Of a stretch of DNA of 64,000 bases, positions 1-64,000 are shown piece after piece. Position 1 is the stretch's first letter. Each line of letters begins with the position of its first letter. The notes below the pieces were generated by a model, which ran no database searches, was not told the origin of the DNA, and saw nothing but the letters and a program-made list of their open reading frames with translations. Source of the DNA: Levilactobacillus enshiensis (lineage in GTDB: Bacteria; Bacillota; Bacilli; Lactobacillales; Lactobacillaceae). The stretch lies in contig NZ_SULH01000001.1 of NCBI RefSeq assembly GCF_007115095.1, positions 186,001-250,000 of the forward strand, written 5' to 3'. Both the position numbers and the translations under genes were made by a program.

Positions 1-606
1 GGCGGCTCACGGAATACGGGTAACGTTGCCGGTGGTCACGTGCGGTCGGTCGATAAGGCTGCCTGGGCATACCGAATCGAATTACCCGATCGGGCCGTGA
101 CGGGGTCTGCTGGCGAGTTTGGTGCGACCAATAATCGTATGGAAATCATGGCGTTTCGTAACGCGTTGCAACGTTTGGTGGATTTAGGACAAACACAGAC
201 GGAAATTCAATTTGTTTTGGACTCACAATACGTCCTAAATGCCGTCACTAAAGGTTGGTTAGCGGGCTGGAAACGTCGGGGCTGGAAACGCAGTGCGGGA
301 CCGCTAGTTAACGCGGAACTGTGGCAAGATGTTGATCGGTTGTTACCACAGTTTAGCCACTTGACCTATCAGTGGACAAAAGGCCATGCGACCAATCAAG
401 GAAACGTCTTCGTCGACCATTTACTGAATGAAACAATGGACGGCATGCACCAGCGACCTGCTGGGGCAGACAGAACGGTAAAAGCCGCGCCAACACAGCC
501 TTTGTCTTCATCTAGTACGCCAACTACGCAACATCAGGCGGATACGGAACAATCGGTAGCTGATATCGCTCAGAGTCTGCGTAACCTACCGTTTAGCGAT
601 AATTAA
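1..606 (+). CDS. rnhA: Ribonuclease HI, 5'-truncated by the window edge
   Basis: Hydrolyses the RNA strand of RNA-DNA hybrids. The reading frame is open from base 1 and begins GGSRNTGN, the segment that normally follows the first catalytic Asp, so the true start lies upstream of the window. The other acidic residues are visible: Glu in NNRMEIMAF, Asp in VLDSQYV and Asp in GNVFVDHLL, with YQWTKGHATN in the expected handle/active-site loop. After the RNase H fold there is a Ser/Thr/Gln-rich tail of about 55 residues of unknown role. Family assignment is firm; only the N-terminus is missing. Confidence 0.9.
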   Translation, partial: GGSRNTGNVAGGHVRSVDKAAWAYRIELPDRAVTGSAGEFGATNNRMEIMAFRNALQRLVDLGQTQTEIQFVLDSQYVLNAVTKGWLAGWKRRGWKRSAGPLVNAELWQDVDRLLPQFSHLTYQWTKGHATNQGNVFVDHLLNETMDGMHQRPAGADRTVKAAPTQPLSSSSTPTTQHQADTEQSVADIAQSLRNLPFSDN

Positions 607-724
607 GGGTATAATGAGACCTAGATTTTACCTGTGGGTCAGCTAATTGGGGGGACTAGTACCCGTCAGCTAGGGGCTAGCCAAACACATCTTAAAAAAT
701 AGTAAGTAAATGGGGTACCGAATC

Positions 725-1183
725 ATGCAAGCAAAATTAATTCCATATCTGGAGTTTGAAAATGCCAAAGAGGCCATTGCCTATTATCAAAGTGTCTTTG
801 GTGCGACCGATGTTTATCGAATCAGCCCAACGGCCACGGAGGTTGAACAATTTGGGTTGGAACCAACGGTGGATCTAGACCAGATGACCATGAATGGTGG
901 CTTTCGTATCTTGGGCTTAAATGTTCAATGCGCAGATGCTTTAATGGGTCAGCCGACGTCATCGACGCTGATTTCGTTGATGCTTGCCGTGGATGAAGAT
1001 GACAGTGCCAGTGTCAAGGCACTCGATGCGCTTTACCAACGACTGGTGAAGTCAGACGTTAAGGTCATCAGTCCCTTCTCCAAGGTAACTGGTGGCAAGA
1101 TGGGCCAGATTGTTGATGCATATGGTATTACCTGGATTCTGCGGGAACAAGCCATGCCAGCCCAACCGGACACAGAAGACTAG
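725..1183 (+). CDS. VOC/glyoxalase-like (PhnB-type) protein
   Basis: A 152-residue protein beginning MQAKLIPYLEFENAKEAIAYY, typical of small PhnB/VOC-superfamily proteins, with one VOC unit covering the chain and C-terminal GQIVDAYGITWIL. The substrate cannot be deduced; members of this group are often annotated 3-demethylubiquinone methyltransferase-like or glyoxalase-like without proof. ATG at 725 matches the usual family start and has GGGG about 9 bases upstream; an in-frame ATG at 710 would add MGYRI but lacks a ribosome binding site. It is monocistronic, ending at the hairpin at 1224-1255. Confidence 0.75.
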   Translation: MQAKLIPYLEFENAKEAIAYYQSVFGATDVYRISPTATEVEQFGLEPTVDLDQMTMNGGFRILGLNVQCADALMGQPTSSTLISLMLAVDEDDSASVKALDALYQRLVKSDVKVISPFSKVTGGKMGQIVDAYGITWILREQAMPAQPDTED

Positions 1184-1223
1184 TGAAGCATGATGAACCG
1201 TTACATTTGGAAATTCAAGCGAG

Positions 1224-1255
1224 GGTTGTGACTGAGAATAGTCGCAGCCTTTTTT
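1224..1255 (+). terminator. Rho-independent terminator after the VOC gene
   Basis: A 10-bp stem (GGTTGTGACT with AGTCGCAGCC, two G-U pairs) and a 6-base loop are followed directly by a run of T. Confidence 0.85.
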
Positions 1256-1372
1256 AGTTGGAGAAGTGGGCTAATAGTTGTGGCGATATATCTCGAAGCG
1301 AGATCAGATATGAAGACTATTTTTATTTGGAACATGCAATGCATACACGCCTAGAAGGACGCTGAACAGTGA

Positions 1373-1378
1373 TATAAT
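1373..1378 (+). promoter_or_regulatory. -10 box of the solitary ATPase gene
   Basis: TATAAT lies 60 bases upstream of the ATPase start codon. No good -35 hexamer is seen at the proper distance. The predicted transcription start falls inside the adjacent heptamer tandem repeat. Confidence 0.55.
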
Positions 1379-1379
1379 T

Positions 1380-1421
1380 AAAACACAAAACACAAAACAC
1401 AAAACACAAAACACAAAACAC
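1380..1421 (+). repeat. Tandem heptamer repeat, six perfect copies of AAAACAC
   Basis: Six uninterrupted AAAACAC units fill the space between the -10 box (1373-1378) and the ribosome binding site (around 1425-1433) of the ATPase gene. Their number sets the leader length and possibly the transcription start. It is a perfect simple-sequence tract and could expand or contract by slippage. Confidence 0.95.
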
Positions 1422-1438
1422 TTAAAGGTGGAGTACTA

Positions 1439-2695
1439 ATGGCTTGGAGTTGGAGTGAGAAAGCAGCAGATGCATTAAACAACTGGTTTACGCCAAGTAT
1501 GCCCGCTGTTAAAAATTATGTTGATCGAGGTAACTTGGACAGAACGATTATGCGTGAATTTGCCCAGCGAGGAAGACAAGTGTTGGTTTATGGGCCAACT
1601 GGTGCTGGAAAGACAAGCATGGTCTTGGACAATTTAAAGAAGTTAGAGAAGTCCCATGGTACTAAAAGTGTTCGCGTCACCATGAGCAATAAAACGACAA
1701 TTGAAAGCTTTATTGCAGATGTTGCTGGTAGACTGCATTTGAGCAGAGTAGTTCAGAGAATTCAGACTAACGAAGACGGTGTTCAAGCAGAGGCAAAGGC
1801 TGGGCTGCGTTGGTTTTCCTTGCGGGCTGAAGTGCAGAGCCAAAGTACGAATCAAAATATTACTGAGCAATACATGGGAATTGATGATTTCGCGATTCTT
1901 GAGGAAGTCCTGTTTAAACGGAATACGGTTCTTATTGTTGATGATATGGAAAATCTATCCGTTGAAGCTGATGGTCTCAGAATTAGATTGGCAGAAATTG
2001 CGAAGAACATGTCTGATGATGCTGTTAACTACGAAGATTCTTATGCTAAGATTGTTTTTGTCGGAATTGCTGAAACGGCTAAGGAACTTTGGCATGATGT
2101 TCAGTCATTGAGGAGTCGCTTGGCAACGATAGCTGTCCCATACTTAAATGAAACTGAGAGCAAGCTGATTATTAAAACGGGTTGGGATAATGCCAAGTTA
2201 AAAAGTTCTGAACGGCAGATTGATAAGACAGTTTATATTTCCACCGGGATTGGCAAGGTGCTCCATGAACTGGGACGAAATGCGGGTTATGCAGCACTCG
2301 ATGAAAATAGTCAAACTATGAAAGATAAGTATATTACTGACGCGATTCAAGAAGTGTTTGCGGTTAATGAACTGGAGTACCGTTCACGGCTAGACAAAGC
2401 AAAGAATAAAACCAGTACTAAAACAACAGTAAGAAACTATGTTTTGTATGCAATGGCTAATTCTGAAGAAAATACGATGACGACGCAAGGAATTCTGAGT
2501 GCTGTTAATGAGCTACGCAACGGTAAAGAGATGAGCTCTAGTTCGCTAAGCCCGGTTTTAACTAAGCTTAAAGGGCCAGCTTTGGAAATTTTAACTAGTG
2601 ATGATCGTAATTATTGGCATTTTTCAGATCCAATGTTCAAAGCATATGTACGTGAACATAAGGATGAGCTCTTATTGAAAAAAGCAGAAGGTTAG
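1439..2695 (+). CDS. Orphan P-loop (AAA/STAND-like) ATPase with predicted winged-helix C-terminus
   Basis: A 418-residue protein. Walker A is GPTGAGKTS near residue 53, Walker B is VLIVDDMEN near residue 162, and a sensor-like segment KIVFVGIAE follows, so it is an AAA/Orc-like P-loop ATPase. The last 100 residues (TTQGILSAVNEL, SSSSLSPVLTKLKG, RNYWHFSDPMFKAYVR) look like a winged helix with the archaeal-type ATPase ending seen in DNA-binding STAND-like proteins. No signal peptide or membrane segment. It starts at ATG with AAAGGTGGAG upstream. It stands alone between its own promoter and terminator, and its base composition is visibly more AT-rich than its neighbours, suggesting acquisition. 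Function unknown; a defence or mobile-element role is conjecture. Confidence 0.75.
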   Translation: MAWSWSEKAADALNNWFTPSMPAVKNYVDRGNLDRTIMREFAQRGRQVLVYGPTGAGKTSMVLDNLKKLEKSHGTKSVRVTMSNKTTIESFIADVAGRLHLSRVVQRIQTNEDGVQAEAKAGLRWFSLRAEVQSQSTNQNITEQYMGIDDFAILEEVLFKRNTVLIVDDMENLSVEADGLRIRLAEIAKNMSDDAVNYEDSYAKIVFVGIAETAKELWHDVQSLRSRLATIAVPYLNETESKLIIKTGWDNAKLKSSERQIDKTVYISTGIGKVLHELGRNAGYAALDENSQTMKDKYITDAIQEVFAVNELEYRSRLDKAKNKTSTKTTVRNYVLYAMANSEENTMTTQGILSAVNELRNGKEMSSSSLSPVLTKLKGPALEILTSDDRNYWHFSDPMFKAYVREHKDELLLKKAEG

Positions 2696-2737
2696 CTGTC
2701 CTAAGACTAGAAGGAATTTCAAATAGTTCTTTATGTT

Positions 2738-2766
2738 AGCGAGTTCATTACGGAGCTCGCTTTTTT
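2738..2766 (+). terminator. Rho-independent terminator after the ATPase gene
   Basis: The stem AGCGAGTTC / GAGCTCGCT, with a 6-base loop, is followed by six T. Confidence 0.85.
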
Positions 2767-3011
2767 GTTTATGATTTAGCAGGGCTTATAAATATTAAAT
2801 TCAGGGGTGTGGGCCAAACGGTGGTTAATGTTCGCTGACTGTCTTGGGTTCCACGTTTTGACCGGATACGTTCGGAGTGCAAAAGAGTCTGGGCGTGTTG
2901 TCTTAGACTCTAGGCACGAAATCTCTGATAATTACCGTAGGGTTGGCTTATACCGGTTCAATCAGTTTTTACCGATGTGGTATCATGAGGGCAAGAGGAG
3001 TGATTGATGAT

Positions 3012-3620
3012 ATGGCAACAGAACGGGAAAAAATGACGGCCGGTCAGCCCTACGAACAATTCGATAAGGAACTGATCGACCGCCGAGTGTTAGCACGGAA
3101 GCAACTTAAGGCAGCTAATCAGCTCGATGATAACCAGCAACGCAACACCGCTTATCAGGCGCTGCTTGCGGACACTGGTGATGATTTCTTCGTTGAGGCC
3201 AGCTTCATGTTTGACTATGGCTGGAATATTCATATCGGGAACCATTTCTATGGTAACTACGATATGACTTTCCTGGACACCTGCCCAATTACGATTGGCG
3301 AACACTGCTACTTTGGCCCGAACATTGGGCTGTACACGCCAGTTCATCCATTGAACGCCATGGCTCGGAACAACGATGTTGAAATGGGGGCGCCAATTAC
3401 CATCGGTGATAATGCTTGGCTAGGTGGTCGGGTGACCATCTTGCCTGGCGTGACGCTGGGCAATAATGTGGTCGTTGGCGCGGGTTCTGTGGTAACCAAA
3501 TCGTTTGGCGATAACGTTGTGATTGCCGGCAACCCAGCCCGGGTGATCAAGCAGATTGACAACAGTGCTGCCGGTGATCAGCGGGCGCGCGAACAATGGC
3601 CGGATAAGTTGAAAAAGTAA
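3012..3620 (+). CDS. Sugar O-acetyltransferase, maltose/galactoside acetyltransferase family
   Basis: A 202-residue left-handed beta-helix protein that probably transfers acetyl from acetyl-CoA to a sugar hydroxyl. An N-terminal Mac domain (EREKMTAGQPYEQFD) is followed by hexapeptide repeats (ITIGEHCYFGPNIGLY, ITIGDNAWLGGRVTILPG, VVVGAGSVVTKSF, VVIAGNPARVIKQI). The catalytic His lies in TPVHPLNAMAR. ATG 3012 gives the family's usual start MATEREKM, although the nearest AGGAG lies 13 bases upstream. Physiological substrate unknown; members often act as detoxifying acetylases. Confidence 0.88.
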   Translation: MATEREKMTAGQPYEQFDKELIDRRVLARKQLKAANQLDDNQQRNTAYQALLADTGDDFFVEASFMFDYGWNIHIGNHFYGNYDMTFLDTCPITIGEHCYFGPNIGLYTPVHPLNAMARNNDVEMGAPITIGDNAWLGGRVTILPGVTLGNNVVVGAGSVVTKSFGDNVVIAGNPARVIKQIDNSAAGDQRAREQWPDKLKK

Positions 3621-3750
3621 CCACAATTGAGTTGAATTTCAAATTCTAATCATATTCTTAGATTACTATGGTTATCGGCTGTGTAACCGCTTTATTTGCG
3701 ATAGAAAAAACTTATCCATCCGCAAGATTTTACTAATTATTTTGACCGCG

Positions 3751-3756
3751 TATAAT
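3751..3756 (+). promoter_or_regulatory. -10 box of the BCCT transporter gene
   Basis: TATAAT sits 174 bases upstream of the BCCT ribosome binding site region, so the transcript would carry a long leader including the terminator-like hairpin at 3812-3861. No convincing -35 is seen. Confidence 0.5.
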
Positions 3757-3811
3757 GGACTTTGGATATCGTTTCAGAGAGATTGACAAAGGCAATTTGT
3801 ATTTAACGTTT

Positions 3812-3861
3812 AAGCGCTGTACAGGTGGCTCGCATGACGACCCCAGTTACAGCGCTTTTTT
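3812..3861 (+). terminator. Terminator-like hairpin in the BCCT leader (possible attenuator)
   Basis: A perfect 10-bp stem AAGCGCTGTA / TACAGCGCTT with a loop of about 26 bases is followed by a run of T, downstream of the TATAAT at 3751 and upstream of the AGGAGG at 3917. It could be an intrinsic terminator within the leader, implying read-through control. Alternatively it ends a short upstream transcript. Confidence 0.6.
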
Positions 3862-3929
3862 CGTACAATCTCGCCGGACATCATCCGCTGGAAGCTTGGC
3901 TTTCAGGAAACAAATGAGGAGGATTATTT

Positions 3930-5543
3930 ATTTTAGCGCGTAAAAATATTGATAAGTTAGTATTCGTGCCAACCATCGTTTTATTTATTCTCGCGTCATT
4001 GCTATTTATCTTAGGTGGGAATCAATTACAAACCACACTAAGTTCATTATTGAACTGGATTGATACTCGCATGTCATGGGCCTATATGATGGTGTACGTG
4101 GTCAACTTTTTATTTTTTATGTATTTGGCATTTGGTAAGTTTGGGAAAGTCAAATTGGGCGATCCTGACGACAAGCCTCACTACAGCAACTTTCAGTGGG
4201 GGAGCATGGTGTTTGCCACGGCGATCGATGCCAGCATTTTAATGCTGTCGATTGTCGATCCATTACGGTACTTACAGCATCCGGCGTTTGGTTTCAAGCC
4301 ATTCTCCAGCAATGCGTACAGTGCCGCTCACATGTTGGGCCAATTCAACTGGGGGCCAATGGCGTGGATGATGTTTGCGCCGGCCACGATTGCGATTGCT
4401 TACGTCTTATACGTCAAGCATGGTAAGGTTCAACGGGTCAGTGCAGCCATTACGAGTCTGCAAGGCGATAGCACGGGAAAAGTCGTTGCCCGTCACGTGG
4501 TCGACTTCTTAGTCGTCTTCGGTATCATGGGTGGTATCGGTTCTTCCGTGGGGATGGAAATTCCAATTATCTCCAAAGTGCTCAGTCGGCTTACCGGTGT
4601 ACAAGATAATTTAATGCTGAAAATTGAACTCTTTATCATTCTGTTTATCCTGTTTGCCGTCACGGTCTTCCATGGCCTGAACGGTGGGATCAACCGGTTA
4701 AGTTCCGCTCACATTTGGACGGCGCTAGGCTTATTGGCCATCATTTTAATTATCGGACCAACAATTTATATTTTAAACTCTGAAACCAACAGTATTGGCC
4801 TGATGGCCCAGAAATTCATCGCGATGTCGACGAATACCTTGCCTAACGGTGGGGACAGTACCGCACAGCAGGAAACTATTTTCTACTGGGGCTGGTGGTT
4901 GTCCTACATGCCAGTAATGGGGCTGTTCATTGCCCGGATTTCTAAGGGCCGGACGATTCGTCAGGTCTTAGTCGGGATGTTAACGTATGGGGCTTTAGGA
5001 TGCATGAGTTTCTACGCCATCTTCGGGGGCTACTCGTTGTGGCTTCAACGGACCGGTGCCGTTAACTTGGTCCACATTTTAAATACGCAGGGACAAGCTG
5101 CCGTGGTTGCCACGGTGATTGCAACCTTGCCATTTAAGATGATTATCTTAGCTTTGTACTGTATCTCTTGTTTCATCTTCTTGGCAACGACGATTTCGTC
5201 TTCCGCCTTCATCGTGTCATCATTTACCAGTCTGAACTTGGATGATGGCGAAGAACCTAGTCGCTGGAACCGGATGGTCTGGGTCGTTGTGTTCATCATC
5301 TTCTCCTTTGGGATTGTGATGGTCGGTGGCTTTAAGACCGTTCAAACGGTTTCGACGATTGCCGGGTTCCCGTTGATGTTTGTCTGCATCTTGTTGCTAC
5401 ATTCTATCTGGCACATGCTGGCGGCCAAACCCAAGCCGGTACCCGTTGTGGTGCCACAGCCCGTGGTTATTCGGCGGATTACGGTCGAATTGCCGCGTGC
5501 CGTTCGTGGGCCAATGATCTTATCCCCAGATCACGCACGGTAA
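3930..5543 (+). CDS. BCCT-family osmolyte (betaine/carnitine/choline) transporter
   Basis: A polytopic membrane protein of about 12 hydrophobic segments. The BCCT signature region is FYWGWWLSYMPVMGLFIARI followed by SKGRTIRQ. It probably imports a trimethylammonium compatible solute by cation symport. The first canonical start is GTG 3966 (525 residues), but AGGAGG at 3917-3922 is 43 bases away from it. That site is correctly spaced for ATT 3930 or TTA 3933, and the codons between read ARKNIDKLVF, coding-like sequence. I annotate from ATT 3930 with the start unresolved. The C-terminal 50 residues are a Pro/Val/Arg-rich cytoplasmic tail. Substrate not determinable. Confidence 0.85.
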   Translation: MLARKNIDKLVFVPTIVLFILASLLFILGGNQLQTTLSSLLNWIDTRMSWAYMMVYVVNFLFFMYLAFGKFGKVKLGDPDDKPHYSNFQWGSMVFATAIDASILMLSIVDPLRYLQHPAFGFKPFSSNAYSAAHMLGQFNWGPMAWMMFAPATIAIAYVLYVKHGKVQRVSAAITSLQGDSTGKVVARHVVDFLVVFGIMGGIGSSVGMEIPIISKVLSRLTGVQDNLMLKIELFIILFILFAVTVFHGLNGGINRLSSAHIWTALGLLAIILIIGPTIYILNSETNSIGLMAQKFIAMSTNTLPNGGDSTAQQETIFYWGWWLSYMPVMGLFIARISKGRTIRQVLVGMLTYGALGCMSFYAIFGGYSLWLQRTGAVNLVHILNTQGQAAVVATVIATLPFKMIILALYCISCFIFLATTISSSAFIVSSFTSLNLDDGEEPSRWNRMVWVVVFIIFSFGIVMVGGFKTVQTVSTIAGFPLMFVCILLLHSIWHMLAAKPKPVPVVVPQPVVIRRITVELPRAVRGPMILSPDHAR

Positions 5544-5562
5544 TCATTTAATCAACTAAAAT

Positions 5563-5608
5563 CAGTACCCGTAACCTGTAGCTTTTCCGGTTGCGGGTAC
5601 TGTTGTCT
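5563..5608 (+). terminator. Terminator after the BCCT gene
   Basis: A 14-bp stem CAGTACCCGTAACC / GGTTGCGGGTACTG (one G-U pair) has a 12-base loop. The T-tract is weak. Confidence 0.7.
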
Positions 5609-5781
5609 AAAGAAACAGCTGTCAGCTGGTCGTATGCGGGTGGTCAATAATGCTGAGGTTGCTCCGCCGATTGGCAAGTTAGCCAAGCTTAGATGATCGA
5701 ACCGGACATGAACGACAGTACGATTTTTAGTGTAGATATGATACAATGAAGCCGAATCATCCATTGGAGGGAATTATAGTT

Positions 5782-6255
5782 ATGGCAGATGAAAGTACCA
5801 ACGACGAAGCGACCAATCCGCTGTTCTTCCGGCGAATTTTGATTACCATCGATGAAGACGACCGGCCATCAACCAGTCGGGCGTTTCGCTTTGCCTTGAC
5901 GATGGCGCGCGATTATCAGGCCCATCTGGGCATTGCGTCCGTCTTGGAAAGCGATGATATTAGCATCTATGAGTCTTTAATGCCTACGAAATTAAATGAA
6001 AAACGTGACCACCTGCGGACTATTGTGCAGGAGTATGCAGCGAAGGCCCAAGCCTTTGGTGTCAACGATGTTCGGTCCATTATTGCCGAAGGTGGCGATG
6101 TGGACGACGTGGTTTTACAGAAGATTATTCCAGATTTTCAACCGGACCTGGTCGTTTGTGGCGCCGACGTCGACTTTGCTAGTCATGGTCATCCCGGTGC
6201 TATCGGGTTGCGGCTAGCTAAGAAATCAGACGTTTCAGTTATTGTGATTCGCTAA
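5782..6255 (+). CDS. Universal stress protein, UspA family (divergent nucleotide motif)
   Basis: A 157-residue cytoplasmic protein: FRRILITIDEDDRPSTSRAFRFALTMARDY at the N-terminus and DLVVCGADVDFASHGHPGAIG...SDVSVIVIR at the C-terminus follow the Usp fold. The ATP-binding G-2x-G-9x-G(S/T) pattern is imperfect (GADVDFASHGHPGAIG), so nucleotide binding is uncertain, unlike the paralogue at 43859. ATG 5782 is chosen because GGAGG stands 11 bases upstream; an in-frame ATG at 5746 overlaps promoter-like sequence. Monocistronic, ended by the hairpin at 6257-6295. Confidence 0.82.
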   Translation: MADESTNDEATNPLFFRRILITIDEDDRPSTSRAFRFALTMARDYQAHLGIASVLESDDISIYESLMPTKLNEKRDHLRTIVQEYAAKAQAFGVNDVRSIIAEGGDVDDVVLQKIIPDFQPDLVVCGADVDFASHGHPGAIGLRLAKKSDVSVIVIR

Positions 6256-6256
6256 A

Positions 6257-6295
6257 CCAAAAGGGTTCTCGCAATTTAGGCGGGAACCCTTTTGG
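6257..6295 (+). terminator. Strong hairpin terminator after uspA
   Basis: A 16-bp stem CCAAAAGGGTTCTCGC / GCGGGAACCCTTTTGG has a 7-base loop. It abuts TATAAT at 6298-6303, the likely -10 of the next gene. Confidence 0.8.
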
Positions 6296-6342
6296 TGTAT
6301 AATATACCTTACGAAAATGGTCACAGTAAGGGGGAGTTGACG

Positions 6343-7020
6343 ATGCAAGATAGTCCAATTCGCGGCTTTTTATTTGATCTCCATGGGGTCATTGCGGACT
6401 CGTGGCAATATCATTTGGCATCTTGGCAGGCGATTGCAGCGGAACTGAAGGTTCCCTGGACGCCAAAATTAACGCGGCTACTGCCGGGAATGAGTCGGCG
6501 TGAGTCACTCATGACGATTCTGAAATCCGTGAACCGCCAAAGTGAGTTCAGTGAGGACCAGTTGCTCGCCATTACGGACCATGAAAATGCGCTCTATCGT
6601 CAGTTCGTGGCGCAGATGACGCCGGCAAACCGGCTACCCGGGATTACCGCTTTTCTCGATGAACTTTTGGCCGCTAACTATCCAATCGCACTCGCTTCAG
6701 CTTCGACGAATGCGCCAGCCGAAATTGACCGGTTGGGATTGGGTCACGTCTTCACGAAGATTGTTGCGGCAGCGGATCTTCGCGCCAGTAAACCGGCACC
6801 GGACGTGTACTTGGCTGCAGCACGACTGATCGATCAAGCGCCCCAACGGTGTGTCGCCCTGGAGGATACCGTGACCGGCGTGCAGGCGGCCAAAGCAGCC
6901 GGGTGTCTGACCATTGGGATCAATCCCCAGCCATTACCTGGTGCGGATGCGATGTTGCCGGCAACGAACGTACTTAGTCTTGCAGCCGTGCAGCGGGTAC
7001 TCGGTCTGCCAACCGTTTAA
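6343..7020 (+). CDS. HAD-superfamily beta-phosphoglucomutase-like protein with altered motif I
   Basis: A 225-residue cytoplasmic HAD protein. Motif I is GFLFDLHGVIADS, motif II is ALASASTNAP, motif III Lys is in ASKPAPDVY and motif IV is ALEDTVTGVQAAKAAG; the cap segment LLPGMSRRESLMTIL matches beta-PGM. In beta-PGM and most HAD phosphatases motif I is DxD; here the second Asp, the general acid/base, is His (FDLHG). The nucleophile Asp remains. Catalysis may be altered or lost. ATG 6343 has GGGGGAG 6 bases upstream. Its 3' end overlaps the convergent DUF488 gene by 47 bp. No maltose phosphorylase lies nearby, so the substrate is open. Confidence 0.8.
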   Translation: MQDSPIRGFLFDLHGVIADSWQYHLASWQAIAAELKVPWTPKLTRLLPGMSRRESLMTILKSVNRQSEFSEDQLLAITDHENALYRQFVAQMTPANRLPGITAFLDELLAANYPIALASASTNAPAEIDRLGLGHVFTKIVAAADLRASKPAPDVYLAAARLIDQAPQRCVALEDTVTGVQAAKAAGCLTIGINPQPLPGADAMLPATNVLSLAAVQRVLGLPTV

Positions 7021-7366
7021 GCAGAAAATCTTTGAGAACCACAGCCTGGTTGTGGGCCTCATCCTTAGCGCCGTAGAGTAGGATGACGTCTTGGTCGGGT
7101 AATTGACCCGCCAGGAGATCTAAAAAGTCTGAGAGCGCTGGATTAGCCTGTATTTCGGCTAAATAGCGTTGTTGAAATTCCGGAAATTTCTCAGGATCGT
7201 GATTAAACCATTTGCGCAGGTCGGTCGAGGGACCAATCTCTTTTTCCCACGTGGCGAGTTGCGCGTTGACTTTGGAAATTCCGCGGGGCCATAGGCGGTC
7301 GACTAAAACGCGATAACCGTCGAGATCAGCGGGCTTGGCGTAAATTCGTTCGCATTTAATTGCCAT
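6974..7366 (-). CDS. DUF488-family protein
   Basis: A 130-residue protein with the DUF488 signature VLVDRLWPRGISKVNAQLATW near residue 20, HDPEKFPEFQQRYLAEI in the middle and VILLYGAKDEAHNQAVVLKDFL near the end. Family function is not established. The stop lies inside the end of the HAD gene on the other strand, so the two genes share 47 bp tail to tail. ATG at 7366 has GGAGAT upstream on the minus strand. Confidence 0.85.
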   Translation of the reverse strand: MAIKCERIYAKPADLDGYRVLVDRLWPRGISKVNAQLATWEKEIGPSTDLRKWFNHDPEKFPEFQQRYLAEIQANPALSDFLDLLAGQLPDQDVILLYGAKDEAHNQAVVLKDFLLKRLADRVPAARLQD

Positions 7367-7426
7367 AAAAGATCATCTCCATGGGTTCATTTTAGCATAG
7401 GTGTTTCAGAGGGGGCATTTTTAATC

Positions 7427-8056
7427 ATGCAGCAGACAATCGGCGACTTTTATACGGGGCGACCAACTGAACAAATTGCACGGGAGTTGTTGGGCCACGA
7501 GTTAGTTTACGAGACGCCAGCGGGAACCATGAGTGGTTGGATCGTTGAGGCCGAAGCCTATCTTGGTGAACAGGATACCGCAGCACACGCCTTCAATGGG
7601 CGTTATACGGCGGCCAATGCGGCGTTATATGACGCTCCGGGCACGATTTACATTTACATTTTACGGGGATACTATATGTTCGATGTGGCAACCCAATCTC
7701 AGGGAACACCGCAAGGAATCCTGATTCGTGGTATCGAACCGCATCACGGCTTAGCACTAATGCAGCAAAATCGTGACAAGCCAGTTCCGGACGTGACGAA
7801 TGGACCGGGTAAACTGATGGCGGCATTGGGTATCCAATCTAAGGACTTAAATCGAACCATGTTGGGTGCGCATAACTTGACGATTACCCCCAACGCGACG
7901 CGGCACCCCCAACGCATTGCGGCGACGTCACGGGTCGGTGTCAGTGCTGGTAGTTGGCAAGACCGACCCCTACGTTACACGGTCGCTGGCAACCCGTTTG
8001 TCTCCGGCAGTCGGAAGCGTGATTGGGACCGCGAAAATCATGGCTGGCAGGACTAG
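7427..8056 (+). CDS. DNA-3-methyladenine glycosylase, AAG/MPG family
   Basis: A 209-residue monofunctional base-excision enzyme removing alkylated or deaminated purines. Family segments are ARELLGHELVYE, the catalytic-Glu region GWIVEAEAYLGEQDTAAHA, APGTIYIYILRGYYMFDV, QGILIRGIEPHHGL, TNGPGKLMAALGI and the C-terminal RYTVAGNPFVSGSRKRDW. Length is normal. The start ATG follows AGAGGGGG. It is transcribed alone, divergently from DUF488. Confidence 0.92.
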   Translation: MQQTIGDFYTGRPTEQIARELLGHELVYETPAGTMSGWIVEAEAYLGEQDTAAHAFNGRYTAANAALYDAPGTIYIYILRGYYMFDVATQSQGTPQGILIRGIEPHHGLALMQQNRDKPVPDVTNGPGKLMAALGIQSKDLNRTMLGAHNLTITPNATRHPQRIAATSRVGVSAGSWQDRPLRYTVAGNPFVSGSRKRDWDRENHGWQD

Positions 8057-8073
8057 TCGGCGGGCGTTTGGAT

Positions 8074-8082
8074 TGTTATAAT
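8074..8082 (+). promoter_or_regulatory. Extended -10 promoter of the rgg-type gene
   Basis: TGTTATAAT is an extended -10 box, 34 bases before the regulator's start codon. Confidence 0.6.
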
Positions 8083-8115
8083 AAGCGCATAATGTTTAAG
8101 GGATGGCTAATTTAA

Positions 8116-8967
8116 ATGAATGTTGATATCTTTATCGAAACGCGAAAGCGACTCCATTTGTCGCAAGACCAGCTGGCTCGGGGAATCTGTACACAGGCGA
8201 CTTTAAGCAAATTCGAACGAAACGGCAAAGTACCGTCATTAAAAATCTTACTACAACTCTGTGACCGGTTGGAACTGACCTTAAACGATCTCTTTCCATT
8301 GAATCACGATGAGGATTCTGTACGCTCTAAAGCACTGGAACAAGCAGAATTTCAACTCTTACAAGGGGAATACGACCAAGTCAGAGATAGCTTACAACAG
8401 TTGGGGGACCCGGCAAATGGGACCGTCAACTTTCAAATGCGCTTTTACTTTATCCGCGGCTATCTGACGGCCCTCAATGGTGGAACGATTGCAGATGCCC
8501 TCTATGACTTTTCCCAGATCCTCAATCGGTTTGATGAAGGCCACCACTCCATGTACGCAACGCTAGCCTACACGGGAATGGGAATCGCTTATAGCAATCA
8601 CGGGGATAATGACCGCGCAGCGTTTTACTTCAACAAGGTTGCTGGTGAAGCCCGCGAGTTGAACTTTAAGAATCGGCACAATGTTTGGCGGGCACTGAAT
8701 GTGGTCTACTACACCGGCTGTTTCTACGGTAAAATCAACGACTTGACGACCAGTAATGATCTGCTCACGTATGGCGTTAAAATTTGTGCCCAGTATCACG
8801 TGACCTACTATCTCGCGCGAATCCTCTACCAGCGCGCCATTAACCGACAGAATCAGCATGCTGATCCCGCCGCCATTCGCCAGGATCTACAAGACGCGGC
8901 GGCCTTTGCCCGGTTAAATGATAACCAAAAGTTATTGCAACGAATTGCGGCTTTTTCTTTGGCCTAA
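8116..8967 (+). CDS. Rgg/GadR/MutR-type transcriptional regulator
   Basis: A 283-residue regulator. The N-terminal XRE-type helix-turn-helix (ETRKRLHLSQDQLARGICTQ, then ATLSKFERNGKVPSLKIL) is followed by an all-helical, TPR-like Rgg/PlcR-type domain of about 210 residues. Rgg proteins often sense short exported peptides. I looked for a small hydrophobic peptide gene beside it (8967-9107 and upstream) and found none convincing. The target is unknown. ATG at 8116 has only a weak ribosome binding site (AAGGGATGG). Confidence 0.8.
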   Translation: MNVDIFIETRKRLHLSQDQLARGICTQATLSKFERNGKVPSLKILLQLCDRLELTLNDLFPLNHDEDSVRSKALEQAEFQLLQGEYDQVRDSLQQLGDPANGTVNFQMRFYFIRGYLTALNGGTIADALYDFSQILNRFDEGHHSMYATLAYTGMGIAYSNHGDNDRAAFYFNKVAGEARELNFKNRHNVWRALNVVYYTGCFYGKINDLTTSNDLLTYGVKICAQYHVTYYLARILYQRAINRQNQHADPAAIRQDLQDAAAFARLNDNQKLLQRIAAFSLA

Positions 8968-9106
8968 TAGCAATCCCCGTGAACGGTTTGCGGGATGTTT
9001 AAGTTAGTCTAAATTGGGGTCAGGATGGCTACCGGGGATGACGTCTGCTGGCTGAGAAATGGCTAGCTGGTTCAGCTTGAAATTATTTCTTGGGAATAAA
9101 GAAAAG

Positions 9107-9155
9107 GGAGGTCCTACCTCACAACTGATGACGTTGCGAGGCAGGACCTCCTTTT
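9107..9155. terminator. Bidirectional terminator between the Rgg gene and menG
   Basis: A 14-bp stem GGAGGTCCTACCTC / GAGGCAGGACCTCC (one mismatch) is followed by T runs on both strands. It serves the + strand regulator and the - strand methyltransferase. Confidence 0.8.
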
Positions 9156-9190
9156 AATGTTTAAACAGACCTGAATTACCGCTGAAAATT

Positions 9191-9910
9191 CTAGTAAGGC
9201 TTGGTGCCAAAGTGCACGGCCGCCGCCCCTAGATTAAACTGCTGGTAATGAACGTTGACGAAACCAGCAGCTCGAAACATGGTTGCCAGTTCGTCGACCG
9301 ACACAAAGCGGTGCGTGGACTGCTGCAGGTAGTTGTAAGCCTGATAGTGATGTGCGACTACCCGTCCCATCAACGGCACCAAGTGGCCAAAGTATAGTTG
9401 CCAACCGGCATGAACGATAGGGTTCGCGGGCTGCGACGTTTCCAAGCAGACGACTTGGCCGCCCGGCTTGACGACGCGCGCCATTTCCCGTAGGACTTGG
9501 TTGGCATCGGGAACATTCCGTAAGCCAAAGCCAATTGTAACCACGTTAAAGCTATTGTCTGGATAGGGCAGTTGCATGGCATCTCCCTGACGCAGTGTAA
9601 TGCGGTCTTCAAGTTTAGCCGTGCGGACCTTAGCAGTAGCCTGTGTTAACATGACGCCACTAAAGTCCAGTCCGACCACATGACCCGCGGGACCAACGGC
9701 CTTGGCCAGTGCCAACGTCCAGTCGCCCGTACCACAACACAAATCCAGGGCAAAGTCACCGCGTTTGATGGTCATCGACCGCATCACGTTTTGCCGCCAG
9801 ATACGGTGTGTCCCCAAACTGATGACGCTGTTCATGTGGTCATATTGCGGCGCGATGTGGTCAAAAATCTGTTGCACCTTGTCCTCTGGGGTATGATTCG
9901 TCAGTGCCAT
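9191..9910 (-). CDS. menG: Demethylmenaquinone methyltransferase (MenG/UbiE)
   Basis: A 239-residue SAM-dependent methyltransferase that would convert demethylmenaquinone to menaquinone. The SAM-binding motif I is ALDLCCGTGDWTLALA, followed by VVGLDFSGVML, TIGFGLRNVPD and EMARVVKPGGQVVCLETSQP, all UbiE signatures. The start is ATG 9910 with AGGAGG 8 bases upstream; a TTG at 9916 is poorly spaced. No other men gene is in the window; lactobacilli commonly hold partial quinone pathways, so its role here may be residual or quinone-salvage. It lies just downstream of map on the same strand. Confidence 0.92.
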   Translation of the reverse strand: MALTNHTPEDKVQQIFDHIAPQYDHMNSVISLGTHRIWRQNVMRSMTIKRGDFALDLCCGTGDWTLALAKAVGPAGHVVGLDFSGVMLTQATAKVRTAKLEDRITLRQGDAMQLPYPDNSFNVVTIGFGLRNVPDANQVLREMARVVKPGGQVVCLETSQPANPIVHAGWQLYFGHLVPLMGRVVAHHYQAYNYLQQSTHRFVSVDELATMFRAAGFVNVHYQQFNLGAAAVHFGTKPY

Positions 9911-9927
9911 GCGCAAGTCCTCCTAGA

Positions 9928-10722
9928 TTAGAGCAAATATTTAGCGTCGATGTCAGGATCTTGTGACGTTAAGATCTTAGGACCGTCATCGGTGATCACC
10001 AGGGTGTGTTCGTATTGTGCGGACAATGACCCGTCAGCCGTGACGTAGTATTCCCAAGACTTGTCGTCGGTCTCACGTGATGCAATCTCCCAAGTCCCCA
10101 AGTTGATCATGGGTTCGATGGTAATGGTCATGCCGGCACGTAAACGTAGGCCGCGACCCGCTTCACCGTAGTTAGGAACGTTGGGTTGTTCGTGCATCGT
10201 TGGCTGAATCCCATGGCCGATCAATTCACGAACGTCACCCATGTGTTCTTGACCTTCCGTGTAGGCTTGGATAGCGTGACCAATGTCACCGATCCGGTTA
10301 CCAACAACGGCTTGGTCGATTCCCAAGTAGAGGGACTTCTTAGTGACATCCATTAAGTGTTGGGCTTCTGGACTGATTTTACCAACGGCGTAAGTCCAGC
10401 AAGAATCACTTTCAAAGCCGTCCAAGTTGACGGTCATGTCGACAGCGACAATGTCGCCTTCCTTAAGTAATAATTCTTTACGTGGAATGGCGTGGGCCAC
10501 TTCATCGTTAACACTGACACAGGTGGCGTATTTGTATCCTTCGAATCCCTTTTCGGATGGGGTAGCGCCGTGTTCAGCAATGTATTTGTTGGCAAAGCGT
10601 TCGATTTCCCAAGTTGAGATACCAGGCTTGATGATGTCCCGTAAGCCAACGTGGACTCCGGCCAGAACGGCACCGGATGCGGCCATTTTTTCAATTTCAC
10701 GATCTGATTTAAGTGTAATCAA
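9928..10722 (-). CDS. map: Methionine aminopeptidase, type I
   Basis: A 264-residue enzyme that removes N-terminal Met. The five metal ligands are recognisable: Asp in VAVDMTVN, Asp in GFESDSCWTY, His in IGHGIQPTMHEQP, Glu in ITIEPMIN and Glu in QYEHTLVI. The chosen start is TTG 10722, giving MITLKSDREIEKMAASG, the usual type I beginning, with GAGGAGG 8 bases upstream. A longer frame opens further upstream but has no family similarity. menG follows 17 bases after its stop on the same strand. Confidence 0.93.
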   Translation of the reverse strand: MITLKSDREIEKMAASGAVLAGVHVGLRDIIKPGISTWEIERFANKYIAEHGATPSEKGFEGYKYATCVSVNDEVAHAIPRKELLLKEGDIVAVDMTVNLDGFESDSCWTYAVGKISPEAQHLMDVTKKSLYLGIDQAVVGNRIGDIGHAIQAYTEGQEHMGDVRELIGHGIQPTMHEQPNVPNYGEAGRGLRLRAGMTITIEPMINLGTWEIASRETDDKSWEYYVTADGSLSAQYEHTLVITDDGPKILTSQDPDIDAKYLL

Positions 10723-10996
10723 CGTGTTGCCTCCTCTAAAATTATCGTACTCTTCTAATTTACACCAATTCTGCCATTTCGGCGACTTGTGCCGGGAAAA
10801 ATGTTTGGTGCGGTCGTCTGCGGCTGGTGAAGACTTCATCAGGTGAGGCAGACTTGACGACATAACGCTTTTTCCTACAGGTTATCGACCTGTTGGGGGA
10901 TTGGTAAATGTTAGGAGTCCTTCTTGGATAGTGAACTGGTGTTGGTTGAATGAAATAGAATAGGCCCCGTAGATTTACTCCACAGCGCCCGAGTTG

Positions 10997-11170
10997 TTAA
11001 GCCTTTAGACTGGTGATTTTACCGTCGTTGACTTGATCTAAGATTCGTTTGGCTTCGGTGATGCGTGCGTCACACAAGAAATGCATGGCGTTGTCCTTTT
11101 CTTCCTCGGCCCGATCCATTTGTTCCTTTAGAAATTTGATTTCATCCGTTAAATATGCGACTAAATCCAT
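10997..11170 (-). CDS. Small acidic helical protein, 57 residues
   Basis: ATG 11170 with GAGGG 7 bases upstream opens a 57-residue frame starting MDLVAYLTDEIKFLKEQMDR and ending NDGKITSLKA. Heptad-like spacing of hydrophobic residues and many charges (DRAEEEKDNAM) suggest a coiled coil. No signal peptide. Family not recognised. Codon use resembles the neighbours and the ribosome binding site is good, so I consider it real. Confidence 0.6.
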   Translation of the reverse strand: MDLVAYLTDEIKFLKEQMDRAEEEKDNAMHFLCDARITEAKRILDQVNDGKITSLKA

Positions 11171-11377
11171 GTTTTACCCTCAATTCCTTGCGTAGTCCGC
11201 TGGGGTTGGTAAGGTTACCAACTGCCAATTAATACCATTGTAACAGAGATTTACGGAGAAGTAACTTGATTGCATAAGGCGATAACGGTCCAATCATTTT
11301 ACAGGACTTCCGAAAAGGACTAGAATAGATTCCAGTTAATAATGTTTCTAAAGTAGGACTAAGGGAGTGGGAGTTAC

Positions 11378-12787
11378 ATGCAGGAAGCAATTGATTTAAA
11401 CGGGCGGCCTTACAGTCACCTTGCCTTTATTTGGACGTTACTTGCCGGGACCTTTACCATGTCGATCAGCCAATCAGCGCTGTCGACGGCGTACCCGACC
11501 TTGATGCACTACTTCAACATCCCCGCGTCGACCGTTCAATGGTTGACGACGGGCTTCATGCTGGTCATGGTGGTCATGATGCCAGTCAGTCCGTGGTTGT
11601 TGAATAACATTCGCTTTCCGGTATTATTTATCAGTATGCTTGCGTTATTTGACGTCGGGACCTTTATTATTTACTTAGCGACTAGCTTTCCCCTGATGAT
11701 GTTGGGGCGGGTCATGGAAGCCATGGCGGTTGGAATTATGTTTCCTTCATATCAAACGGTCATGCTGCGAATCACGCCAGAAGCACAACGGGGGAGTGTG
11801 ATGGGGTTTGCTGGCTTGGTCATGGGGTCGGCGTTAGCAGTTGGCCCGATTATTTCTGGAATTGTTCTAAAATACACCACGTGGCAGGGCCTGTTTGTGG
11901 TCTTCATGCTGATCATTACGGTCGTCTTTGTTGTTTCACTGAAAACAATCAAAGACGTGATGCCGCAACACAAGGCACACTTGGACTATTGGTCTGTTCT
12001 GAGTAGTTTAGGTTTCATTGGCATCTTGTACGTCGTCAATCAGATTGGTAAGGCCGCAGTCAACTGGGGTGCGATGGGTGGCTTGCTTGCAGTCAGCCTG
12101 TTAGCGGTGGCCTTCTTTGTTTGGCGGCAGTTCCAGGTGGACACGCCGTTACTGGATCTACGGGTTTTAAAGACGTTTAACTTTGATTTAGCTGTACTGC
12201 TGACCGGGACGTCGTACATCGCCTTGATCGTGGTCACGATTGTTTTCCCACTGTACTACCAAGAGGTACTGGGAATTTCACCGTTTGCTTCCGGTATGGC
12301 GTTGGTTCCCGGTGCGGTAGTTTTGAGCTTGCTGAATCCGTTGACTGGTAAATTAGCCGACAAAATTGGGTTCAAAGCCACCATGCTGACCGGGATGTCG
12401 ATGATTGTGCTGGGGTGGTTATGGTTGACGCTGGTTAGTGGCAAGCAATCGCTACTGGCGATGATTCTGATTGCCGCTCTGATTGAAGGGGGCAATGCCT
12501 TCGTCATGATGCCCGCTGTTACGTTGGGGGCCAACTCGCTGCCCGACCAGTTGATTTCTCATGGAACGGCGGTCATTACGACCGTGCGGCAAATTCTGGG
12601 ATCGACCGGGGTGGCAGTTGCCACTTTAATCTTAGCCGCCGTCACGGCCAGCCATGTCAAAGTGGAATCGACGATGTTGGCCAACTTAGCTGGCTATCGA
12701 GCAGTCTTCGCAACGTTCCTAGTCGTTGCTGTGGTGGGGTGGATCTTTGCCGCTCTTCTCCGCGACGGCCGCAAGACCAAGGCTTAA
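11378..12787 (+). CDS. MFS drug exporter, DHA2 (EmrB/QacA-like) family
   Basis: A 469-residue membrane protein with about 14 hydrophobic segments, consistent with proton-driven DHA2 exporters. Signature regions: LSTAYPTLMHYFNIPASTVQ then WLTTGFMLVMVVMMPVSPWL near residues 35-75, and GRVMEAMAVGIMFPSYQTVM with the R-x3-A-x-G pattern near residue 110. Substrate unknown. GGGAGTGGGAG precedes the ATG. Monocistronic. The end of the convergent ASCH gene lies 31 bases beyond its stop. Confidence 0.85.
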   Translation: MQEAIDLNGRPYSHLAFIWTLLAGTFTMSISQSALSTAYPTLMHYFNIPASTVQWLTTGFMLVMVVMMPVSPWLLNNIRFPVLFISMLALFDVGTFIIYLATSFPLMMLGRVMEAMAVGIMFPSYQTVMLRITPEAQRGSVMGFAGLVMGSALAVGPIISGIVLKYTTWQGLFVVFMLIITVVFVVSLKTIKDVMPQHKAHLDYWSVLSSLGFIGILYVVNQIGKAAVNWGAMGGLLAVSLLAVAFFVWRQFQVDTPLLDLRVLKTFNFDLAVLLTGTSYIALIVVTIVFPLYYQEVLGISPFASGMALVPGAVVLSLLNPLTGKLADKIGFKATMLTGMSMIVLGWLWLTLVSGKQSLLAMILIAALIEGGNAFVMMPAVTLGANSLPDQLISHGTAVITTVRQILGSTGVAVATLILAAVTASHVKVESTMLANLAGYRAVFATFLVVAVVGWIFAALLRDGRKTKA

Positions 12788-12799
12788 TTAATAAACGAT

Positions 12800-12833
12800 G
12801 GGTAAGCGGTCGCACCGTTAAATTGGGCTAAAT
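12800..12833 (-). repeat. Fragment of dispersed repeat family C
   Basis: About 34 bases differ at only two positions from the inner part of the family C copies at 63215-63320 and 50088-50205. The fragment covers the stop codon and the last codons of the ASCH gene (12818). Confidence 0.7.
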
Positions 12834-13213
12834 TCGCGGTTCATCTGGTGATAAAAGGACTTGAAAACCCGGCGGTGTACGTCTCGCCAGTAGGCAAGGG
12901 TGCGGTCGCCTTCACCTTCATGGTAGGCGTGCTCGGCGGAAACTTGGTCGAAGGGGATGGTCTCCACGACTTTGGTTTGCGTCACGCAGACGGGCCGTCC
13001 CTGACCATCTAAAACGATATTGTATTCGCCAACCTGTGGCCGGGCATCGCTGGCATCATAGAGCTCCAGAGCGGAAGTGGTCGCGGTCTTACGACCAATT
13101 TTAACCAAGTGGGCGAGGGCATCGGCATCAAAGAAAGCGTAGGCGTCATAGTCGTTGGTTGTCACTTCTGGGTGTGCCGCCTTAAATTGCTGCCAAAATT
13201 CTTCAACTGTCAT
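12818..13213 (-). CDS. ASCH-domain protein
   Basis: A 131-residue protein with an ASCH fold, a PUA-like domain thought to bind RNA. The signature is KIGRKTATTSALELY near residue 40, then PQVGEYNIVLDGQGRPVCVTQ, the Thr/Phe segment VETIPFDQVSAEHAYHEGEG and DRTLAYWRDVHRRVF. Length is normal. The last six residues or so are encoded within a family C repeat fragment. The start ATG has AAGGAGGCC upstream on the minus strand. Cellular role unknown. Confidence 0.85.
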   Translation of the reverse strand: MTVEEFWQQFKAAHPEVTTNDYDAYAFFDADALAHLVKIGRKTATTSALELYDASDARPQVGEYNIVLDGQGRPVCVTQTKVVETIPFDQVSAEHAYHEGEGDRTLAYWRDVHRRVFKSFYHQMNREFSPI

Positions 13214-13315
13214 GGGAAATGGCCTCCTTAGGCTAGGTTTAATTGAGATTAAGTTTAGGCTAGTCGGTCCTGGAAAACAAGCGGCTAAATGAACGGAAAA
13301 TCATAATGGCAAAAT

Positions 13316-13360
13316 AAAATCGGCTTTTCAGAACTTTTGCGCGCTGAAAAAACCGATTTT
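13316..13360. terminator. Bidirectional terminator, ASCH gene / shikimate operon side
   Basis: The arms AAAATCGGCTTTTCAG and CTGAAAAAACCGATTTT are nearly complementary with A and T runs on both sides. It ends the leftward aroE-SDR operon. Confidence 0.75.
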
Positions 13361-13408
13361 GAATGAGGTACCAGTGTTATTCGATGACTTGTCGTTGGAT
13401 TTTTTTAA

Positions 13409-14227
13409 TTAGTGAGTTTCCGCAAAACCACGACGGCCGCCCGGCTTAGGAATCTGGTTCTGCATCATGACGCTGAAGCCGCCGTCAATGGCGATGCCGG
13501 CCGCGTTGATGTAGCTGGAACGGTCGCTGGCCAGAAAGAGAATGGCGTTGGCAATGTCATCGGTCCTCCCAATGCGCTTGCTGGCCGTCAGTTGTTTGCG
13601 GCCATCCTCGACCTTGGGATCGGCATAGAAGGCCGCTGACATCGGTGTCTTGACCAGGCAGGGTTCGAGAACATTACTGCGAATGCCAAACATGCCCCAT
13701 TCTGCGGCCACCTGCTTGGATAGCATATTGACACCGGCCTTACTGGTGCTGTACGCGCCACTATAAGTCTCAGGAATGTCACTGGCTACCGTGGAGATGT
13801 GAACGAAGGTGCCATGTTTCTGTTTGATCATGAGCTTGCCAAATTCGTGGGTGACCAAGTAGTAACCGTTTAAGTTCACGTCCAGCACTTGCTTCCAAGT
13901 GGCGTAGTCGAGGTCTTCCAAGGGATCAAATTTCAAAATGCCGGCGGTGTTAATGACCACGTCAACGTGACCAAAGGTGTCCTTCACTTGATCAACGGCC
14001 CGTTGAACGCTGGTTTCCTTGGTAACGTCGCAGTTAACAGCGAGCCCAGCAATGTGGTCGTCATTGATCAACTTGGTGACCAATTCGGCCGTCTTGGCTT
14101 GGTCCATATCGAGGGCCACCACGGTTGCCTTTTGTTCGGCCAATGCCTCACAGATCTTGGTTCCCATGCCGCCAACCGCACCGGTGACGACGCAAACCTT
14201 ATCTTCTAATCCTAACCATTCGGTCAT
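13409..14227 (-). CDS. Short-chain dehydrogenase/reductase (SDR), classical type
   Basis: A 272-residue NAD(P)-dependent oxidoreductase: cofactor loop VVTGAVGGMGTKI, NTAG at INTAGILKF, catalytic Ser in HISTVAS and YxxxK in YSTSKAGVN. An acidic residue after beta-2 (ALDMDQ) favours NAD(H). It is the last gene of a leftward operon with an MFS transporter and an AroE-type dehydrogenase, 12 bases after aroE. This setting suggests oxidation or reduction of an alicyclic hydroxy acid of the shikimate/quinate type, but the substrate is inferred from context only. Confidence 0.85.
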   Translation of the reverse strand: MTEWLGLEDKVCVVTGAVGGMGTKICEALAEQKATVVALDMDQAKTAELVTKLINDDHIAGLAVNCDVTKETSVQRAVDQVKDTFGHVDVVINTAGILKFDPLEDLDYATWKQVLDVNLNGYYLVTHEFGKLMIKQKHGTFVHISTVASDIPETYSGAYSTSKAGVNMLSKQVAAEWGMFGIRSNVLEPCLVKTPMSAAFYADPKVEDGRKQLTASKRIGRTDDIANAILFLASDRSSYINAAGIAIDGGFSVMMQNQIPKPGGRRGFAETH

Positions 14228-14239
14228 AATAAGTTCCTC

Positions 14240-15091
14240 CTAAAGATTTAATTGCTTGAGGGGCATGTCTTTTCCAGTCCACAGCTTGAAGGCCGCGGCC
14301 CCTTGATTCAGTAGCATCCCTTGACCATTGATGACGTGGGCAACGTTGGCCCGTTGCGCAACGCCCATGAGCTTGGTGACACTCGGTGCGTAAACCGTAT
14401 CGAAAACGGTCATGTTGGCATGGAACCAGGTGGGGTCGTCGACCAAAGTCTTATCGACTAATTTGCCCATGCCGAGCCCGGTAGCATCGGTGTAAATGTC
14501 ACTTTCACTGATGGCTTGTTTAAACTGATCGCGGTCTTCGAGGGGATAGAAGGTCGCGTGGCAGTCAGTCTGTTCATTGATGACCTGGACGATGTGTTTG
14601 GCATTCTTGACGGACGGATCGTTGATGTTAAAGACGTTGAGGGTCTTCAGTCCGGCAAGGGCGGTCTGAATGGCAATCGGCGTGCCCGCGCCACCAACGC
14701 CTGCCAGTGTCATAGTTTGTCCAGCCAAGCTGACGCCATCATCACGCAAGGCCGCAACGAAGCCAATCCCGTCGGTGGTATAACCGGTCAACTCGCCATC
14801 GTGATTGACCACGGTGTTGACGGCACCCACGAGCTCGGCCGTCTTGTCGAGGTGGTCGAGTAGGGGAATCACGGCCTGTTTAAAGGGCATCGAGATGCTG
14901 GCGCCCAGCATCTTGAAGGCCCGCACGGCATTGAGTGCATCCGATAGTTGATCGGGTTCGACATCAAAAGCTAAGAACCGGGCGTTGATGTCGGTCTGCG
15001 CAAATGCAGCGTTGTGCATGGCAGGCGACTTAGAGTGGCCGGCAGGGTGTGCAATCAAGCCAACTAAACGCGTGTGTCCATCGATTTTCAT
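14240..15091 (-). CDS. aroE: Shikimate/quinate dehydrogenase, AroE family
   Basis: A 283-residue NAD(P)-dependent dehydrogenase interconverting 3-dehydroshikimate and shikimate, or quinate analogues. The substrate-binding Ser pair is in GHSKSPAMHNAAF, the catalytic Lys in SMPFKQAVIP, Asn/Asp in GAVNTVVN and YTTDGIGF, and the cofactor motif is LAGVGGAGTPIA. ATG 15091 has GGAGG 8 bases upstream. No biosynthetic aro genes are near. It sits between an MFS transporter and an SDR under a divergent LysR gene, so a catabolic paralogue is more likely than the biosynthetic enzyme. Confidence 0.9.
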   Translation of the reverse strand: MKIDGHTRLVGLIAHPAGHSKSPAMHNAAFAQTDINARFLAFDVEPDQLSDALNAVRAFKMLGASISMPFKQAVIPLLDHLDKTAELVGAVNTVVNHDGELTGYTTDGIGFVAALRDDGVSLAGQTMTLAGVGGAGTPIAIQTALAGLKTLNVFNINDPSVKNAKHIVQVINEQTDCHATFYPLEDRDQFKQAISESDIYTDATGLGMGKLVDKTLVDDPTWFHANMTVFDTVYAPSVTKLMGVAQRANVAHVINGQGMLLNQGAAAFKLWTGKDMPLKQLNL

Positions 15092-15178
15092 AAAAATGAC
15101 CTCCAAATTAATTTTTTAGTGAAAAACTTGTCGTGCTGGTTCTTTTTAGGGTGCAAGTTGCGGCTGGGGGAAGACATC

Positions 15179-16414
15179 TTAGTTGGCATCGGTAGCCGTT
15201 GCATGCTTGCCAATTCCTTGGTGAATCAGATATAAGTCGATCAGAATACCGATAACGGCGACCCCGATGGCGACTAAGTAAGACCCGTAGTATGCATGGG
15301 TCCCAGCAGACTGACTCATGGATAACGTGGCAATCTGTGGTCCAATCAGCGCACCGATCGCGTAGCCAAAGAACATGATGCCGTAGTTGGTTCCGGAGAA
15401 CTTCTGGCCAAATGTCTTGCCCGTTAAGGTTGGGAAGACGACCAGGACACCACCGAATGAGGCACCGAGAATAATCAAGAAGATGGTAAAGACGGCGATG
15501 TTTTCGGCAAAGCGGAGACCCGCCAGGCCAAGAATGGTGAGGCAAAGAATGATCAGTAACGTCCGAGTCTCACCTAATTTGTCAACGGCACGGCCCGTGA
15601 TCATCCGGCCGAAGAAATTAGCGAGGGTGTTGACCACGACAAAGTTAGCGGCCACGATGGGCGTCAATTGGAGCTGGACTTGCGCAATGGAAGACAGTGA
15701 GCCAATCAGCATGATTCCGGCCGTGCAGGCAATTGCGAAGAGCAGCAGTAGTAGCCAAAAGTTGAGAGAACCCATCATTTCTTTAGGTGACTTTCCAGTC
15801 GTTGCGGGTGCTGGGTGATCTTGGGTTTCCGCTGGTGTTTCCGGTGAGGCCATCAACCAGCCGACCAACCAAATAAGTGCTAAGTAGGCAATACCAATCG
15901 GCATCAGACCATTGGCCCCCATCGTGTCACACAGCCAAGCACCGGCCTTAGCCAAGACCAGCGGCCCGAGTGATGCGGCCCCGAGGAGCAAGCCGGAAAT
16001 CGTTCCGCGCTTTTCGGGGAACCATTTCAACGTGGTCAGGAGGGCCGGGTTATACAGGAGACCGTTGCCACTACCGGCTAAAATCCCAATGGAGAAGTAC
16101 AGGAACCAGATGTTGTGCGCGAAGGCCCCTAAGAACCAGCCGAGGCCGAAGATAAAGCCGCCAACGTACATCAACTTTTTCGGTGAAGAGTGGTCAATGA
16201 TTCGACCGGAGATGATGCCGAACGCGGCCATGAAAAATTGGTAGATGGTCAGGGTCAAGGCTACTTGCGAAGCCGTGGCACTGGTGGCTTTGACTAAGGT
16301 ATCAGCAAAAACGGAGAAGGCTGCCGAGGCTGAGCAACAGAAAATAATGATGAAGGCGGCGGTGAAGATGAGCCGCCGATGACCGGAAACGGGAGTTGTT
16401 TGCGTCGTATCCAT
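15179..16414 (-). CDS. MFS transporter, oxalate:formate antiporter (OFA)-like
   Basis: A 411-residue membrane protein with about 12 hydrophobic segments. ASAAFSVFADTLVKATSATA then SQVALTLTIYQFFMAAFGIISG at the N-terminus and GSGNGLLYNPALLTTLKWFP near residue 115 are typical of OFA/monocarboxylate-type MFS carriers. It is the first gene of the leftward operon with aroE and the SDR, so it probably imports the acid substrate of that pathway. The divergent LysR gene and the inverted repeats in the 176-bp spacer are the likely control. Confidence 0.85.
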   Translation of the reverse strand: MDTTQTTPVSGHRRLIFTAAFIIIFCCSASAAFSVFADTLVKATSATASQVALTLTIYQFFMAAFGIISGRIIDHSSPKKLMYVGGFIFGLGWFLGAFAHNIWFLYFSIGILAGSGNGLLYNPALLTTLKWFPEKRGTISGLLLGAASLGPLVLAKAGAWLCDTMGANGLMPIGIAYLALIWLVGWLMASPETPAETQDHPAPATTGKSPKEMMGSLNFWLLLLLFAIACTAGIMLIGSLSSIAQVQLQLTPIVAANFVVVNTLANFFGRMITGRAVDKLGETRTLLIILCLTILGLAGLRFAENIAVFTIFLIILGASFGGVLVVFPTLTGKTFGQKFSGTNYGIMFFGYAIGALIGPQIATLSMSQSAGTHAYYGSYLVAIGVAVIGILIDLYLIHQGIGKHATATDAN

Positions 16415-16472
16415 AATAAAGCACCGCCTTAACTAGAATTTAGGAATAAGTGAATGATTGAGCTTAAATTTA

Positions 16473-16482
16473 GAAGCGCTTC
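16473..16482. promoter_or_regulatory. Palindrome in the MFS-LysR intergenic region (cre-like core)
   Basis: GAAGCGCTTC is a perfect 10-bp palindrome with the AAGCGCTT core common in catabolite-responsive elements, upstream of the MFS-aroE-SDR operon. The outer cre positions are not conserved. Confidence 0.35.
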
Positions 16483-16520
16483 CTTACGCCTTTTATGGTA
16501 GGCTGGAAGCAAGCAAAATA

Positions 16521-16559
16521 CCAATACCGATTGGAAAGCAATCCATAGCCTGAGACTAT
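16521..16559. promoter_or_regulatory. Candidate LysR-type operator between divergent genes
   Basis: Two inverted repeats lie together: CCAAT-N4-ATTGG at 16521-16534 and ATAG-N7-CTAT at 16545-16559. The second is a classical T-N11-A type LysR box. They stand 31-70 bases ahead of the LysR start, where autoregulation and divergent activation are expected. Confidence 0.55.
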
Positions 16560-16590
16560 TAGTTGTGACATGAAGAACAGAGGGATGCGA

Positions 16591-17475
16591 ATGAATTTAA
16601 ATCAACTACGCTACTTTGAATGCATTGGTCGCTTGGAAAACTATACGCAGGCCGCGCGGGAGTTACATGTGAGTCAGCCCAGCTTGACTAACGCCATTCA
16701 TCGGTTAGAAGCAGAACTCCAGTTGACATTATTTGCCAAGCAAGGCCGCAACATTGTGCTGACCGACACAGGCCATGACCTGCTAAAGGTGGTTCAACAA
16801 AGCTTGCAGACTTTAGACGATGGGGTGGCCGCGGTGATTGCGGCGAATGCGCACCAGCCAATTACGATTCGGGTCGGGTGTATTCCGACCGTTATTGGGA
16901 CGTATCTACCGAAGGTTCTGCACGAATTCGAGCAGGAACACACGCAACAAGTGCGCTTTGAACTCCACAGCGTGACGACCGAGCAGATTCAACAGGGGTT
17001 AGCAGCCAAGACCTTGGATTTGGGAATTGCGGCCGTTGATGGGCGGGAACCGGGTTATTTATACCATCCGTTGCTCAAACAACCGTTCATCGTCATCGCG
17101 GCCCCCAACCATCCGTTAGCGCAGCGACGGCAGTTACAGTTGACGGATCTCGTGGACGAGCACGTCTTGACTTATACACCAGAGCTATTGATCGGGCAAA
17201 AGGTGCAGCGAACGTTGAAGCGCCAGGGCGTAGCCGACCGCCTTCATTTAACGGCGGCTTATCCGGATGAAATCTCAATTGCGGGGATGGTCCAAGCGTC
17301 CACTGCGGTTGGGTTAGTCGCGGATACGCTGTATTTGGAAGCCTTCAATGTGGTCAAGATTCCGGTGGCGGTGCCGGAGGACTTACGGGTCATTTACGCG
17401 ATGTATCAGGCAGACAATCCGCAGCATGAGTATCTTCGGCAGTTATTTCACCTCTTTAGTCAGCAAGACAAGTAA
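16591..17475 (+). CDS. LysR-family transcriptional regulator
   Basis: A 294-residue regulator: N-terminal winged helix (MNLNQLRYFECIGRLENYTQ, then AARELHVSQPSLTNAIHRLE) and a type 2 periplasmic-binding-like effector domain from about residue 90 (ITIRVGCIPTVIGTYLPKVL, then ERVLTY-like segments). ATG 16591 is chosen because AGAGGG lies 6 bases upstream; ATGs at 16570 and 16585 lack good spacing. It is divergent from the MFS-aroE-SDR operon and probably regulates it with a pathway intermediate as inducer. Confidence 0.88.
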   Translation: MNLNQLRYFECIGRLENYTQAARELHVSQPSLTNAIHRLEAELQLTLFAKQGRNIVLTDTGHDLLKVVQQSLQTLDDGVAAVIAANAHQPITIRVGCIPTVIGTYLPKVLHEFEQEHTQQVRFELHSVTTEQIQQGLAAKTLDLGIAAVDGREPGYLYHPLLKQPFIVIAAPNHPLAQRRQLQLTDLVDEHVLTYTPELLIGQKVQRTLKRQGVADRLHLTAAYPDEISIAGMVQASTAVGLVADTLYLEAFNVVKIPVAVPEDLRVIYAMYQADNPQHEYLRQLFHLFSQQDK

Positions 17476-17682
17476 GAAGTTGCTTCCCTCAGCGTCTTAA
17501 GTACGCTAAAATAGCGGATAAGTCTAAGATGGTCTAAAAATTTAGGGCGGAACTGAAACGTTGTGATGACAACGAAAATTGAGACGACCGTACATACCCT
17601 AGGGGTTCTAACCCAGTTACCAACTTATGGAGATCATCTTAGCGTCAGAACCGTAGCAAACAAATTTGAAAGGGGTTTTCCC

Positions 17683-19401
17683 ATGCAAACACCAGCACCG
17701 ATTGATTTGGCTTCTTTTTACGCCAATCCAGACCGTAGCGTTGCCGTTTTAAACTATAACGAACACTTCATGACCAGTATTTTTGACTTGGTGAATAGCG
17801 ATGAGTTGGCTAAGTTCGTGCAACTGTTCTTGACGGAACAGCGCGCCAAGATGCCGGCTGATGCCAATCCCGCAACGACTTTTAATCTGGTGTCGGCGCC
17901 AGAGTACCTCACGACGATTAAGGCTGTGTTGACGGATCGGACGGACGCCTACGAGCAGTTTCAGCCAGCGGAGATTTTAGCCAGCATTGAAGATCTCTAC
18001 TCTTATTACCGGACCTACCTGCGGGTCGCCACGATGACCATCAAACATAATGACGTGATGGCTAGCGAATTTATGACGATTGATCAACAATTTAACGACT
18101 TAGTCATTCGCTTGTATCGGACGATTGAAGAAAAATTACAAGGTCACGCCAACCACGTTTACCGGCAAGTCAATGCTGGTTCGACGGCCTGCGTTTTGCT
18201 GCAAAAGGTCGATTGGCCGGTGCCAGCGGGGTACGAGGCGCTGAAAAATATTCGCTTCATGAGCCGGCTGATGTTACGACCACCGATGATGCTCCACACC
18301 AAGAGCAACAAGCGGAAGGGCCATTTCACGGCTACGGCGGTCAACCCAATTGAAAACTTTACGGGGACCAATGACGACTGGTACTGCTACCCCGCTTTGA
18401 TTGGGGAAAGTTTGGCCTACATCTACTTCCACCGCGACTATCTGGCGTCTGGCCTGGCACTAGCGAACTTATTCCAATTGGCCGACCGCGACCAAATTGT
18501 GGGGAAGAAGCCTGACCTGGTACTGTTGTTTGGAACGCCTGGGGCAGCGGGGGATGACCAACCCGAAAACGGCCACTATTTCTACGATGCGCAGAACCAA
18601 CTGTACGTTGGCCAAGTCCCTTACAACGACCAGACCACTTACTTTGGCTACATGAAAAAGATGTGTCTGACGTTGCATAATCTGCATATGATCGCCGAAA
18701 AGCGCCTACCGATCCACGGCTCGATGGTCAAGATTACCTTTACCAATGGGCAGACCAAGACCGTCGTGTTCTTCGGCGATTCCGGTGCCGGTAAGTCCGA
18801 GTCGATTGAAGCCTTACAGACGGTGGCCGACGAACAGATTGCCAACATCGAAACCATCTTCGATGACATGGGCAGCTTTACGCTGGCTGATGGCAAATTG
18901 TACGCGCAGGGAACCGAGACGGGAGCCTTTGTTCGGCTGGACGACCTGAGCAGCGAAGTGGCCTTTAATAACATGGACCGCGGTATCTATATGAATCCGG
19001 AACAGAAAAATGCGCGGGTCATTATCCCGGCCAACACCTGGCCCCGGGTCGTCGCGCATCACGAAATTGACATGTGGGTCTACGCGAACAACTACGATGA
19101 TGCGGTCGGTGTGCACCGGTTTGCGGATCAACAGTCGGCAGAAGCCACCTTCGTTGCAGGAAAACGGAAAGCCTTGGGCACCACGGATGAAGTGGGGATG
19201 AGCACCACATTCTTTGCTAACCCATTTGGTCCCGTTCAGGAACAGGCTGCAACGCAACCGATCATCGATGCCGTCTTCGACCAATTGTTTAAGGATGACA
19301 TTTATGTCGGCGAAATCTACACCCACCTGGGTAACGACAAGTCCCAAGAGAAGCTGAATGAGTCAGCTCGAGAATTGTTGGCAGAGCTACTGGCGTTGTA
19401 G
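17683..19401 (+). CDS. PEP carboxykinase/HprK-like P-loop protein
   Basis: A 572-residue cytoplasmic protein. The C-terminal half has VVFFGDSGAGKSESIEAL, a P-loop of the PEPCK/HPr-kinase fold, preceded by LPIHGSMVKITF and followed by the acidic segment IETIFDDMGSF and GTTDEVGMSTTFFANPFGP. The N-terminal 300 residues are helix-rich and I do not recognise them. Lactobacillar proteins of this kind are often labelled phosphoenolpyruvate carboxykinase, but the P-loop resembles HprK (GDSGxGKSE) more than classical PEPCK (GLSGTGKT), so the activity is uncertain. ATG 17683 has AAAGGGG 7 bases upstream; an earlier in-frame GTG 17563 lacks one. Confidence 0.65.
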   Translation: MQTPAPIDLASFYANPDRSVAVLNYNEHFMTSIFDLVNSDELAKFVQLFLTEQRAKMPADANPATTFNLVSAPEYLTTIKAVLTDRTDAYEQFQPAEILASIEDLYSYYRTYLRVATMTIKHNDVMASEFMTIDQQFNDLVIRLYRTIEEKLQGHANHVYRQVNAGSTACVLLQKVDWPVPAGYEALKNIRFMSRLMLRPPMMLHTKSNKRKGHFTATAVNPIENFTGTNDDWYCYPALIGESLAYIYFHRDYLASGLALANLFQLADRDQIVGKKPDLVLLFGTPGAAGDDQPENGHYFYDAQNQLYVGQVPYNDQTTYFGYMKKMCLTLHNLHMIAEKRLPIHGSMVKITFTNGQTKTVVFFGDSGAGKSESIEALQTVADEQIANIETIFDDMGSFTLADGKLYAQGTETGAFVRLDDLSSEVAFNNMDRGIYMNPEQKNARVIIPANTWPRVVAHHEIDMWVYANNYDDAVGVHRFADQQSAEATFVAGKRKALGTTDEVGMSTTFFANPFGPVQEQAATQPIIDAVFDQLFKDDIYVGEIYTHLGNDKSQEKLNESARELLAELLAL

Positions 19402-19426
19402 ACCCGTTTGAGGTGGACTGGCATCA

Positions 19427-19476
19427 TTTCTGACCCACACTGGGATGAGACTTGAACTTCGGCTTTCGACCTTTAG
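19427..19476 (+). repeat. Fragment of dispersed repeat family C
   Basis: The segment with CACTGGGATGAGACTTGAA and the later CCTTTAG parallels the end of the family C copy around 63295-63342. Diverged and short. Confidence 0.45.
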
Positions 19477-19525
19477 CAGCGAGTTGGTTGTCAGGCCAAG
19501 CGTAATGATAGCAAATGTGCAAACG

Positions 19526-19573
19526 AAAAACGTAGACACCATCTGATTTTCGAGATAGTGTCTACGTTTTTTT
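19526..19573 (+). terminator. Terminator after the PEPCK/HprK-like gene
   Basis: A 14-bp stem AAAAACGTAGACAC / GTGTCTACGTTTTT is followed by additional T. Confidence 0.8.
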
Positions 19574-19655
19574 ATGCAATCACCTGAAGATTAAAAGTTC
19601 CAAAGTACCGGCTAGGCTTATTCTAATAATATAACTAGGCAACATAGTGGTTGAT

Positions 19656-19829
19656 TCGCCTTACCGGCCGGCAGATATGGGCTGGAACGGTGCGAACGCA
19701 ACTTGAAGCCTCGAAAGAACCGAGTCTACAAGCTTGGTTTTCTACTAAAGCCAGTAAGCAGATCACTTACTGACTAAGTAGAACGACGCGCCTGAGCCCA
19801 TATCTGCCGACCTCTCGGCTTACATTGTG
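19656..19829 (+). repeat. Dispersed structured repeat family A, copy 1
   Basis: A core of about 174 bp shared with 30384-30556 (inverted), 47525-47697, 62790-62962 and the fragment at 37081-37123. The outer arms CGGCAGATATGGGCT and AGCCCATATCTGCCG are fully complementary; an inner imperfect stem pairs TTCTACTA..CCAGTAAG with CTTACTGACTAAGTAGAA, and a small CCTCG..CGAG stem lies between. No open frame. Confidence 0.92.
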
Positions 19830-20051
19830 TTTTCAGACGAAATTGAGATTAACTATAACCGGCGTTATCAATGGCGACCTAAAATATTGGGTAACCGTGT
19901 TTGACAGCCATTTTTATGCTAAAACACAATCCGCGCCGGAGAATGCCAGGGATGGAGCCAGCCGTGAATAGGGATTGTGGGAAAAGTAGGGACGTTTAGC
20001 CAGCATATCTCTAATGCAATGGCTTTCTGCACCATAATTGTTAACTATTCA

Positions 20052-20231
20052 AGTAGCCGGGAGTGAGCCAAATTTGGACTCAGCCGTGGGATTTTTCAAG
20101 TGTATTGCTTGAAAAATGGCGACTTTGAGACGGTGAATTTTCCGGCTCAAAGCGAGGTCAAAGACCGCTCCACAGGCTTTGGCCGTCCTACCCACCGCGT
20201 TCCGGTCCAAATTTGGCGAACGGTAAGGCGG
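20052..20231 (+). repeat. Dispersed structured repeat family B, copy 1
   Basis: About 180 bp, with a second full copy inverted at 44363-44541 and a fragment at 47420-47478. The ends carry the inverted repeat GCCAAATTTGGAC / GTCCAAATTTGGC. Inside are stems ATTTTTCAAG / CTTGAAAAAT, CTTTGAG / CTCAAAG and GGTCAAAGACC. The intergenic stretch 19402-20235 holds only the terminator, repeats A and B, a family C fragment and about 220 bp (19830-20051) with no gene. Confidence 0.9.
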
Positions 20232-20235
20232 CAGG

Positions 20236-21201
20236 CTAATTGAATTGTGCAAGCAAGGCGGACATGAAGGCTTGGGCATCCCCCACGTAGCCGTAATCTG
20301 CGACATCAAAGATGGGGGCCTGCGCATCAGCGTTGACGGCCACGATGGTCTGTGAGTCCTGCATGCCGACTAAGTACTGAACGGCACCGCTGATTCCGAA
20401 GTTTAGGATCAGTTCGGGGTGAATCGTGTTACCACTCTGGCCGATTTGGTCGTCGTGCGTAAAGCGGTCCTGGTCGGTCAGTGGCCGAGAGACCCCGATG
20501 CGTCCACCGAGCTTTTCGGCTAATTTAGTGGCAGTGTCAATCGTAGCTGCACTAGCAGCACCGCGGCCTAGCGCCACTACGCGGTTAGCATCGCCGACCG
20601 TAGTGGCCGTGTTAACGACTGGCCGGGCAGTTGTCAGGTTGAGCCGGTCGACTGGATGGACCGTGACCGTGGCCGTGGTAATCTTGGCATCACCTGGTGC
20701 TGGGGTGGCGACGAAGGTGTTGGGCCGCACGCTTGCCATTTGTGGCCGGTGGTCTGGGCAGATAATCTCACACATGATGTTGTCCCCGTAGGAAGGTTTA
20801 GTGGCGACCAGGGTGTCGTCATCGAAGCGCAGGTCAAGGCAATCAGCAGTCAGACCGGTTTGTAGCTTGGCCTGTAGCCGCGGGGCGATGGAACGGCCAG
20901 TGATGGTCGCCCCAAATAGAATCGAGTTGGGTTGGTAGTCATCGACGAGTTGCTTCAGGGCGTCAGCGTGTTCAGCGTCAGTGGCGGTGGGAAAACGGTC
21001 GTCGCGAACGATTCGAATTTCATCGGGACCGTAAGCTGTGAGTTCATTTTCCAAATGGTCGGCGGTGGCTTCCAACAGGATCGTGATGACTTTGAAATGA
21101 TCGCCGGCTAAATGTTTAGCTTTAGTGATTAATTGTTGGGTCGTGGGTTCGACGTGGTCTAAGCGGCGTTCCGCAATGACCCAAAGTTCTGGTTTTGACA
21201 T
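20236..21201 (-). CDS. etfA: Electron transfer flavoprotein, alpha subunit
   Basis: A 321-residue subunit that binds FAD and passes electrons from acyl-CoA dehydrogenases. N-terminal domain ELWVIAERRLDHVEPTTQQL; the C-terminal FAD domain has VALGRGAASAATIDTATKLA, GGRIGVSRPLTDQDRF, IGQSGNTIHPELILNFGISG then AVQYLVGMQ and IVAVNADAQAPIFDVADYG, which closely follow the EtfA consensus. It ends the leftward acd-etfB-etfA operon, 13 bases after etfB. Repeat family B abuts its stop. Confidence 0.93.
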   Translation of the reverse strand: MSKPELWVIAERRLDHVEPTTQQLITKAKHLAGDHFKVITILLEATADHLENELTAYGPDEIRIVRDDRFPTATDAEHADALKQLVDDYQPNSILFGATITGRSIAPRLQAKLQTGLTADCLDLRFDDDTLVATKPSYGDNIMCEIICPDHRPQMASVRPNTFVATPAPGDAKITTATVTVHPVDRLNLTTARPVVNTATTVGDANRVVALGRGAASAATIDTATKLAEKLGGRIGVSRPLTDQDRFTHDDQIGQSGNTIHPELILNFGISGAVQYLVGMQDSQTIVAVNADAQAPIFDVADYGYVGDAQAFMSALLAQFN

Positions 21202-21214
21202 GGCAGATTCCTCC

Positions 21215-22006
21215 TTAGATGAGTTGACGGTTCTTAAGGGCCGTAATGAGTTGGTTGGCAGCTTCCGTTGGCGTCCCGGTCAGCGGCGTCAGTTCCCGTT
21301 TTACGGGTTCTGGTGCGTAGACCTTGGTCACGATGGTTGGCGAGCCGGCCTGACCTAAACGCGAATCGTCTAAGTCGAGGTCGTCGTGGTGCCAAACGGT
21401 CAATGGTTTTGCGAAACTCAATTGAATATTGCGTGGCGTTGGGTAACGTGGCGTGTTTAATTCACTCCGGACGCTGACCACGGCGGGGAGGGTGGCAACC
21501 AGTGTTTGCTTGGTATCCTCTAAGAGCCGTTCAGCTGTGACCTCGTTGGTGCCGCTTAACCGTAAGCTGGCGGCGTAGGTGATCTGTGGTTGGTGTAAGA
21601 ATTCAGCAACGATGGGGCCGACCTGGCCCGTATCGGCGTCGACGGCTTGCCGGCCAAATAAGACGAGGTCGACGTTGCCAATTTGCTTGATGGCTTGTGC
21701 AATCACGTAGCCAGTCGCTAAGGTGTCGGCACCAGCAAAGGCGCGGTCAGATAGGAGCACGCCAGCATCGGCACCCATGGCCATGCCTTCACGCAAGGAT
21801 TCGGCGTAGTCGTCGGGGCCCATACTGAGGAGCACGACTTCGGCATCCTTGTCGGCGTCCTTCAGTTGGAGTGCCTGCTCAACGGCATTCTTATCAAAGG
21901 GATTCATGACGCCAGCTAACCCGCGTCGGTCCAAGTTATGGGTGACCGGGTCAATGGTGACGTCGTTGGTTTCGGGAACTTGTTTGATACAAACCACAAT
22001 TTTCAT
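21215..22006 (-). CDS. etfB: Electron transfer flavoprotein, beta subunit
   Basis: A 263-residue partner of EtfA: MKIVVCIKQVPETNDVTIDP, MNPFDKNAVEQALQLKD, VVLLSMGPDDYAESLREGMA, LADRAFAG-like SDRAFAGADTLATGYV, and VDLVLFGRQAVDADTGQVGP, the AMP/FAD-site signature of EtfB. ATG 22006 has AGGAGG 6 bases upstream. It lies 10 bases after the acyl-CoA dehydrogenase and 13 before etfA, so the three are one transcript. Confidence 0.94.
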   Translation of the reverse strand: MKIVVCIKQVPETNDVTIDPVTHNLDRRGLAGVMNPFDKNAVEQALQLKDADKDAEVVLLSMGPDDYAESLREGMAMGADAGVLLSDRAFAGADTLATGYVIAQAIKQIGNVDLVLFGRQAVDADTGQVGPIVAEFLHQPQITYAASLRLSGTNEVTAERLLEDTKQTLVATLPAVVSVRSELNTPRYPTPRNIQLSFAKPLTVWHHDDLDLDDSRLGQAGSPTIVTKVYAPEPVKRELTPLTGTPTEAANQLITALKNRQLI

Positions 22007-22016
22007 GGGGAACCTC

Positions 22017-23138
22017 CTATTTATTGAATTCGGCATTAGCAATGGCGGACCGCATTTTTTCGACGGTCCCTTCAGCGATTTCCATGGCGCGTGCGTCGCG
22101 AATCAAGTGTTCAACGGGATACTCACGGCTGTAACCGTAGCCGGCTAAGATTTGTAAGGTGTCATCGCCGGCACTTACAGCAGCGCGTGAACCGTGGGCC
22201 TTGGCCATAGCAGCTTCCTCGCTATAAGGACGACCGGCAGCCTTGAGCTGGGCGGCTCGTTGGTACAAGAGCTTAGTCGTTTCTTTGCGCATGGCAATAT
22301 CAGCGACTTTGCGGTGAGTGACTTGCAGCTTAGTCAGGGGTTTGTCACCGGCTTTGCGCTCTTTGGCGTAATCCGTGGCAATCTTCAATTCATGTTCCAT
22401 GATGCCAGTTAGCACAGCGCCCATTAGGATGCGGGCGTCGTCGTGAGCACTGTCACCGATCATTCCGCCATCGCCGAGTTTTCCCAGTAAGTGGTCATCG
22501 TCAACGATAATGTGATCCATAACGATTTCACCAACGGGGGTGCCGCGTAGACCGATGAAGTCTTCACGCTTGCCAAATGAAAAGCCGGGCATGTCCTGGT
22601 CCACAACGAAGACGGAGAGCTCTTGCGGCGCAGTCTTGACTAGCACACAGTAGACTTGTGCGAGGCCACCGTTCGTAATCATGATCTTATCGCCGGTGAT
22701 GACCCAGTGATCACCCTCGCGTGTCGCGGTCGAGCTGATGCCCATGGGGTTCGACCCACCGCTGGCTTCGGTCATGGAAAAGGCGAAGATCCGGTCGTTA
22801 GCGGATGGCAATAATTGTTGCTGAAGGGCGGGGGTCCCGAATTTTAAAATTTGATCGATGGTCTTGAAATGGCCTTCAAGGGTGACGGCCGTGCTGGCGT
22901 TCCCCCGAGCGATGTGATTCAAGGCCGTGGCCGTGACTTCGGGACCGAAGCCGGCACCGCCGAATTCTTGGGGTAACATGAGGCCTAAGAAGCCAGTCGT
23001 GGTCAACTGTTGCACAAAACCGGCGGGAAAGTCCCCGGCGGCGTCCATTGGCATGTCCTGAGGGGCAATCTCCCGGGCAGTATAATCATCAACCATTTGT
23101 AACAAAAGCTTCTCTGCGGCAGCTGTTGTGGATGGCAT
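22017..23138 (-). CDS. Acyl-CoA dehydrogenase-family flavoprotein
   Basis: A 373-residue protein with the ACAD fold: GFLGLMLPQEFGGAGFGPEV, FSMTEASGGSNPMGISSTAT, WVITGDKIMITNGGLAQVYC, and the C-terminal ILAGYGYSREYPVEHLIRDA then RAMEIAEGTVEKMRSAIA with the expected catalytic-region Glu. It would oxidise an acyl-CoA or run as an enoyl-CoA reductase, exchanging electrons with EtfAB. ATG 23138 has AAGGAGG 8 bases upstream. No thiolase, acyl-CoA ligase or ETF:quinone oxidoreductase is in the window, so substrate and electron sink are open. Confidence 0.9.
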   Translation of the reverse strand: MPSTTAAAEKLLLQMVDDYTAREIAPQDMPMDAAGDFPAGFVQQLTTTGFLGLMLPQEFGGAGFGPEVTATALNHIARGNASTAVTLEGHFKTIDQILKFGTPALQQQLLPSANDRIFAFSMTEASGGSNPMGISSTATREGDHWVITGDKIMITNGGLAQVYCVLVKTAPQELSVFVVDQDMPGFSFGKREDFIGLRGTPVGEIVMDHIIVDDDHLLGKLGDGGMIGDSAHDDARILMGAVLTGIMEHELKIATDYAKERKAGDKPLTKLQVTHRKVADIAMRKETTKLLYQRAAQLKAAGRPYSEEAAMAKAHGSRAAVSAGDDTLQILAGYGYSREYPVEHLIRDARAMEIAEGTVEKMRSAIANAEFNK

Positions 23139-23727
23139 AGTGAAGTTCCTCCTTATCAAGTCTAAGATTGTGAGTAGCCGCTTAGCGCTGGTAGACACTT
23201 TACTTGGTGCTTACTAAAGCGGTAGAGCAGCAACGGATTTTGTTATCATGTTTGAGTGCCAGTCTTTACCTTAAGGTGACAAGCTGACCCTCATTTCATT
23301 GTTCATAACTGAACGATGTGGCGTAAGTATAGCTAATAATCGCTTGATAAGTCCAGAGATTATGCGTCTTTTTAGAATATTCGTTATTCCTAATAAGAAT
23401 AAACATGATTCCAAATGTATGTAGCAGTCGTTTTTTTTGAAGGAATCAAAATTAATGACTTCAGGGCTTTTCATGTTGATATAACAGGGATTTCAGGCGA
23501 TGGCCAGCGATAGCTATGTGTCGTTAAAATTAGCGTTAATGGTCAGTCAAATTTACGGATGAATAACGGGCAACTTATTCGCGATTTTTGACTGTCACCG
23601 GTGACTTAACCCAGAATAGTTTGTGCAGCGTTAGGTAATTGTGGACGCGACTTACTGGATTCGACACTGGTGTGGGGGGCTACAGAGACGGGGACGTCCG
23701 GTTAAATTTGGACAATCAGGAAAATTT
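23139..23727. other. Gene-free region between the acd operon and galM
   Basis: About 590 bp with no convincing coding frame, repeat copy or strong terminator. A 67-codon frame on the minus strand (23271-23474) lacks a ribosome binding site and protein-like composition. It presumably contains the leftward acd promoter. Confidence 0.5.
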
Positions 23728-23767
23728 TAGTAAAAAATTGGTACTTACCAGCGGAGTATTATACAAT
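23728..23767 (+). promoter_or_regulatory. Candidate galM promoter with partial GalR-type operator
   Basis: TTGGTA (23738-23743), 18-base spacer and TACAAT (23762-23767). TAGTAAAAAATTGGTA at 23728-23743 matches one half of the galK operator perfectly and overlaps the -35. Confidence 0.5.
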
Positions 23768-23803
23768 GAAACCGGATTCTTTTAATTGGAGGTGCTATTT
23801 TTT

Positions 23804-24826
23804 ATGGAAATTACCACAAGTGCTGCTGGCATGTTGCACCAGCAAGAAGTTACCAAGTACTTATTGACCAACCGACAGGGAACGCGGGTCGCAATTCTGA
23901 CCTGGGGGGCAACGCTACAAGAATTTAGCGTTGATGAAGATGGTCAACGTCACCAACTGATTGTGAACTTACCCAATTTAGCTGACTATGACCACAACCC
24001 TTATTACTTATGCCAAACGTTAGGTCGGGTCGCTGGCCGAATTGCCGGCGCCCAATTTGACCTCGATGGCCAGACGATTCACTTGGACGCCAACGAGAAA
24101 CCCAACGCCAGCCACGGTGGCCCCCACGGCTTTACCTTCGTTAACTGGGACGCGACGACGACACAAACTGCGGATACCGCTAGTGTTGTGCTGACCCATA
24201 CGGCCACCCCCGCTGACGACAAGTATCCGGGCAACCTCAAGACGACGGTCACCTATACACTGACTGAGGAGAATCGTTTGGACATTACGTTTGATGCCCA
24301 AAGTGATGCTGCTACGTTGTTTAACCCGACGGTCCACACCTACTTCAACGTCACTGATGACCAGCACAGTCTGAATGAGCAATGGTTGAAGTTGAGCGGT
24401 ACCAAGCGGCTCGTCTTAGACCAGGCGAAGATTCCAACTGGCGAGATGGCCACGACTGCCAATACTGGTTACGACTTCAGTCAACCGCGGACCATCAAAG
24501 ACGGCTTAGACCAATTACATCAAACAGGTCAGGTCGAATATGACGATGCTTTTGTTGTGGAACCGAGCAAGGACACACCAATCGCCACGGTGGGGGACAC
24601 CACGGGTCACCGGGAGGTCCAAGTGTACTCTGATCGTAATGGACTGGTCGTCTTCACGGCTAATCCAACGGACGAGAAACGTGCCGATCAACGCGATTAC
24701 AATGCATTAGCCATGGAAGCCCAAACCTTACCGGACGCGATTCATCACGCGGACTTTGGCGACGTGATCTTACCGGCGAACCAGCCCGTTACCCATTTAA
24801 TTAGTTATCAATACATCAGAAAGTAA
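23804..24826 (+). CDS. galM: Aldose 1-epimerase (galactose mutarotase)
   Basis: A 340-residue enzyme that interconverts alpha and beta galactose, feeding galactokinase. Catalytic His regions are NASHGGPHGFTF near residue 100 and FNPTVHTYFNVTD near residue 175; the general-base Glu is expected in LAMEAQTLPDAIHH near the C-terminus. ATG 23804 has GGAGG upstream with 10-base spacing. pgm starts 14 bases after its stop, so the two are co-transcribed at the left end of the galactose locus. Confidence 0.93.
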   Translation: MEITTSAAGMLHQQEVTKYLLTNRQGTRVAILTWGATLQEFSVDEDGQRHQLIVNLPNLADYDHNPYYLCQTLGRVAGRIAGAQFDLDGQTIHLDANEKPNASHGGPHGFTFVNWDATTTQTADTASVVLTHTATPADDKYPGNLKTTVTYTLTEENRLDITFDAQSDAATLFNPTVHTYFNVTDDQHSLNEQWLKLSGTKRLVLDQAKIPTGEMATTANTGYDFSQPRTIKDGLDQLHQTGQVEYDDAFVVEPSKDTPIATVGDTTGHREVQVYSDRNGLVVFTANPTDEKRADQRDYNALAMEAQTLPDAIHHADFGDVILPANQPVTHLISYQYIRK

Positions 24827-24840
24827 GAGGAGAGATTACA

Positions 24841-26574
24841 ATGAGTTGGCAAGAAAATTACCAAGTTTGGCAACAACAACCAACGATGATTCCGTACATC
24901 AAGGCTGAATTGACGGCAATCGCCGATGACGATGCTGCGAAGAAGGCTGCCTTTACTGCCCCAATGAGCTTTGGGACGGCCGGCATGCGGGGCGTTATGG
25001 GACCTGGAATTGGTCAAATGAACGTCTACACGGTGCGGCAAGCAACTGAAGGGGTCGCCCGTTACCTGGACACCCTGGATGAGGCCACGAAGCAACGGGG
25101 GGTCGCCATCAGTTTTGATTCCCGTTACCATTCCAACGAATTTGCACACGAAGCAGCCCACGTTTTGGGGGCACACCACATTCCCAGCTACGTTTTCGAT
25201 GATATGCGGCCAACACCGGAATTATCCTTTGCTGTGCGGCATTTGAACACGGCCATGGGAATCATGATCACGGCCAGCCACAATCCCAAGCAGTACAACG
25301 GGTTTAAGATCTACGGTCCAGATGGTGGGCAAATGCCACCTAAGGCGTCCGACATGATCACTGATTTTGTCCGTTCTGCCAAAGATGTCTTTGGAATCGC
25401 GGTCGCTGACGAACAACAACTGCGTGCCGACAAGACACTGCAGATCATCGGTGAAAATGTTGATCAACCATACTTGAAGAATGTTGAGAGTGTTACCATC
25501 AACGCCGACCTGGTTCACAGCGTGGGGAAGACGATGAAACTGATCTATACGCCACTTCATGGGACGGGGAAAGTTATCGGCGAACGCGCGTTGCGTGGTG
25601 CCGGATTTGAAAACTTTACGATGGTTCCTGAACAAGCGATTGCTGATCCTGAGTTCCCAACCGTGCCATTCCCGAACCCTGAGTTCGCACAAGCCTTTGA
25701 CATGGCGATTGCGTTAGGTAAAAAGGAAGGGGCCGACTTGTTGGTCGCAACCGATCCCGATGCCGACCGCTTGGGTGCCGCCGTTCGTCAACCGAACGGG
25801 GACTATCAATTGTTGACGGGAAACCAAATTGCGTCCATTCTGTTGGCGTACATTTTAAAGGCCCGGAAGCAGGCTGGACAACTGCCAGCCAATGGTCGCG
25901 TGGTGAAGTCCATTGTTTCAACTGAATTAGCCACCAAGATTGCGGCAGCTTACGGTGTTGAAATGAAGAACGTCCTGACCGGATTCAAGTTCATTGCGGA
26001 ACAGATTCATCAGTACGAAACGACGCATGAGCACACATTCCTGTTTGGCTTTGAAGAAAGCTACGGCTACTTGATCAAACCATTCGTACGGGATAAGGAT
26101 GCCATTCAATCGACCGTGCTGTTGGCGGAAGTCGCCGCTGATTACAAGCAGCGGGGAATGACCCTTTACGATGGCATCGAAGAACTTTACGCAACGTATG
26201 GCTACTTTGCCGAAAAGACCACATTTGAAGAGTTCCCTGGCGTTGATGGGGCTGATCAGATGGCCCACTTGATGAGTGAGTTCAGAGAAAATGCACCGAA
26301 GTCATTTGCGGATGTCACGATCGATGCCGTTGAAGACTTCTCGACTGGTGTGAAGACGGCCGCCGATGGCACGACGAGTAAGATCGATCTGCCACAGTCA
26401 AACGTCTTGAAGTACTGGTTGAACGATGGCACTTGGATCTGCATTCGGCCTTCAGGGACCGAACCTAAGGTCAAGTTCTACATTGGGACCAGCGACAAGA
26501 CGGATGCGGCTGCTCATGCGCGTTTAGACCGGTTCGAACAGGCCTTGAAGGACTACGTGGGGTCAATTAAGTAA
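24841..26574 (+). CDS. pgm: Phosphoglucomutase/phosphomannomutase (alpha-D-phosphohexomutase)
   Basis: A 577-residue enzyme interconverting glucose 1-phosphate and glucose 6-phosphate, the exit step of the Leloir pathway. The phosphoserine loop is ITASHNPKQYNG, the Mg-binding loop ATDPDADRLGA, the sugar-binding loop FGFEESYGYLI and the phosphate-binding loop RPSGTEPKVKFYIG. Length is typical of the Gram-positive PgcA-like group. AGGAGAG precedes the ATG. It follows galM closely and ends before the perfect palindrome at 26650-26699. Confidence 0.94.
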   Translation: MSWQENYQVWQQQPTMIPYIKAELTAIADDDAAKKAAFTAPMSFGTAGMRGVMGPGIGQMNVYTVRQATEGVARYLDTLDEATKQRGVAISFDSRYHSNEFAHEAAHVLGAHHIPSYVFDDMRPTPELSFAVRHLNTAMGIMITASHNPKQYNGFKIYGPDGGQMPPKASDMITDFVRSAKDVFGIAVADEQQLRADKTLQIIGENVDQPYLKNVESVTINADLVHSVGKTMKLIYTPLHGTGKVIGERALRGAGFENFTMVPEQAIADPEFPTVPFPNPEFAQAFDMAIALGKKEGADLLVATDPDADRLGAAVRQPNGDYQLLTGNQIASILLAYILKARKQAGQLPANGRVVKSIVSTELATKIAAAYGVEMKNVLTGFKFIAEQIHQYETTHEHTFLFGFEESYGYLIKPFVRDKDAIQSTVLLAEVAADYKQRGMTLYDGIEELYATYGYFAEKTTFEEFPGVDGADQMAHLMSEFRENAPKSFADVTIDAVEDFSTGVKTAADGTTSKIDLPQSNVLKYWLNDGTWICIRPSGTEPKVKFYIGTSDKTDAAAHARLDRFEQALKDYVGSIK

Positions 26575-26649
26575 AAATGAAGGTTTAACTGACAAGCAGT
26601 AGGGATGCGTTGTCGTTCCTAAGCACAGCCAGTTAGCGAATATATGCGT

Positions 26650-26699
26650 GGAGACACTAAAGGAGCTATGACAATTGTCATAGCTCCTTTAGTGTCTCC
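26650..26699. repeat. Perfect 50-bp palindrome downstream of pgm
   Basis: Each 25-base half is the exact reverse complement of the other, beginning GGAGACACTAAAGGAGC and meeting at ACAATTGT, with no spacer. As RNA it gives a hairpin of up to about 23 bp. No T-tract follows on either side, so it is not a standard intrinsic terminator. Confidence 0.95.
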
Positions 26700-26845
26700 G
26701 GGCTTAACTAGCAATCACCGTCTGAGGAGTTGAACAACACCATCTTAAACGATAAATCATTCAGACCAGAAATAGATTTAGTAAATTTTTAGTCAATTAA
26801 ATACAACCGGTTGCAATATTATTAAATCAGCTTACCGTGCAATAG

Positions 26846-26861
26846 TTAGTAAATCATTACA
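26846..26861. promoter_or_regulatory. Candidate GalR-type operator ahead of the permease operon
   Basis: TAGTAAATCATTACAC matches the galK-site pattern TAGTAAA-N2-TTTACTA in the left half fully and in most of the right half. A related TTTAGTAAATTTTTAGT lies about 70 bases upstream. Confidence 0.5.
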
Positions 26862-26909
26862 CAATGAAAAAGGTTGCATAATCTGCATGAGACTCTTATG
26901 ATAGCAACT

Positions 26910-26923
26910 GTGAAGCGCTTACA
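26910..26923. promoter_or_regulatory. cre-like site ahead of the galactose permease operon
   Basis: GTGAAGCGCTTACA has the AAGCGCTT core and a perfect right half of the CcpA consensus; the left end deviates. Located 135 bases before the first gene. Confidence 0.5.
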
Positions 26924-27057
26924 TTTAAGTAAAATGTTAAGCCGAGTTTTACTTCGTTAGTTAACTTTTGATACGATAGTTGCTAGGTCCTGACCCAAAT
27001 GGGATGGGCTACCGAACAACTGACCGTAAGTTTGATCAATTTAAGGAGTGTTTTCAA

Positions 27058-27303
27058 ATGGCTAAGAAAGACGAGAAGATAACGCTGGACCCAAAGGAGT
27101 TTGCTGCGGCCGTTTTAGGTGGAAATGCGCAGTATCCTGATGAAGAAAACAAGTTGTACATTAAGCGTCAACTGACACTCTATTTGGAAGCCACGTTGTT
27201 AGCTCAGGACTTTAATCGACTGGAAGAATCACAATTCGATATGGCGAAGGCCAAACAACGTGAAGATGTTCTCTCTAAGATCATCGAACGGCGTTATCAC
27301 TAG
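27058..27303 (+). CDS. Small hypothetical protein encoded ahead of the galactose permease
   Basis: An 81-residue soluble, charged protein beginning MAKKDEKITLDPKEFAAAVL and ending DVLSKIIERRYH; mostly predicted helix. ATG 27058 has AAGGAG 9 bases upstream. It is 59 bases ahead of the GPH permease and probably in the same operon, downstream of a GalR-type operator and a cre-like site. Family not recognised; a modulator of transport or of gal expression is possible from position only. Confidence 0.65.
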   Translation: MAKKDEKITLDPKEFAAAVLGGNAQYPDEENKLYIKRQLTLYLEATLLAQDFNRLEESQFDMAKAKQREDVLSKIIERRYH

Positions 27304-27362
27304 AATGTGTGTCGGGTTGCCCTGTCAGTTGCGGTTTATCGTTGAAAGGTGTGGAAGAAACA

Positions 27363-28790
27363 ATGATTAAGCAATATTTCTCATATGCTCTTGGGGCGTT
27401 TGGACATGACGCCTTCTACGCAACACTGAATACTTATTTTGCAATGTTCGTTACCAGTGCCCTCTTTGTTGGGAAGGGAGCTGCGGCCGAAGCCGGAATC
27501 GTTACGACGATGGTGGTGGTTATTCGGTTGATTGAAATTGCCTTTGATCCCATGATTGGGGGAATGGTTGATAACACTGATACCAAGATGGGGAAGTTCA
27601 AACCGTGGTTGCTTGCCGGAGCCATTGTCAGTTCCGTTGGGTTGATTCTCATGTTCTCTAGCCTATTCGGGTTAGCGGACTCTAACCGGACGATGTACTA
27701 CTTGCTCTTCGGAATCGTCTTCGTAATTATGGATATCTTCTATTCCTTTAAAGACATTTCATTTTGGTCCATGTTACCTGCCTTAAGTGTTGACACGAAG
27801 GTGCGCAACAAGTTCGGGACGGTTGGTCGTTTTGGCTCAACTTTAGGTTCCCAAGGGGTCATCATTGTGGTTGTGCCATTGGTTACCTACTTCTCAATGA
27901 AGTTCTCAGGCGCCCGTGGTGGTGCTGAGACTCGTGCCGGTTGGTTAGGGTTTGCCATTGTTATTGGGGCTGTTTCTCTGTTAGGGGCCTTAGCAACCTT
28001 CTTCGGTACCAAAGAAACGAAGAGTTTGATTCGAGAAAACACTGAAAAGACGCGTTTCCGTGACGTCTTTAAGGTCATTGGTGAAAATGATCAGTTGATG
28101 TGGTTAGGGTTGTCCTACCTGTTGTTTGCCTTAAGCTACGTGGTCACCAATTCACTCTTGATCTATTACTTCCAGTACGTAATCGGTAACGGTAAAGCCT
28201 ATAGTGTTATCGGTGGTGTTACCGCACTCTTAGGTGTTATCTCCGTGCCACTGTTCCCATTCATCGTTTCTAAGATTACTCGGCGGGGCGTGTACGTCGG
28301 TGGTATCTGCATGATGCTGGTCGGTTACATTCTATTTAATCTTGCTGGCACCAACATCATTATGATGTACATTGCCGATGCCGTCTTCTTCTTCCCATAC
28401 CCAATGATCTTCTTGGCCGCACTGATGACCATCACGGACAGTGTGGAATATGGGCAGTACAAGAACGGGACGCGGAATGAATCCGTAACGTTGTCCGTAC
28501 GGCCACTGATTGATAAATTAGCGGGAGCCTTCTCAACTGGAATCGTGGTTATCGCGGCCGTTCAAGCCGGGATGACGGGGAATGCCAAGCCAAGCGACAT
28601 CACGGCCCACGGGATGTTTATCTTCCATTCCTTCATTTTCTACATGCCAATGATTTTATTGATCATTTCAGCATTGATCTACCAATTCAAGGTGACCTTG
28701 TCAGAAAAGAAGCACGCTGAGATTGTCCGTGAACTAGAAAAGAAGTTGGAAACTGAAGAGGCTGAAGAAGATAGCCAAGCCACTAAGTAA
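27363..28790 (+). CDS. GPH-family sugar:cation symporter, probable galactose permease
   Basis: A 475-residue membrane protein of about 12 segments: YALGAFGHDAFYATLNTYFA at the N-terminus, IAFDPMIGGMVDNTDTKMGK then FKPWLL (the GPH motif after helix 2), and ADSVEYGQYKNGTRNESVT-like TITDSVEYGQYKNGTRNES near residue 370. It lacks the C-terminal EIIA domain of LacS, ending in a charged tail (KLETEEAEEDSQATK). Position between pgm and galK makes galactose, or a galactoside, the likely substrate. ATG 27363 is chosen as the family start; the ribosome binding site is modest (GGAAG). Confidence 0.88.
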   Translation: MIKQYFSYALGAFGHDAFYATLNTYFAMFVTSALFVGKGAAAEAGIVTTMVVVIRLIEIAFDPMIGGMVDNTDTKMGKFKPWLLAGAIVSSVGLILMFSSLFGLADSNRTMYYLLFGIVFVIMDIFYSFKDISFWSMLPALSVDTKVRNKFGTVGRFGSTLGSQGVIIVVVPLVTYFSMKFSGARGGAETRAGWLGFAIVIGAVSLLGALATFFGTKETKSLIRENTEKTRFRDVFKVIGENDQLMWLGLSYLLFALSYVVTNSLLIYYFQYVIGNGKAYSVIGGVTALLGVISVPLFPFIVSKITRRGVYVGGICMMLVGYILFNLAGTNIIMMYIADAVFFFPYPMIFLAALMTITDSVEYGQYKNGTRNESVTLSVRPLIDKLAGAFSTGIVVIAAVQAGMTGNAKPSDITAHGMFIFHSFIFYMPMILLIISALIYQFKVTLSEKKHAEIVRELEKKLETEEAEEDSQATK

Positions 28791-28833
28791 CGGCTTTGCT
28801 TGACTGAACCGTAAATTAAAAATGGAATTACTG

Positions 28834-28867
28834 GAAGGGGCTGTGGCGGATGTGTCACAGCCCCTTC
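28834..28867 (+). terminator. Hairpin after the galactose permease
   Basis: A perfect 12-bp stem GAAGGGGCTGTG / CACAGCCCCTTC with a 10-base loop. The following sequence lacks a T-run, so it may be a leaky terminator or a stabiliser. Confidence 0.55.
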
Positions 28868-28916
28868 GTGAAAAGAATAGATTACAGTTTACCAGGTAAT
28901 AAGAGTCTAGCGCCAA

Positions 28917-28930
28917 GGAAAGCGCTTTAT
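28917..28930. promoter_or_regulatory. cre-like site upstream of the galK promoter
   Basis: GGAAAGCGCTTTAT contains the perfect palindrome AAAGCGCTTT and lies 7 bases upstream of the -35 box of galK. Confidence 0.55.
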
Positions 28931-28936
28931 AAATCG

Positions 28937-28965
28937 TTGACATTGCCGCTGAAAGCGGTTATGAT
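28937..28965 (+). promoter_or_regulatory. galK promoter
   Basis: TTGACA at 28937-28942, a 17-base spacer and TATGAT at 28960-28965: the best sigma-A-type promoter seen in the window. Transcription would start within the operator at 28971-28986. Confidence 0.85.
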
Positions 28966-28970
28966 GACTG

Positions 28971-28986
28971 TAGTAAAACTTTACTA
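28971..28986. promoter_or_regulatory. GalR-type operator at the galK transcription start
   Basis: TAGTAAAACTTTACTA is a perfect inverted repeat (7+2+7) immediately downstream of the galK -10. LacI-family GalR regulators bind such sites; galR is at 33258. Confidence 0.75.
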
Positions 28987-29012
28987 AAAACTTTATTAAG
29001 GAGTTAATTGCC

Positions 29013-30182
29013 ATGGATTTCGCCAGCTTAGCAACTGAATACCAAGAAAAATTTGATGTCGCCCCACAACGGGTGTTCTTCTCTCCCGGCCGCATCAACT
29101 TGATCGGTGAATACACCGACTTCAACGGTGGGCACGTCTTTCCGTCTGCAATCAGTATGGGCACCTACGCCGCATTTTCGGCGCGTGATGACCGTCAGTT
29201 CCGGGTCTATTCCGCTAACGTGCCAGGTGCTGGGACGTTAGCGTTCTCACTGGACAACTTGGCCTTTGACAAGGCTGACAACTGGGCCAACTACCTCAAG
29301 GGAATGTTGTTCGAGCTGGCGAAGCAGGACCTAACCATCGACCATGGTTTTGACCTCTTCGTTCATGGGAATTTACCCGACGCTTCCGGATTGTCCTCAT
29401 CGGCTTCAATGGAAATGTTGATGGGTGAGATTCTCCACGCAGCTTACGGGATGAAACTCGATGAAGTTGAAATGGTGAAGGTCGGCCAGCAAGTTGAAAA
29501 TGATTACTTTGGGTTGAACACGGGAATCATGGATCAATTTGCAATCGGCATGGGGAAGAAAGATCAAGCCATGCTGCTGGATACGAACACCTTGGACTTC
29601 CAATACGCGCCACTAGAATTAGGCGAGTACGTCGTGGTGATTATGAACACGAAGAAGCGGCGTGAGTTGACGGATTCCAAGTACAACGAACGGCGCGCTC
29701 AGTGTGAAGAAGCGCTTCGTCGGCTTCAAACGAAACTGGATATCAAGACATTAGGCGATCTCAGCGAAGATGAATTCGATGAGAATGCTTACCTGATCAA
29801 CGATGATATTTTGATCAAGCGGGCCCGTCACGCCGTTTTTGAAAATCAACGGACGTTGAAGGCTTACGAAGCATTGAAGGATAACGACTTAGAACGCTTT
29901 GGCCATTTGATCAATGCCTCGCACATTTCTTTACATTACGACTTTGCCGTGACGGGTAAGGAACTGGATACGTTAGTTGAGACGGCTTGGGAACAGCCTG
30001 GCGTCTTGGGTGCACGGATGACCGGTGCCGGTTTTGGTGGCTGTGCCATTGCCTTAGTTAAGAAGAGCAATGTTGATGCCTTCGAAAGTGCCGTTGGTAA
30101 GGTCTACGAAGACACGATTGGCCACCCTGCAGAATTCTACGTTGCCGAAATTGCGGACGGTCCTAAGGAAATTAAGGATTAA
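29013..30182 (+). CDS. galK: Galactokinase
   Basis: A 389-residue GHMP kinase phosphorylating galactose to galactose 1-phosphate. The galactokinase signature GRINLIGEYTDFNGGHVFP is near residue 27, the ATP loop LPDASGLSSSASMEM near residue 123, the catalytic Asp in NTGIMDQFAIG and motif 3 in GARMTGAGFGGCAIALV. AAGGAG lies 9 bases before ATG 29013. It has its own promoter, cre-like site and operator and is followed by repeats of families C and A rather than directly by galE. Confidence 0.96.
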   Translation: MDFASLATEYQEKFDVAPQRVFFSPGRINLIGEYTDFNGGHVFPSAISMGTYAAFSARDDRQFRVYSANVPGAGTLAFSLDNLAFDKADNWANYLKGMLFELAKQDLTIDHGFDLFVHGNLPDASGLSSSASMEMLMGEILHAAYGMKLDEVEMVKVGQQVENDYFGLNTGIMDQFAIGMGKKDQAMLLDTNTLDFQYAPLELGEYVVVIMNTKKRRELTDSKYNERRAQCEEALRRLQTKLDIKTLGDLSEDEFDENAYLINDDILIKRARHAVFENQRTLKAYEALKDNDLERFGHLINASHISLHYDFAVTGKELDTLVETAWEQPGVLGARMTGAGFGGCAIALVKKSNVDAFESAVGKVYEDTIGHPAEFYVAEIADGPKEIKD

Positions 30183-30192
30183 TCAATTAAAG

Positions 30193-30290
30193 TCTGAAAG
30201 ATGAAATTCAAGTCTTATCCCAGTATTGGCAAACATTCGCGCCGTTAAATTGATCTAAATTAGGCGCACTCCGGTTGCCAGGGATTGTGT
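30193..30290 (-). repeat. Dispersed repeat family C, copy 1
   Basis: Shares the stretches GATGAAATTCA, CAGTATTGGC, CCGTTAAATT and CTCCGGTTGCCAGGGATT with copies at 50088-50205 and (inverted) 63215-63320. Lies between galK and repeat A. Confidence 0.75.
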
Positions 30291-30383
30291 TTTAGCACGA
30301 CAACAGTTGGAAAGCGAGGCTGCTTAGTGATTTCGTCCAATTGAAACCGATTGTGGTAGTCATTATCACAAATTGGTTGAGAG

Positions 30384-30556
30384 CACAATGTAAGCCGTGA
30401 GGTCGGCAGATATGGGCTCAGGCGCGTCGTTCTACTTAGTCAGTAAGCGAACTTCTTACTGGCTTAGTAGAAAACCAAGCTTGTAGACTCGGTTCTTTCG
30501 AGGCTTCAAGTTGTGTTCGCACCGATCCAGCCCATATCTGCCGACCGGTAAGGCGA
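30384..30556 (-). repeat. Dispersed structured repeat family A, copy 2 (inverted)
   Basis: The reverse complement of the family A core, with outer arms of the GGGCT/AGCCC type as in copy 1. With the family C copy it fills most of the 512-bp galK-galE spacer. Confidence 0.92.
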
Positions 30557-30615
30557 CTCAGTCACTATGTGGTATAGCTTTGATTCTAATAGGTTAATCA
30601 ATTATGGTAAGGATC

Positions 30616-30645
30616 TTGGCGTTGCACGAAAACGCCTAGTAAAAT
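30616..30645 (+). promoter_or_regulatory. Candidate galE promoter
   Basis: TTGGCG (30616-30621), an 18-base spacer and TAAAAT (30640-30645). TAGTAAAATA at the -10 resembles one half of the GalR-type operator. Confidence 0.45.
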
Positions 30646-30694
30646 AGAAATTGTAAATGCGTCAGCAAACATTAATTTGAGGAGGAATTGATCA

Positions 30695-31699
30695 ATGACA
30701 GTTTTAGTCTTAGGTGGTGCCGGTTATATCGGCTCGCACGCCGTCGATCGTTTAGTTGAAAAAGGTTACGATGTTGCCGTCGTCGACAACTTGGTAACGG
30801 GACATCGGGCCGCAGTGAACAAGAAGGCACGGTTCTATGAAGGAGACGTGCGTGATCAAGACTTCTTGAACGGTGTTTTTGACAAAGAAGATATCGAAGG
30901 GGTCATTCACTTCGCTGCCTTCTCCGTGGTGCCAGAATCCATGAAGAAACCGCTGAAGTACTTTGATAACAACACGGCAGGTATGGTCTCCTTGTTGGAA
31001 GTCATGAACAAGCACAACGTGAAGCGCATCGTCTTCTCATCAACGGCGGCGACTTATGGTGAACCTAAGCAGATTCCAATCAAGGAAACTGACCCCCAGA
31101 TTCCAACTAACCCCTATGGTGAAAGCAAGTTGATGATGGAAAAGATCATGCGGTGGTCTGACGAAGCTTACGGCATTAAATTTATCGCCTTACGTTACTT
31201 TAACGTTGCCGGTGCCAAGGAAGACGGCAGCATTGGTGAAGACCACCATCCAGAAACCCACTTGGTCCCAATCATCTTACAAGTAGCTGCTGGTGAACGG
31301 AAAGAATTGTCCATCTTTGGGAGCGACTACCCAACGAAGGATGGGACTAACGTGCGGGATTACGTCCACGTCGTTGATTTAGCCGACGCGCACATTTTAG
31401 CGCTGGAATACCTGAAGGCCGGTCACGACAGCGATGCCTTTAACCTGGGGTCTTCAACTGGGTTCTCCAACAAAGAAATGCTGGAAGCCGCGCGTAAAGT
31501 TACCGGGAAAGAGATTCCTGCAACGATGGCCCCACGGCGTGCTGGTGACCCAAGTACCTTGATTGCGGCTAGTGACAAGGCACGGAAAGTGTTGAACTGG
31601 AAGCCACGTTTTGACAACGTTGAAGACATTATCCGGACGGCTTGGAACTGGAAACAAACGCATCCACAAGGCTACAACGACCGGACTGAGGAGAAGTAA
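30695..31699 (+). CDS. galE: UDP-glucose 4-epimerase
   Basis: A 334-residue extended SDR interconverting UDP-galactose and UDP-glucose. NAD-binding [14 protein letters not shown] at the N-terminus, catalytic Ser/Thr in [12 protein letters not shown], Tyr-xxx-Lys in [11 protein letters not shown], and [17 protein letters not shown] in the substrate region. TTGAGGAGG precedes the ATG. galT begins 3 bases after its stop, so they are translationally linked. Confidence 0.96.
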
Positions 31700-31702
31700 G
31701 CC

Positions 31703-34283
<2,581 letters not shown>

Positions 34284-34300
34284 ATAGGAAATGATAAAGG

Positions 34301-34348
34301 ACGTTGTTCACAACAGACTAACCAGTCTGCAGGTGGCAACGTTTTTTT
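34301..34348 (+). terminator. Terminator after galR
   Basis: An outer ACGTTG / CAACGT stem and an inner perfect CAGACT / AGTCTG hairpin are followed by seven or more T. Confidence 0.8.
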
Positions 34349-34675
34349 ATTTTGGATAATTGGCCAATACGGGCTGGAAACTAACGCGCCTATTTAGCAG
34401 TTCACTTTAGTCAGTTGGGGATTGAAACGAAAGGTCTCAAAAAAATAAAAAAATTTTTTTGAACCGGCAAAATTGTGACCGGTTTAATTGTATCCAAGGT
34501 AGGTCGTTTACTACTTAGGGAAATTAGCGTTTGGAATGGCATGGGCTGACCGGTTAAACGGATTTATCAATTTTTACCCACTTACAATTAACTGCTAGGG
34601 AAGAAAACTTGTGTCGCACCCGTTAATTATGTTACATAGCGACTCAAGTCGAAATGTCTAGGGAAAATCCAACTT

Positions 34676-34723
34676 TTTCTATATATTGTATTCACATCTC
34701 ATTTTTGATACCATATATGGTGC
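34676..34723. promoter_or_regulatory. Tandem NrdR-type boxes upstream of nrdJ
   Basis: Box 1 (34676-34691) contains CTATATATTGT; box 2 (34708-34723) contains the palindrome ACCATATATGGT. Both fit most positions of the NrdR consensus (acaCwAtATaTwGtgt) and their centres are 32 bp apart, three helical turns, the spacing typical of NrdR sites. They lie 26-73 bases before the start codon, overlapping the probable promoter. The upstream part of this spacer (34349-34675) shows nothing I can assign; no cobalamin riboswitch was recognised. Confidence 0.75.
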
Positions 34724-34748
34724 ATTCTTATGGACGGGAGAGATTGAT

Positions 34749-37001
34749 ATGATGAATACAACAACGACCGCAGCAGTTACGTTGACGGCTGATTTTATTG
34801 AAAAAACGGAGCAGGAGGTGACGCCACATTGGGGTGAACTGGGCTGGGTCACTTATAAACGGACCTATGCACGGTGGCTACCTGATCAGCAACGCAGCGA
34901 AGAGTGGCCCGAGACGGTCAAACGAGTGGTTGAAGGCAACATCAATCTGGACCCCCGACTACATACGGATAACGTCGATGCCCAAGTGGTAGCTGACTTA
35001 ACAGAAGAAGCACAACGGCTCTTTAAGCTGATCTATGGCCTAGCCGCCACACCTTCTGGCCGGAACCTCTGGATCTCCGGGACCGACTACCAACACCGCA
35101 ATGGAGATGCCTTAAACAACTGTTGGTTCGTCGCGATTCGGCCACAAGCCTATGGCGACAGTCACATTGTGCCGAGTTATTTAAAGCCCGACCAGATTGC
35201 GGCATCCATGCCATTTTCCTTTATGTTCGATCAACTGATGAAGGGTGGCGGTGTCGGGTTTTCCGTCACACCGGCTAACGTCAAGCAGATGCCGCAAGTC
35301 GATCAATCGGTTGATTTGACCATTGTGATCGATGCCGCCAGTGCCTCTTACGATGCTTCTGTGGCCTTGGGCGCTGTGGATCGGTCAACCTGGATGCACA
35401 GCCATTCCTTGGCTGACGCACGCTATTACCGGCTGCCAGACACCCGTGAAGGCTGGGTCCTGGCAAATGCTAACATGATCGATGCCCACTTCAATGGCAG
35501 CAATCCTGACCATAAGACGCAGGTCGTCCTAGACATCAGCGATATTCGGCCAAAGGATGCGCCCATTCATGGATTTGGTGGAACGGCTTCTGGCCCGATG
35601 CCCTTGGTCGAGATGTTGTTTGATAGCAACCAAATTTTAAACGATGCGGTGGGGCGGAAATTGACCGCCGTCGACTGTACGGACTTGGGCAATATGATTG
35701 GCAAGACCGTCGTTGCCGGCAACGTGCGGCGTTCAGCGGAACTCGCCTTAGGTGGTGCCGAAGATGATGACTTTATCACCATGAAGCAAGATAAGGACAA
35801 GCTCTACCATCACCGGTGGGCCTCCAACAACAGTGTTGCGGTTGATAGCCAATTTAACGACTACCAGCCCATTGCCGATTCCATCCAACACAATGGGGAA
35901 CCCGGAATCGTCAACCTGGAGTTGTCAAAGAATTACGGTCGGTTAGCCGATGGTCGCCAAGAAGGCATTGACGGCGCCGTTGAGGGAACCAATCCGTGTG
36001 GCGAAATTTCGTTGAGTAACGGGGAGCCCTGCAACTTGTTTGAAGTCTTTCCTAGTGTTGCTGAAGAACAAGGGTGGGACTTGGAAGCCGCCTTTGGTCT
36101 GGGCGCACGGTATACTAAACGGGTCACGTTTAGCCACTACGACTGGGAAGTCTCCCGTAAGGCCATCCAGAAGAACCGGCGGATTGGGGTCTCCATGTCA
36201 GGAATTCAGGATTGGATCTTAAAGACCTTCAAGCAACGGGTGGTCACCGGTTTTGAGGCCAAGAAGGACGCCGTAACGGGCAAAACGATCATGCAACCAA
36301 TTTACAATCAGGCAGCGGTTAAACGCGTCAACGACTTGTATCAGGCCGTCGTTCAAGCTGATAAAGACTACTCGAAAACGTTGGGCTGCCAGCCATCCAT
36401 CAAACACACCACGGTCAAGCCGTCTGGAACGGTGGCGAAGCTGGCTGGGGTCTCCGAGGGGATGCATTTCCACTACGCTCGTTATCTGATTCAACGGATT
36501 CGGTTCCAAGACAGTGATCCCTTGTTGCCAGCCTTAAAGGCCTGTGGCTACAAGGTCGAACCCGATGTGTACAGTCAAAATACGATGTGCGTGGAGTTCC
36601 CGGTGAAGGCGGCCCATGCTGACGAGGCTGCATTTGCGTCTGCCGGTGAGGTGCCAATGGCGGAGCAATTTGCAACGCAAGCCTTTCTGCAAACGTACTG
36701 GTCCGACAACGCCGTGAGTTGCACGGTGACCTTCCAACCCGAAGAGGGCCAGGACATCAGCAGTCTCTTGACGCAGTACCGCAACACAATCAAGTCCACG
36801 TCTTTACTCCCATACAGTGGGGCGGACTTCAAGCAAGCACCGAAGGAACCCATCGACGAAGCAACGTATCGGCAACATCGCGCTCAGATTACGGGTGATG
36901 TGGCCACGACCTTTGCCAAAATGACGGGCCATCACGATCAGAAGGATATTGAGCTGGTCGACCAGTCCGACTGTGCAAGCGGCGCCTGCCCGATTCGGTA
37001 A
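34749..37001 (+). CDS. nrdJ: Adenosylcobalamin-dependent ribonucleoside-triphosphate reductase (class II)
   Basis: A 750-residue monomeric RNR of the L. leichmannii RTPR type (739 residues), making dNTPs from NTPs without iron or oxygen. Expected active-site residues are present: redox Cys in NNCWFVAIRP (about residue 125), NPCGEISL with the thiyl-radical Cys and Glu, the partner Cys in GEPCNLFEVFP, and the C-terminal relay pair in SDCASGACPIR. KPSGTVAKLAGVSEG matches the substrate-phosphate loop. ATG 34749 has GGGAG 7 bases upstream. It is followed by a cobalamin adenosyltransferase gene. Confidence 0.96.
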   Translation: MMNTTTTAAVTLTADFIEKTEQEVTPHWGELGWVTYKRTYARWLPDQQRSEEWPETVKRVVEGNINLDPRLHTDNVDAQVVADLTEEAQRLFKLIYGLAATPSGRNLWISGTDYQHRNGDALNNCWFVAIRPQAYGDSHIVPSYLKPDQIAASMPFSFMFDQLMKGGGVGFSVTPANVKQMPQVDQSVDLTIVIDAASASYDASVALGAVDRSTWMHSHSLADARYYRLPDTREGWVLANANMIDAHFNGSNPDHKTQVVLDISDIRPKDAPIHGFGGTASGPMPLVEMLFDSNQILNDAVGRKLTAVDCTDLGNMIGKTVVAGNVRRSAELALGGAEDDDFITMKQDKDKLYHHRWASNNSVAVDSQFNDYQPIADSIQHNGEPGIVNLELSKNYGRLADGRQEGIDGAVEGTNPCGEISLSNGEPCNLFEVFPSVAEEQGWDLEAAFGLGARYTKRVTFSHYDWEVSRKAIQKNRRIGVSMSGIQDWILKTFKQRVVTGFEAKKDAVTGKTIMQPIYNQAAVKRVNDLYQAVVQADKDYSKTLGCQPSIKHTTVKPSGTVAKLAGVSEGMHFHYARYLIQRIRFQDSDPLLPALKACGYKVEPDVYSQNTMCVEFPVKAAHADEAAFASAGEVPMAEQFATQAFLQTYWSDNAVSCTVTFQPEEGQDISSLLTQYRNTIKSTSLLPYSGADFKQAPKEPIDEATYRQHRAQITGDVATTFAKMTGHHDQKDIELVDQSDCASGACPIR

Positions 37002-37030
37002 GTTTTTTGAAAATATAGCCACGAACTTGT

Positions 37031-37063
37031 AGAAGCATTGATCGTAACTAGGTCAATGCTTCT
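37031..37063 (+). terminator. Hairpin after nrdJ
   Basis: The stem AGAAGCATTGATC / GGTCAATGCTTCT (one mismatch) has a short loop. The T-tract is weak (TTGTGCT). Confidence 0.6.
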
Positions 37064-37080
37064 TGTGCTATCCGGGGAAG

Positions 37081-37123
37081 TCGCCTTACCGGCCGGCAGA
37101 TATGGGCAGGATCGGTGCGAATG
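37081..37123 (+). repeat. Truncated copy of dispersed repeat family A
   Basis: The first 43 bases match the left end of family A (TCGCCTTACCGGCCGGCAGA onward), then similarity stops. The complementary right arm is missing. Confidence 0.8.
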
Positions 37124-37272
37124 CTGACCACTACTGGCCTGAGAATTTAAGCTTCAATCTTTAAGTGGTAAGTTTAAGCTGGACTATTTCCGCCAGGTGG
37201 GTCAGAATGCAGGCAGAGAGATAATGGTTAAGTGACACACACATAATTGTAAGCAATGAAGGGATGGTAAAC

Positions 37273-37857
37273 ATGAAGATTTATACGCGGGTCGGGGATC
37301 AAGGGATGACGAAACAGGTCAGTGGCAAGATGGTTTCTAAGACAGACGCCCAGATTGTGACCCTGGGGGATATCGACGAACTCCAGTCTTACCTGGGGGT
37401 CGTGGTCGCGAGTCTGAAGCCGGACCAAACCGATTTGATTGATGAGCTAAGTGAAGTTCAACGGAAACTCTACGTGGTGGAGGCCGACATCAGTGTAAAG
37501 CGCCATCAAGAAATGACGCCAGCCGATACGACGCATTTGGAAGCACGGATTGATGACTTTATCGCCAACGCGCCTGAGCTGAAAGAGTTCATCTTACCTG
37601 GTGGCTCACCAGCAGGCGCCAACATCCATTACGCCCGGACGGTGGCTCGACGTGCGGAACGCTCAGCCGTTGCGCTCAACGCAGAACAGCCTTTAGAGCC
37701 CGCTATCCTGACCTACCTCAACCGGCTGTCAGACTATTTCTTCGCCATGGCCCGGTACGTCAATCATCAGGACGGCTACGAAGAAATCCTGAGCAATAAG
37801 GAAAAGGCAGACCGCAAGGCAGCTCGGGATGTTAAGCGTCAAGCCAAGAAATTCTAG
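37273..37857 (+). CDS. pduO: ATP:cob(I)alamin adenosyltransferase, PduO type
   Basis: A 194-residue enzyme making adenosylcobalamin. MKIYTRVGDQGMTKQVSGK is the N-terminal ATP-binding segment; GDIDELQSYLGVV and LPGGSPAGANIHYARTVARR then AERSAV are diagnostic of the PduO/MMAB fold. A C-terminal Lys/Arg-rich tail follows. AAGGGA stands 9 bases before ATG 37273; an in-frame ATG at 37264 is nearer. With nrdJ just upstream the likely job is to supply the coenzyme of the class II RNR; no pdu cluster is in the window. Confidence 0.92.
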   Translation: MKIYTRVGDQGMTKQVSGKMVSKTDAQIVTLGDIDELQSYLGVVVASLKPDQTDLIDELSEVQRKLYVVEADISVKRHQEMTPADTTHLEARIDDFIANAPELKEFILPGGSPAGANIHYARTVARRAERSAVALNAEQPLEPAILTYLNRLSDYFFAMARYVNHQDGYEEILSNKEKADRKAARDVKRQAKKF

Positions 37858-37903
37858 CGACTGCCTGGTGGCGCACGTTTCGACACGATAATGGCAAAAA
37901 ATA

Positions 37904-37954
37904 AATCAGCATTTTCAGAGAGGCAAGGAGAGGAGCCTTCTGAAAATGCTGATT
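37904..37954. terminator. Bidirectional terminator, pduO / acyltransferase
   Basis: A perfect 16-bp stem AATCAGCATTTTCAGA / TCTGAAAATGCTGATT between two convergent genes. Confidence 0.75.
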
Positions 37955-37981
37955 CTTGAGTGATGTCCCAGACGCGCACAG

Positions 37982-38653
37982 TCAATCTCTTGTGCGCGTG
38001 TAGACAGCACGTTTGTTAAGATATACGGAATTGCTAGGGACGTCTTTGTTCACCAAGGTTGTGGCTCCAATAACGGCCCCTGAACCGATGGTCACGCCAT
38101 CAAGAATGGTGACGTCTGCGCCGATCCAGACATTATCCGCAATGCAGATGCCTTGCTGGGTAACACCTTGCGCTTTAATCGCGGTCGCTTGACTACGGAA
38201 ATTGTGGTTTTCAGCAATGATCGTTACACGGGGGCCGATCATCACGTTCTCGCCAATTGAAATTGACCCAGCGCACCCAATGTATCCGCCTGGTCCTATG
38301 GAACTATTTTTTCCCATCTTTAAGCCGAAACCAATATCACCTACGCCATAATAACTGCTAGGTCTGATTTCTACATTTCTTCCAATCGTCACGTCGTCAG
38401 CAAAAGAGATGCCATGCGTTGACAAACCTTGGATCTCAGAAAAGTCTTCAAATTTCACTCTGCTTCCCACGCTGATAGATCGCTTATTAAGCAGGGTGAC
38501 GTGTTTGCCAACGAATAGCAGGCCCTTTCTCTTTTTGAAGAAAAAGCCTCTGAAAAAACCTCTAACACATTTTCGTAGAGCCGCCATATAGATACACAAT
38601 TTATCCAATTTTGACAACTGATTATTCAACAATTTACAGGACCTCCAAGCCAT
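37982..38653 (-). CDS. Hexapeptide-repeat acyltransferase (WbbJ/LacA-like)
   Basis: A left-handed beta-helix protein of about 223 residues: basic, aromatic N-terminus (ALRKCVRGFFRGFFFKKRKG) that may lie on the membrane, then repeats such as DDVTIGRNVEIRP, NSSIGPGGYIGC, ISIGENVMIGPRVTII, the catalytic-type His in AENHNF, and IADNVWIGADVTILDGVTIG. Typical of polysaccharide O-acetyltransferases. It is alone, without glycosyltransferases, and more AT-rich than its neighbours at the 5' end. Start is uncertain: neither ATG 38653 nor ATG 38584 has a ribosome binding site. Confidence 0.8.
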   Translation of the reverse strand: MAWRSCKLLNNQLSKLDKLCIYMAALRKCVRGFFRGFFFKKRKGLLFVGKHVTLLNKRSISVGSRVKFEDFSEIQGLSTHGISFADDVTIGRNVEIRPSSYYGVGDIGFGLKMGKNSSIGPGGYIGCAGSISIGENVMIGPRVTIIAENHNFRSQATAIKAQGVTQQGICIADNVWIGADVTILDGVTIGSGAVIGATTLVNKDVPSNSVYLNKRAVYTRTRD

Positions 38654-39092
38654 CACAGGTTTTCGGGCGTCAAGCCGATACGTTAACGCGCGGTGCTAGT
38701 CGTCTAAGGGGGAGCTTTAGCCCCAATCGTCGCTAGTTGTTAACTGACGATAGTGCTGTTAAAAGCGGACCGTTTTTGACAGAACGCGCTAGACTGGGGC
38801 GACGCGTGGAAATTTGGGCTATCTTGTTACGCTACTTTAGAAGTTACCGCAAACGCGGAATTTTTGCTGGCTTTTTGATTCAATTCGGTAATTATGACGA
38901 AACGGGACTGATGCACACTACGCAAATGGTAGATGCGCCTTCAGAAAACGTCAACCGTTCGTAAAAAATGATTATTTTCAAATGCAGTCACCTTGATTGA
39001 CTTCTCAGACCGGCATGGGATTAACAAATTTATACTTCCAATCAGGCGCTAAATAACTAGCCCCGGTTAGTCAGCGACAAGATTTTCAACAT
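38654..39092. other. Gene-free region
   Basis: A 75-codon frame on the plus strand (38737-38964) lacks a ribosome binding site and recognisable sequence, so I do not call it. A small hairpin GGGGGAGCTTTAGCCCC lies near 38708. The promoter of the leftward acyltransferase should be here. Confidence 0.4.
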
Positions 39093-39140
39093 AAATAGGC
39101 TAGTTCGAATCGAAAAATTACGATTCGGACTAGCCTATTT
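39093..39140. terminator. Terminator downstream of pepO
   Basis: A 20-bp stem between AAATAGGCTAGTTCGAATCG and its complement (one mismatch) has an 8-base loop and T-rich flanks. Confidence 0.75.
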
Positions 39141-39252
39141 GACTGACAATAAAATATTAATGGAATTGTGTTGCGAGCAGAGTTTCTAGTTAAGATGCGT
39201 TTGCAAGACAGGTTTCCTCAAAATCCTAATTATGAAAATGAGAGTGACTGCA

Positions 39253-41208
39253 TTACCAGATCTTAACTCGGTCGGCAGGGGCAAGATACATGCCATCCCC
39301 GGGCTTAACGTCAAACGTCCGGTAGAAGTCGTCGAGGTTCTTGACCTGAACGTTGGCCCGGAGCTTAGCGGGGGCGTGCACGTCAATCGACAACAGCAAT
39401 TGCATGTATTCCGTCGTAGCCTTCATCCGCCAAACGTTGCCCCAGTTGATGAAGAAGGCGCGGAGGTCGACATCGGGTTCGGACTTAGCGGCTTCAAGCG
39501 CACAGCTCAGGCCACCACCATCAGCGATGTTTTCGGAAACGGTTAACTTCCCATTGACCTTTTGACCAGCAAACTCGATGCCATCGAATTCTTTGATCAT
39601 GGCTTGGGCGAGGTCCTTGAAGTGGGCGAGGTCAGCGTCTGTCCACCAGTTGTTCAGGTTCCCAAATTCGTCGAACTGCGAGCCATTGTTGTCAAAGGCA
39701 TGCGAGATTTCGTGGGCGATAACGGCCCCAATCCCGCCATAATTAGCACTGCTGGATTGTTCCAGACTGTAGAAGGGTGCTTGTAAAATAGCAGCGGGGA
39801 AGACGATTTCGTTGTTCGATGGGGAGTAATAAGCGTTGACGGTGTCAGCACTCATGTCCCACCGGTCGCGGTCGACGGGGTGACCCCAACGACTGAAGTG
39901 GTTGTTGATGATGATTTCGGTAATCGCTTGTAAGTTGTCAAAGAGGGACTTGCTTTCGTCGATCTTAAACTTACTGAAGAGAGCGTCGATCTTGTCAGGG
40001 TAGCCTACCTTGATGGTCAGCTTCTGTAGCTTGACGATCGCCTTCTCACGGGTCGCGGTACTCAACCAATCGTTGGTCTTAAGCCGTTGTTGGTAAACGT
40101 TGGCCATCTTCAGTACCATTTGGCGAACATCAGCCTTGGCCTTTTCACCGAAGTATTTGCGACCGTAGTAGTCACCCACGACCTGACTGAAGGTACCAGT
40201 CGCGAGGTAGAAGGCGGCCTTTTCACGGGACTTGGCCTGCTTTTGACCGGATAAGGCGCGGCTGTAAGTCCCACCAACTTGGCGGAATTCTTCAGTCAAG
40301 GCACCACTGGCACCCATTGCCGTCTTGACCAGCATCCAACTCTTGATCAAATCGAAGTTAGCTGGCGACAAGATGTCGTTAGCGGCGTCAAAGAAGCGAG
40401 GCTGTGGCAAGATGACTTGGTCGGGCGTGTCGTTGATGAGGCCCTTAACGACAGCAGTCAGATCAATGTGGTCGAGTTTAGCATCGACATCGGCCAGCGG
40501 GAATGGGTTGTACATCTTCACGTAGTCGGCGGCTTCTTCGGACGACTTCACGTGAGGGGCAATCTGCGCATCGAACTGTTTCGCTTGTTCGACAATGGTG
40601 GTTGCCCGGTCTGCAGGGTAACCGGTGAGCTCAAGCAGTTTAACAGCCGTTTGGGTGAAGATTGGCAAGAGCTGTTTAGCGGCCGGATTATCCTTGGCAT
40701 AGTAAGTCTTGTCGGGCAGGAAGAGACTCGGCGCGTCCACGTAAAGCGCGTACTGACTCGTATTCTTCATGTCGGCATCGATGCCTAAATCAATAGGCGT
40801 TGGCAGGTCCGTCTTGAACCATTCAACTAAGTGCGCGTTGAGGTCGGCGAAATCTTTGAGCGCTTCGATCTTAGCGAGCACGGGTTTGAGGGGCGCAGTG
40901 CCCACCTTTTCCCGTTCGTCGGCATCGCTGGTGAGGGTGTAGAGCTTCTTAAACTCTGCCATCTCAGAGTTGGCTGGTTCAAGCTTGCCGGCAAGTAGGT
41001 CGGCGAAGTCATGCATCAGTGTCTTTTCGATAGTGTCGGCTAGGTCACGGAAGCCCCCAGTCGTTGCGTGGTCACCAGGAATCGTTGCCTGTTCAGCCCA
41101 CTTGCCGTTAACGGCCTCATAGAAATCTTGGGTAACTAGAGACTCGTCAACTGGAAACTGATCAGCGCCACCAGCTGGTGAAACAGTCATTAAATGGTTA
41201 AGTCGCAT
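39253..41208 (-). CDS. pepO: Endopeptidase PepO, M13 (neprilysin) metallopeptidase
   Basis: A 651-residue cytoplasmic zinc endopeptidase cleaving oligopeptides, part of the lactic acid bacterial proteolytic system. Zinc motif HExxH in AVIAHEISHAFDNNG, third ligand in VSENIADGGGLSCAL, substrate motif NAYYSPSNNEIVFPAAIL and the family C-terminus ending VKIW. No signal peptide. AAGGAGG lies 7 bases before ATG 41208. Monocistronic. Confidence 0.95.
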   Translation of the reverse strand: MRLNHLMTVSPAGGADQFPVDESLVTQDFYEAVNGKWAEQATIPGDHATTGGFRDLADTIEKTLMHDFADLLAGKLEPANSEMAEFKKLYTLTSDADEREKVGTAPLKPVLAKIEALKDFADLNAHLVEWFKTDLPTPIDLGIDADMKNTSQYALYVDAPSLFLPDKTYYAKDNPAAKQLLPIFTQTAVKLLELTGYPADRATTIVEQAKQFDAQIAPHVKSSEEAADYVKMYNPFPLADVDAKLDHIDLTAVVKGLINDTPDQVILPQPRFFDAANDILSPANFDLIKSWMLVKTAMGASGALTEEFRQVGGTYSRALSGQKQAKSREKAAFYLATGTFSQVVGDYYGRKYFGEKAKADVRQMVLKMANVYQQRLKTNDWLSTATREKAIVKLQKLTIKVGYPDKIDALFSKFKIDESKSLFDNLQAITEIIINNHFSRWGHPVDRDRWDMSADTVNAYYSPSNNEIVFPAAILQAPFYSLEQSSSANYGGIGAVIAHEISHAFDNNGSQFDEFGNLNNWWTDADLAHFKDLAQAMIKEFDGIEFAGQKVNGKLTVSENIADGGGLSCALEAAKSEPDVDLRAFFINWGNVWRMKATTEYMQLLLSIDVHAPAKLRANVQVKNLDDFYRTFDVKPGDGMYLAPADRVKIW

Positions 41209-41453
41209 ACGGAATCCTCCTTAAAATAATCGTTACAAACAGAGTAACCCTTTTAACGGCAAAAGGGAACTTTTTTATCATCAAAATCTAATGAAAGTGG
41301 GCCGCGCCTTACTGGCTGACTAAAAAATGGGTCCGGGACAGTATCCCAGGCCCATAGGGTCGAAACATAGACCAACCAGGAGTTTAGTTGACTGAGTTCT
41401 AGCAGGTTAATGCGTTCCCACCAGATCACGGCAACTCACTCCCAGCGGTTGAC

Positions 41454-41957
41454 TTATTCTTCACCGAGAACCTTCTTCTTGGCATGCAGAACGGGGCGCC
41501 GGAACTTCGGCCGCGTCCGATCCCAGATGGCGATATTTTGTTGGTACTGGGTAAAGAAGTCGTTGATGTTTTCGGTGGTCAGATTAGTTGGAATCTGGTC
41601 CCAGGCTTCGGCACTCTGTAGAAAGGCTTGGCGAATATCGTGTTCAACGTTAGTCCCCTTGGTCGTAAGCCGCAGATACTTCACGCGGCGATCATCCAGC
41701 TTAGCCTCTTGCTCAACGAATCCATCAAGTAGTAGTGCCCGTAACTTACGGGCCGCAGCGGAACGGGTCGTGTGGGTCGCGTCTGCCAACTCACTCAGCG
41801 TAATGTTGCGTTGCTCATGAATTTGTTTCAGCAGTAAATACTGTTCGAAGCTTACCGAGTACTGCCCCGTAATTTGTTCGGCGGCGTTGATCAACACCCG
41901 AAAAATTTCTCTGTACTGGCGCAAGAACGCTTCAAACACTCTCTCTTCATGTTGCAT
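41454..41957 (-). CDS. MarR-family transcriptional regulator
   Basis: A 167-residue winged-helix regulator: SVSFEQYLLLKQIHEQRNIT, LSELADATHTTRSAAARKLR then ALLLDGFVEQEAKLDDRRVK and YLRLTTKG form the recognition helix and wing. The C-terminus carries a basic extension (RPKFRRPVLHAKKKVLGEE). GGGGGGAG precedes the ATG. No efflux pump or oxidoreductase adjoins it, so the target is unknown; the region upstream to 42144 shows nothing I can assign. Confidence 0.88.
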   Translation of the reverse strand: MQHEERVFEAFLRQYREIFRVLINAAEQITGQYSVSFEQYLLLKQIHEQRNITLSELADATHTTRSAAARKLRALLLDGFVEQEAKLDDRRVKYLRLTTKGTNVEHDIRQAFLQSAEAWDQIPTNLTTENINDFFTQYQQNIAIWDRTRPKFRRPVLHAKKKVLGEE

Positions 41958-42144
41958 GGTAACTCCCCCCTAGGAAAAACATGGTCTGCTGGTTTGGTGA
42001 AGTTTGCTAATCAAATGACGGCTACTATTCACTACCTCAGCATACCGTTATTATGCCGCCTGATTGGTGGGGATAAAAATGATTGCGCTTGGAGACGGTG
42101 GCTAAGATAAGTCACCTTGTATTCTAAGGAGTAAAGGTAAGCAC

Positions 42145-42651
42145 TTATTGTGCAGGTTGAAGGAAGGCGAGGGTGTCGGTTGGCTGCCAGATGTAGCGGT
42201 CGTCACACCGGTAACCGCGCAGCCAAAGGGTATCGTTGATGCGCCGCAGGTAAAAGCCTTTCGGTAGGTCCGGGTCGTCATCTTCAATCGGTGACATCAC
42301 CGTTATTGCCCCCTGAGGCGCTTCATGCTTGCTTAAAATGGAATTGGTGCTCTTAACTTGCGTTTGCCACTGTAGCCGCAAGTCAACGGCTAAGGCCAAC
42401 GGGCAGGGCTGGAGACCAAGGACCTGGGCACGTTGAAAAATGGCGGGGAGTGTAGCGGGGACGATCAGCCCCAGTTCGCCAATGGTGACGATTCGCAAGT
42501 GGGACGTTTGCCCAGCAGGCATGGCGTGAAAGCGGGGATCCTTAAATAAAGTCAGTGCGTGTGAATTTAACGAGATCTGTTGCGCGGCAAGTTCGGTTTG
42601 CAATTGCGCGGCAGAAAGCCCGCTGGTCGTTAAAGTGACGGTGTAAGCCAT
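42145..42651 (-). CDS. Hypothetical cytoplasmic protein
   Basis: A 168-residue soluble protein starting MAYTVTLTTSGLSAAQLQTE and ending WQPTDTLAFLQPAQ. ATG 42651 is used because AGGAGGG lies 7 bases upstream; ATG 42657 is too close to it. The middle has a helical segment LPAIFQRAQVLGLQPCPLAL and the C-terminus is rich in Trp/Tyr/Asp. Family not recognised. It is the gene downstream of the lipoprotein gene, separated by the terminator at 42678-42715. Confidence 0.65.
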   Translation of the reverse strand: MAYTVTLTTSGLSAAQLQTELAAQQISLNSHALTLFKDPRFHAMPAGQTSHLRIVTIGELGLIVPATLPAIFQRAQVLGLQPCPLALAVDLRLQWQTQVKSTNSILSKHEAPQGAITVMSPIEDDDPDLPKGFYLRRINDTLWLRGYRCDDRYIWQPTDTLAFLQPAQ

Positions 42652-42677
42652 GGTCATCCCTCCTGAGGGTGAAAGAA

Positions 42678-42715
42678 AGGACCTAACGCCCAATGGAAAC
42701 GGGCGATGAGGTCCT
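42678..42715 (-). terminator. Terminator after the lipoprotein gene
   Basis: The stem AGGACCT..CGCCC / GGGCG..AGGTCCT has a short loop, followed on the minus strand by TTCTTTC. Confidence 0.7.
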
Positions 42716-42758
42716 AAACGATTTAGATGCAGACGACGTGGTAGGGTGAAAAGCAAGC

Positions 42759-43643
42759 CTACTTCGTCATGTAGATGTAGAGGTGGTCGGTGGAAAAACC
42801 AGTGTTGAAGCGAATGCCATTTGAATGGATCGTCTTGGTAGTCGTCGAGGAGCTGTTCTTCTTGGCGTCCTTCAAGACTTTTTCAAACTTATTGATGACG
42901 ATCTTCGGCTTAGCGCCTAAAGTTGTTCCCAGTAAGGCAAAGGTGGTCCCAAACTTCTTTTGGCCGGACTTGGTCTTCATTTGCTTAGTTGGGACGATCA
43001 TGGCTAAGCCCATCAGCTTGCCGTCTTGAACGTTGCCCCGTACCGTGACATCCTTGGTGTCGATGAGATTCTTGACACCAGCAGTCGTGGTGGTGGGCAA
43101 GAGGTCATCTTTGGCCTTCTTTTTGGCCGTAGCCATCTGGGCCTGGAGTTGCTTAGCAGCAGCTTGTTGTTGCTGCATAGCGGCGGCAGCGGCAGTCGGA
43201 TTGGTCTTAGCCAAAGCCGTTAATTTCTTCTTCGTGGCGGCTTGATTCTTTTGGGCCGCTTGGAGTTGTTTTTGGACCTTAGTGGGTAGGTAACTGCCGA
43301 TCACCATTTGGTTGTATTTGGCGGCAATCTGCTTGTAGTTGCCTAAGGCCTTGACCTTTTTCACGGTGACGGTCTTGGTGGTGTTGCCGGCCGTAATGGC
43401 GACCTTCTGATCAGTGGTTGCGGCGGGAACTTGGAAGAAATAGGTGCCACCGTTAACCTTCGTACTGTGCTTCGGCCCATTTGCAATCTGGTAGCTGACC
43501 GTCTTGGCCTTGGCACTACCCTTGATGACTGCAGTCAAAGCAGTTGGGCGGTAGCTGGTCTTGTTCGTGGTGAGTGCATTATTCGAGCAACCGGCAAGGG
43601 TCAAAGCTAACAGACCCAGGGCGCCCAACAAAAACTTCTTCAA
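42759..43643 (-). CDS. Surface lipoprotein of unknown function
   Basis: A 294-residue predicted lipoprotein. The signal peptide MKKFLLGALGLLALTLAGCS ends in the lipobox LAGC. A beta-rich domain to about residue 95 (TAVIKGSAKAKTVSYQIANG) is followed by an Ala/Gln/Lys-rich helical, probably coiled-coil stretch (residues 120-185, for example AAAAAMQQQQAAAKQLQAQM) and a Lys-rich C-terminal domain. Tandem CAG/GCA-type codons in the coiled coil give low complexity. Family not recognised. Confidence 0.75.
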   Translation of the reverse strand: MKKFLLGALGLLALTLAGCSNNALTTNKTSYRPTALTAVIKGSAKAKTVSYQIANGPKHSTKVNGGTYFFQVPAATTDQKVAITAGNTTKTVTVKKVKALGNYKQIAAKYNQMVIGSYLPTKVQKQLQAAQKNQAATKKKLTALAKTNPTAAAAAMQQQQAAAKQLQAQMATAKKKAKDDLLPTTTTAGVKNLIDTKDVTVRGNVQDGKLMGLAMIVPTKQMKTKSGQKKFGTTFALLGTTLGAKPKIVINKFEKVLKDAKKNSSSTTTKTIHSNGIRFNTGFSTDHLYIYMTK

Positions 43644-43858
43644 TTATATCCATCCCTTTAGTGATTAATTTACTTGATTCATCTTACCACAATCTACCAA
43701 AGAAGCCAGAATGAGAATTGCCTAACATTTTGTGGGGAAGCCTAAAAATCTCGTGAAAAATGACGCAATTGGCTTTCCCTGGCGCACTAGAATTGTTATC
43801 ATGAAGTTGTTGAAAGCGATACCACATTGATGGTTTACTATGGGAAGGACGGGATATT

Positions 43859-44284
43859 ATGTATGAACGGATCTTAGTACCGATGGATGGCAGCAAGAAT
43901 GCCCACGCAGCGTTGGTGGAGGCCACCAAATTAGCCCAAAAGTTAGGCTCAAAACTGTTCATCGTTTCCGTCGCTAGTGATCAGACCTATGCCCACTACG
44001 GCGCGGAATTCGGTAGCGAAATCATTACCCACTTCAAGGATTCAGCGACGAAGTTTCTTGAAAGTGCCGTTGAAGAAGTTAAACAACAGGGTGTCCCCGT
44101 TGAGACGAGCTTCAAAGTGGGACTTCCTAAACCAACCATTGCCAAGACTTTACCGGCGGAATTGAACACGACGTTGACCGTCATTGGTCGTTCCGGTGTC
44201 CACGGTTTAGGCAAGGCAATTATGGGATCCACCACCAATTATGTTGTTCAAAATTCAGAGACGAGTGTTTTGGTGGTTGATTAG
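43859..44284 (+). CDS. Universal stress protein, UspA family (ATP-binding type)
   Basis: A 141-residue protein with MYERILVPMDGSKNAHAALV at the N-terminus and the full nucleotide motif GRSGVHGLGKAIMGSTTNYV, then SVLVVD. Unlike the gene at 5782 the G-2x-G-9x-G-S/T pattern is intact, so ATP binding is expected. AAGGACGGG precedes the ATG. Monocistronic. Confidence 0.92.
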   Translation: MYERILVPMDGSKNAHAALVEATKLAQKLGSKLFIVSVASDQTYAHYGAEFGSEIITHFKDSATKFLESAVEEVKQQGVPVETSFKVGLPKPTIAKTLPAELNTTLTVIGRSGVHGLGKAIMGSTTNYVVQNSETSVLVVD

Positions 44285-44362
44285 GTTAATTTAGCAATTA
44301 TTGAGAGGCGCAGTCCGGGTGACTGGGTCTCTTTTCGTGTTGGCCAGAAATTCGCGACCTTG

Positions 44363-44541
44363 GCCGCCTTACCGTTCGCCAAATTTGGACCGGAGCGCGG
44401 TGGGGAGGACGGCCAAAGCCTGAGAAGCGGTCTTTGGCCTCGCTTTGAGCCAGAAGATCACTGTCTCAAAGTCGCCATTTTTCAAGCAGAACACTTGAAA
44501 AATCCCACGGCTGGGTCCAAATTTGGCGCACTCACGGCTAC
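44363..44541 (-). repeat. Dispersed structured repeat family B, copy 2 (inverted)
   Basis: The reverse complement of the 20052-20231 element, with the same CAAATTTGG-containing terminal inverted repeats and the same three inner stems. Confidence 0.9.
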
Positions 44542-44720
44542 TGAGCGTATTCACAAGTAGGTTGGAGCGCAATGCTTTGACGACTGCATTATTGTTAAGG
44601 ATGAACGTCATTTGAGGCGGCTGGTGACGATTGTATTCGAATCAGCTTGGACTATATTTAGTGGGGGGCTAACACCGGCTTGGCAGAGTCGGTAGACGTG
44701 TTCAGCTCAAAATAAGCATA

Positions 44721-44751
44721 AAAAAACACACCGACAGTATCGGTGTGTTTT
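44721..44751 (-). terminator. Terminator of the 38-residue basic protein gene
   Basis: The stem ACACACCGA / TCGGTGTGT has a short loop, with seven T on the minus strand after it. Confidence 0.85.
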
Positions 44752-44767
44752 CAGTCATGGTTTCAGC

Positions 44768-44884
44768 TTACTTCTTGTTCTTTAACCAACGTTGTAAGTC
44801 TGAAATTTCGTCGCGGCGCTTCCGGTCCTTTTTACGGTTAACCTTCCGACGGCCTTGGACGCCATTTGGATGTGCTTTTCTCAT
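44768..44884 (-). CDS. Small highly basic protein, 38 residues
   Basis: ATG 44884 to TAA 44768 encodes MRKAHPNGVQGRRKVNRKKD then RKRRDEISDLQRWLKNKK. Very basic N-terminal half (many Arg/Lys), amphipathic C-terminal helix. GAGGG precedes the ATG by 10 bases and a strong terminator follows 17 bases after the stop, so it looks like a genuine short gene. The charge suggests binding to nucleic acid or ribosome; family not recognised. Confidence 0.7.
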   Translation of the reverse strand: MRKAHPNGVQGRRKVNRKKDRKRRDEISDLQRWLKNKK

Positions 44885-45525
44885 TGTAAAAACCCTCGCT
44901 TAATTAAAATAACAATCGACTGTAAGTTTACTGGTTTTCCTAGCAAAATGCAAGCTCTATACAGGATTAACTAATTTTAAACCACCCGGAAGCGTTGACA
45001 GGGCAACGTTTACTGTGATTTGTTTAAAATTTTTATGGGTCCCCGACCAACCTGTCAGAAAGTGGTATATTGGAATCAATTCGCTAAACGGGCCAACAGC
45101 CTGTTGCCTCCTAGTGGTGTCGCTTGCGTCAGTTAACCGGGGCAGTGTGGCACCATTAACCGCAATCTAACGCGGTTAGGACGTGTATCGGGGACGACTC
45201 GGAAATGGGTGACCATCGTCATGGTGGGGAAGCTGGTTTCTTGTAAAAACCACGTTCTGTTTTGAATCACCCGATTATCAATTTTAGTGCCAATAGTTTT
45301 ACATAGGCTTTAGTGCAACCAAACGAAATGTGCGGTATTGAACCCCATTGTGACTTAATATTTAGCTAGGGTCAATGGGGTGTGGTTAGTGACGGAACAT
45401 CGTTGTTAGCGAGGGCTGACGTGGCGCGTCATTATTGGTTAGTCGCAAGGGCGTGAGGTACGGCTGAATGTTACGTGAATCTAAGGCGCAACTGAATTTA
45501 GTATCCAAGGAAAGGGACGGCGGGA
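44885..45525. other. 640-bp gene-free region with hairpins upstream of the YibE/F pair
   Basis: No coding frame. TATATT at 45066-45071 could be a -10. Several short hairpins follow: CTAAC..GTTAG near 45165, ACCAT..ATGGT near 45212 and a strong ACCCCATTG..CAATGGGGT at 45342-45380. It may be a long 5' leader of the YibE/F operon; no known riboswitch was recognised. Confidence 0.4.
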
Positions 45526-46641
45526 ATGCAAGTGTTAAAGACGAAACGCGGGTTGCTCTGGGCGTGGCTCATCGCCATGGTCGTGGGGGGCATTTTGGTA
45601 TGGGGGACCGCGCACGATGCGGCGCTGTACCGTGACCCCATCATGCAGGTGACCCGTGTCAAGACGGGCAAGGCGTCTAAGGAGACCGATGATTTTCACA
45701 ATGTCGATTACCAGACGAAACAGGTCCTCTCCGGAAAAATTTTAAATGGTAAATATCAAGGGCAACGCCTGACCGTCAGCAATGTGTACTCTTACTCCCA
45801 GGCGATGGATCAGAAGTATCATGTGGGAAGCCAACTCTTTGTGGTCGTGCACGACCACGATGGACAACGAGTGACCGCAACAGCTAAGGATAGTAAGCGC
45901 GACACCGCGTTAGTCTTTATGGTGTGGTTGGTCGTGGCCCTACTCCTGTTGATCATGCAATTCAGTGGCTTCATGGCCTTCCTGAGTGTGGCGGCGAATG
46001 GGGTACTTTTCTTTCTGGCCATCGTGCTCAACGGCTCGACTCAGGGCGCCCAGGTTTTGTGGATCTTCGGCAGTCTCGCCGTGGTCTTTGCGGCGCTAAC
46101 ACTGTGGCTGGTGATTGGGGCCAATCGGCAAATGCTGATCACGCTAGCGACTACGCTGGGAGGGACCGCATTTTCCATCGTCGTGGCGTTATTGGTCTTT
46201 CACCTGACGCATGAGCGCGGCATGTATTACGAGTCCATGCAGTACGTGACGCAATTGCCGCGCCCATTATTTCTAGCGGAGACGCTCTTGGGCTCGTTGG
46301 GGGCGGTCATGGACGAGTCGACGGACATTATTTCGTCCCTGTTTGCCTTGAAACGGGAGCGGCCGGAGCTGTCGGCCAATCAGGTCTTTAAGTCGGGCCG
46401 GCAGATTGGGTCGACCATCATGGGCCCACTGATCAACGTCTTATTTTTCATCTTCGTAGCGGATACGTTCCCGATGGCCATGCTGTACTTAAAGAATGGC
46501 AATAGTTGGGGCTACACGTTCTCGATGAACATGTCGATGGGCGTGGTTCAGAGCCTGATCAGTGGCATTGGAATCGTTTTGGCTGTTCCCCTCGCGAGTT
46601 TTCTGGCGAGTCGCTTCATGGATAAGAAGGTGACCGCATGA
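45526..46641 (+). CDS. YibE/F-family membrane protein, full-length
   Basis: A 371-residue protein. One N-terminal membrane segment (LLWAWLIAMVVGGILVWG), an extracytoplasmic beta-rich domain to about residue 120 (YQTKQVLSGKILNGKYQGQR), then about seven hydrophobic segments of the YibE/F domain including LAETLLGSLGAVMDESTDI and FKSGRQIGSTIMGPLINVLF. GGAAAGGGACGG precedes the ATG. The next YibE/F gene overlaps it by 4 bp (ATGA). Biochemical function of the family is not established. Confidence 0.85.
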   Translation: MQVLKTKRGLLWAWLIAMVVGGILVWGTAHDAALYRDPIMQVTRVKTGKASKETDDFHNVDYQTKQVLSGKILNGKYQGQRLTVSNVYSYSQAMDQKYHVGSQLFVVVHDHDGQRVTATAKDSKRDTALVFMVWLVVALLLLIMQFSGFMAFLSVAANGVLFFLAIVLNGSTQGAQVLWIFGSLAVVFAALTLWLVIGANRQMLITLATTLGGTAFSIVVALLVFHLTHERGMYYESMQYVTQLPRPLFLAETLLGSLGAVMDESTDIISSLFALKRERPELSANQVFKSGRQIGSTIMGPLINVLFFIFVADTFPMAMLYLKNGNSWGYTFSMNMSMGVVQSLISGIGIVLAVPLASFLASRFMDKKVTA

Positions 46642-47408
46642 GTACGATTACGGTATTAGGATTGGTTTTGCTGGTCCTCATGGTTTTGGTCGGTGGTAAG
46701 GCTGGCGCGCAGTCATTTCTGGCGTTGATTCTAAACTTTGGTCTGCTATATTTGGCCATTGTCCTGGTCGCCTTCCACTTCTCACCGTTGATTGTGACGT
46801 TGGTCGTGGGGATGCTGGTGTTGGCCTTGACCATCTTCATGAGCAGTGGTGACGACCTCTCCAGCACCGTGGCGTTCATTGCTTCTGCGGTGGTGCTGGT
46901 GGTTCTGGTCCTGCTGATTGTGCCGGTGGAAAATTGGGCGTTGGTCCAGGGCTTCGGTCCCGAAGATAGTGAGGACTTGGAAGGCCTGTCGGTGCTGGTT
47001 GGGATAAAATTTGTGCAAGTCACGACCGCCACAGCCATTCTGAGTACGCTAGGGGCCATTGCGGAGGCCGCTATGGCCATTTCGGCCGGCCTCAGTGAGA
47101 TTCTCGAGCAACACCCACAGGTGAGCACGACCGCCCTGTTAGGGGACGGTATCGACGTGGGCAAGCAGATCATTGGAACGACATTTAACACGTTGTTCTT
47201 TGGTTTCTTCGGTGGTTTCTTGGCCCTGTTCATCTGGTTTACGGGTGTCCACTACTCGTTTGGTGAGATTTTAAACGATAAGATATTTGTGTCGGAAATT
47301 CTGATGATTCTCTTCGCCATGGTCAGCGTGATCCTGACGGTGCCGATTACCACGTGGGTCATGACGCGGGCGGTAGCTGGGCAACGAAAACGGGTGGGCA
47401 AACAATAA
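46638..47408 (+). CDS. YibE/F-family membrane protein, short form
   Basis: A 256-residue protein made only of the multi-spanning YibE/F domain: LILNFGLLYLAIVLVAFHFS, LSTLGAIAEAAMAISAGLSE, LLGDGIDVGKQIIGTTFNTL then FFGFFGGFLALFIWF. ATG 46638 overlaps the TGA of the preceding paralogue, so the two are translationally coupled and may form a hetero-oligomer. Repeat fragments of families B and A follow its stop. Confidence 0.83.
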   Translation: MSTITVLGLVLLVLMVLVGGKAGAQSFLALILNFGLLYLAIVLVAFHFSPLIVTLVVGMLVLALTIFMSSGDDLSSTVAFIASAVVLVVLVLLIVPVENWALVQGFGPEDSEDLEGLSVLVGIKFVQVTTATAILSTLGAIAEAAMAISAGLSEILEQHPQVSTTALLGDGIDVGKQIIGTTFNTLFFGFFGGFLALFIWFTGVHYSFGEILNDKIFVSEILMILFAMVSVILTVPITTWVMTRAVAGQRKRVGKQ

Positions 47409-47419
47409 ATTGGCTCAAC

Positions 47420-47478
47420 TGCCGCCTTACAGTTCGCCAAATTTGGACCGGAACGCGGTGGGGAGGACGGCCAAAGTG
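47420..47478 (-). repeat. Truncated copy of dispersed repeat family B
   Basis: Matches about 58 bases of one end of family B (GCCGCCTTAC, TTCGCCAAATTTGGACCGGA, GGGGAGGACGGCCAAAG), then similarity ends shortly before the family A copy at 47525. Confidence 0.8.
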
Positions 47479-47524
47479 CCGGCTATGCCTGTTGTAGCAA
47501 CAATTAGGCAACATAGTAGTTGCG

Positions 47525-47697
47525 TCGCCTTACCGGCCGGCAGATATGAGCTGGAACGGTGCGAACACAACTTGAAGCCTCGAAAGAGCCGAGTCTACAA
47601 GCTTGGTTTTCTACTAAGCCAGCAAGCAGTTCACTTACTGACTAAGTAGAACGACGCGCCTGAGCTCATATCTGCCGGCCTCTCGGCTTACATTGTG
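47525..47697 (+). repeat. Dispersed structured repeat family A, copy 3
   Basis: Full core copy. The outer arms are CGGCAGATATGAGCT and AGCTCATATCTGCCG: relative to copies 1 and 2 the G-C pair is replaced by A-T on both arms. Confidence 0.92.
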
Positions 47698-47932
47698 TTC
47701 TCGGTCGGCACTGAGAATGTCTGTAAACGTCGTTATCAAGTGCCCCCCAAAAACGTTAGATAATCGTGGACTGATAGTTGTAGCACGCCCGTAGACGGCA
47801 ACTATAATGGAAGAGGTCTGCAGGTAGTGTTGCCAACTGGTTAAGGGGTAACCATCACTGTAAGGGATATCAGGACGATAATTTATTTTGCTAGTATTTG
47901 AGTGACACATTAGCATAGTAGGTTCAACGAAG

Positions 47933-48115
47933 TTAATTTAAAAAGTTTTCATTATCCCATGGTAGCGTTAGCGCAAGAATCAGATACAACCATTCCAGCC
48001 CACCACAGAAGAATATCAAACGAACAACATAGTTGGGAATTGAAAAGTAATGGGCAATGCCACTGCAGACACCGGCGATCACGGCGTCTTGACTGGAACG
48101 CGTTAAACTACTCAT
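47933..48115 (-). CDS. PspC-domain membrane protein, minimal form
   Basis: A 60-residue protein almost entirely made of a PspC domain: LTRSSQDAVIAGVCSGIAHY then FSIPNYVVRLIFF, followed by a membrane segment GGLEWLYLILALTLPW. PspC proteins belong to envelope-stress systems. ATG 48115 has AGAGG 9 bases upstream. No pspA or liaFSR-like genes adjoin it. Confidence 0.85.
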   Translation of the reverse strand: MSSLTRSSQDAVIAGVCSGIAHYFSIPNYVVRLIFFCGGLEWLYLILALTLPWDNENFLN

Positions 48116-48298
48116 GGGGAGGACCTCTTTCTGTAAAGTGGTGTTTCCTGATGGTCCAAGTATATCATCGGGGAGCTGGTTCATGTGATAACTAGGCATT
48201 TATGTTGGCCTTGAGCGCGTAAGTTATCTGTGGCGCGAGGATAAACGATTGTTGTCAGTCTTAGTCAGAGCGGTAGCGCAACCATCATTAAAGCAAAA

Positions 48299-48335
48299 AA
48301 AACGGCTCCCCATACAATTATGGGCAAGCCGTTTT
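48299..48335 (-). terminator. Terminator of the amidase gene
   Basis: The stem AAAACGGCT / AGCCGTTTT with inner CCATA / TATGG-like pairing, followed by T on the minus strand. Confidence 0.8.
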
Positions 48336-48345
48336 ACATTAAAGC

Positions 48346-49452
48346 TTAGTTGCTACTGCTAGCACTGCTGGTACTGGTTGAACTTTCAACGGCACTGCTA
48401 CTGGCACTCGCAACGCTGGAAGAATCAGCTGCGGATTCACTAGAGGCGCTGGTGCTCGTGGCGGTAGCGGTCACAGTATCCTTGATGTTGGTCAAGTTAC
48501 CAGAGTAGACCCAGTAACGCTTGGCACTAGTCTTGGATGGGCGAATCCGGTACCACATGGAGCCGTTACTCTTCTTAGCGGTCATGTCGATGTCGTAAGT
48601 CTTGCCAACCTTAGGCGCAATCTTAGACCAACTCTGACGCTTGGCGTTCTTGTGAGAACCCTTGACGTGGTTGTACAGGTAGTACTTCTTGTACGTGCTG
48701 CTCAACTGGGCCTGTTGGTTGACGGCGGTGTAAGTTGCGGACATTAACTTCGTGTGGCTTAAATCAAGATTGTTGTAGTACTTCTTGACCATTTGGTAGA
48801 ACATCGCCATGGTGTATTTTTGACCGAAGTACTTGCTCCCGGCGCTAGCGTAGTAGCCAACGGGATCGGTATGACTTGAACCGCCAAGGAATTTTGCAAC
48901 GGAACCATGGGACCAAACCGTTCCCTTACCATCGTAAGCGGCATCGTTAGGCTTCAAGTTGTATTCGTTTAACAGGTAAGCGGTATACCAGGCAGCGTTC
49001 GCGATTTCGTGGGCGAAGGCAGACTTGCTGTGAACTTCGACCTGTTCAAATTGCACGAACCGCGCGTTACCTGGATAGCCGACACCCCAAGCTAAGTAGT
49101 CGGTGTTGGCGATGTTGATGATGTTGGAAGCATCGACGAAACTGTGAACGAAGGCGTTGTTGTAGTTACGCTTCATGTAGGCAATTTCGTTGTAAATGGT
49201 TGAAGACGGGTTGGCCGTTTCGTGAATGACGACCCCTTCAGGCTTAGCTTTACCATTTCGATACGCGTTTTTAGGAAAGCCACCCCAAATTGATTTTGTG
49301 ACTTTCGCCGGTGTAATTCCCTGACTATTAATATAATCATTGACGTTGGAGCTGGCAGCTGAAGCCGTGGTCGTTGACAGGCCGAAGATTCCGGCTGCCC
49401 CCAGTGTGGCCAGTGCAGTTAAAACTACTTTATGCATTTTCACCCTGATCAT
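48346..49452 (-). CDS. Secreted N-acetylmuramoyl-L-alanine amidase with SH3/GW-type domain
   Basis: A 368-residue peptidoglycan hydrolase. Signal peptide HKVVLTALATLGAAGIFGLS ending TTTASAAS. The Amidase_2 domain (residues 60-210) has zinc-ligand regions GVVIHETAN, AFVHSFVDA and SSHTDPVGYY. A GW/SH3-like cell-wall-binding module follows (VNQQAQLSSTYKKYYLYNHV to RYWVYSGNL), then a Ser/Ala-rich tail of about 40 residues. Two ATGs, 49452 and 49437, are possible; AGGGTG lies close before the second. Likely role: autolysis or cell separation. Confidence 0.92.
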   Translation of the reverse strand: MIRVKMHKVVLTALATLGAAGIFGLSTTTASAASSNVNDYINSQGITPAKVTKSIWGGFPKNAYRNGKAKPEGVVIHETANPSSTIYNEIAYMKRNYNNAFVHSFVDASNIINIANTDYLAWGVGYPGNARFVQFEQVEVHSKSAFAHEIANAAWYTAYLLNEYNLKPNDAAYDGKGTVWSHGSVAKFLGGSSHTDPVGYYASAGSKYFGQKYTMAMFYQMVKKYYNNLDLSHTKLMSATYTAVNQQAQLSSTYKKYYLYNHVKGSHKNAKRQSWSKIAPKVGKTYDIDMTAKKSNGSMWYRIRPSKTSAKRYWVYSGNLTNIKDTVTATATSTSASSESAADSSSVASASSSAVESSTSTSSASSSN

Positions 49453-49642
49453 CCCTCATATCTTTCTTCTAGTTTAATTACGACAGCCGTGCTAGCGGTT
49501 GCTCAGTCGATAATATCCGTTATCAACTATATACATGATTGCTGCTCCCGACAACCGCCATATTGGGCTTTTTGCGTAATATTACGGTGTCAATAACGAG
49601 TGCTATAGGCTTTGCTGGCGGTGTTTTCAAATAGATTAAATG

Positions 49643-50029
49643 TTGGTGTCCCCTGTAACTTATCTGTAATATTAAGTGTTCGGTTTTATACATTTCGACC
49701 GAGTTAGTTGTTTCCCTGACGATGAATTTGCCGTTAACATTGATATGGCGCCGCTTTCAGCTGGTTTGTGCAGACCTCAAAACAGCCCAGCCCACCCTGA
49801 AAAAGTGGGACAATATATCATCCGGCAATCTATTCAGTGTAGCAAATATTTAGTGGAAGCCCGCCAGCGACTTGCGATTGGCAGTTCCGTGAGTCGAGAC
49901 CCTCTACTGAAAAGGGTAACACCTCACGGCACTGGATTAAAAAATTTTGCTTTGTTGTGCAACCAACCTGACTAACAAGCGACAACATAAAAAGCGTGCA
50001 CCTACTAGGTTTAGTAGGGCACGCTTTTT
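49643..50029 (+). ncRNA. Candidate structured RNA gene of about 350 nt
   Basis: Promoter-like TTGGTG (49643-49648), 18-base spacer and TAATAT (49667-49672), then a stretch with many hairpins (TCGGT..ACCGA near 49682, CCCAC..GTGGG near 49788, GCCA..TGGC near 49861, CCGTGAG..CTCACGG near 49887-49933, and a long-range GTTAGTTG..CTAAC closing pairing), ended by the terminator at 49989-50029. Not tmRNA, RNase P or SRP RNA by motif. The 99-codon frame across it has no ribosome binding site. It could instead be a degraded gene; the terminator may also serve perR from the other side. Confidence 0.35.
49989..50029. terminator. Bidirectional terminator
   Basis: AAAAAGCGTG..CCTACTA / TAGTAGG..CACGCTTTTT forms a long stem with a 4-base loop and A/T runs on both sides. 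Confidence 0.8.
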
Positions 50030-50087
50030 GGATAAGTGCTAACGGTTAGTGCCTGTGAAACGCATGTTACTAACTACGAGGTTGCAA

Positions 50088-50205
50088 GATGAAATTCAGG
50101 TTTCATCTCAGTATGGGTCGGTCAACAGTCATCACACCGTCAAATTAGGCTAACTTGTGTGTACTCCGGCTGCCAGGGATTCCGCCTGATGTGGGGACGC
50201 TGTCG
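50088..50205 (-). repeat. Dispersed repeat family C, copy 2
   Basis: Shares GATGAAATTCAGG, CATCTCAGTATGG, CTCCGGCTGCCAGGGATTCC and GTGGGGACGCT with the copies at 63215-63320 (inverted) and 30193-30290. Confidence 0.8.
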
Positions 50206-50208
50206 ATG

Positions 50209-50697
50209 TTATTCCGCAGTCGCCCAGTTCTGTCGCTTCCGGTCAATGTGTAGTTTCTGCTGACATTCGGGACAGAGACCATAAACCTCAACGTGATTGC
50301 TCGTTACCAAGTAACCGGTTTGCGCGCTGGCCTGATGGTTCAGTTCCTGTTCGATTTCATCGAAGTCGGGGGCGAAGACGTCGGTAATCTTACCGCAGTT
50401 TTCACAGATAACGTGGTAGTGGGGGCGCCCATAGAAATCATAGCGAATACCGCCGTTGTCGTTCGGCAATTCAATGACGATACCCAGGTCCACTAAGAGG
50501 TTAAGCGTGTTATAAACGGTCGCCATGCTAAGGTTAGGGAGCTGGTCGGATAAGGCGTTAAAAATGGTGTCGACCGCCGGATGGTTATGGTGCGTCACCA
50601 AGTAAGTCAAAATAATCTGCCGTTGCGGGGTCACCCGGACGTGATGTGCCTTCAGCGTCTTCAAGGCTTGATTGAGAAGTTGTTGCTGACTAGCCAT
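50209..50697 (-). CDS. perR: Fur-family regulator, PerR-like
   Basis: A 162-residue metalloregulator. N-terminal winged helix: VRVTPQRQIILTYLVTHHNH and NLSMATVYNTLNLLVDLGIV. Dimerisation/metal domain: GRPHYHVICENCGKITDV and VYGLCPECQQKLH, giving two CxxC pairs for structural zinc. PerR rather than Fur is inferred from sequence style and from the usual lactobacillar complement. A TTATAATCAGTCTAG sequence just upstream partly resembles a Per box and could mediate autoregulation. VIT-type metal transporters lie divergently upstream. Confidence 0.85.
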   Translation of the reverse strand: MASQQQLLNQALKTLKAHHVRVTPQRQIILTYLVTHHNHPAVDTIFNALSDQLPNLSMATVYNTLNLLVDLGIVIELPNDNGGIRYDFYGRPHYHVICENCGKITDVFAPDFDEIEQELNHQASAQTGYLVTSNHVEVYGLCPECQQKLHIDRKRQNWATAE

Positions 50698-50901
50698 TGG
50701 GAATCCCTCCTTTAATTTATAATCAGTCTAGTTTGACTCTATTAAACCACATTTTGACGACACGTCCAGCATTCCGCTCCACTTTAGAATAAATCGTGAT
50801 TAAAAATTAAAATTTACCAGATTGGCGTTTACTTTTTCGTGGATAGTGAGTACAATGGATTCGTTAGCAGATAATAATCATTCTAAACTGGTTAAGATTA
50901 A

Positions 50902-50915
50902 TTAGATACACCTAA
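50902..50915. promoter_or_regulatory. Candidate metalloregulator operator upstream of the VIT genes
   Basis: TTAGATACACCTAA is an imperfect palindrome of the TTAG-N6-CTAA form bound by DtxR/MntR-type repressors, 72 bases before the first VIT gene. A Fur/Per-like GATAATAATCATTCTA stretch lies about 30 bases upstream. Confidence 0.4.
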
Positions 50916-50986
50916 CTTTTGTTTCTAACTAGTGTTAAACTAAAATATGATTGAATGATCGGAAATCTTTTGGGGGCGAAGTAGTT

Positions 50987-51673
50987 ATGAAAAAAGCAAA
51001 GAAGCAAGCGACGTTAGCACAACGGATCAACGTGCTCCGTGCGAGTGTGATGGGGGCTAACGACGGGATCTTATCCGTTGCCGGAATCGTTATTGGTGTT
51101 GCCGGGGCGGCCACCAGTAGTTATGCCATCTTTATCTCGGGAATCGCTGGGATGATTGCGGGGACGGTGTCCATGGCCATGGGCGAGTATGTCTCGGTCA
51201 ACACGCAAAAGGACGCGCAACGTAAGGCCATTGAAACCCAAACAGTCGCATTAGATGACAATTACGATGACGAGTTTTCTTTTGTCCGTGACAAGTACGT
51301 AGCGACTGGCATCAAACCAGAATTAGCAGCGCAGGCCACGAAGGAAATGATGGCCGAAGATCCCATTAAGACCACCGTCCGTGAACGGTTTGGCTTTAAC
51401 GTTGGTGAGTATACCAATCCGTTTTCCGCAGCGATTGCATCGATGATTTCTTTCCCCACGGGGTCGATTTTACCCTTGCTGTCGATTACCTTACTGCCAG
51501 CTAAGTGGCGCATCCTGGGGACCTTCTTGGCCGTAGTCGTGGCGTTATCAATTACCGGTTACGTGGCGGCCTTGCTGGGAAATGCAAACCGTCGGAACGG
51601 GACGATGCGGAACGTCATCGCCGGAATTTTAACGATGCTGGTCACATACGGCATCGGTAGCTTATTTGCCTAG
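50987..51673 (+). CDS. VIT1/CCC1-family Fe2+/Mn2+ transporter, first of two
   Basis: A 228-residue membrane protein with five hydrophobic segments: INVLRASVMGANDGILSVAG, GIAGMIAGTVSMAMGEYVSV then NTQKDAQ (the VIT metal-binding helix end), a charged cytoplasmic loop, and three C-terminal helices. VIT/CCC1 proteins move Fe2+ or Mn2+ out of the cytosol in exchange for protons. ATG 50987 follows GGGGGCGAAG; a TTG at 50951 would add 12 residues. The paralogous gene begins 13 bases after its stop. Confidence 0.9.
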   Translation: MKKAKKQATLAQRINVLRASVMGANDGILSVAGIVIGVAGAATSSYAIFISGIAGMIAGTVSMAMGEYVSVNTQKDAQRKAIETQTVALDDNYDDEFSFVRDKYVATGIKPELAAQATKEMMAEDPIKTTVRERFGFNVGEYTNPFSAAIASMISFPTGSILPLLSITLLPAKWRILGTFLAVVVALSITGYVAALLGNANRRNGTMRNVIAGILTMLVTYGIGSLFA

Positions 51674-51686
51674 GGGAGGCTCAACT

Positions 51687-52391
51687 ATGGTTGCAAATCA
51701 AGAATTGAAAAAAACGAAAAAGCAACACCAAACGATGGAAGAAAAACTTAACACGTTGCGGGCTGGTGTTCTGGGATCTAATGATGGTATTCTGACCGTC
51801 GTCGGGGTGCTGTTCAGTGTTGCCGCCGCAACGAATAATCAATTCACCATTTTTATCGCCGGCCTATCCGACTTACTCGCCTGCGCCTTTTCCATGGCGT
51901 CGGGTGAATACGCTTCTGTCAGCACGCAGAAGGATACCGAAAAGGCGGCCGTGGACAAGGAAGAACGGTTACTGGCCACGGACTACGCGGGTCAATTAAA
52001 GGCCGTGCAACAATTTTACCTAGACCGGGGTGTCAGTGAGGCGACATCGCTGGCCATCGCCAAGGACTTGATGAGTAAGGATGCGTTGGGCACCGTTGTG
52101 AACGTTAAGGAAGACATTCAACTCGGCCACTACATGAACCCGTGGGACGCGGCCTTTTCTTCACTGTTTGCGGCGGCCCTCGGTGGTACTTTCCCGTTGA
52201 TTGCGATGACTATCTTTCCGGCCGCAACGCAGTGGCCAGCAACCATTGTGGCGGTGCTATTGTCGGTAACTTTAACGGGTTTTCTGAGTGCTAAATTAGG
52301 ACATGGGCTAGTGAAGACAGCCATTATTCGTAACGTGATTGTCGGGATTATTACCATGTTCATTCACTACTATGTCGGGCAATTCTTCTAA
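51687..52391 (+). CDS. VIT1/CCC1-family Fe2+/Mn2+ transporter, second of two
   Basis: A 234-residue paralogue of the preceding gene: LNTLRAGVLGSNDGILTVVG, GLSDLLACAFSMASGEYASV then STQKDTEKA, and matching C-terminal helices. ATG 51687 has GGGGAGG 8 bases upstream and the genes are 13 bases apart, so they form one operon. Tandem VIT genes may make a heteromer or divide metals; no direct evidence. Confidence 0.9.
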   Translation: MVANQELKKTKKQHQTMEEKLNTLRAGVLGSNDGILTVVGVLFSVAAATNNQFTIFIAGLSDLLACAFSMASGEYASVSTQKDTEKAAVDKEERLLATDYAGQLKAVQQFYLDRGVSEATSLAIAKDLMSKDALGTVVNVKEDIQLGHYMNPWDAAFSSLFAAALGGTFPLIAMTIFPAATQWPATIVAVLLSVTLTGFLSAKLGHGLVKTAIIRNVIVGIITMFIHYYVGQFF

Positions 52392-52413
52392 GCGGATTAT
52401 TCCCACTTTCTTA

Positions 52414-52441
52414 TTGCATTGCCAGAGAGCAAGTGTACAAT
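52414..52441 (+). promoter_or_regulatory. Candidate promoter of the APC permease
   Basis: TTGCAT (52414-52419), a 16-base spacer and TACAAT (52436-52441). A perfect inverted repeat TGACCA-N5-TGGTCA lies at 52481-52497 in the leader and could be an operator. Confidence 0.5.
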
Positions 52442-52555
52442 GGGTCGAATACGTTAGATAGCGATCACTAGACGGCTTGATGACCATATACTGGTCAGCA
52501 TAGCTAGTCCAGGACACTAGCTGGCGGATTATCTTTTGAAAGTGAGGAATTTGGC

Positions 52556-54145
52556 TTGAAGCGCAAGATGAGTTTATTCTCTTTAGTCATGTTAACGCTG
52601 AGTGCCATCATTGGTTCGGGTTGGCTATTTGGGGCAGGAATGGCTGCCCAAATCGCTGGCCCAGCCGCAGTTTTATCATGGATTTTAGGGGCCGTTGTCA
52701 TTGGCCTGATTGCATTAAATTACATTGAATTGGGAACGATGTTTCCCACGAGTGGCGGGATGAGTCAGTACGCCGCGTTCTCCCACGGTCCGTTGTTGGG
52801 GTTCGTCGCGGGCTGGTCGAACTGGTTGTCGCTCTTAACGATTATTCCCATCGAAGCGGTGGCGGCGGTTCAGTACATGAGTTCCTGGCCGTGGGCTTGG
52901 GCCAACTGGACCCGGGGCTTTCTGAAGGACGGCAACATCACCAACGAAGGGTTAGTGATTGTCTTCCTGTTCATTCTGGCCTTTACCCTCCTGAACTTCT
53001 GGTCGGTAAAGTTGTTGACCAGATTTACGAGTTTTATTTCGATCTTTAAATTGGCGATTCCCACGTTGACCATCATCGTCTTGATCTGGACGGGGTTTGA
53101 ACCGCAAAACTTTGCGCACACCGCTGGCTTCATGCCGGCCGGGAGTGCATCGATCTTCTCGGCAACAACGGCAGCGGGGATTATCTTCTCCTACAATGCG
53201 TTTCAGACGACCATTAACATGGGTAATGAGATCGAACACCCGGAACGTAACATTTTCTGGGGAATCGTGATTGCGTTTAGTATCAGTACCGTGATCTATA
53301 CCATGTTGCAGATTGCCTTTATTGGCGCGGTGCCTACGGGAATGCTGCAACATGGCTGGCAGGGCGTTAACTTCCAGTCGCCATTTGCTGATATTGCCAT
53401 CCTGTTGAACTTGGGGTGGTTATCAACATTGCTGTACTTGGACGCATTCGTGTCACCGTTTGGCACCGGGGTTTCCTTCGTCGCAACGACCAGTCGGGCA
53501 CTGGCCGCGATGACGGGAACCAAGCACATTCCCACGCGGTTAGGCGAAATCAATCGCAAGTATCAGACGCCGCGGCGGGCGATGGTCGTCAACATGGTGT
53601 TGGGCGTCGTCTTGGTCGCGGGCTTCCGCAATTGGAGTACGTTGTCCAACGTGATTTCGACATCGACGTTGATCGCCTATTTGACGGGGCCGGTGACGGT
53701 GACGGCATTGCGGCGGCAAGGGCCGAAGTTTGTCCGGCCGTTTCGCTTGCACGGCGTTCATTGGTGGGCGCCACTGGCTTACGTGTTGGCTAGTCTAGCC
53801 ATCTACTGGGCCAAGTGGCCGACGACAATTGAAGTCTTTGGGGTGATTGCCCTAGGGCTGATCTGCTACGTCTACTATGAAGTCAGAAAACCGGCGGGGT
53901 GGCATGCTTTACGTGCGAGCCTCAAGGGCAGTCGTTGGTTGTTAGCCGAGATGGTTTGGCTGACCATCATGTCCTTGATTGGAAGTACGGAGTTTGGCGG
54001 TCTGGGGACACTCCCCTATCCACTGGATTTCGTCTTCGTAGCCGGGGGGAGCTTGGCCTGCTATTACTTGGGCGTGCATGATGCCTATTACAGCGAATCA
54101 TTTAGTATTGCTGAAGAATTGAATCAACGCGTTACTGAAGAGTAG
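52556..54145 (+). CDS. APC-superfamily amino acid permease
   Basis: A 529-residue membrane protein with about 12-14 hydrophobic segments. N-terminal MKRKMSLFSLVMLTLSAIIG then SGWLFGAGMAAQIAGPAAVL is the APC helix 1 substrate motif; FSYNAFQTTINMGNEIEHPE then RN is the helix 6 region; TRALAAMTGTKHIPTRLGEI follows. Start TTG 52556 has GTGAGG 10 bases upstream. Substrate not determinable; aspartate/glutamate or other amino acids are possible. Confidence 0.88.
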   Translation: MKRKMSLFSLVMLTLSAIIGSGWLFGAGMAAQIAGPAAVLSWILGAVVIGLIALNYIELGTMFPTSGGMSQYAAFSHGPLLGFVAGWSNWLSLLTIIPIEAVAAVQYMSSWPWAWANWTRGFLKDGNITNEGLVIVFLFILAFTLLNFWSVKLLTRFTSFISIFKLAIPTLTIIVLIWTGFEPQNFAHTAGFMPAGSASIFSATTAAGIIFSYNAFQTTINMGNEIEHPERNIFWGIVIAFSISTVIYTMLQIAFIGAVPTGMLQHGWQGVNFQSPFADIAILLNLGWLSTLLYLDAFVSPFGTGVSFVATTSRALAAMTGTKHIPTRLGEINRKYQTPRRAMVVNMVLGVVLVAGFRNWSTLSNVISTSTLIAYLTGPVTVTALRRQGPKFVRPFRLHGVHWWAPLAYVLASLAIYWAKWPTTIEVFGVIALGLICYVYYEVRKPAGWHALRASLKGSRWLLAEMVWLTIMSLIGSTEFGGLGTLPYPLDFVFVAGGSLACYYLGVHDAYYSESFSIAEELNQRVTEE

Positions 54146-54153
54146 GATGTTAT

Positions 54154-54193
54154 GGGAGTTTCTGACCAGTTGCTGGTGGGAACTCCTTTTTAT
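54154..54193 (+). terminator. Terminator after the APC permease
   Basis: The stem GGGAGTTTC..ACCAG / CTGGT..GGAACTCC is followed by TTTTTATTT. Confidence 0.85.
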
Positions 54194-54307
54194 TTACAGA
54201 GTAATTGAGTCCCGAACCTTTACAATCGGTTAGATCAGATGGCGGTTATGTGGCCGAAAAATATCCTTTTGACTAAACTGAGGCTAATTAAGGGAGAGGG
54301 ATGTGTG

Positions 54308-55213
54308 ATGAAAAATGTTGTTAAAGGCATTGTTGCTATGGGAGTGGGTGTGAGCCTCTTAGGCGGTACACTAACGGCATCAGCTAGCTCACAATACTCC
54401 GCTAGTCGGTCCAACTCAGTTAGGTTAGTCTGGCGGGCAAGTATGGGGAGACATGCACTGGTAGCGAGTCAAGGCGCACGCTACTCGGAACACTTAGGCA
54501 TTCGCTATGACTACAACAGTGACACACCAGATATGGTTTGGTATACAAATGCCCATGAAGAGCTGTATGACGTGGACTCTGGCAACTATTTAATTTACTA
54601 TCACGTGAATAGTGCGGATGGCCAGCACGGTGGCTGGATTTGGCGGGGGTACTTGAAGGATGCTAGTTCCGTTAAAAAGACTAAGACGAGTGCACCAGCC
54701 ACAACGCCATCGACGAGCACGGATGGGAATGGTTCGACGGATTCGAATACGTCAACGGATAGTACTACACCGGCTACAACGTCGACGATGGATTGGACAC
54801 CGTATATTCAAGTGGATGCTCTTGAGCCAGCAGATATTAACTTGATGAAACAATTTCCAAATTCGTTTTATAGTGAACAGGCCGCTGGAGCTGCAAATGA
54901 CTTTCTAGAAACTGGAACTGGTAGAGATATTTTAGATCAAGGTAGGACAACTGAACTTCTGCATCAAGAGTATAGTGATTTCTTGGCTGGATGGGGATTA
55001 AAAACAAATAGTTTCCAAGTGATTTTGTTTAATGTGAGTGATCCTAATAGTAGTAGTGAAGTGGCTCAGGCATTGACCGATGCAGGATATGATACTGGTG
55101 TCAGGGATAATCAATATAAAGGTTGGTATGTTGGTGGTCAGATTGAGCCAGCAGATGCAGAAAGTGAGACGACTCCGGCCGGAGAAGGTATACTTTTCCT
55201 AGTAAAAGAGTAG
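54308..55213 (+). CDS. Secreted protein, tandem paralogue 1
   Basis: A 301-residue exported protein. Signal peptide MKNVVKGIVAMGVGVSLLGG ending TLTASASS. A conserved domain to residue 115 (SRSNSVRLVWRASMGRHALV; HVNSADGQHGGWIWRGYLK) resembles surface-layer/GW-like wall domains. A Ser/Thr/Pro linker of about 45 residues (STSTDGNGSTDSNTSTDSTT) follows, then a C-terminal domain of about 130 residues (ALEPADINLMKQFPNSFYSE). ATG 54308 follows GGGAGAGGGATG. The 3' half is notably more AT-rich than the 5' half and than the paralogue. No LPxTG motif. Confidence 0.8.
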   Translation: MKNVVKGIVAMGVGVSLLGGTLTASASSQYSASRSNSVRLVWRASMGRHALVASQGARYSEHLGIRYDYNSDTPDMVWYTNAHEELYDVDSGNYLIYYHVNSADGQHGGWIWRGYLKDASSVKKTKTSAPATTPSTSTDGNGSTDSNTSTDSTTPATTSTMDWTPYIQVDALEPADINLMKQFPNSFYSEQAAGAANDFLETGTGRDILDQGRTTELLHQEYSDFLAGWGLKTNSFQVILFNVSDPNSSSEVAQALTDAGYDTGVRDNQYKGWYVGGQIEPADAESETTPAGEGILFLVKE

Positions 55214-55230
55214 AATAATAAAAATATAGA

Positions 55231-55274
55231 AAAATTGGTTTATGAAATCTAAAGAGACTTCATAGACCAATTTT
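55231..55274 (+). terminator. Terminator between the tandem secreted proteins
   Basis: A 16-bp stem AAAATTGGTTTATGAA / TTCATAGACCAATTTT (one mismatch). Confidence 0.85.
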
Positions 55275-55503
55275 ATCGTGAGAATTATTAGGTGGATGAT
55301 GTGATTTATCTTGACGTTAGAGCGATAGTATTATTGGTGGATGACTGAAGACATTTTCCTAAAATAATTTTTGAAGAATGAATTAGTCATATTTAATGGC
55401 AACCAGCAAAAACTTTCTTAACATTAGGAAACGTTTTAGGGAATTAAGTAGTTTTCAACACAGGTTCTGACTAAACTAAATGTATAACTGGGGAGGTTAG
55501 AAC

Positions 55504-56316
55504 ATGAAACAAGTTGTTAAGGGAATTATTGCGTTGGGTGTTGGTGTCAGTTTACTAGGCAGTTTGGGAACGACAGCGTCAGCGAACTCGCAGTACTCGG
55601 CTAGTCGGTCCAATTCGGTTCGGTTAGTTTGGCGGGCTAAGATGGGCCGGCACGCCATGACCGCGGTTAAGGGGAGTCGTTACTCGAAACACTTGGGTAC
55701 CTGGTATGGCTATAATAGTAGCCTGTCAGACGTGACGTGGTATACCAATGCGCATGAAAAATTGTATGATGTGGCGACGGGCAAATACTTAATTTATTAC
55801 CATGTGAACAGCGCTGACGGTCAGCATGGGGGTTGGATCTGGCGCGGTTACTTAAAGTCGGCGGCTACGACTCCCGCCACGCCAACCACGTCAAGCATGA
55901 ACTGGACGGCGGCAACGCAGGCAGAGCAGTTACGACCCGCAGATATCAAACTGATGCAGTTGTTCCCCCATGCCGCGTACGACGGTGCGTTGATGGCAGT
56001 GGTCAATCAAGTCTTTGCGTCGCCCACCAATCAACCGATTTTAACGGAGGAAGATAGCGGGGCTAACAATGACTTTGACCAGTTATTAACGAAAAATAAC
56101 GCGTTATACAGTGCCTTCTACCTGGTCCGGTTTAAAGTTGACGACCCGAATAGCTTAGCGGAAGTAAAACAGGCTGTGAATGACAAACTCACTGCGGGTC
56201 AACGAGCTGACCTTCAACGGTGGCGGATTGCGGGTAAAATAGCGCCTAGTGATTCGTCCAACCAGTCGCCCTATTTGAAGAGTGGCATGGGACTCTTGGT
56301 TTTTGCGGCTAAATAA
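55504..56316 (+). CDS. Secreted protein, tandem paralogue 2
   Basis: A 270-residue exported paralogue of 54308. Signal peptide MKQVVKGIIALGVGVSLLGS ending TTASANS; the N-terminal domain is nearly the same (QYSASRSNSVRLVWRAKMGR; HVNSADGQHGGWIWRGYLK). The linker is shortened to about 15 residues (TTPATPTTSS), and the C-terminal domain is recognisably homologous but diverged (EQLRPADIKLMQLFPHAAYD). GGGGAGG precedes the ATG. It has its own leader and terminator, so the two are separately transcribed duplicates. Function unknown. Confidence 0.8.
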   Translation: MKQVVKGIIALGVGVSLLGSLGTTASANSQYSASRSNSVRLVWRAKMGRHAMTAVKGSRYSKHLGTWYGYNSSLSDVTWYTNAHEKLYDVATGKYLIYYHVNSADGQHGGWIWRGYLKSAATTPATPTTSSMNWTAATQAEQLRPADIKLMQLFPHAAYDGALMAVVNQVFASPTNQPILTEEDSGANNDFDQLLTKNNALYSAFYLVRFKVDDPNSLAEVKQAVNDKLTAGQRADLQRWRIAGKIAPSDSSNQSPYLKSGMGLLVFAAK

Positions 56317-56318
56317 CT

Positions 56319-56369
56319 AAAAACACATTTCTGGACCGAATGACTCGGCACACAGAAATGTGTTTTTTT
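56319..56369. terminator. Terminator after secreted paralogue 2
   Basis: A perfect 15-bp stem AAAAACACATTTCTG / CAGAAATGTGTTTTT with additional T. Convergent with the GNAT gene. Confidence 0.8.
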
Positions 56370-56383
56370 ACGATCTAAAGTGG

Positions 56384-56833
56384 TTAATGCCGCAGCGTCC
56401 AACGCCACTGGTCATCAGTTTTTATAAAGCCCGCCGCAGTTAGGACGGCATCGTCCAGCAGGGTGGTATCTGGTAAGGTCAGTTTGGTCAATTGAAGTTC
56501 CTCACGGCCGAAACTAACTAAGCGGTCGACGATTTCTTGCTGTTCGGCGACGGGGAGGCGTTTGCCGGTTAGGCAAGCCTGGCCCTTGTGCGCGCTGAGG
56601 TCTAAGTTGGTGAAGCCCCCCCAGCCAATTAACTTGTGCGTCTGCCGCCGTTCAATTCCCCAAGTCAGTGCGGTACGGGCCATGGTGTTGCGCATGGTGC
56701 CGTTGACCCAGTCAGCCGTTTCGCCGAGGTCTTGATTAGTCAGGTCGGCAACGTTCTTTAATTTAAAGCGGGTGAGCCAATCGAAACGAAAAGTAGGGGT
56801 TAATAGGGGATGATACCCTTCGAAGCTAGACAT
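56384..56833 (-). CDS. GNAT-family N-acetyltransferase-like protein
   Basis: A 149-residue protein similar to RimJ/RimL-type GNATs: HPLLTPTFRFDWLTRFKLKN, ARTALTWGIERRQTHKLIGW then GGFTNLDLSAHKGQACLTGK (beta-4 region), and LQLTKLTLPDTTLLDDAVLT then AAGFIKTDDQWRWTL near the C-terminus. The acetyl-CoA loop is not typical (LTGKRLPVAEQQEIVDRL), so activity is uncertain. ATG 56833 gives MSSFEGYH with AAGGA upstream. Confidence 0.65.
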   Translation of the reverse strand: MSSFEGYHPLLTPTFRFDWLTRFKLKNVADLTNQDLGETADWVNGTMRNTMARTALTWGIERRQTHKLIGWGGFTNLDLSAHKGQACLTGKRLPVAEQQEIVDRLVSFGREELQLTKLTLPDTTLLDDAVLTAAGFIKTDDQWRWTLRH

Positions 56834-56972
56834 GTGCGGTGATTCCTTTCTGAATCCGTTTAGCCCCATTGTACCGGTAAATGCAACTGAACGCTAGTGA
56901 CTTCCTCGGTGTTAATCGTTCAGCTGTGCTATACTTGAAAGTGATATTGGCAAGTTGAAAGGGGTAGCACAC

Positions 56973-58013
56973 ATGACGGAAGATTTTTATATTGGAACTT
57001 ACACCAAGCGGATTAGTCGCGGCATCTACCGGGTCAGCGTGGACACCAAGGCACCGAAGTTAACGGATTGTGAATGGTTAGCATCAGCTGGGAGCCCAAC
57101 CTACATTGCAAAGGCCAAGGCTAAGCGGCTGTACGTCATCAACAAGAAGGAAACTGATGGTGAAACGCATGGTGGATTGATCATCTACGATATGAGCGAA
57201 GACAAGCCACGGGCCATTCAACAGGTCTTGGCAACGGGTTCTTCACCAGCATATGTCGCAGTTGACGAAGCGCGTCAGCTGGTCTACACGGCGAACTACC
57301 ATACCGCTGCGGTTCAGGTCTACGCCATCGCTGCTGACGGAACGTTGACGGAAACGGACAAAGTGATCGACCAAGATCCAGTTGGTCCAGCACCCGAACA
57401 AGCCGACGGTCCCCACCCCCATTTTGCTGACTTGACCCCAGATAACCGGTTAGTCGTTTGTGACTTGGGTTCAGATAAAGTTTATCTGTACGACGTGTCC
57501 GACGCCGGCAAATTGACCCCCGTTAGCCACGTGGACTTACCCGCTGGCTACGGGCCACGGCACATCGTCTTTGACGCCAAAAAGGGTGTTGCGTACTTAG
57601 TTGGTGAATTAAGCAGTAACGTGGCCACTTTGGCTTACGATGCGGCTGCCGGCAAGTTCACGGTAAAGTCGATTATCTCGACGATTCCGGACGACTGGAC
57701 GGCGCACAACGGTTCCGCTGCGATTCGGTTGAGTAGTGATGGTCGGTTCGTTTACGTGTCCAACCGGGGCAACAACTCGATTACGGTCTTCGCGACCGCA
57801 GAAGACGGCACGTTGACGACGGTGCAACGCATCTCCACGGAAGGTGACTTCCCACGGGACTTCAACTGGACTGCTGATCAAAGCCTAGTCTTAGTGGTCA
57901 ACCAGAACTCCGACAATGCTAGTCTGTATCAACGCGATGCGCAGAGCGGTAAGCTGACCTTGGTTCAAAAAGACTTCATGGTACCGGAAGGCGTTAGCGT
58001 TTTACCGGCTTAA
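56973..58013 (+). CDS. Lactonase family protein (6-phosphogluconolactonase-like beta-propeller)
   Basis: A 346-residue seven-bladed propeller of the YbhE/Pgl type: DFYIGTYTKRISRGIYRVSV, SPTYIAKAKAKRLYVINK, GPHPHFADLTPDNRLVVCDL, AGYGPRHIVFDAKKGVAYLV, NGSAAIRLSSDGRFVYVSNR then GNNSI, and FPRDFNWTADQSLVLVVNQN. It would hydrolyse 6-phosphogluconolactone in the heterofermentative/pentose phosphate route, though family members differ in substrate. GAAAGGGG precedes ATG 56973; an in-frame start at 56955 overlaps that site. Confidence 0.88.
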   Translation: MTEDFYIGTYTKRISRGIYRVSVDTKAPKLTDCEWLASAGSPTYIAKAKAKRLYVINKKETDGETHGGLIIYDMSEDKPRAIQQVLATGSSPAYVAVDEARQLVYTANYHTAAVQVYAIAADGTLTETDKVIDQDPVGPAPEQADGPHPHFADLTPDNRLVVCDLGSDKVYLYDVSDAGKLTPVSHVDLPAGYGPRHIVFDAKKGVAYLVGELSSNVATLAYDAAAGKFTVKSIISTIPDDWTAHNGSAAIRLSSDGRFVYVSNRGNNSITVFATAEDGTLTTVQRISTEGDFPRDFNWTADQSLVLVVNQNSDNASLYQRDAQSGKLTLVQKDFMVPEGVSVLPA

Positions 58014-58154
58014 AGAAGAGCGTGAGGCTAAAGGTGATTAGCTGATGCGCATTAAAGCGGATGGTTCAATAATCCTGGGCTTGGATTGTTGGGCTATTAG
58101 GTTTAAACGGAGCCGGCTGCCTTTTGGCACACATTTTAGCAAGATAAAATAAAG

Positions 58155-58204
58155 AATAGCGTTTGGAAGGCTGTCAATTCAGCCATTCCAAACGCTATTT
58201 TAGT
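58155..58204 (+). terminator. Terminator after the lactonase gene
   Basis: AATAGCGTTTGGAA pairs with TTCCAAACGCTATT around an inner GGCTG / CAGCC hairpin, with T following. Confidence 0.85.
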
Positions 58205-58208
58205 CTCT

Positions 58209-58262
58209 AATTGAAAGCTGAAAGCCACGCCTCAGCCTAGTATTGGCAAGCGTCTAGACTGT
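58209..58262 (-). repeat. Degenerate fragment of dispersed repeat family C
   Basis: CTGAAAGC..AGTATTGGCAAGC parallels the left part of the copy at 30193-30290. Diverged. Confidence 0.4.
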
Positions 58263-58271
58263 CATTAGACC

Positions 58272-59189
58272 TTAATCAGGATAATGGGTCTTAAAATACG
58301 CTGCCATGGTCTGCAAATGGTGTTCCAGACTGAGCCGCTTGACGACGCCTAGGCCGGGAAAATGCTGCGTCACGTGATAATCGGCGAGTGCTAGGGCGGC
58401 CGGTGTCTGGACTGCCGCCGATTGCTCCGGCAACCAAGCCGCTAGTTTGGCGACCGCTTGAAAGAACTTTTCCTTCGGGTGGCGGTAGTCGTCACGGTCA
58501 TCGGATACGAAGCGGTGAATCCGTAACTGGTCGCCAGCGAAGTAGGTCAGATGGAGGGTGACGGCCCGTGACGGATAACCATGCTCGCTGTAGTGAGCGC
58601 CGCCAATCGTGTAGTCGCTGACGCTAGTATAACCGTCTAGGGGAGCCGTTTGCCAGTCCTCACTGAAGAAACCGTCCTCGATGTCGGCGTAGCTCCGATC
58701 GTGTTCGGGAATCCAGGCATGGTCGTACAGACTACCGGTTGAGCGGCTGAGCAACTGGCGAATTCGCGCTTCCGGCGGGACCAAGAGGTAGGTTGGTGCC
58801 GTTAACCACCCGGCGTGTTGGGCAGCGACTAACTCGTCGTATTGCCGCGCGACCAACAGCGTTTGTTGGGTTGCTGAGGGCTGGAGGTCACGTGGAATAG
58901 TGGTGGGGGTCAAGATGTGACCGATGATAAGATTGGAATTTTCAGCGTAGGGGCGCCAATCGTAGAGCTTCTGCTGGGTCAAGGCGTAATCACTGACGGT
59001 GGGGTTGGCGATGACCACAAGGGGTTGGTCGTGTTCCACGAAGGCGGCCACGGTCTGTGGCAACGCGCGAATATCGCGAACCGGTTCAATAATTGGAATA
59101 ATGTTTCGCGGCAAAACGTGTTGTTGGGCAATGTTTTTCAGCGCCAGCAGGTCGTATTGGCGACCCCGAAAGTAAGGAAAGTAGATCAT
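58272..59189 (-). CDS. sce7725-like / beta-protein family protein
   Basis: A 305-residue protein starting MIYFPYFRGRQYDLLALKNI, with IIPIIEPVRDIRALPQTVAA and VVIANPTVSDY, the beginning typical of the sce7725/beta-protein families. These families are uncharacterised and known from defence-like or phage-like gene pairs. The C-terminal region (HPKEKFFQAVAKLAAWLPEQ; LGVVKRLSLEHHLQTMAAYF) is helical. Its ATG overlaps the stop of the upstream nuclease gene by 4 bp, so it is the third gene of a coupled helicase-nuclease operon. Function unknown. Confidence 0.72.
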   Translation of the reverse strand: MIYFPYFRGRQYDLLALKNIAQQHVLPRNIIPIIEPVRDIRALPQTVAAFVEHDQPLVVIANPTVSDYALTQQKLYDWRPYAENSNLIIGHILTPTTIPRDLQPSATQQTLLVARQYDELVAAQHAGWLTAPTYLLVPPEARIRQLLSRSTGSLYDHAWIPEHDRSYADIEDGFFSEDWQTAPLDGYTSVSDYTIGGAHYSEHGYPSRAVTLHLTYFAGDQLRIHRFVSDDRDDYRHPKEKFFQAVAKLAAWLPEQSAAVQTPAALALADYHVTQHFPGLGVVKRLSLEHHLQTMAAYFKTHYPD

Positions 59190-59878
59190 GGGCGTTGCTC
59201 CCTGAGCTTCTCTTGTAGCTCGTGGCGTTCCAAGTTGAGAGCGTCAATCTCACTTTGAAGGGCCGTGACCGCGGCAGATTGGGTGTCATCGATGAATTGG
59301 TCATAAAAATTGGCCGCGGGATCGTAAATGTCATAGTGTTGATGGCGCTTTTTCAGCTCCTGATAGAGACGCTCGGTGCTGTATTGTTTGAGGCCGGTGG
59401 CCATCTGTTTGGCCTTACCGACCTCGCGCGCCTGCGAGGCGATGAAGCGGGTGGTCAGTTCCGATGCGGGAACCTGCAACTCCTGGTGGCGTGGGGGCCG
59501 GGTAATGGTCAAATAGCCCGGTGTGGTGGGCGCCTCGGTCGCTGTGGCCAACATTTCTGGGTCGAATGGCCGGTAGATCAACACCCCAATGTGCGCGGGA
59601 ATCTCGTCGGCGACCGCTTGGTACAGCTTTAATGGCAGAACGAAGTAATTGTAATGGCCAACGAAGGAGAGCTTGGCCTTGGAGTGAAAGTCGCTCTTGG
59701 TGACCTTCAGCTCGTAGCAGCGCCACTCGATGGACTTGTCCGCTAATTCCTGATAGCTGAGCGTGTCGACGATGCCGGCGTCGGCGGGCATCGTGACCTC
59801 TTCCACGGCAAAGGCCCCGGCTTCTCTGCAGTAGGCATAAAGGGTGGCTTCCATGGCTAACGTTAATTTGGTTTTCAT
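59186..59878 (-). CDS. PD-(D/E)XK nuclease-fold protein (MmcB-like)
   Basis: A 230-residue protein. The nuclease core is visible: Asp in MPADAGIVDTLSY and E-x-K in RCYELKVTKSDFHSKAKLSF, then VGHYNYFVLPLKLY, as in MmcB-related and sce7726-like restriction-fold proteins. A C-terminal coiled coil follows (QSEIDALNLERHELQEKLRE). ATG 59878 overlaps the helicase TGA (ATGA), has AGGAGG 9 bases upstream, and its own stop overlaps the next ATG, so all three genes are translationally coupled. A DNA repair or defence nuclease is likely; the partner proteins are inferred from gene order. Confidence 0.78.
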   Translation of the reverse strand: MKTKLTLAMEATLYAYCREAGAFAVEEVTMPADAGIVDTLSYQELADKSIEWRCYELKVTKSDFHSKAKLSFVGHYNYFVLPLKLYQAVADEIPAHIGVLIYRPFDPEMLATATEAPTTPGYLTITRPPRHQELQVPASELTTRFIASQAREVGKAKQMATGLKQYSTERLYQELKKRHQHYDIYDPAANFYDQFIDDTQSAAVTALQSEIDALNLERHELQEKLREQRP

Positions 59879-62238
59879 TGTGAGACCTCCTGGTGCCAAA
59901 AGTTCTGAACGGCGGTCGGCAATTGTTCCGGACGGTAGAGACGACGGAAATGTTGCCAGTGACGAGGATAGAGTTGCGTGTAGCGGGGACTGGCGAAGCG
60001 TTGGTCCATCAATAAAATAATGCCAACGTCATGGGATCCGCGAATCAACCGGCCCGCTGCCTGAAAGACGTTATTCAAGCCGGGCAGCTGATAAGCGTAC
60101 GCGAAACCGTTATGCGAGTCTTGATCAAAGTAGTCGCGAATCAGGTCGGTCTCGGGATTGATTCCCGGCAGGCCAACGCTGACAATCCCGACACCGATCA
60201 AGCGGTCAGCTTTTAAGTCGATTCCTTCAGCGAAGATGCCGCCCAGGAGAGCGAAGCCGACCAGCGTTGTAGTGGGATTGGCCTTGAAATTAGCGAGAAA
60301 TGCCGTCCGGTCCGCTTCGGCCATTTGGGCTTGTTGACTGACGGTGTGAATGTGGGGATAGGCCATGGCGAAGGCTTGACTGACATCGAGGAGGTAGTGA
60401 TAGGACGGCAGAAAAATCAGGTAGTTCCCGGTCTTGCCGTCGACCAGCGTTTTAATGGCCAGCAGGATGTTTGCAAGATTGGCGTCACGCTGTTTGTAAG
60501 TAGTTTGGATGTAGGTCGTGACCAGGATTTCTTGGTGCTGCGGCTCAAATGGCGAGTCGAGACGGTAGGCCAGACTGTCCTGATCACCCCCCAGCACCGT
60601 TTGGTAGTAGTCCATGGGAGACAGGGTCGCGGAGAACAGGACGGCGCCGTGGCCGAGGGCGAGACTGTTGGCGAGAAAGGCGCTGGGATCCAAACAGAGT
60701 TCCTTCAAGGTGATGTTGCCATCGGCGATTTCTAAGCGCATGCGGTAGGTGTCATCGTAGTAGTCACCGATGCGCTGATAGCTGATGGCGGCAAAGTAGT
60801 AGTCAAGGATGGCCTGGGTGAAGGGCGTCTGTGGTTGATCGACCAACCAGTCGTGAATGGCTTCGACCAGGCGGCCAAGATCGTGTTCAAAGTTTTCCGG
60901 CGGCGTCAGAAAGGTGCTATCGGTGCGACCATCCGCGAGCAGTGGCGCACAAATGTCGTCAAAGGTCGCCCGTAGATCAGCCAATCGGCGGTGCAATTTC
61001 TTGCTGGCTTGGGGCAGGTCGCGGCTCATCTCAACCAGGTGGTCGAGGGGCTGACTGCTGATTGCTGCGGAGTACATGTCCCGCGAACGGCTGACCAGGT
61101 TGTGAGCCTCGTCAATCAGGAAAAAGTTGTCGGGATCCTCGGTCGCAAAGAAACGCTGCAGGTGAACTTGCGGGTCGAACAGGTAGTTGTAGTCACCGAT
61201 GATGACATCACAAAAGAGACTGGCGTCGAGTTGAAATTCAAACGGGTCCAGCGTGTGTTTGCGCGCATATTCTTCGATGACCGGGCGGGTAAGCTGGTCG
61301 TTATTTTCAAGCAGATCTAGCAGTGCCGGTTTGAGACGGTCGTAATAGCCCAGCATGTAGGGATTCTCCTCGGGCAACAGATCGGCCTCTTCAGGAAAGG
61401 CAATTTTGGCCTTGGCGGTGAGCGTGATGCTCTTCAACTTGAGCCCCTGACTGGCCATGAGGGTGATGGCTTCTTCGGCGACACGGCGGGTGCTTTGCTT
61501 GGCGGTGAGGTAAAAAATTCGTTGAATGACACCTTCACCGACAGCTTTAATGGTAGGAAAGAGGGTGGAGATCGTCTTCCCCGTTCCGGTTGGTGCCTCG
61601 GCAAAGAGTCGTTTGCTGGTGAGGATAGTCTTGTAAACGGCTACTGCCAGTTCACGTTGACCGGGCCGGTAGTGGTCGAAGGGAAAGGTCAGCTGTTTAA
61701 TAGTTGGGTCGCGCCGGTCACGCAGGTCAGAACGAAATTTGAGCCAAGTGACGTATTCGGTGATGACAGTATCGAAGAAGTCTTGCGCTTCAGCCCGGGT
61801 GATGGTTTGGTCGGTTTGCGTGGTGGTCTCGGTGTTGGTCTGAAAATAGGTCAGGGTGAGGGTCACGGCATCGAGATCCGTTTCCTTTGCCATCAAAAGG
61901 TAGGCGTAGATCTTGACCTGTGCCCAGTAGAGGGTCAGGGTGTTATCGCTGAGCTGGTCGAAAACGGTCTCTGAGGTCTTGATTTCCTCGATGGTGGCGC
62001 CGTCTTTGGTCAGGGTGACGCCATCGGCTCGACCGTGGAGCAGGTAGTCGTTTCCATTTAGCGTTAAGTTTTTATCGAGATAATATTCCTTTTGGTAGTC
62101 GGCTCCCCGCTGCTTTTGTAAGCGTCGGTGAATCTGAGCACCAAGTAGGGCCGTGTTCTGACTCCCAGAAGTGCTGCTGAGGTCACCAGTTCGTAAGGTG
62201 AACTCCACCAACTCACGCACGCCTAATTTAATGGTCAT
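59875..62238 (-). CDS. XPD/DinG-family DNA helicase with N-terminal Cas4-like nuclease-fold domain
   Basis: A 787-residue SF2 helicase. Residues 1-190 resemble a RecB/Cas4 PD-(D/E)XK domain (LLHGRADGV, then IEEIKTSE). The helicase part has Walker A EAPTGTGKT, DEAH box FLIDEAHNLVSRSRD, motif III VLFSATLSP and motif VI NVFQAAGRLIRGSHD. Between Walker A and DEAH, where XPD-type enzymes carry four Fe-S cysteines, the sequence reads KAKIAFPEEADLLPEENPYM with no cysteine, so the cluster appears lost. First gene of a three-gene coupled operon. Probable 5'-3' helicase in repair or defence. Confidence 0.9.
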   Translation of the reverse strand: MTIKLGVRELVEFTLRTGDLSSTSGSQNTALLGAQIHRRLQKQRGADYQKEYYLDKNLTLNGNDYLLHGRADGVTLTKDGATIEEIKTSETVFDQLSDNTLTLYWAQVKIYAYLLMAKETDLDAVTLTLTYFQTNTETTTQTDQTITRAEAQDFFDTVITEYVTWLKFRSDLRDRRDPTIKQLTFPFDHYRPGQRELAVAVYKTILTSKRLFAEAPTGTGKTISTLFPTIKAVGEGVIQRIFYLTAKQSTRRVAEEAITLMASQGLKLKSITLTAKAKIAFPEEADLLPEENPYMLGYYDRLKPALLDLLENNDQLTRPVIEEYARKHTLDPFEFQLDASLFCDVIIGDYNYLFDPQVHLQRFFATEDPDNFFLIDEAHNLVSRSRDMYSAAISSQPLDHLVEMSRDLPQASKKLHRRLADLRATFDDICAPLLADGRTDSTFLTPPENFEHDLGRLVEAIHDWLVDQPQTPFTQAILDYYFAAISYQRIGDYYDDTYRMRLEIADGNITLKELCLDPSAFLANSLALGHGAVLFSATLSPMDYYQTVLGGDQDSLAYRLDSPFEPQHQEILVTTYIQTTYKQRDANLANILLAIKTLVDGKTGNYLIFLPSYHYLLDVSQAFAMAYPHIHTVSQQAQMAEADRTAFLANFKANPTTTLVGFALLGGIFAEGIDLKADRLIGVGIVSVGLPGINPETDLIRDYFDQDSHNGFAYAYQLPGLNNVFQAAGRLIRGSHDVGIILLMDQRFASPRYTQLYPRHWQHFRRLYRPEQLPTAVQNFWHQEVSQ

Positions 62239-62409
62239 GACCCGTCACCTCACTTTCATTACGAAGTTTTAACTTACTGTTGAGGGGAGCAACGCAATCC
62301 GGCGCCTCCCGTCGATGTGATACACACAACCGGTATCATACCATAGATTTCGGTAAGTTTGAACGCGCGTTCGGCTGGAATGACTTATTGTGAATTTTTT
62401 ATAAAAGTA

Positions 62410-62438
62410 TTGGCAACGGTCATGTAATCGCTTACAAT
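62410..62438 (+). promoter_or_regulatory. Promoter of the HPr-like gene
   Basis: TTGGCA (62410-62415), a 17-base spacer and TACAAT (62433-62438), 20 bases before the start codon. Confidence 0.7.
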
Positions 62439-62457
62439 AGAACCAGAGGTGATCACG

Positions 62458-62721
62458 ATGAAAACAATTGGCTTTCCTTTATATGAAGTAACGCCCCCGG
62501 TCGACGAAGCAGCCGCGCTGCAGCAAATCTGCTCACGCTACACGGGTACGGCAACGATCAAGGTTCGCGATGTCGAACTGAATCCGCAGCTCCAGCATGA
62601 AGTGGCCCAGTTATCAAAGTACGGTGGTAAGTTCATTCAAGTGGTTGCAGATGGTCCGGACGAAGCCCAGTTAGCGGCAGCAATTCATCAGCAGTTGGCA
62701 AAGGATCAATTCTGTTATTAA
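62458..62721 (+). CDS. HPr-fold protein lacking both phosphorylation sites
   Basis: An 87-residue protein. From residue 24, ICSRYTGTATIKVRDVELNP and FIQVVADGPDEAQLAAAIHQ align well with the PTS phosphocarrier HPr (ASKF..., VTVDGADEAEGMAAI). The active-site segment HARPA is replaced by TPPVDEA and the Ser46 region by NPQLQHEV, so it cannot act as a phosphocarrier. Possibly a regulatory decoy or a Crh-like relic. GAGGTGATC stands 8 bases before ATG 62458; monocistronic. Confidence 0.6.
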   Translation: MKTIGFPLYEVTPPVDEAAALQQICSRYTGTATIKVRDVELNPQLQHEVAQLSKYGGKFIQVVADGPDEAQLAAAIHQQLAKDQFCY

Positions 62722-62789
62722 AGGTTGAAGGATCCAAGCCTGTTTTACCAACAACAATGGTCCTAAAACTAGGCAACTTGGTGGTCTGG

Positions 62790-62962
62790 TCGCCTTACCG
62801 GCCGGCAGATATGAGCTGGAACGGTGCGAACACAACTTGAAGCCTCGTAAATCACGAGTCTACAAGGTTGGTTTTCTACTAAGCCAGTAAGAAAAACACT
62901 TACTGACTAAGTAGAACGACGCGCCTGAGCTCATATCTGCCGACCTCTCGGCTTACATTGTG
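62790..62962 (+). repeat. Dispersed structured repeat family A, copy 4
   Basis: Full core copy with outer arms of the GAGCT/AGCTC type as at 47525. The small inner stem is CCTCGTAAATCACGAGTC, keeping CTCG/CGAG pairing while the loop differs from the other copies. Confidence 0.92.
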
Positions 62963-63067
62963 CACTCAGGCGACTTTGAGAATAACCGTAACGGACGTTA
63001 TCAATTGACTCCACAATGCCAGGTAGCTGTGGGCTATAGCCGTTGTCTTGATAAAACACCGTCAGCG

Positions 63068-63320
63068 TCGGAGGGGGCCGGGGATGGAGCCAGCCGTGAA
63101 AGTGGTCTTAGCTGGTTACGAATTTTCAGCCAGCTTACAACCCGGGCGACTTTGGAGACACGCGATTTTCGTGGCTTCAAAGCGAGCGAGAAGACTGGTG
63201 GTCTGTCAGTCTGAAGCGTCCCCACAGCAGGCGGAATCCCTGGCAGCCGGAGTGCGCCCAATTTAGCCTAATTTAACGGTGCGACTGCTTACCAATACTG
63301 AGATGAGACCTGAATTTTAT
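63068..63320 (+). repeat. Dispersed repeat family C, longest copy, with a family B-like inner part
   Basis: 63215-63320 matches (inverted) 50088-50205 and 30193-30290. The preceding 63068-63214 contains GGGATGGAGCCAGCCGTGAA, also found near 19950, and GCGACTTTGGAGAC..CTTCAAAGCGAG, which resembles the inner stem of family B. Repeats A and C fill most of the gene-free stretch 62722-63463. Confidence 0.7.
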
Positions 63321-63463
63321 TTTTCAACCTTTAGTTTTGTTATTAAAGAGATTGTGTTAGAGGGCTAGGTCAATTCCTAACTCTTTTTTAGTTAGTGATT
63401 GCTTGACGAGTGGTGAGGGATTCGCTAAGCTCAATTTAGATTGTGTGAAGGGAGTCACCACAT

Positions 63464-63667
63464 TTGGACGAAGCAAAAATTGCACGGCTGTGTCAGATTG
63501 CCCCCAAGTACGGGCTGACGTTGGCCCATGAGGGATTGGTCATTACCGCGGTCAATGGCAAGGCCACGAGTTTGGATACGACCAAGTACATGCCAGACCA
63601 ATTTATCGACCTGTTGGCACAGATTATTGCGACCAATATGAAAGCCGATTTATGGCAGTGGCAGTAA
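63464..63667 (+). CDS. Small hypothetical protein, 67 residues
   Basis: TTG 63464 with GGGAG 9 bases upstream encodes MDEAKIARLCQIAPKYGLTL then AHEGLVITAVNGKATSLDTT, ending MKADLWQWQ. Soluble, balanced charge, alpha/beta-like. Family not recognised. A strong terminator lies 50 bases after its stop, supporting a real gene. Confidence 0.55.
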   Translation: MDEAKIARLCQIAPKYGLTLAHEGLVITAVNGKATSLDTTKYMPDQFIDLLAQIIATNMKADLWQWQ

Positions 63668-63717
63668 CGACAAGTGGGGGTCATTTTAACACGGTAAGTT
63701 ACGGTGGCCCACAACTA

Positions 63718-63777
63718 AAAATACGAGAGAAAATTTGGGGTCACCGCGATGGCGATTAGAAATTTTCTCTCGTATTT
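63718..63777. terminator. Bidirectional terminator
   Basis: A perfect 18-bp stem AAATACGAGAGAAAATTT / AAATTTTCTCTCGTATTT between convergent genes. Confidence 0.8.
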
Positions 63778-63801
63778 ATTTTGGTTTTGATTAGATGAAC
63801 G

Positions 63802-64000
63802 TTAGGCTTCTTCCCAACGGTCGAAGTCCTGGGCGTGGTTAGCCAAGTAAGCAATGGCTTCGTTGCCCAACGTTTCGCTGGCGGCCGTGAAGTCGTGTTG
63901 CTGGTTGTCCTCATCGGCATCTGCTTCATCGCGTAAAAATCCGGCGGCTAGGTCGAGATACTTGGTGCGGCGCCCAACCCCGTCGTCCTTAAATAGTCGA
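63802..64000 (-). CDS. Hypothetical protein, 5' part beyond the window
   Basis: Minus-strand frame open to the window end, stop TAA at 63802. The visible C-terminal 65 residues include KYLDLAAGFLRDEADADEDN then QQHDFTAASETLGNEAIAYL and end DFDRWEEA. Acidic and helical. Family not recognised. Base use fits the host and the terminator at 63718-63777 follows it. Confidence 0.6.
   Translation of the reverse strand, partial: RLFKDDGVGRRTKYLDLAAGFLRDEADADEDNQQHDFTAASETLGNEAIAYLANHAQDFDRWEEA

Follow-up and report, generated by a model that had tools for sequence, protein, structure and literature searches.

A MITE-like element of Levilactobacillus carrying two facing units with a covarying three-way-junction fold

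Here, we describe a dispersed intergenic element of about 600 bp in Levilactobacillus enshiensis, the copies of which are non-autonomous, MITE-like transposons with inverted ends and target duplications. Each complete element carries two facing units whose fold covaries across genera of the Lactobacillaceae. As the leading, albeit tentative, explanation, we propose that the unit is a selected DNA hairpin, putatively read by a protein, which has spread as a non-autonomous MITE moved in trans. When intergenic sequence covaries, an RNA is commonly regarded as proven; the unit provides a large and replicated example of covariation that is nearly strictly Watson-Crick, strand symmetric, and accompanied by fixed mismatches, as is expected of a selected DNA fold.

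The stretch analyzed (the window) comprises 64,000 nucleotides of the L. enshiensis chromosome. A first-pass annotation, made from the letters alone, had reported four near-complete copies of a repeat of about 173 bp and one truncated copy beginning at position 37081. All were found where it had placed them, and all five were recovered by a model, R1, built from 34 unit 1 copies of the genus (one of which, L001, is window copy 1), with E < 1e-46 for each of the four near-complete copies. The 173-bp repeat proved, however, to be the left half of the element rather than the whole of it. The features found in the window are as follows.

62718..63334, no strand: full-length element, copy 4 (617 bp), the sole window copy with both ends at ≤3 mismatches
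62718..62731, + strand: left terminal inverted repeat of copy 4, TTAAAGGTTGAAGG, 2 mismatches to the 14-mer
63321..63334, - strand: right terminal inverted repeat of copy 4, TTTTCAACCTTTAG, 1 mismatch to the 14-mer
62790..62961, + strand: unit 1 (core1) of copy 4, R1 196.7 bits
63067..63258, - strand: unit 2 (core2) of copy 4, convergent to unit 1, outer limits placed by eye and folding
19656..19828, + strand: unit 1 of copy 1, R1 192.4 bits
19890..19968, no strand: what remains in copy 1 of the sequence that leads to unit 2, 75% identity to 63022-63100
30385..30556, - strand: unit 1 of copy 2, R1 197.4 bits
30185..30286, - strand: right-end remnant of copy 2, 83% identity to 63235-63336 inverted
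47525..47696, + strand: unit 1 of copy 3, R1 195.3 bits
37081..37155, + strand: truncated unit 1 with an internal deletion, R1 14.2 bits, E = 0.041
44364..44547, + strand: family B unit, a diverged class with the same fold, R1 E = 1.4e-14
20047..20231, - strand: family B unit convergent to copy 1, R1 E = 6e-13
47419..47476, + strand: partial family B unit right before copy 3, 97% identity to 20177-20234 inverted
50079..50201, - strand: isolated right-end fragment, 88-90% identity to 63215-63330 inverted

Family B units are diverged members of the structural class of unit 1, and R1 detects them in full. Unit 2 is detected in part; in copy 4 the match is confined to 63101-63188 (- strand, E = 1.8e-5), and the single-sequence fold of this unit has an extra arm. 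The flanks of copy 4, TTCTGTTA and TTTTGTTA, are identical at 7 of 8 bases.

Alignment of 16 long copies gave the layout of the element: an inverted end (CTAAAGGTTGAAAG, 14 bp), unit 1 on the + strand, a spacer, unit 2 on the - strand, and the second inverted end, with target duplications of 7 to 8 bp. The ORF list holds no ORF of ≥100 amino acids inside copy 4 (62718-63334). Unit 1 is present in no fewer than 54 copies in the genome of L. enshiensis (3.07 Mb); a 31-base core pattern found 54 matches at ≤3 mismatches (0 for the reversed-pattern control), and the 14-mer end found 66 at ≤1 mismatch (reversed control, 3). When we surveyed 100 core copies (54 from this genome and 46 from relatives), both ends were kept at ≤3 mismatches in 18. 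In 5 of these 18, the flanks agreed at no fewer than 7 of 8 bases, compared with 1 of 306 mismatched combinations; 4 more showed 7/7 identity shifted by one base (the null rate refers to the unshifted class alone), and 9 had no clear target duplication. Mean pairwise identity among the 16 long copies was 94% in core1 and 90% in core2, as against 66% in the left end, 71% in the spacer, and 61% in the right end; selection could account for the higher identity of the cores, as could the presence of several element lineages or conversion.

The element thus combines the hallmarks of a MITE, namely, inverted repeats, a target duplication, ends common to transposase-bearing elements, and no transposase of its own. 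The first-pass annotation had called the repeat MITE-like, and this is borne out by the ends and duplications, by insertions specific to a species, and by insertion sequences of the genus that share the ends. In Levilactobacillus fujinensis, the galK-galE gap, which holds copy 2 in the window, is without an R1 match, and the Levilactobacillus koreensis locus carries R1 units (at 2738-2909 and 4518-4687 of that locus) where the window has none. Some gaps keep other remnants of the family and are therefore not pristine empty sites. A search for a transposase with the same ends, which the annotation had suggested, was successful in insertion sequences of the genus: in one locus (L262) the ends (1 and 2 mismatches) enclose a transposase gene in two pieces, in a second (L263) both ends have 3 mismatches and the gene for a 484-amino-acid transposase is intact, two more (L261 and L264) have one exact end each at a transposase gene, and a fifth (L265) has one end alone, with 3 mismatches, at such a gene. 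Pfam assigned DDE_Tnp_1 and DDE_5 to these transposases, which we take to be IS4-type. None was found in the genome of L. enshiensis itself at E ≤ 1e-20. We infer that insertion sequences sharing these ends supply the DDE transposases that move the element in trans. By eye, the 14-mer end is not visible in the copies of G164, a complete chromosome from another genus, and other transposases therefore may serve there.

Two other routes of mobilization were considered and set aside. A candidate autonomous pair of units, separated by 5.3 kb in G164, encloses four ORFs and no apparent transposase (the Pfam check in this interval covered the helicase alone). Mobilization by a Y1 transposase, as for REP sequences, is difficult to reconcile with a domain search (which a diverged enzyme could escape) that found Y1_Tnp in 17 of 24 genomes of the genus; the 7 without it include the unit-rich genomes G002, G017, and G023, and this also distinguishes the element from the REP/RAYT system.

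At its base the unit (~170 bp) has a short stem, then a long outer stem whose letters are nearly free, an asymmetric loop in which GGAACG faces GAG, an inner stem, and a junction that bears two hairpin arms. The unpaired letters of the unit are invariant. In R1, a double change that keeps the pair was seen at 32 of 53 pairs. In a wider alignment, A3 (40 units from at least 6 genera, found with R1 and aligned by sequence alone), double changes were seen at 48 of 55 stem pairs, 90.4% of cells pair, and the covariation score was 0.562, compared with 0.167 for shuffled and at most 0.129 for slid alignments. The base stem is weak in the A3 consensus (3 pairs, 73.7% paired). Across helices 3 to 6, both sides had changed in 312 cells (in 10 cases to U.G) and one side in 5. 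Within variable stems, mismatches are conserved: CxT in one arm was found in 40 of 40 A3 units and in 92 among 93 closer copies, and AxA in the other arm in all 39 A3 units with letters at that place and in 87 of 91 closer copies. The first-pass annotation had pointed to a compensatory swap, GGGC/GCCC to GAGC/GCTC, and had stated that a lack of further copies, or loss of pairing among them, would speak against its reading of selection on a folded nucleic acid. Many further copies were found, with pairing retained: in the 47 of 54 own-genome core copies that were usable (7 running into N were dropped), the swapped pair is G-C in 25, A-T in 18, G.T in 3, and A.C in 1, i.e., Watson-Crick in 43. 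With the cross-genus covariation, support for selection on the fold now extends far beyond four copies.

By DNA similarity, the element was found in 21 of 24 Levilactobacillus genomes (that of L. enshiensis included) and in 0 of 16 genomes of other genera. R1 reached farther: of the 151 Lactobacillaceae genomes sampled, 31 had the unit, and 10 of the 40 genera (up to 18 candidates scored per genome). It found none in 249 further genomes sampled from the class (up to 11 candidates scored per genome). An arm pattern, TGAAGCC-N(7-27)-GTCTTCA, had 130 matches in G002 and 0 in the control. R1 also matched 13 of the 80 named loci that surround rtpr, all of them in Levilactobacillus (brevis CD0817, spicheri, mulengensis, and others) or Companilactobacillus (formosensis, mindensis, zhongbaensis, and nantensis). 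The nearest named relatives of the rtpr protein itself are those of L. koreensis (94%) and L. fujinensis (93%). Searches of PLSDB by blastn with core1, core2, and units of the G164 and G023 types, of phages by blastn with core1, and of IMG/VR by exact match to two patterns gave no match; these searches are sequence based and therefore would miss other unit classes. The element explains much intergenic repeat sequence of Levilactobacillus that, in our searches, had no match to described families. The parts of the literature covered, outside subscription papers and preprints, held no description of the element, and it is undescribed within that scope; in the part of PMC2267715 covered, a table row names L. 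johnsonii.

R1 neighbors no more than 600 bp apart were convergent in 30 of 35 pairs, tandem in 5, and divergent in 0 (loci covering the same place were dropped by hand from this count, and one of them took with it a weak tandem neighbor at E = 5.7e-4). On the G164 chromosome, 150 of 336 candidates were scored and 104 were R1 matches, 52 on each strand; all 27 close pairs were convergent, and 50 units were single. The half of this chromosome around position 1 holds 73 of the 104 matches and 55 of 77 merged elements (P = 2e-4, post hoc and in one genome); according to GC skew over 11 stretches, the origin lies near position 1, somewhere from about 2.19 Mb to the end of the 2.44-Mb contig. Gene context in L. 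enshiensis was drawn with a crude ORF picker, which allowed 52 of 54 copies to be placed. None of the 52 lies inside an ORF; 17 are between convergent genes, 9 between divergent genes, and 26 between tandem genes (15 in one orientation and 11 in the other).

Whether the fold is one of RNA or of DNA can be approached by a simple test, the count of G.U against A.C pairs with an RNA of the same family of bacteria as control. RNase P RNA from 30 Lactobacillaceae genomes, counted with the same script, gave G.U:A.C ratios of 441:28 over all pairs and 205:13 over variable pairs. For the unit, variable pairs gave 33:28 in alignment A1 and 35:26 in A2 (54 distinct sequences among the best 60 of 103 rows; A2 is fitted to the model and leans towards R1, whereas A1 and A3 are not model fitted), the latter differing from RNase P at P = 5e-11 (Fisher). 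With fixed columns included, all pairs gave 70:33 (A1) and 87:29 (A2), an excess that arises because one column is nearly fixed as G.U and another is often U.G; in A3, 65 of 96 GU (against 68 AC) fall in three columns. Per-sequence folds contained G.U at 77 of 2300 pairs on the + strand and 95 of 2306 on the - strand. An initial count over 93 copies, without columns in which G.U is commonest, had given 45 GU and 70 AC, divided as 28:22 in own copies and 17:48 in relatives (the latter mostly from one arm). Given that variable pairs show no G.U excess and that the mismatches are nearly invariant, pairing seems to be enforced on DNA or on both strands, and the pair counts are most simply read as a requirement for pairing in both strands or in the DNA itself. 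The covariation pattern fits folded DNA better than an ordinary RNA.

Our tentative reading is that the units act as folded DNA recognized by a protein. In such a scheme, the unit would be selected as a hairpin on an exposed single strand, or as a cruciform, and the fold would be read, for the transposon or for the chromosome, by a protein specific for both structure and sequence; for such reading, the stems would have to be strictly Watson-Crick, and both the unpaired letters and the mismatches fixed. Counting against folded DNA, the G.U excess over all pairs fits an RNA, the A2 alignment made with R1 leans towards the model, and unit 2 of the window matches R1 in part only.

The main live rival, which we consider possible but on the unlikely side, is that the unit works at the RNA level: the element would be read through from either side and would have to fold irrespective of the strand transcribed, serving, for example, as a bidirectional terminator, an insulator, or a protector of mRNA ends. 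Folding from both strands would remove both G.U and A.C, and their equal numbers, the confinement of the placed copies to intergenic sequence (including convergent and divergent gaps), and the facing units, which read alike from either side, all speak for it; however, the unpaired letters and mismatches are fixed on the reading of one strand, and no U-run was seen by eye after the units. An undescribed structured noncoding RNA made from one strand is quite unlikely; the suggestion in the first-pass annotation that the repeat may be an RNA is weakened but not discarded. The strong covariation, the fixed unpaired letters, the nearly fixed G.U column, and the frequent U.G column would suit such a molecule, yet G.U did not exceed A.C at variable pairs as would be expected of it, G.U was similar in the folds of the two strands, the units of G164 are evenly divided between strands, and orientation between tandem genes is nearly even. 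Nor was there an Rfam match: at the gathering score there were 0 hits in the window and, at 10 loci of other genomes, an L10 leader alone, away from the units, while the copy 4 stretch at E values up to 10 gave five microRNA models and Proteo-phage-1, all below gathering. About equally improbable is a mutational by-product, in which fold-back repair of one arm from the other yields double changes in the absence of selection, the units merely being carried along by an ordinary MITE; this would explain why pairs are strictly Watson-Crick and why G.U and A.C are equally common, but it should have repaired the fixed mismatches within variable stems, and it does not account for the invariant unpaired letters or for cores far better kept than the ends and spacer.

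ERIC, Correia, and RUP sequences are bacterial MITEs, i.e., short, noncoding, dispersed, and intergenic, with ends common to insertion sequences. The element resembles these in being short, noncoding, and intergenic, with inverted ends, target duplications, and the ends of insertion sequences; unlike them, it has two facing, cross-genus covarying units that are better kept than its ends. With REP/BIME sequences and their RAYT it shares a chromosomal, intergenic location, high copy number, mismatched hairpins, and paired units, although the unit is ~170 bp with a three-way junction, compared with ~20 to 40 bp for REP. In integron attC sites and the ends of IS200/IS605, too, structure counts over sequence, and mismatched or extrahelical bases are read on folded single-stranded DNA, whereas the element has DDE-type ends with target duplications. 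Parvovirus terminal hairpins (Y- or T-shaped) are likened by shape alone, together with the facing units; for the element, neither a replication gene nor a link to viruses was seen. The likenesses to REP, attC, and parvovirus ends are ones of analogy, not of membership. A 520-nucleotide long noncoding RNA of Lactobacillus salivarius, described in the part of PMC5643018 covered as a highly expressed megaplasmid transcript, is likewise a long structured noncoding sequence in Lactobacillaceae; the comparison is by description only, and the unit differs in consisting of dispersed chromosomal copies without a G.U excess.

A broader possibility, advanced with more reserve than the element-level explanation, is that the unit is a family-wide DNA-shape element of at least 10 Lactobacillaceae genera, arranged in facing pairs and read by a putative structure-specific protein. 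Under this proposal, what is conserved in the three-way-junction hairpin would be its shape and its fixed mismatches, not the sequence of its stems, and the hairpin would number about 100 per chromosome in some species, with a denser distribution on one side of one complete chromosome. Food lactobacilli, with their many natural copies, offer an accessible system in which to find a protein that reads the fold. One candidate partner was an XPD/DinG-like helicase, which is encoded near copy 4 (59875-62238) and has a relative near a G164 unit. It was rejected, as an R1 unit was found at 1 of 4 helicase loci, the G164 locus that had prompted the idea. By eye, and in a post hoc comparison confounded by phylogeny, the helicase occurs in 30 of 31 genomes with units versus 45 of 120 others, and in 10 of 10 genera with units versus 21 of 40 overall.

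The number of units (structured hairpins of about 170 bp) per genome probably exceeds the counts reported here, because additional unit classes, which carry extra arms, were found in other intergenic gaps:

locus L021, 3′ of unit 1: extra-armed unit, intergenic gap
L. koreensis locus L031, 7399-7557: extra-armed unit, intergenic gap
locus L040, 528-719: extra-armed unit, intergenic gap

The complete chromosome of G164, from another Lactobacillaceae genus, holds 104 units (G164:C1; loci L336-L342 and L364-L371). These are sparser in the central part than at 0-0.4 Mb and 1.8-2.4 Mb, a pattern that possibly represents origin-proximal enrichment. In some of its elements (L336, L339, and L369), a separate palindrome, AGCATCTATTCAGATA...TATCTGAATAGATGCT, lies between the units and is followed by a T-run; this arrangement looks like an intrinsic terminator.

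We also found an XPD/DinG-like helicase gene near units:

window 59875-62238 (-): XPD/DinG-like helicase, adjoining copy 4
L356 3233-5605 (-): relative of this helicase, adjoining a G164 unit

Presence of the helicase follows that of the units (30 of 31 unit genomes versus 45 of the 120 others), but it lay beside a unit in only one of four loci tested.

Multiple contigs of G002, a unit-rich Levilactobacillus genome, terminate within the element, ca. 90 to 160 bp from the terminal repeat (L241-L251), as expected if near-identical recent copies had broken the assembly. At the start of its contig 1 (L217), GGCTCTTTGTCAA comes after the terminal repeat. We take this sequence to be an ISL3-type end; possibly, the element itself carries an insertion there.

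Within the window, a partial unit of the diverged family B continues into the left-hand portion of copy 3 close to a CCAAAGTNCCGGC common to both (47419-47540), which suggests recombination between elements. Separately, two adjacent ORFs (54239-55213 and 55504-56316) contain a 285-bp direct repeat of 72% identity (54374-54658 and 55573-55857), perhaps reflecting gene duplication.
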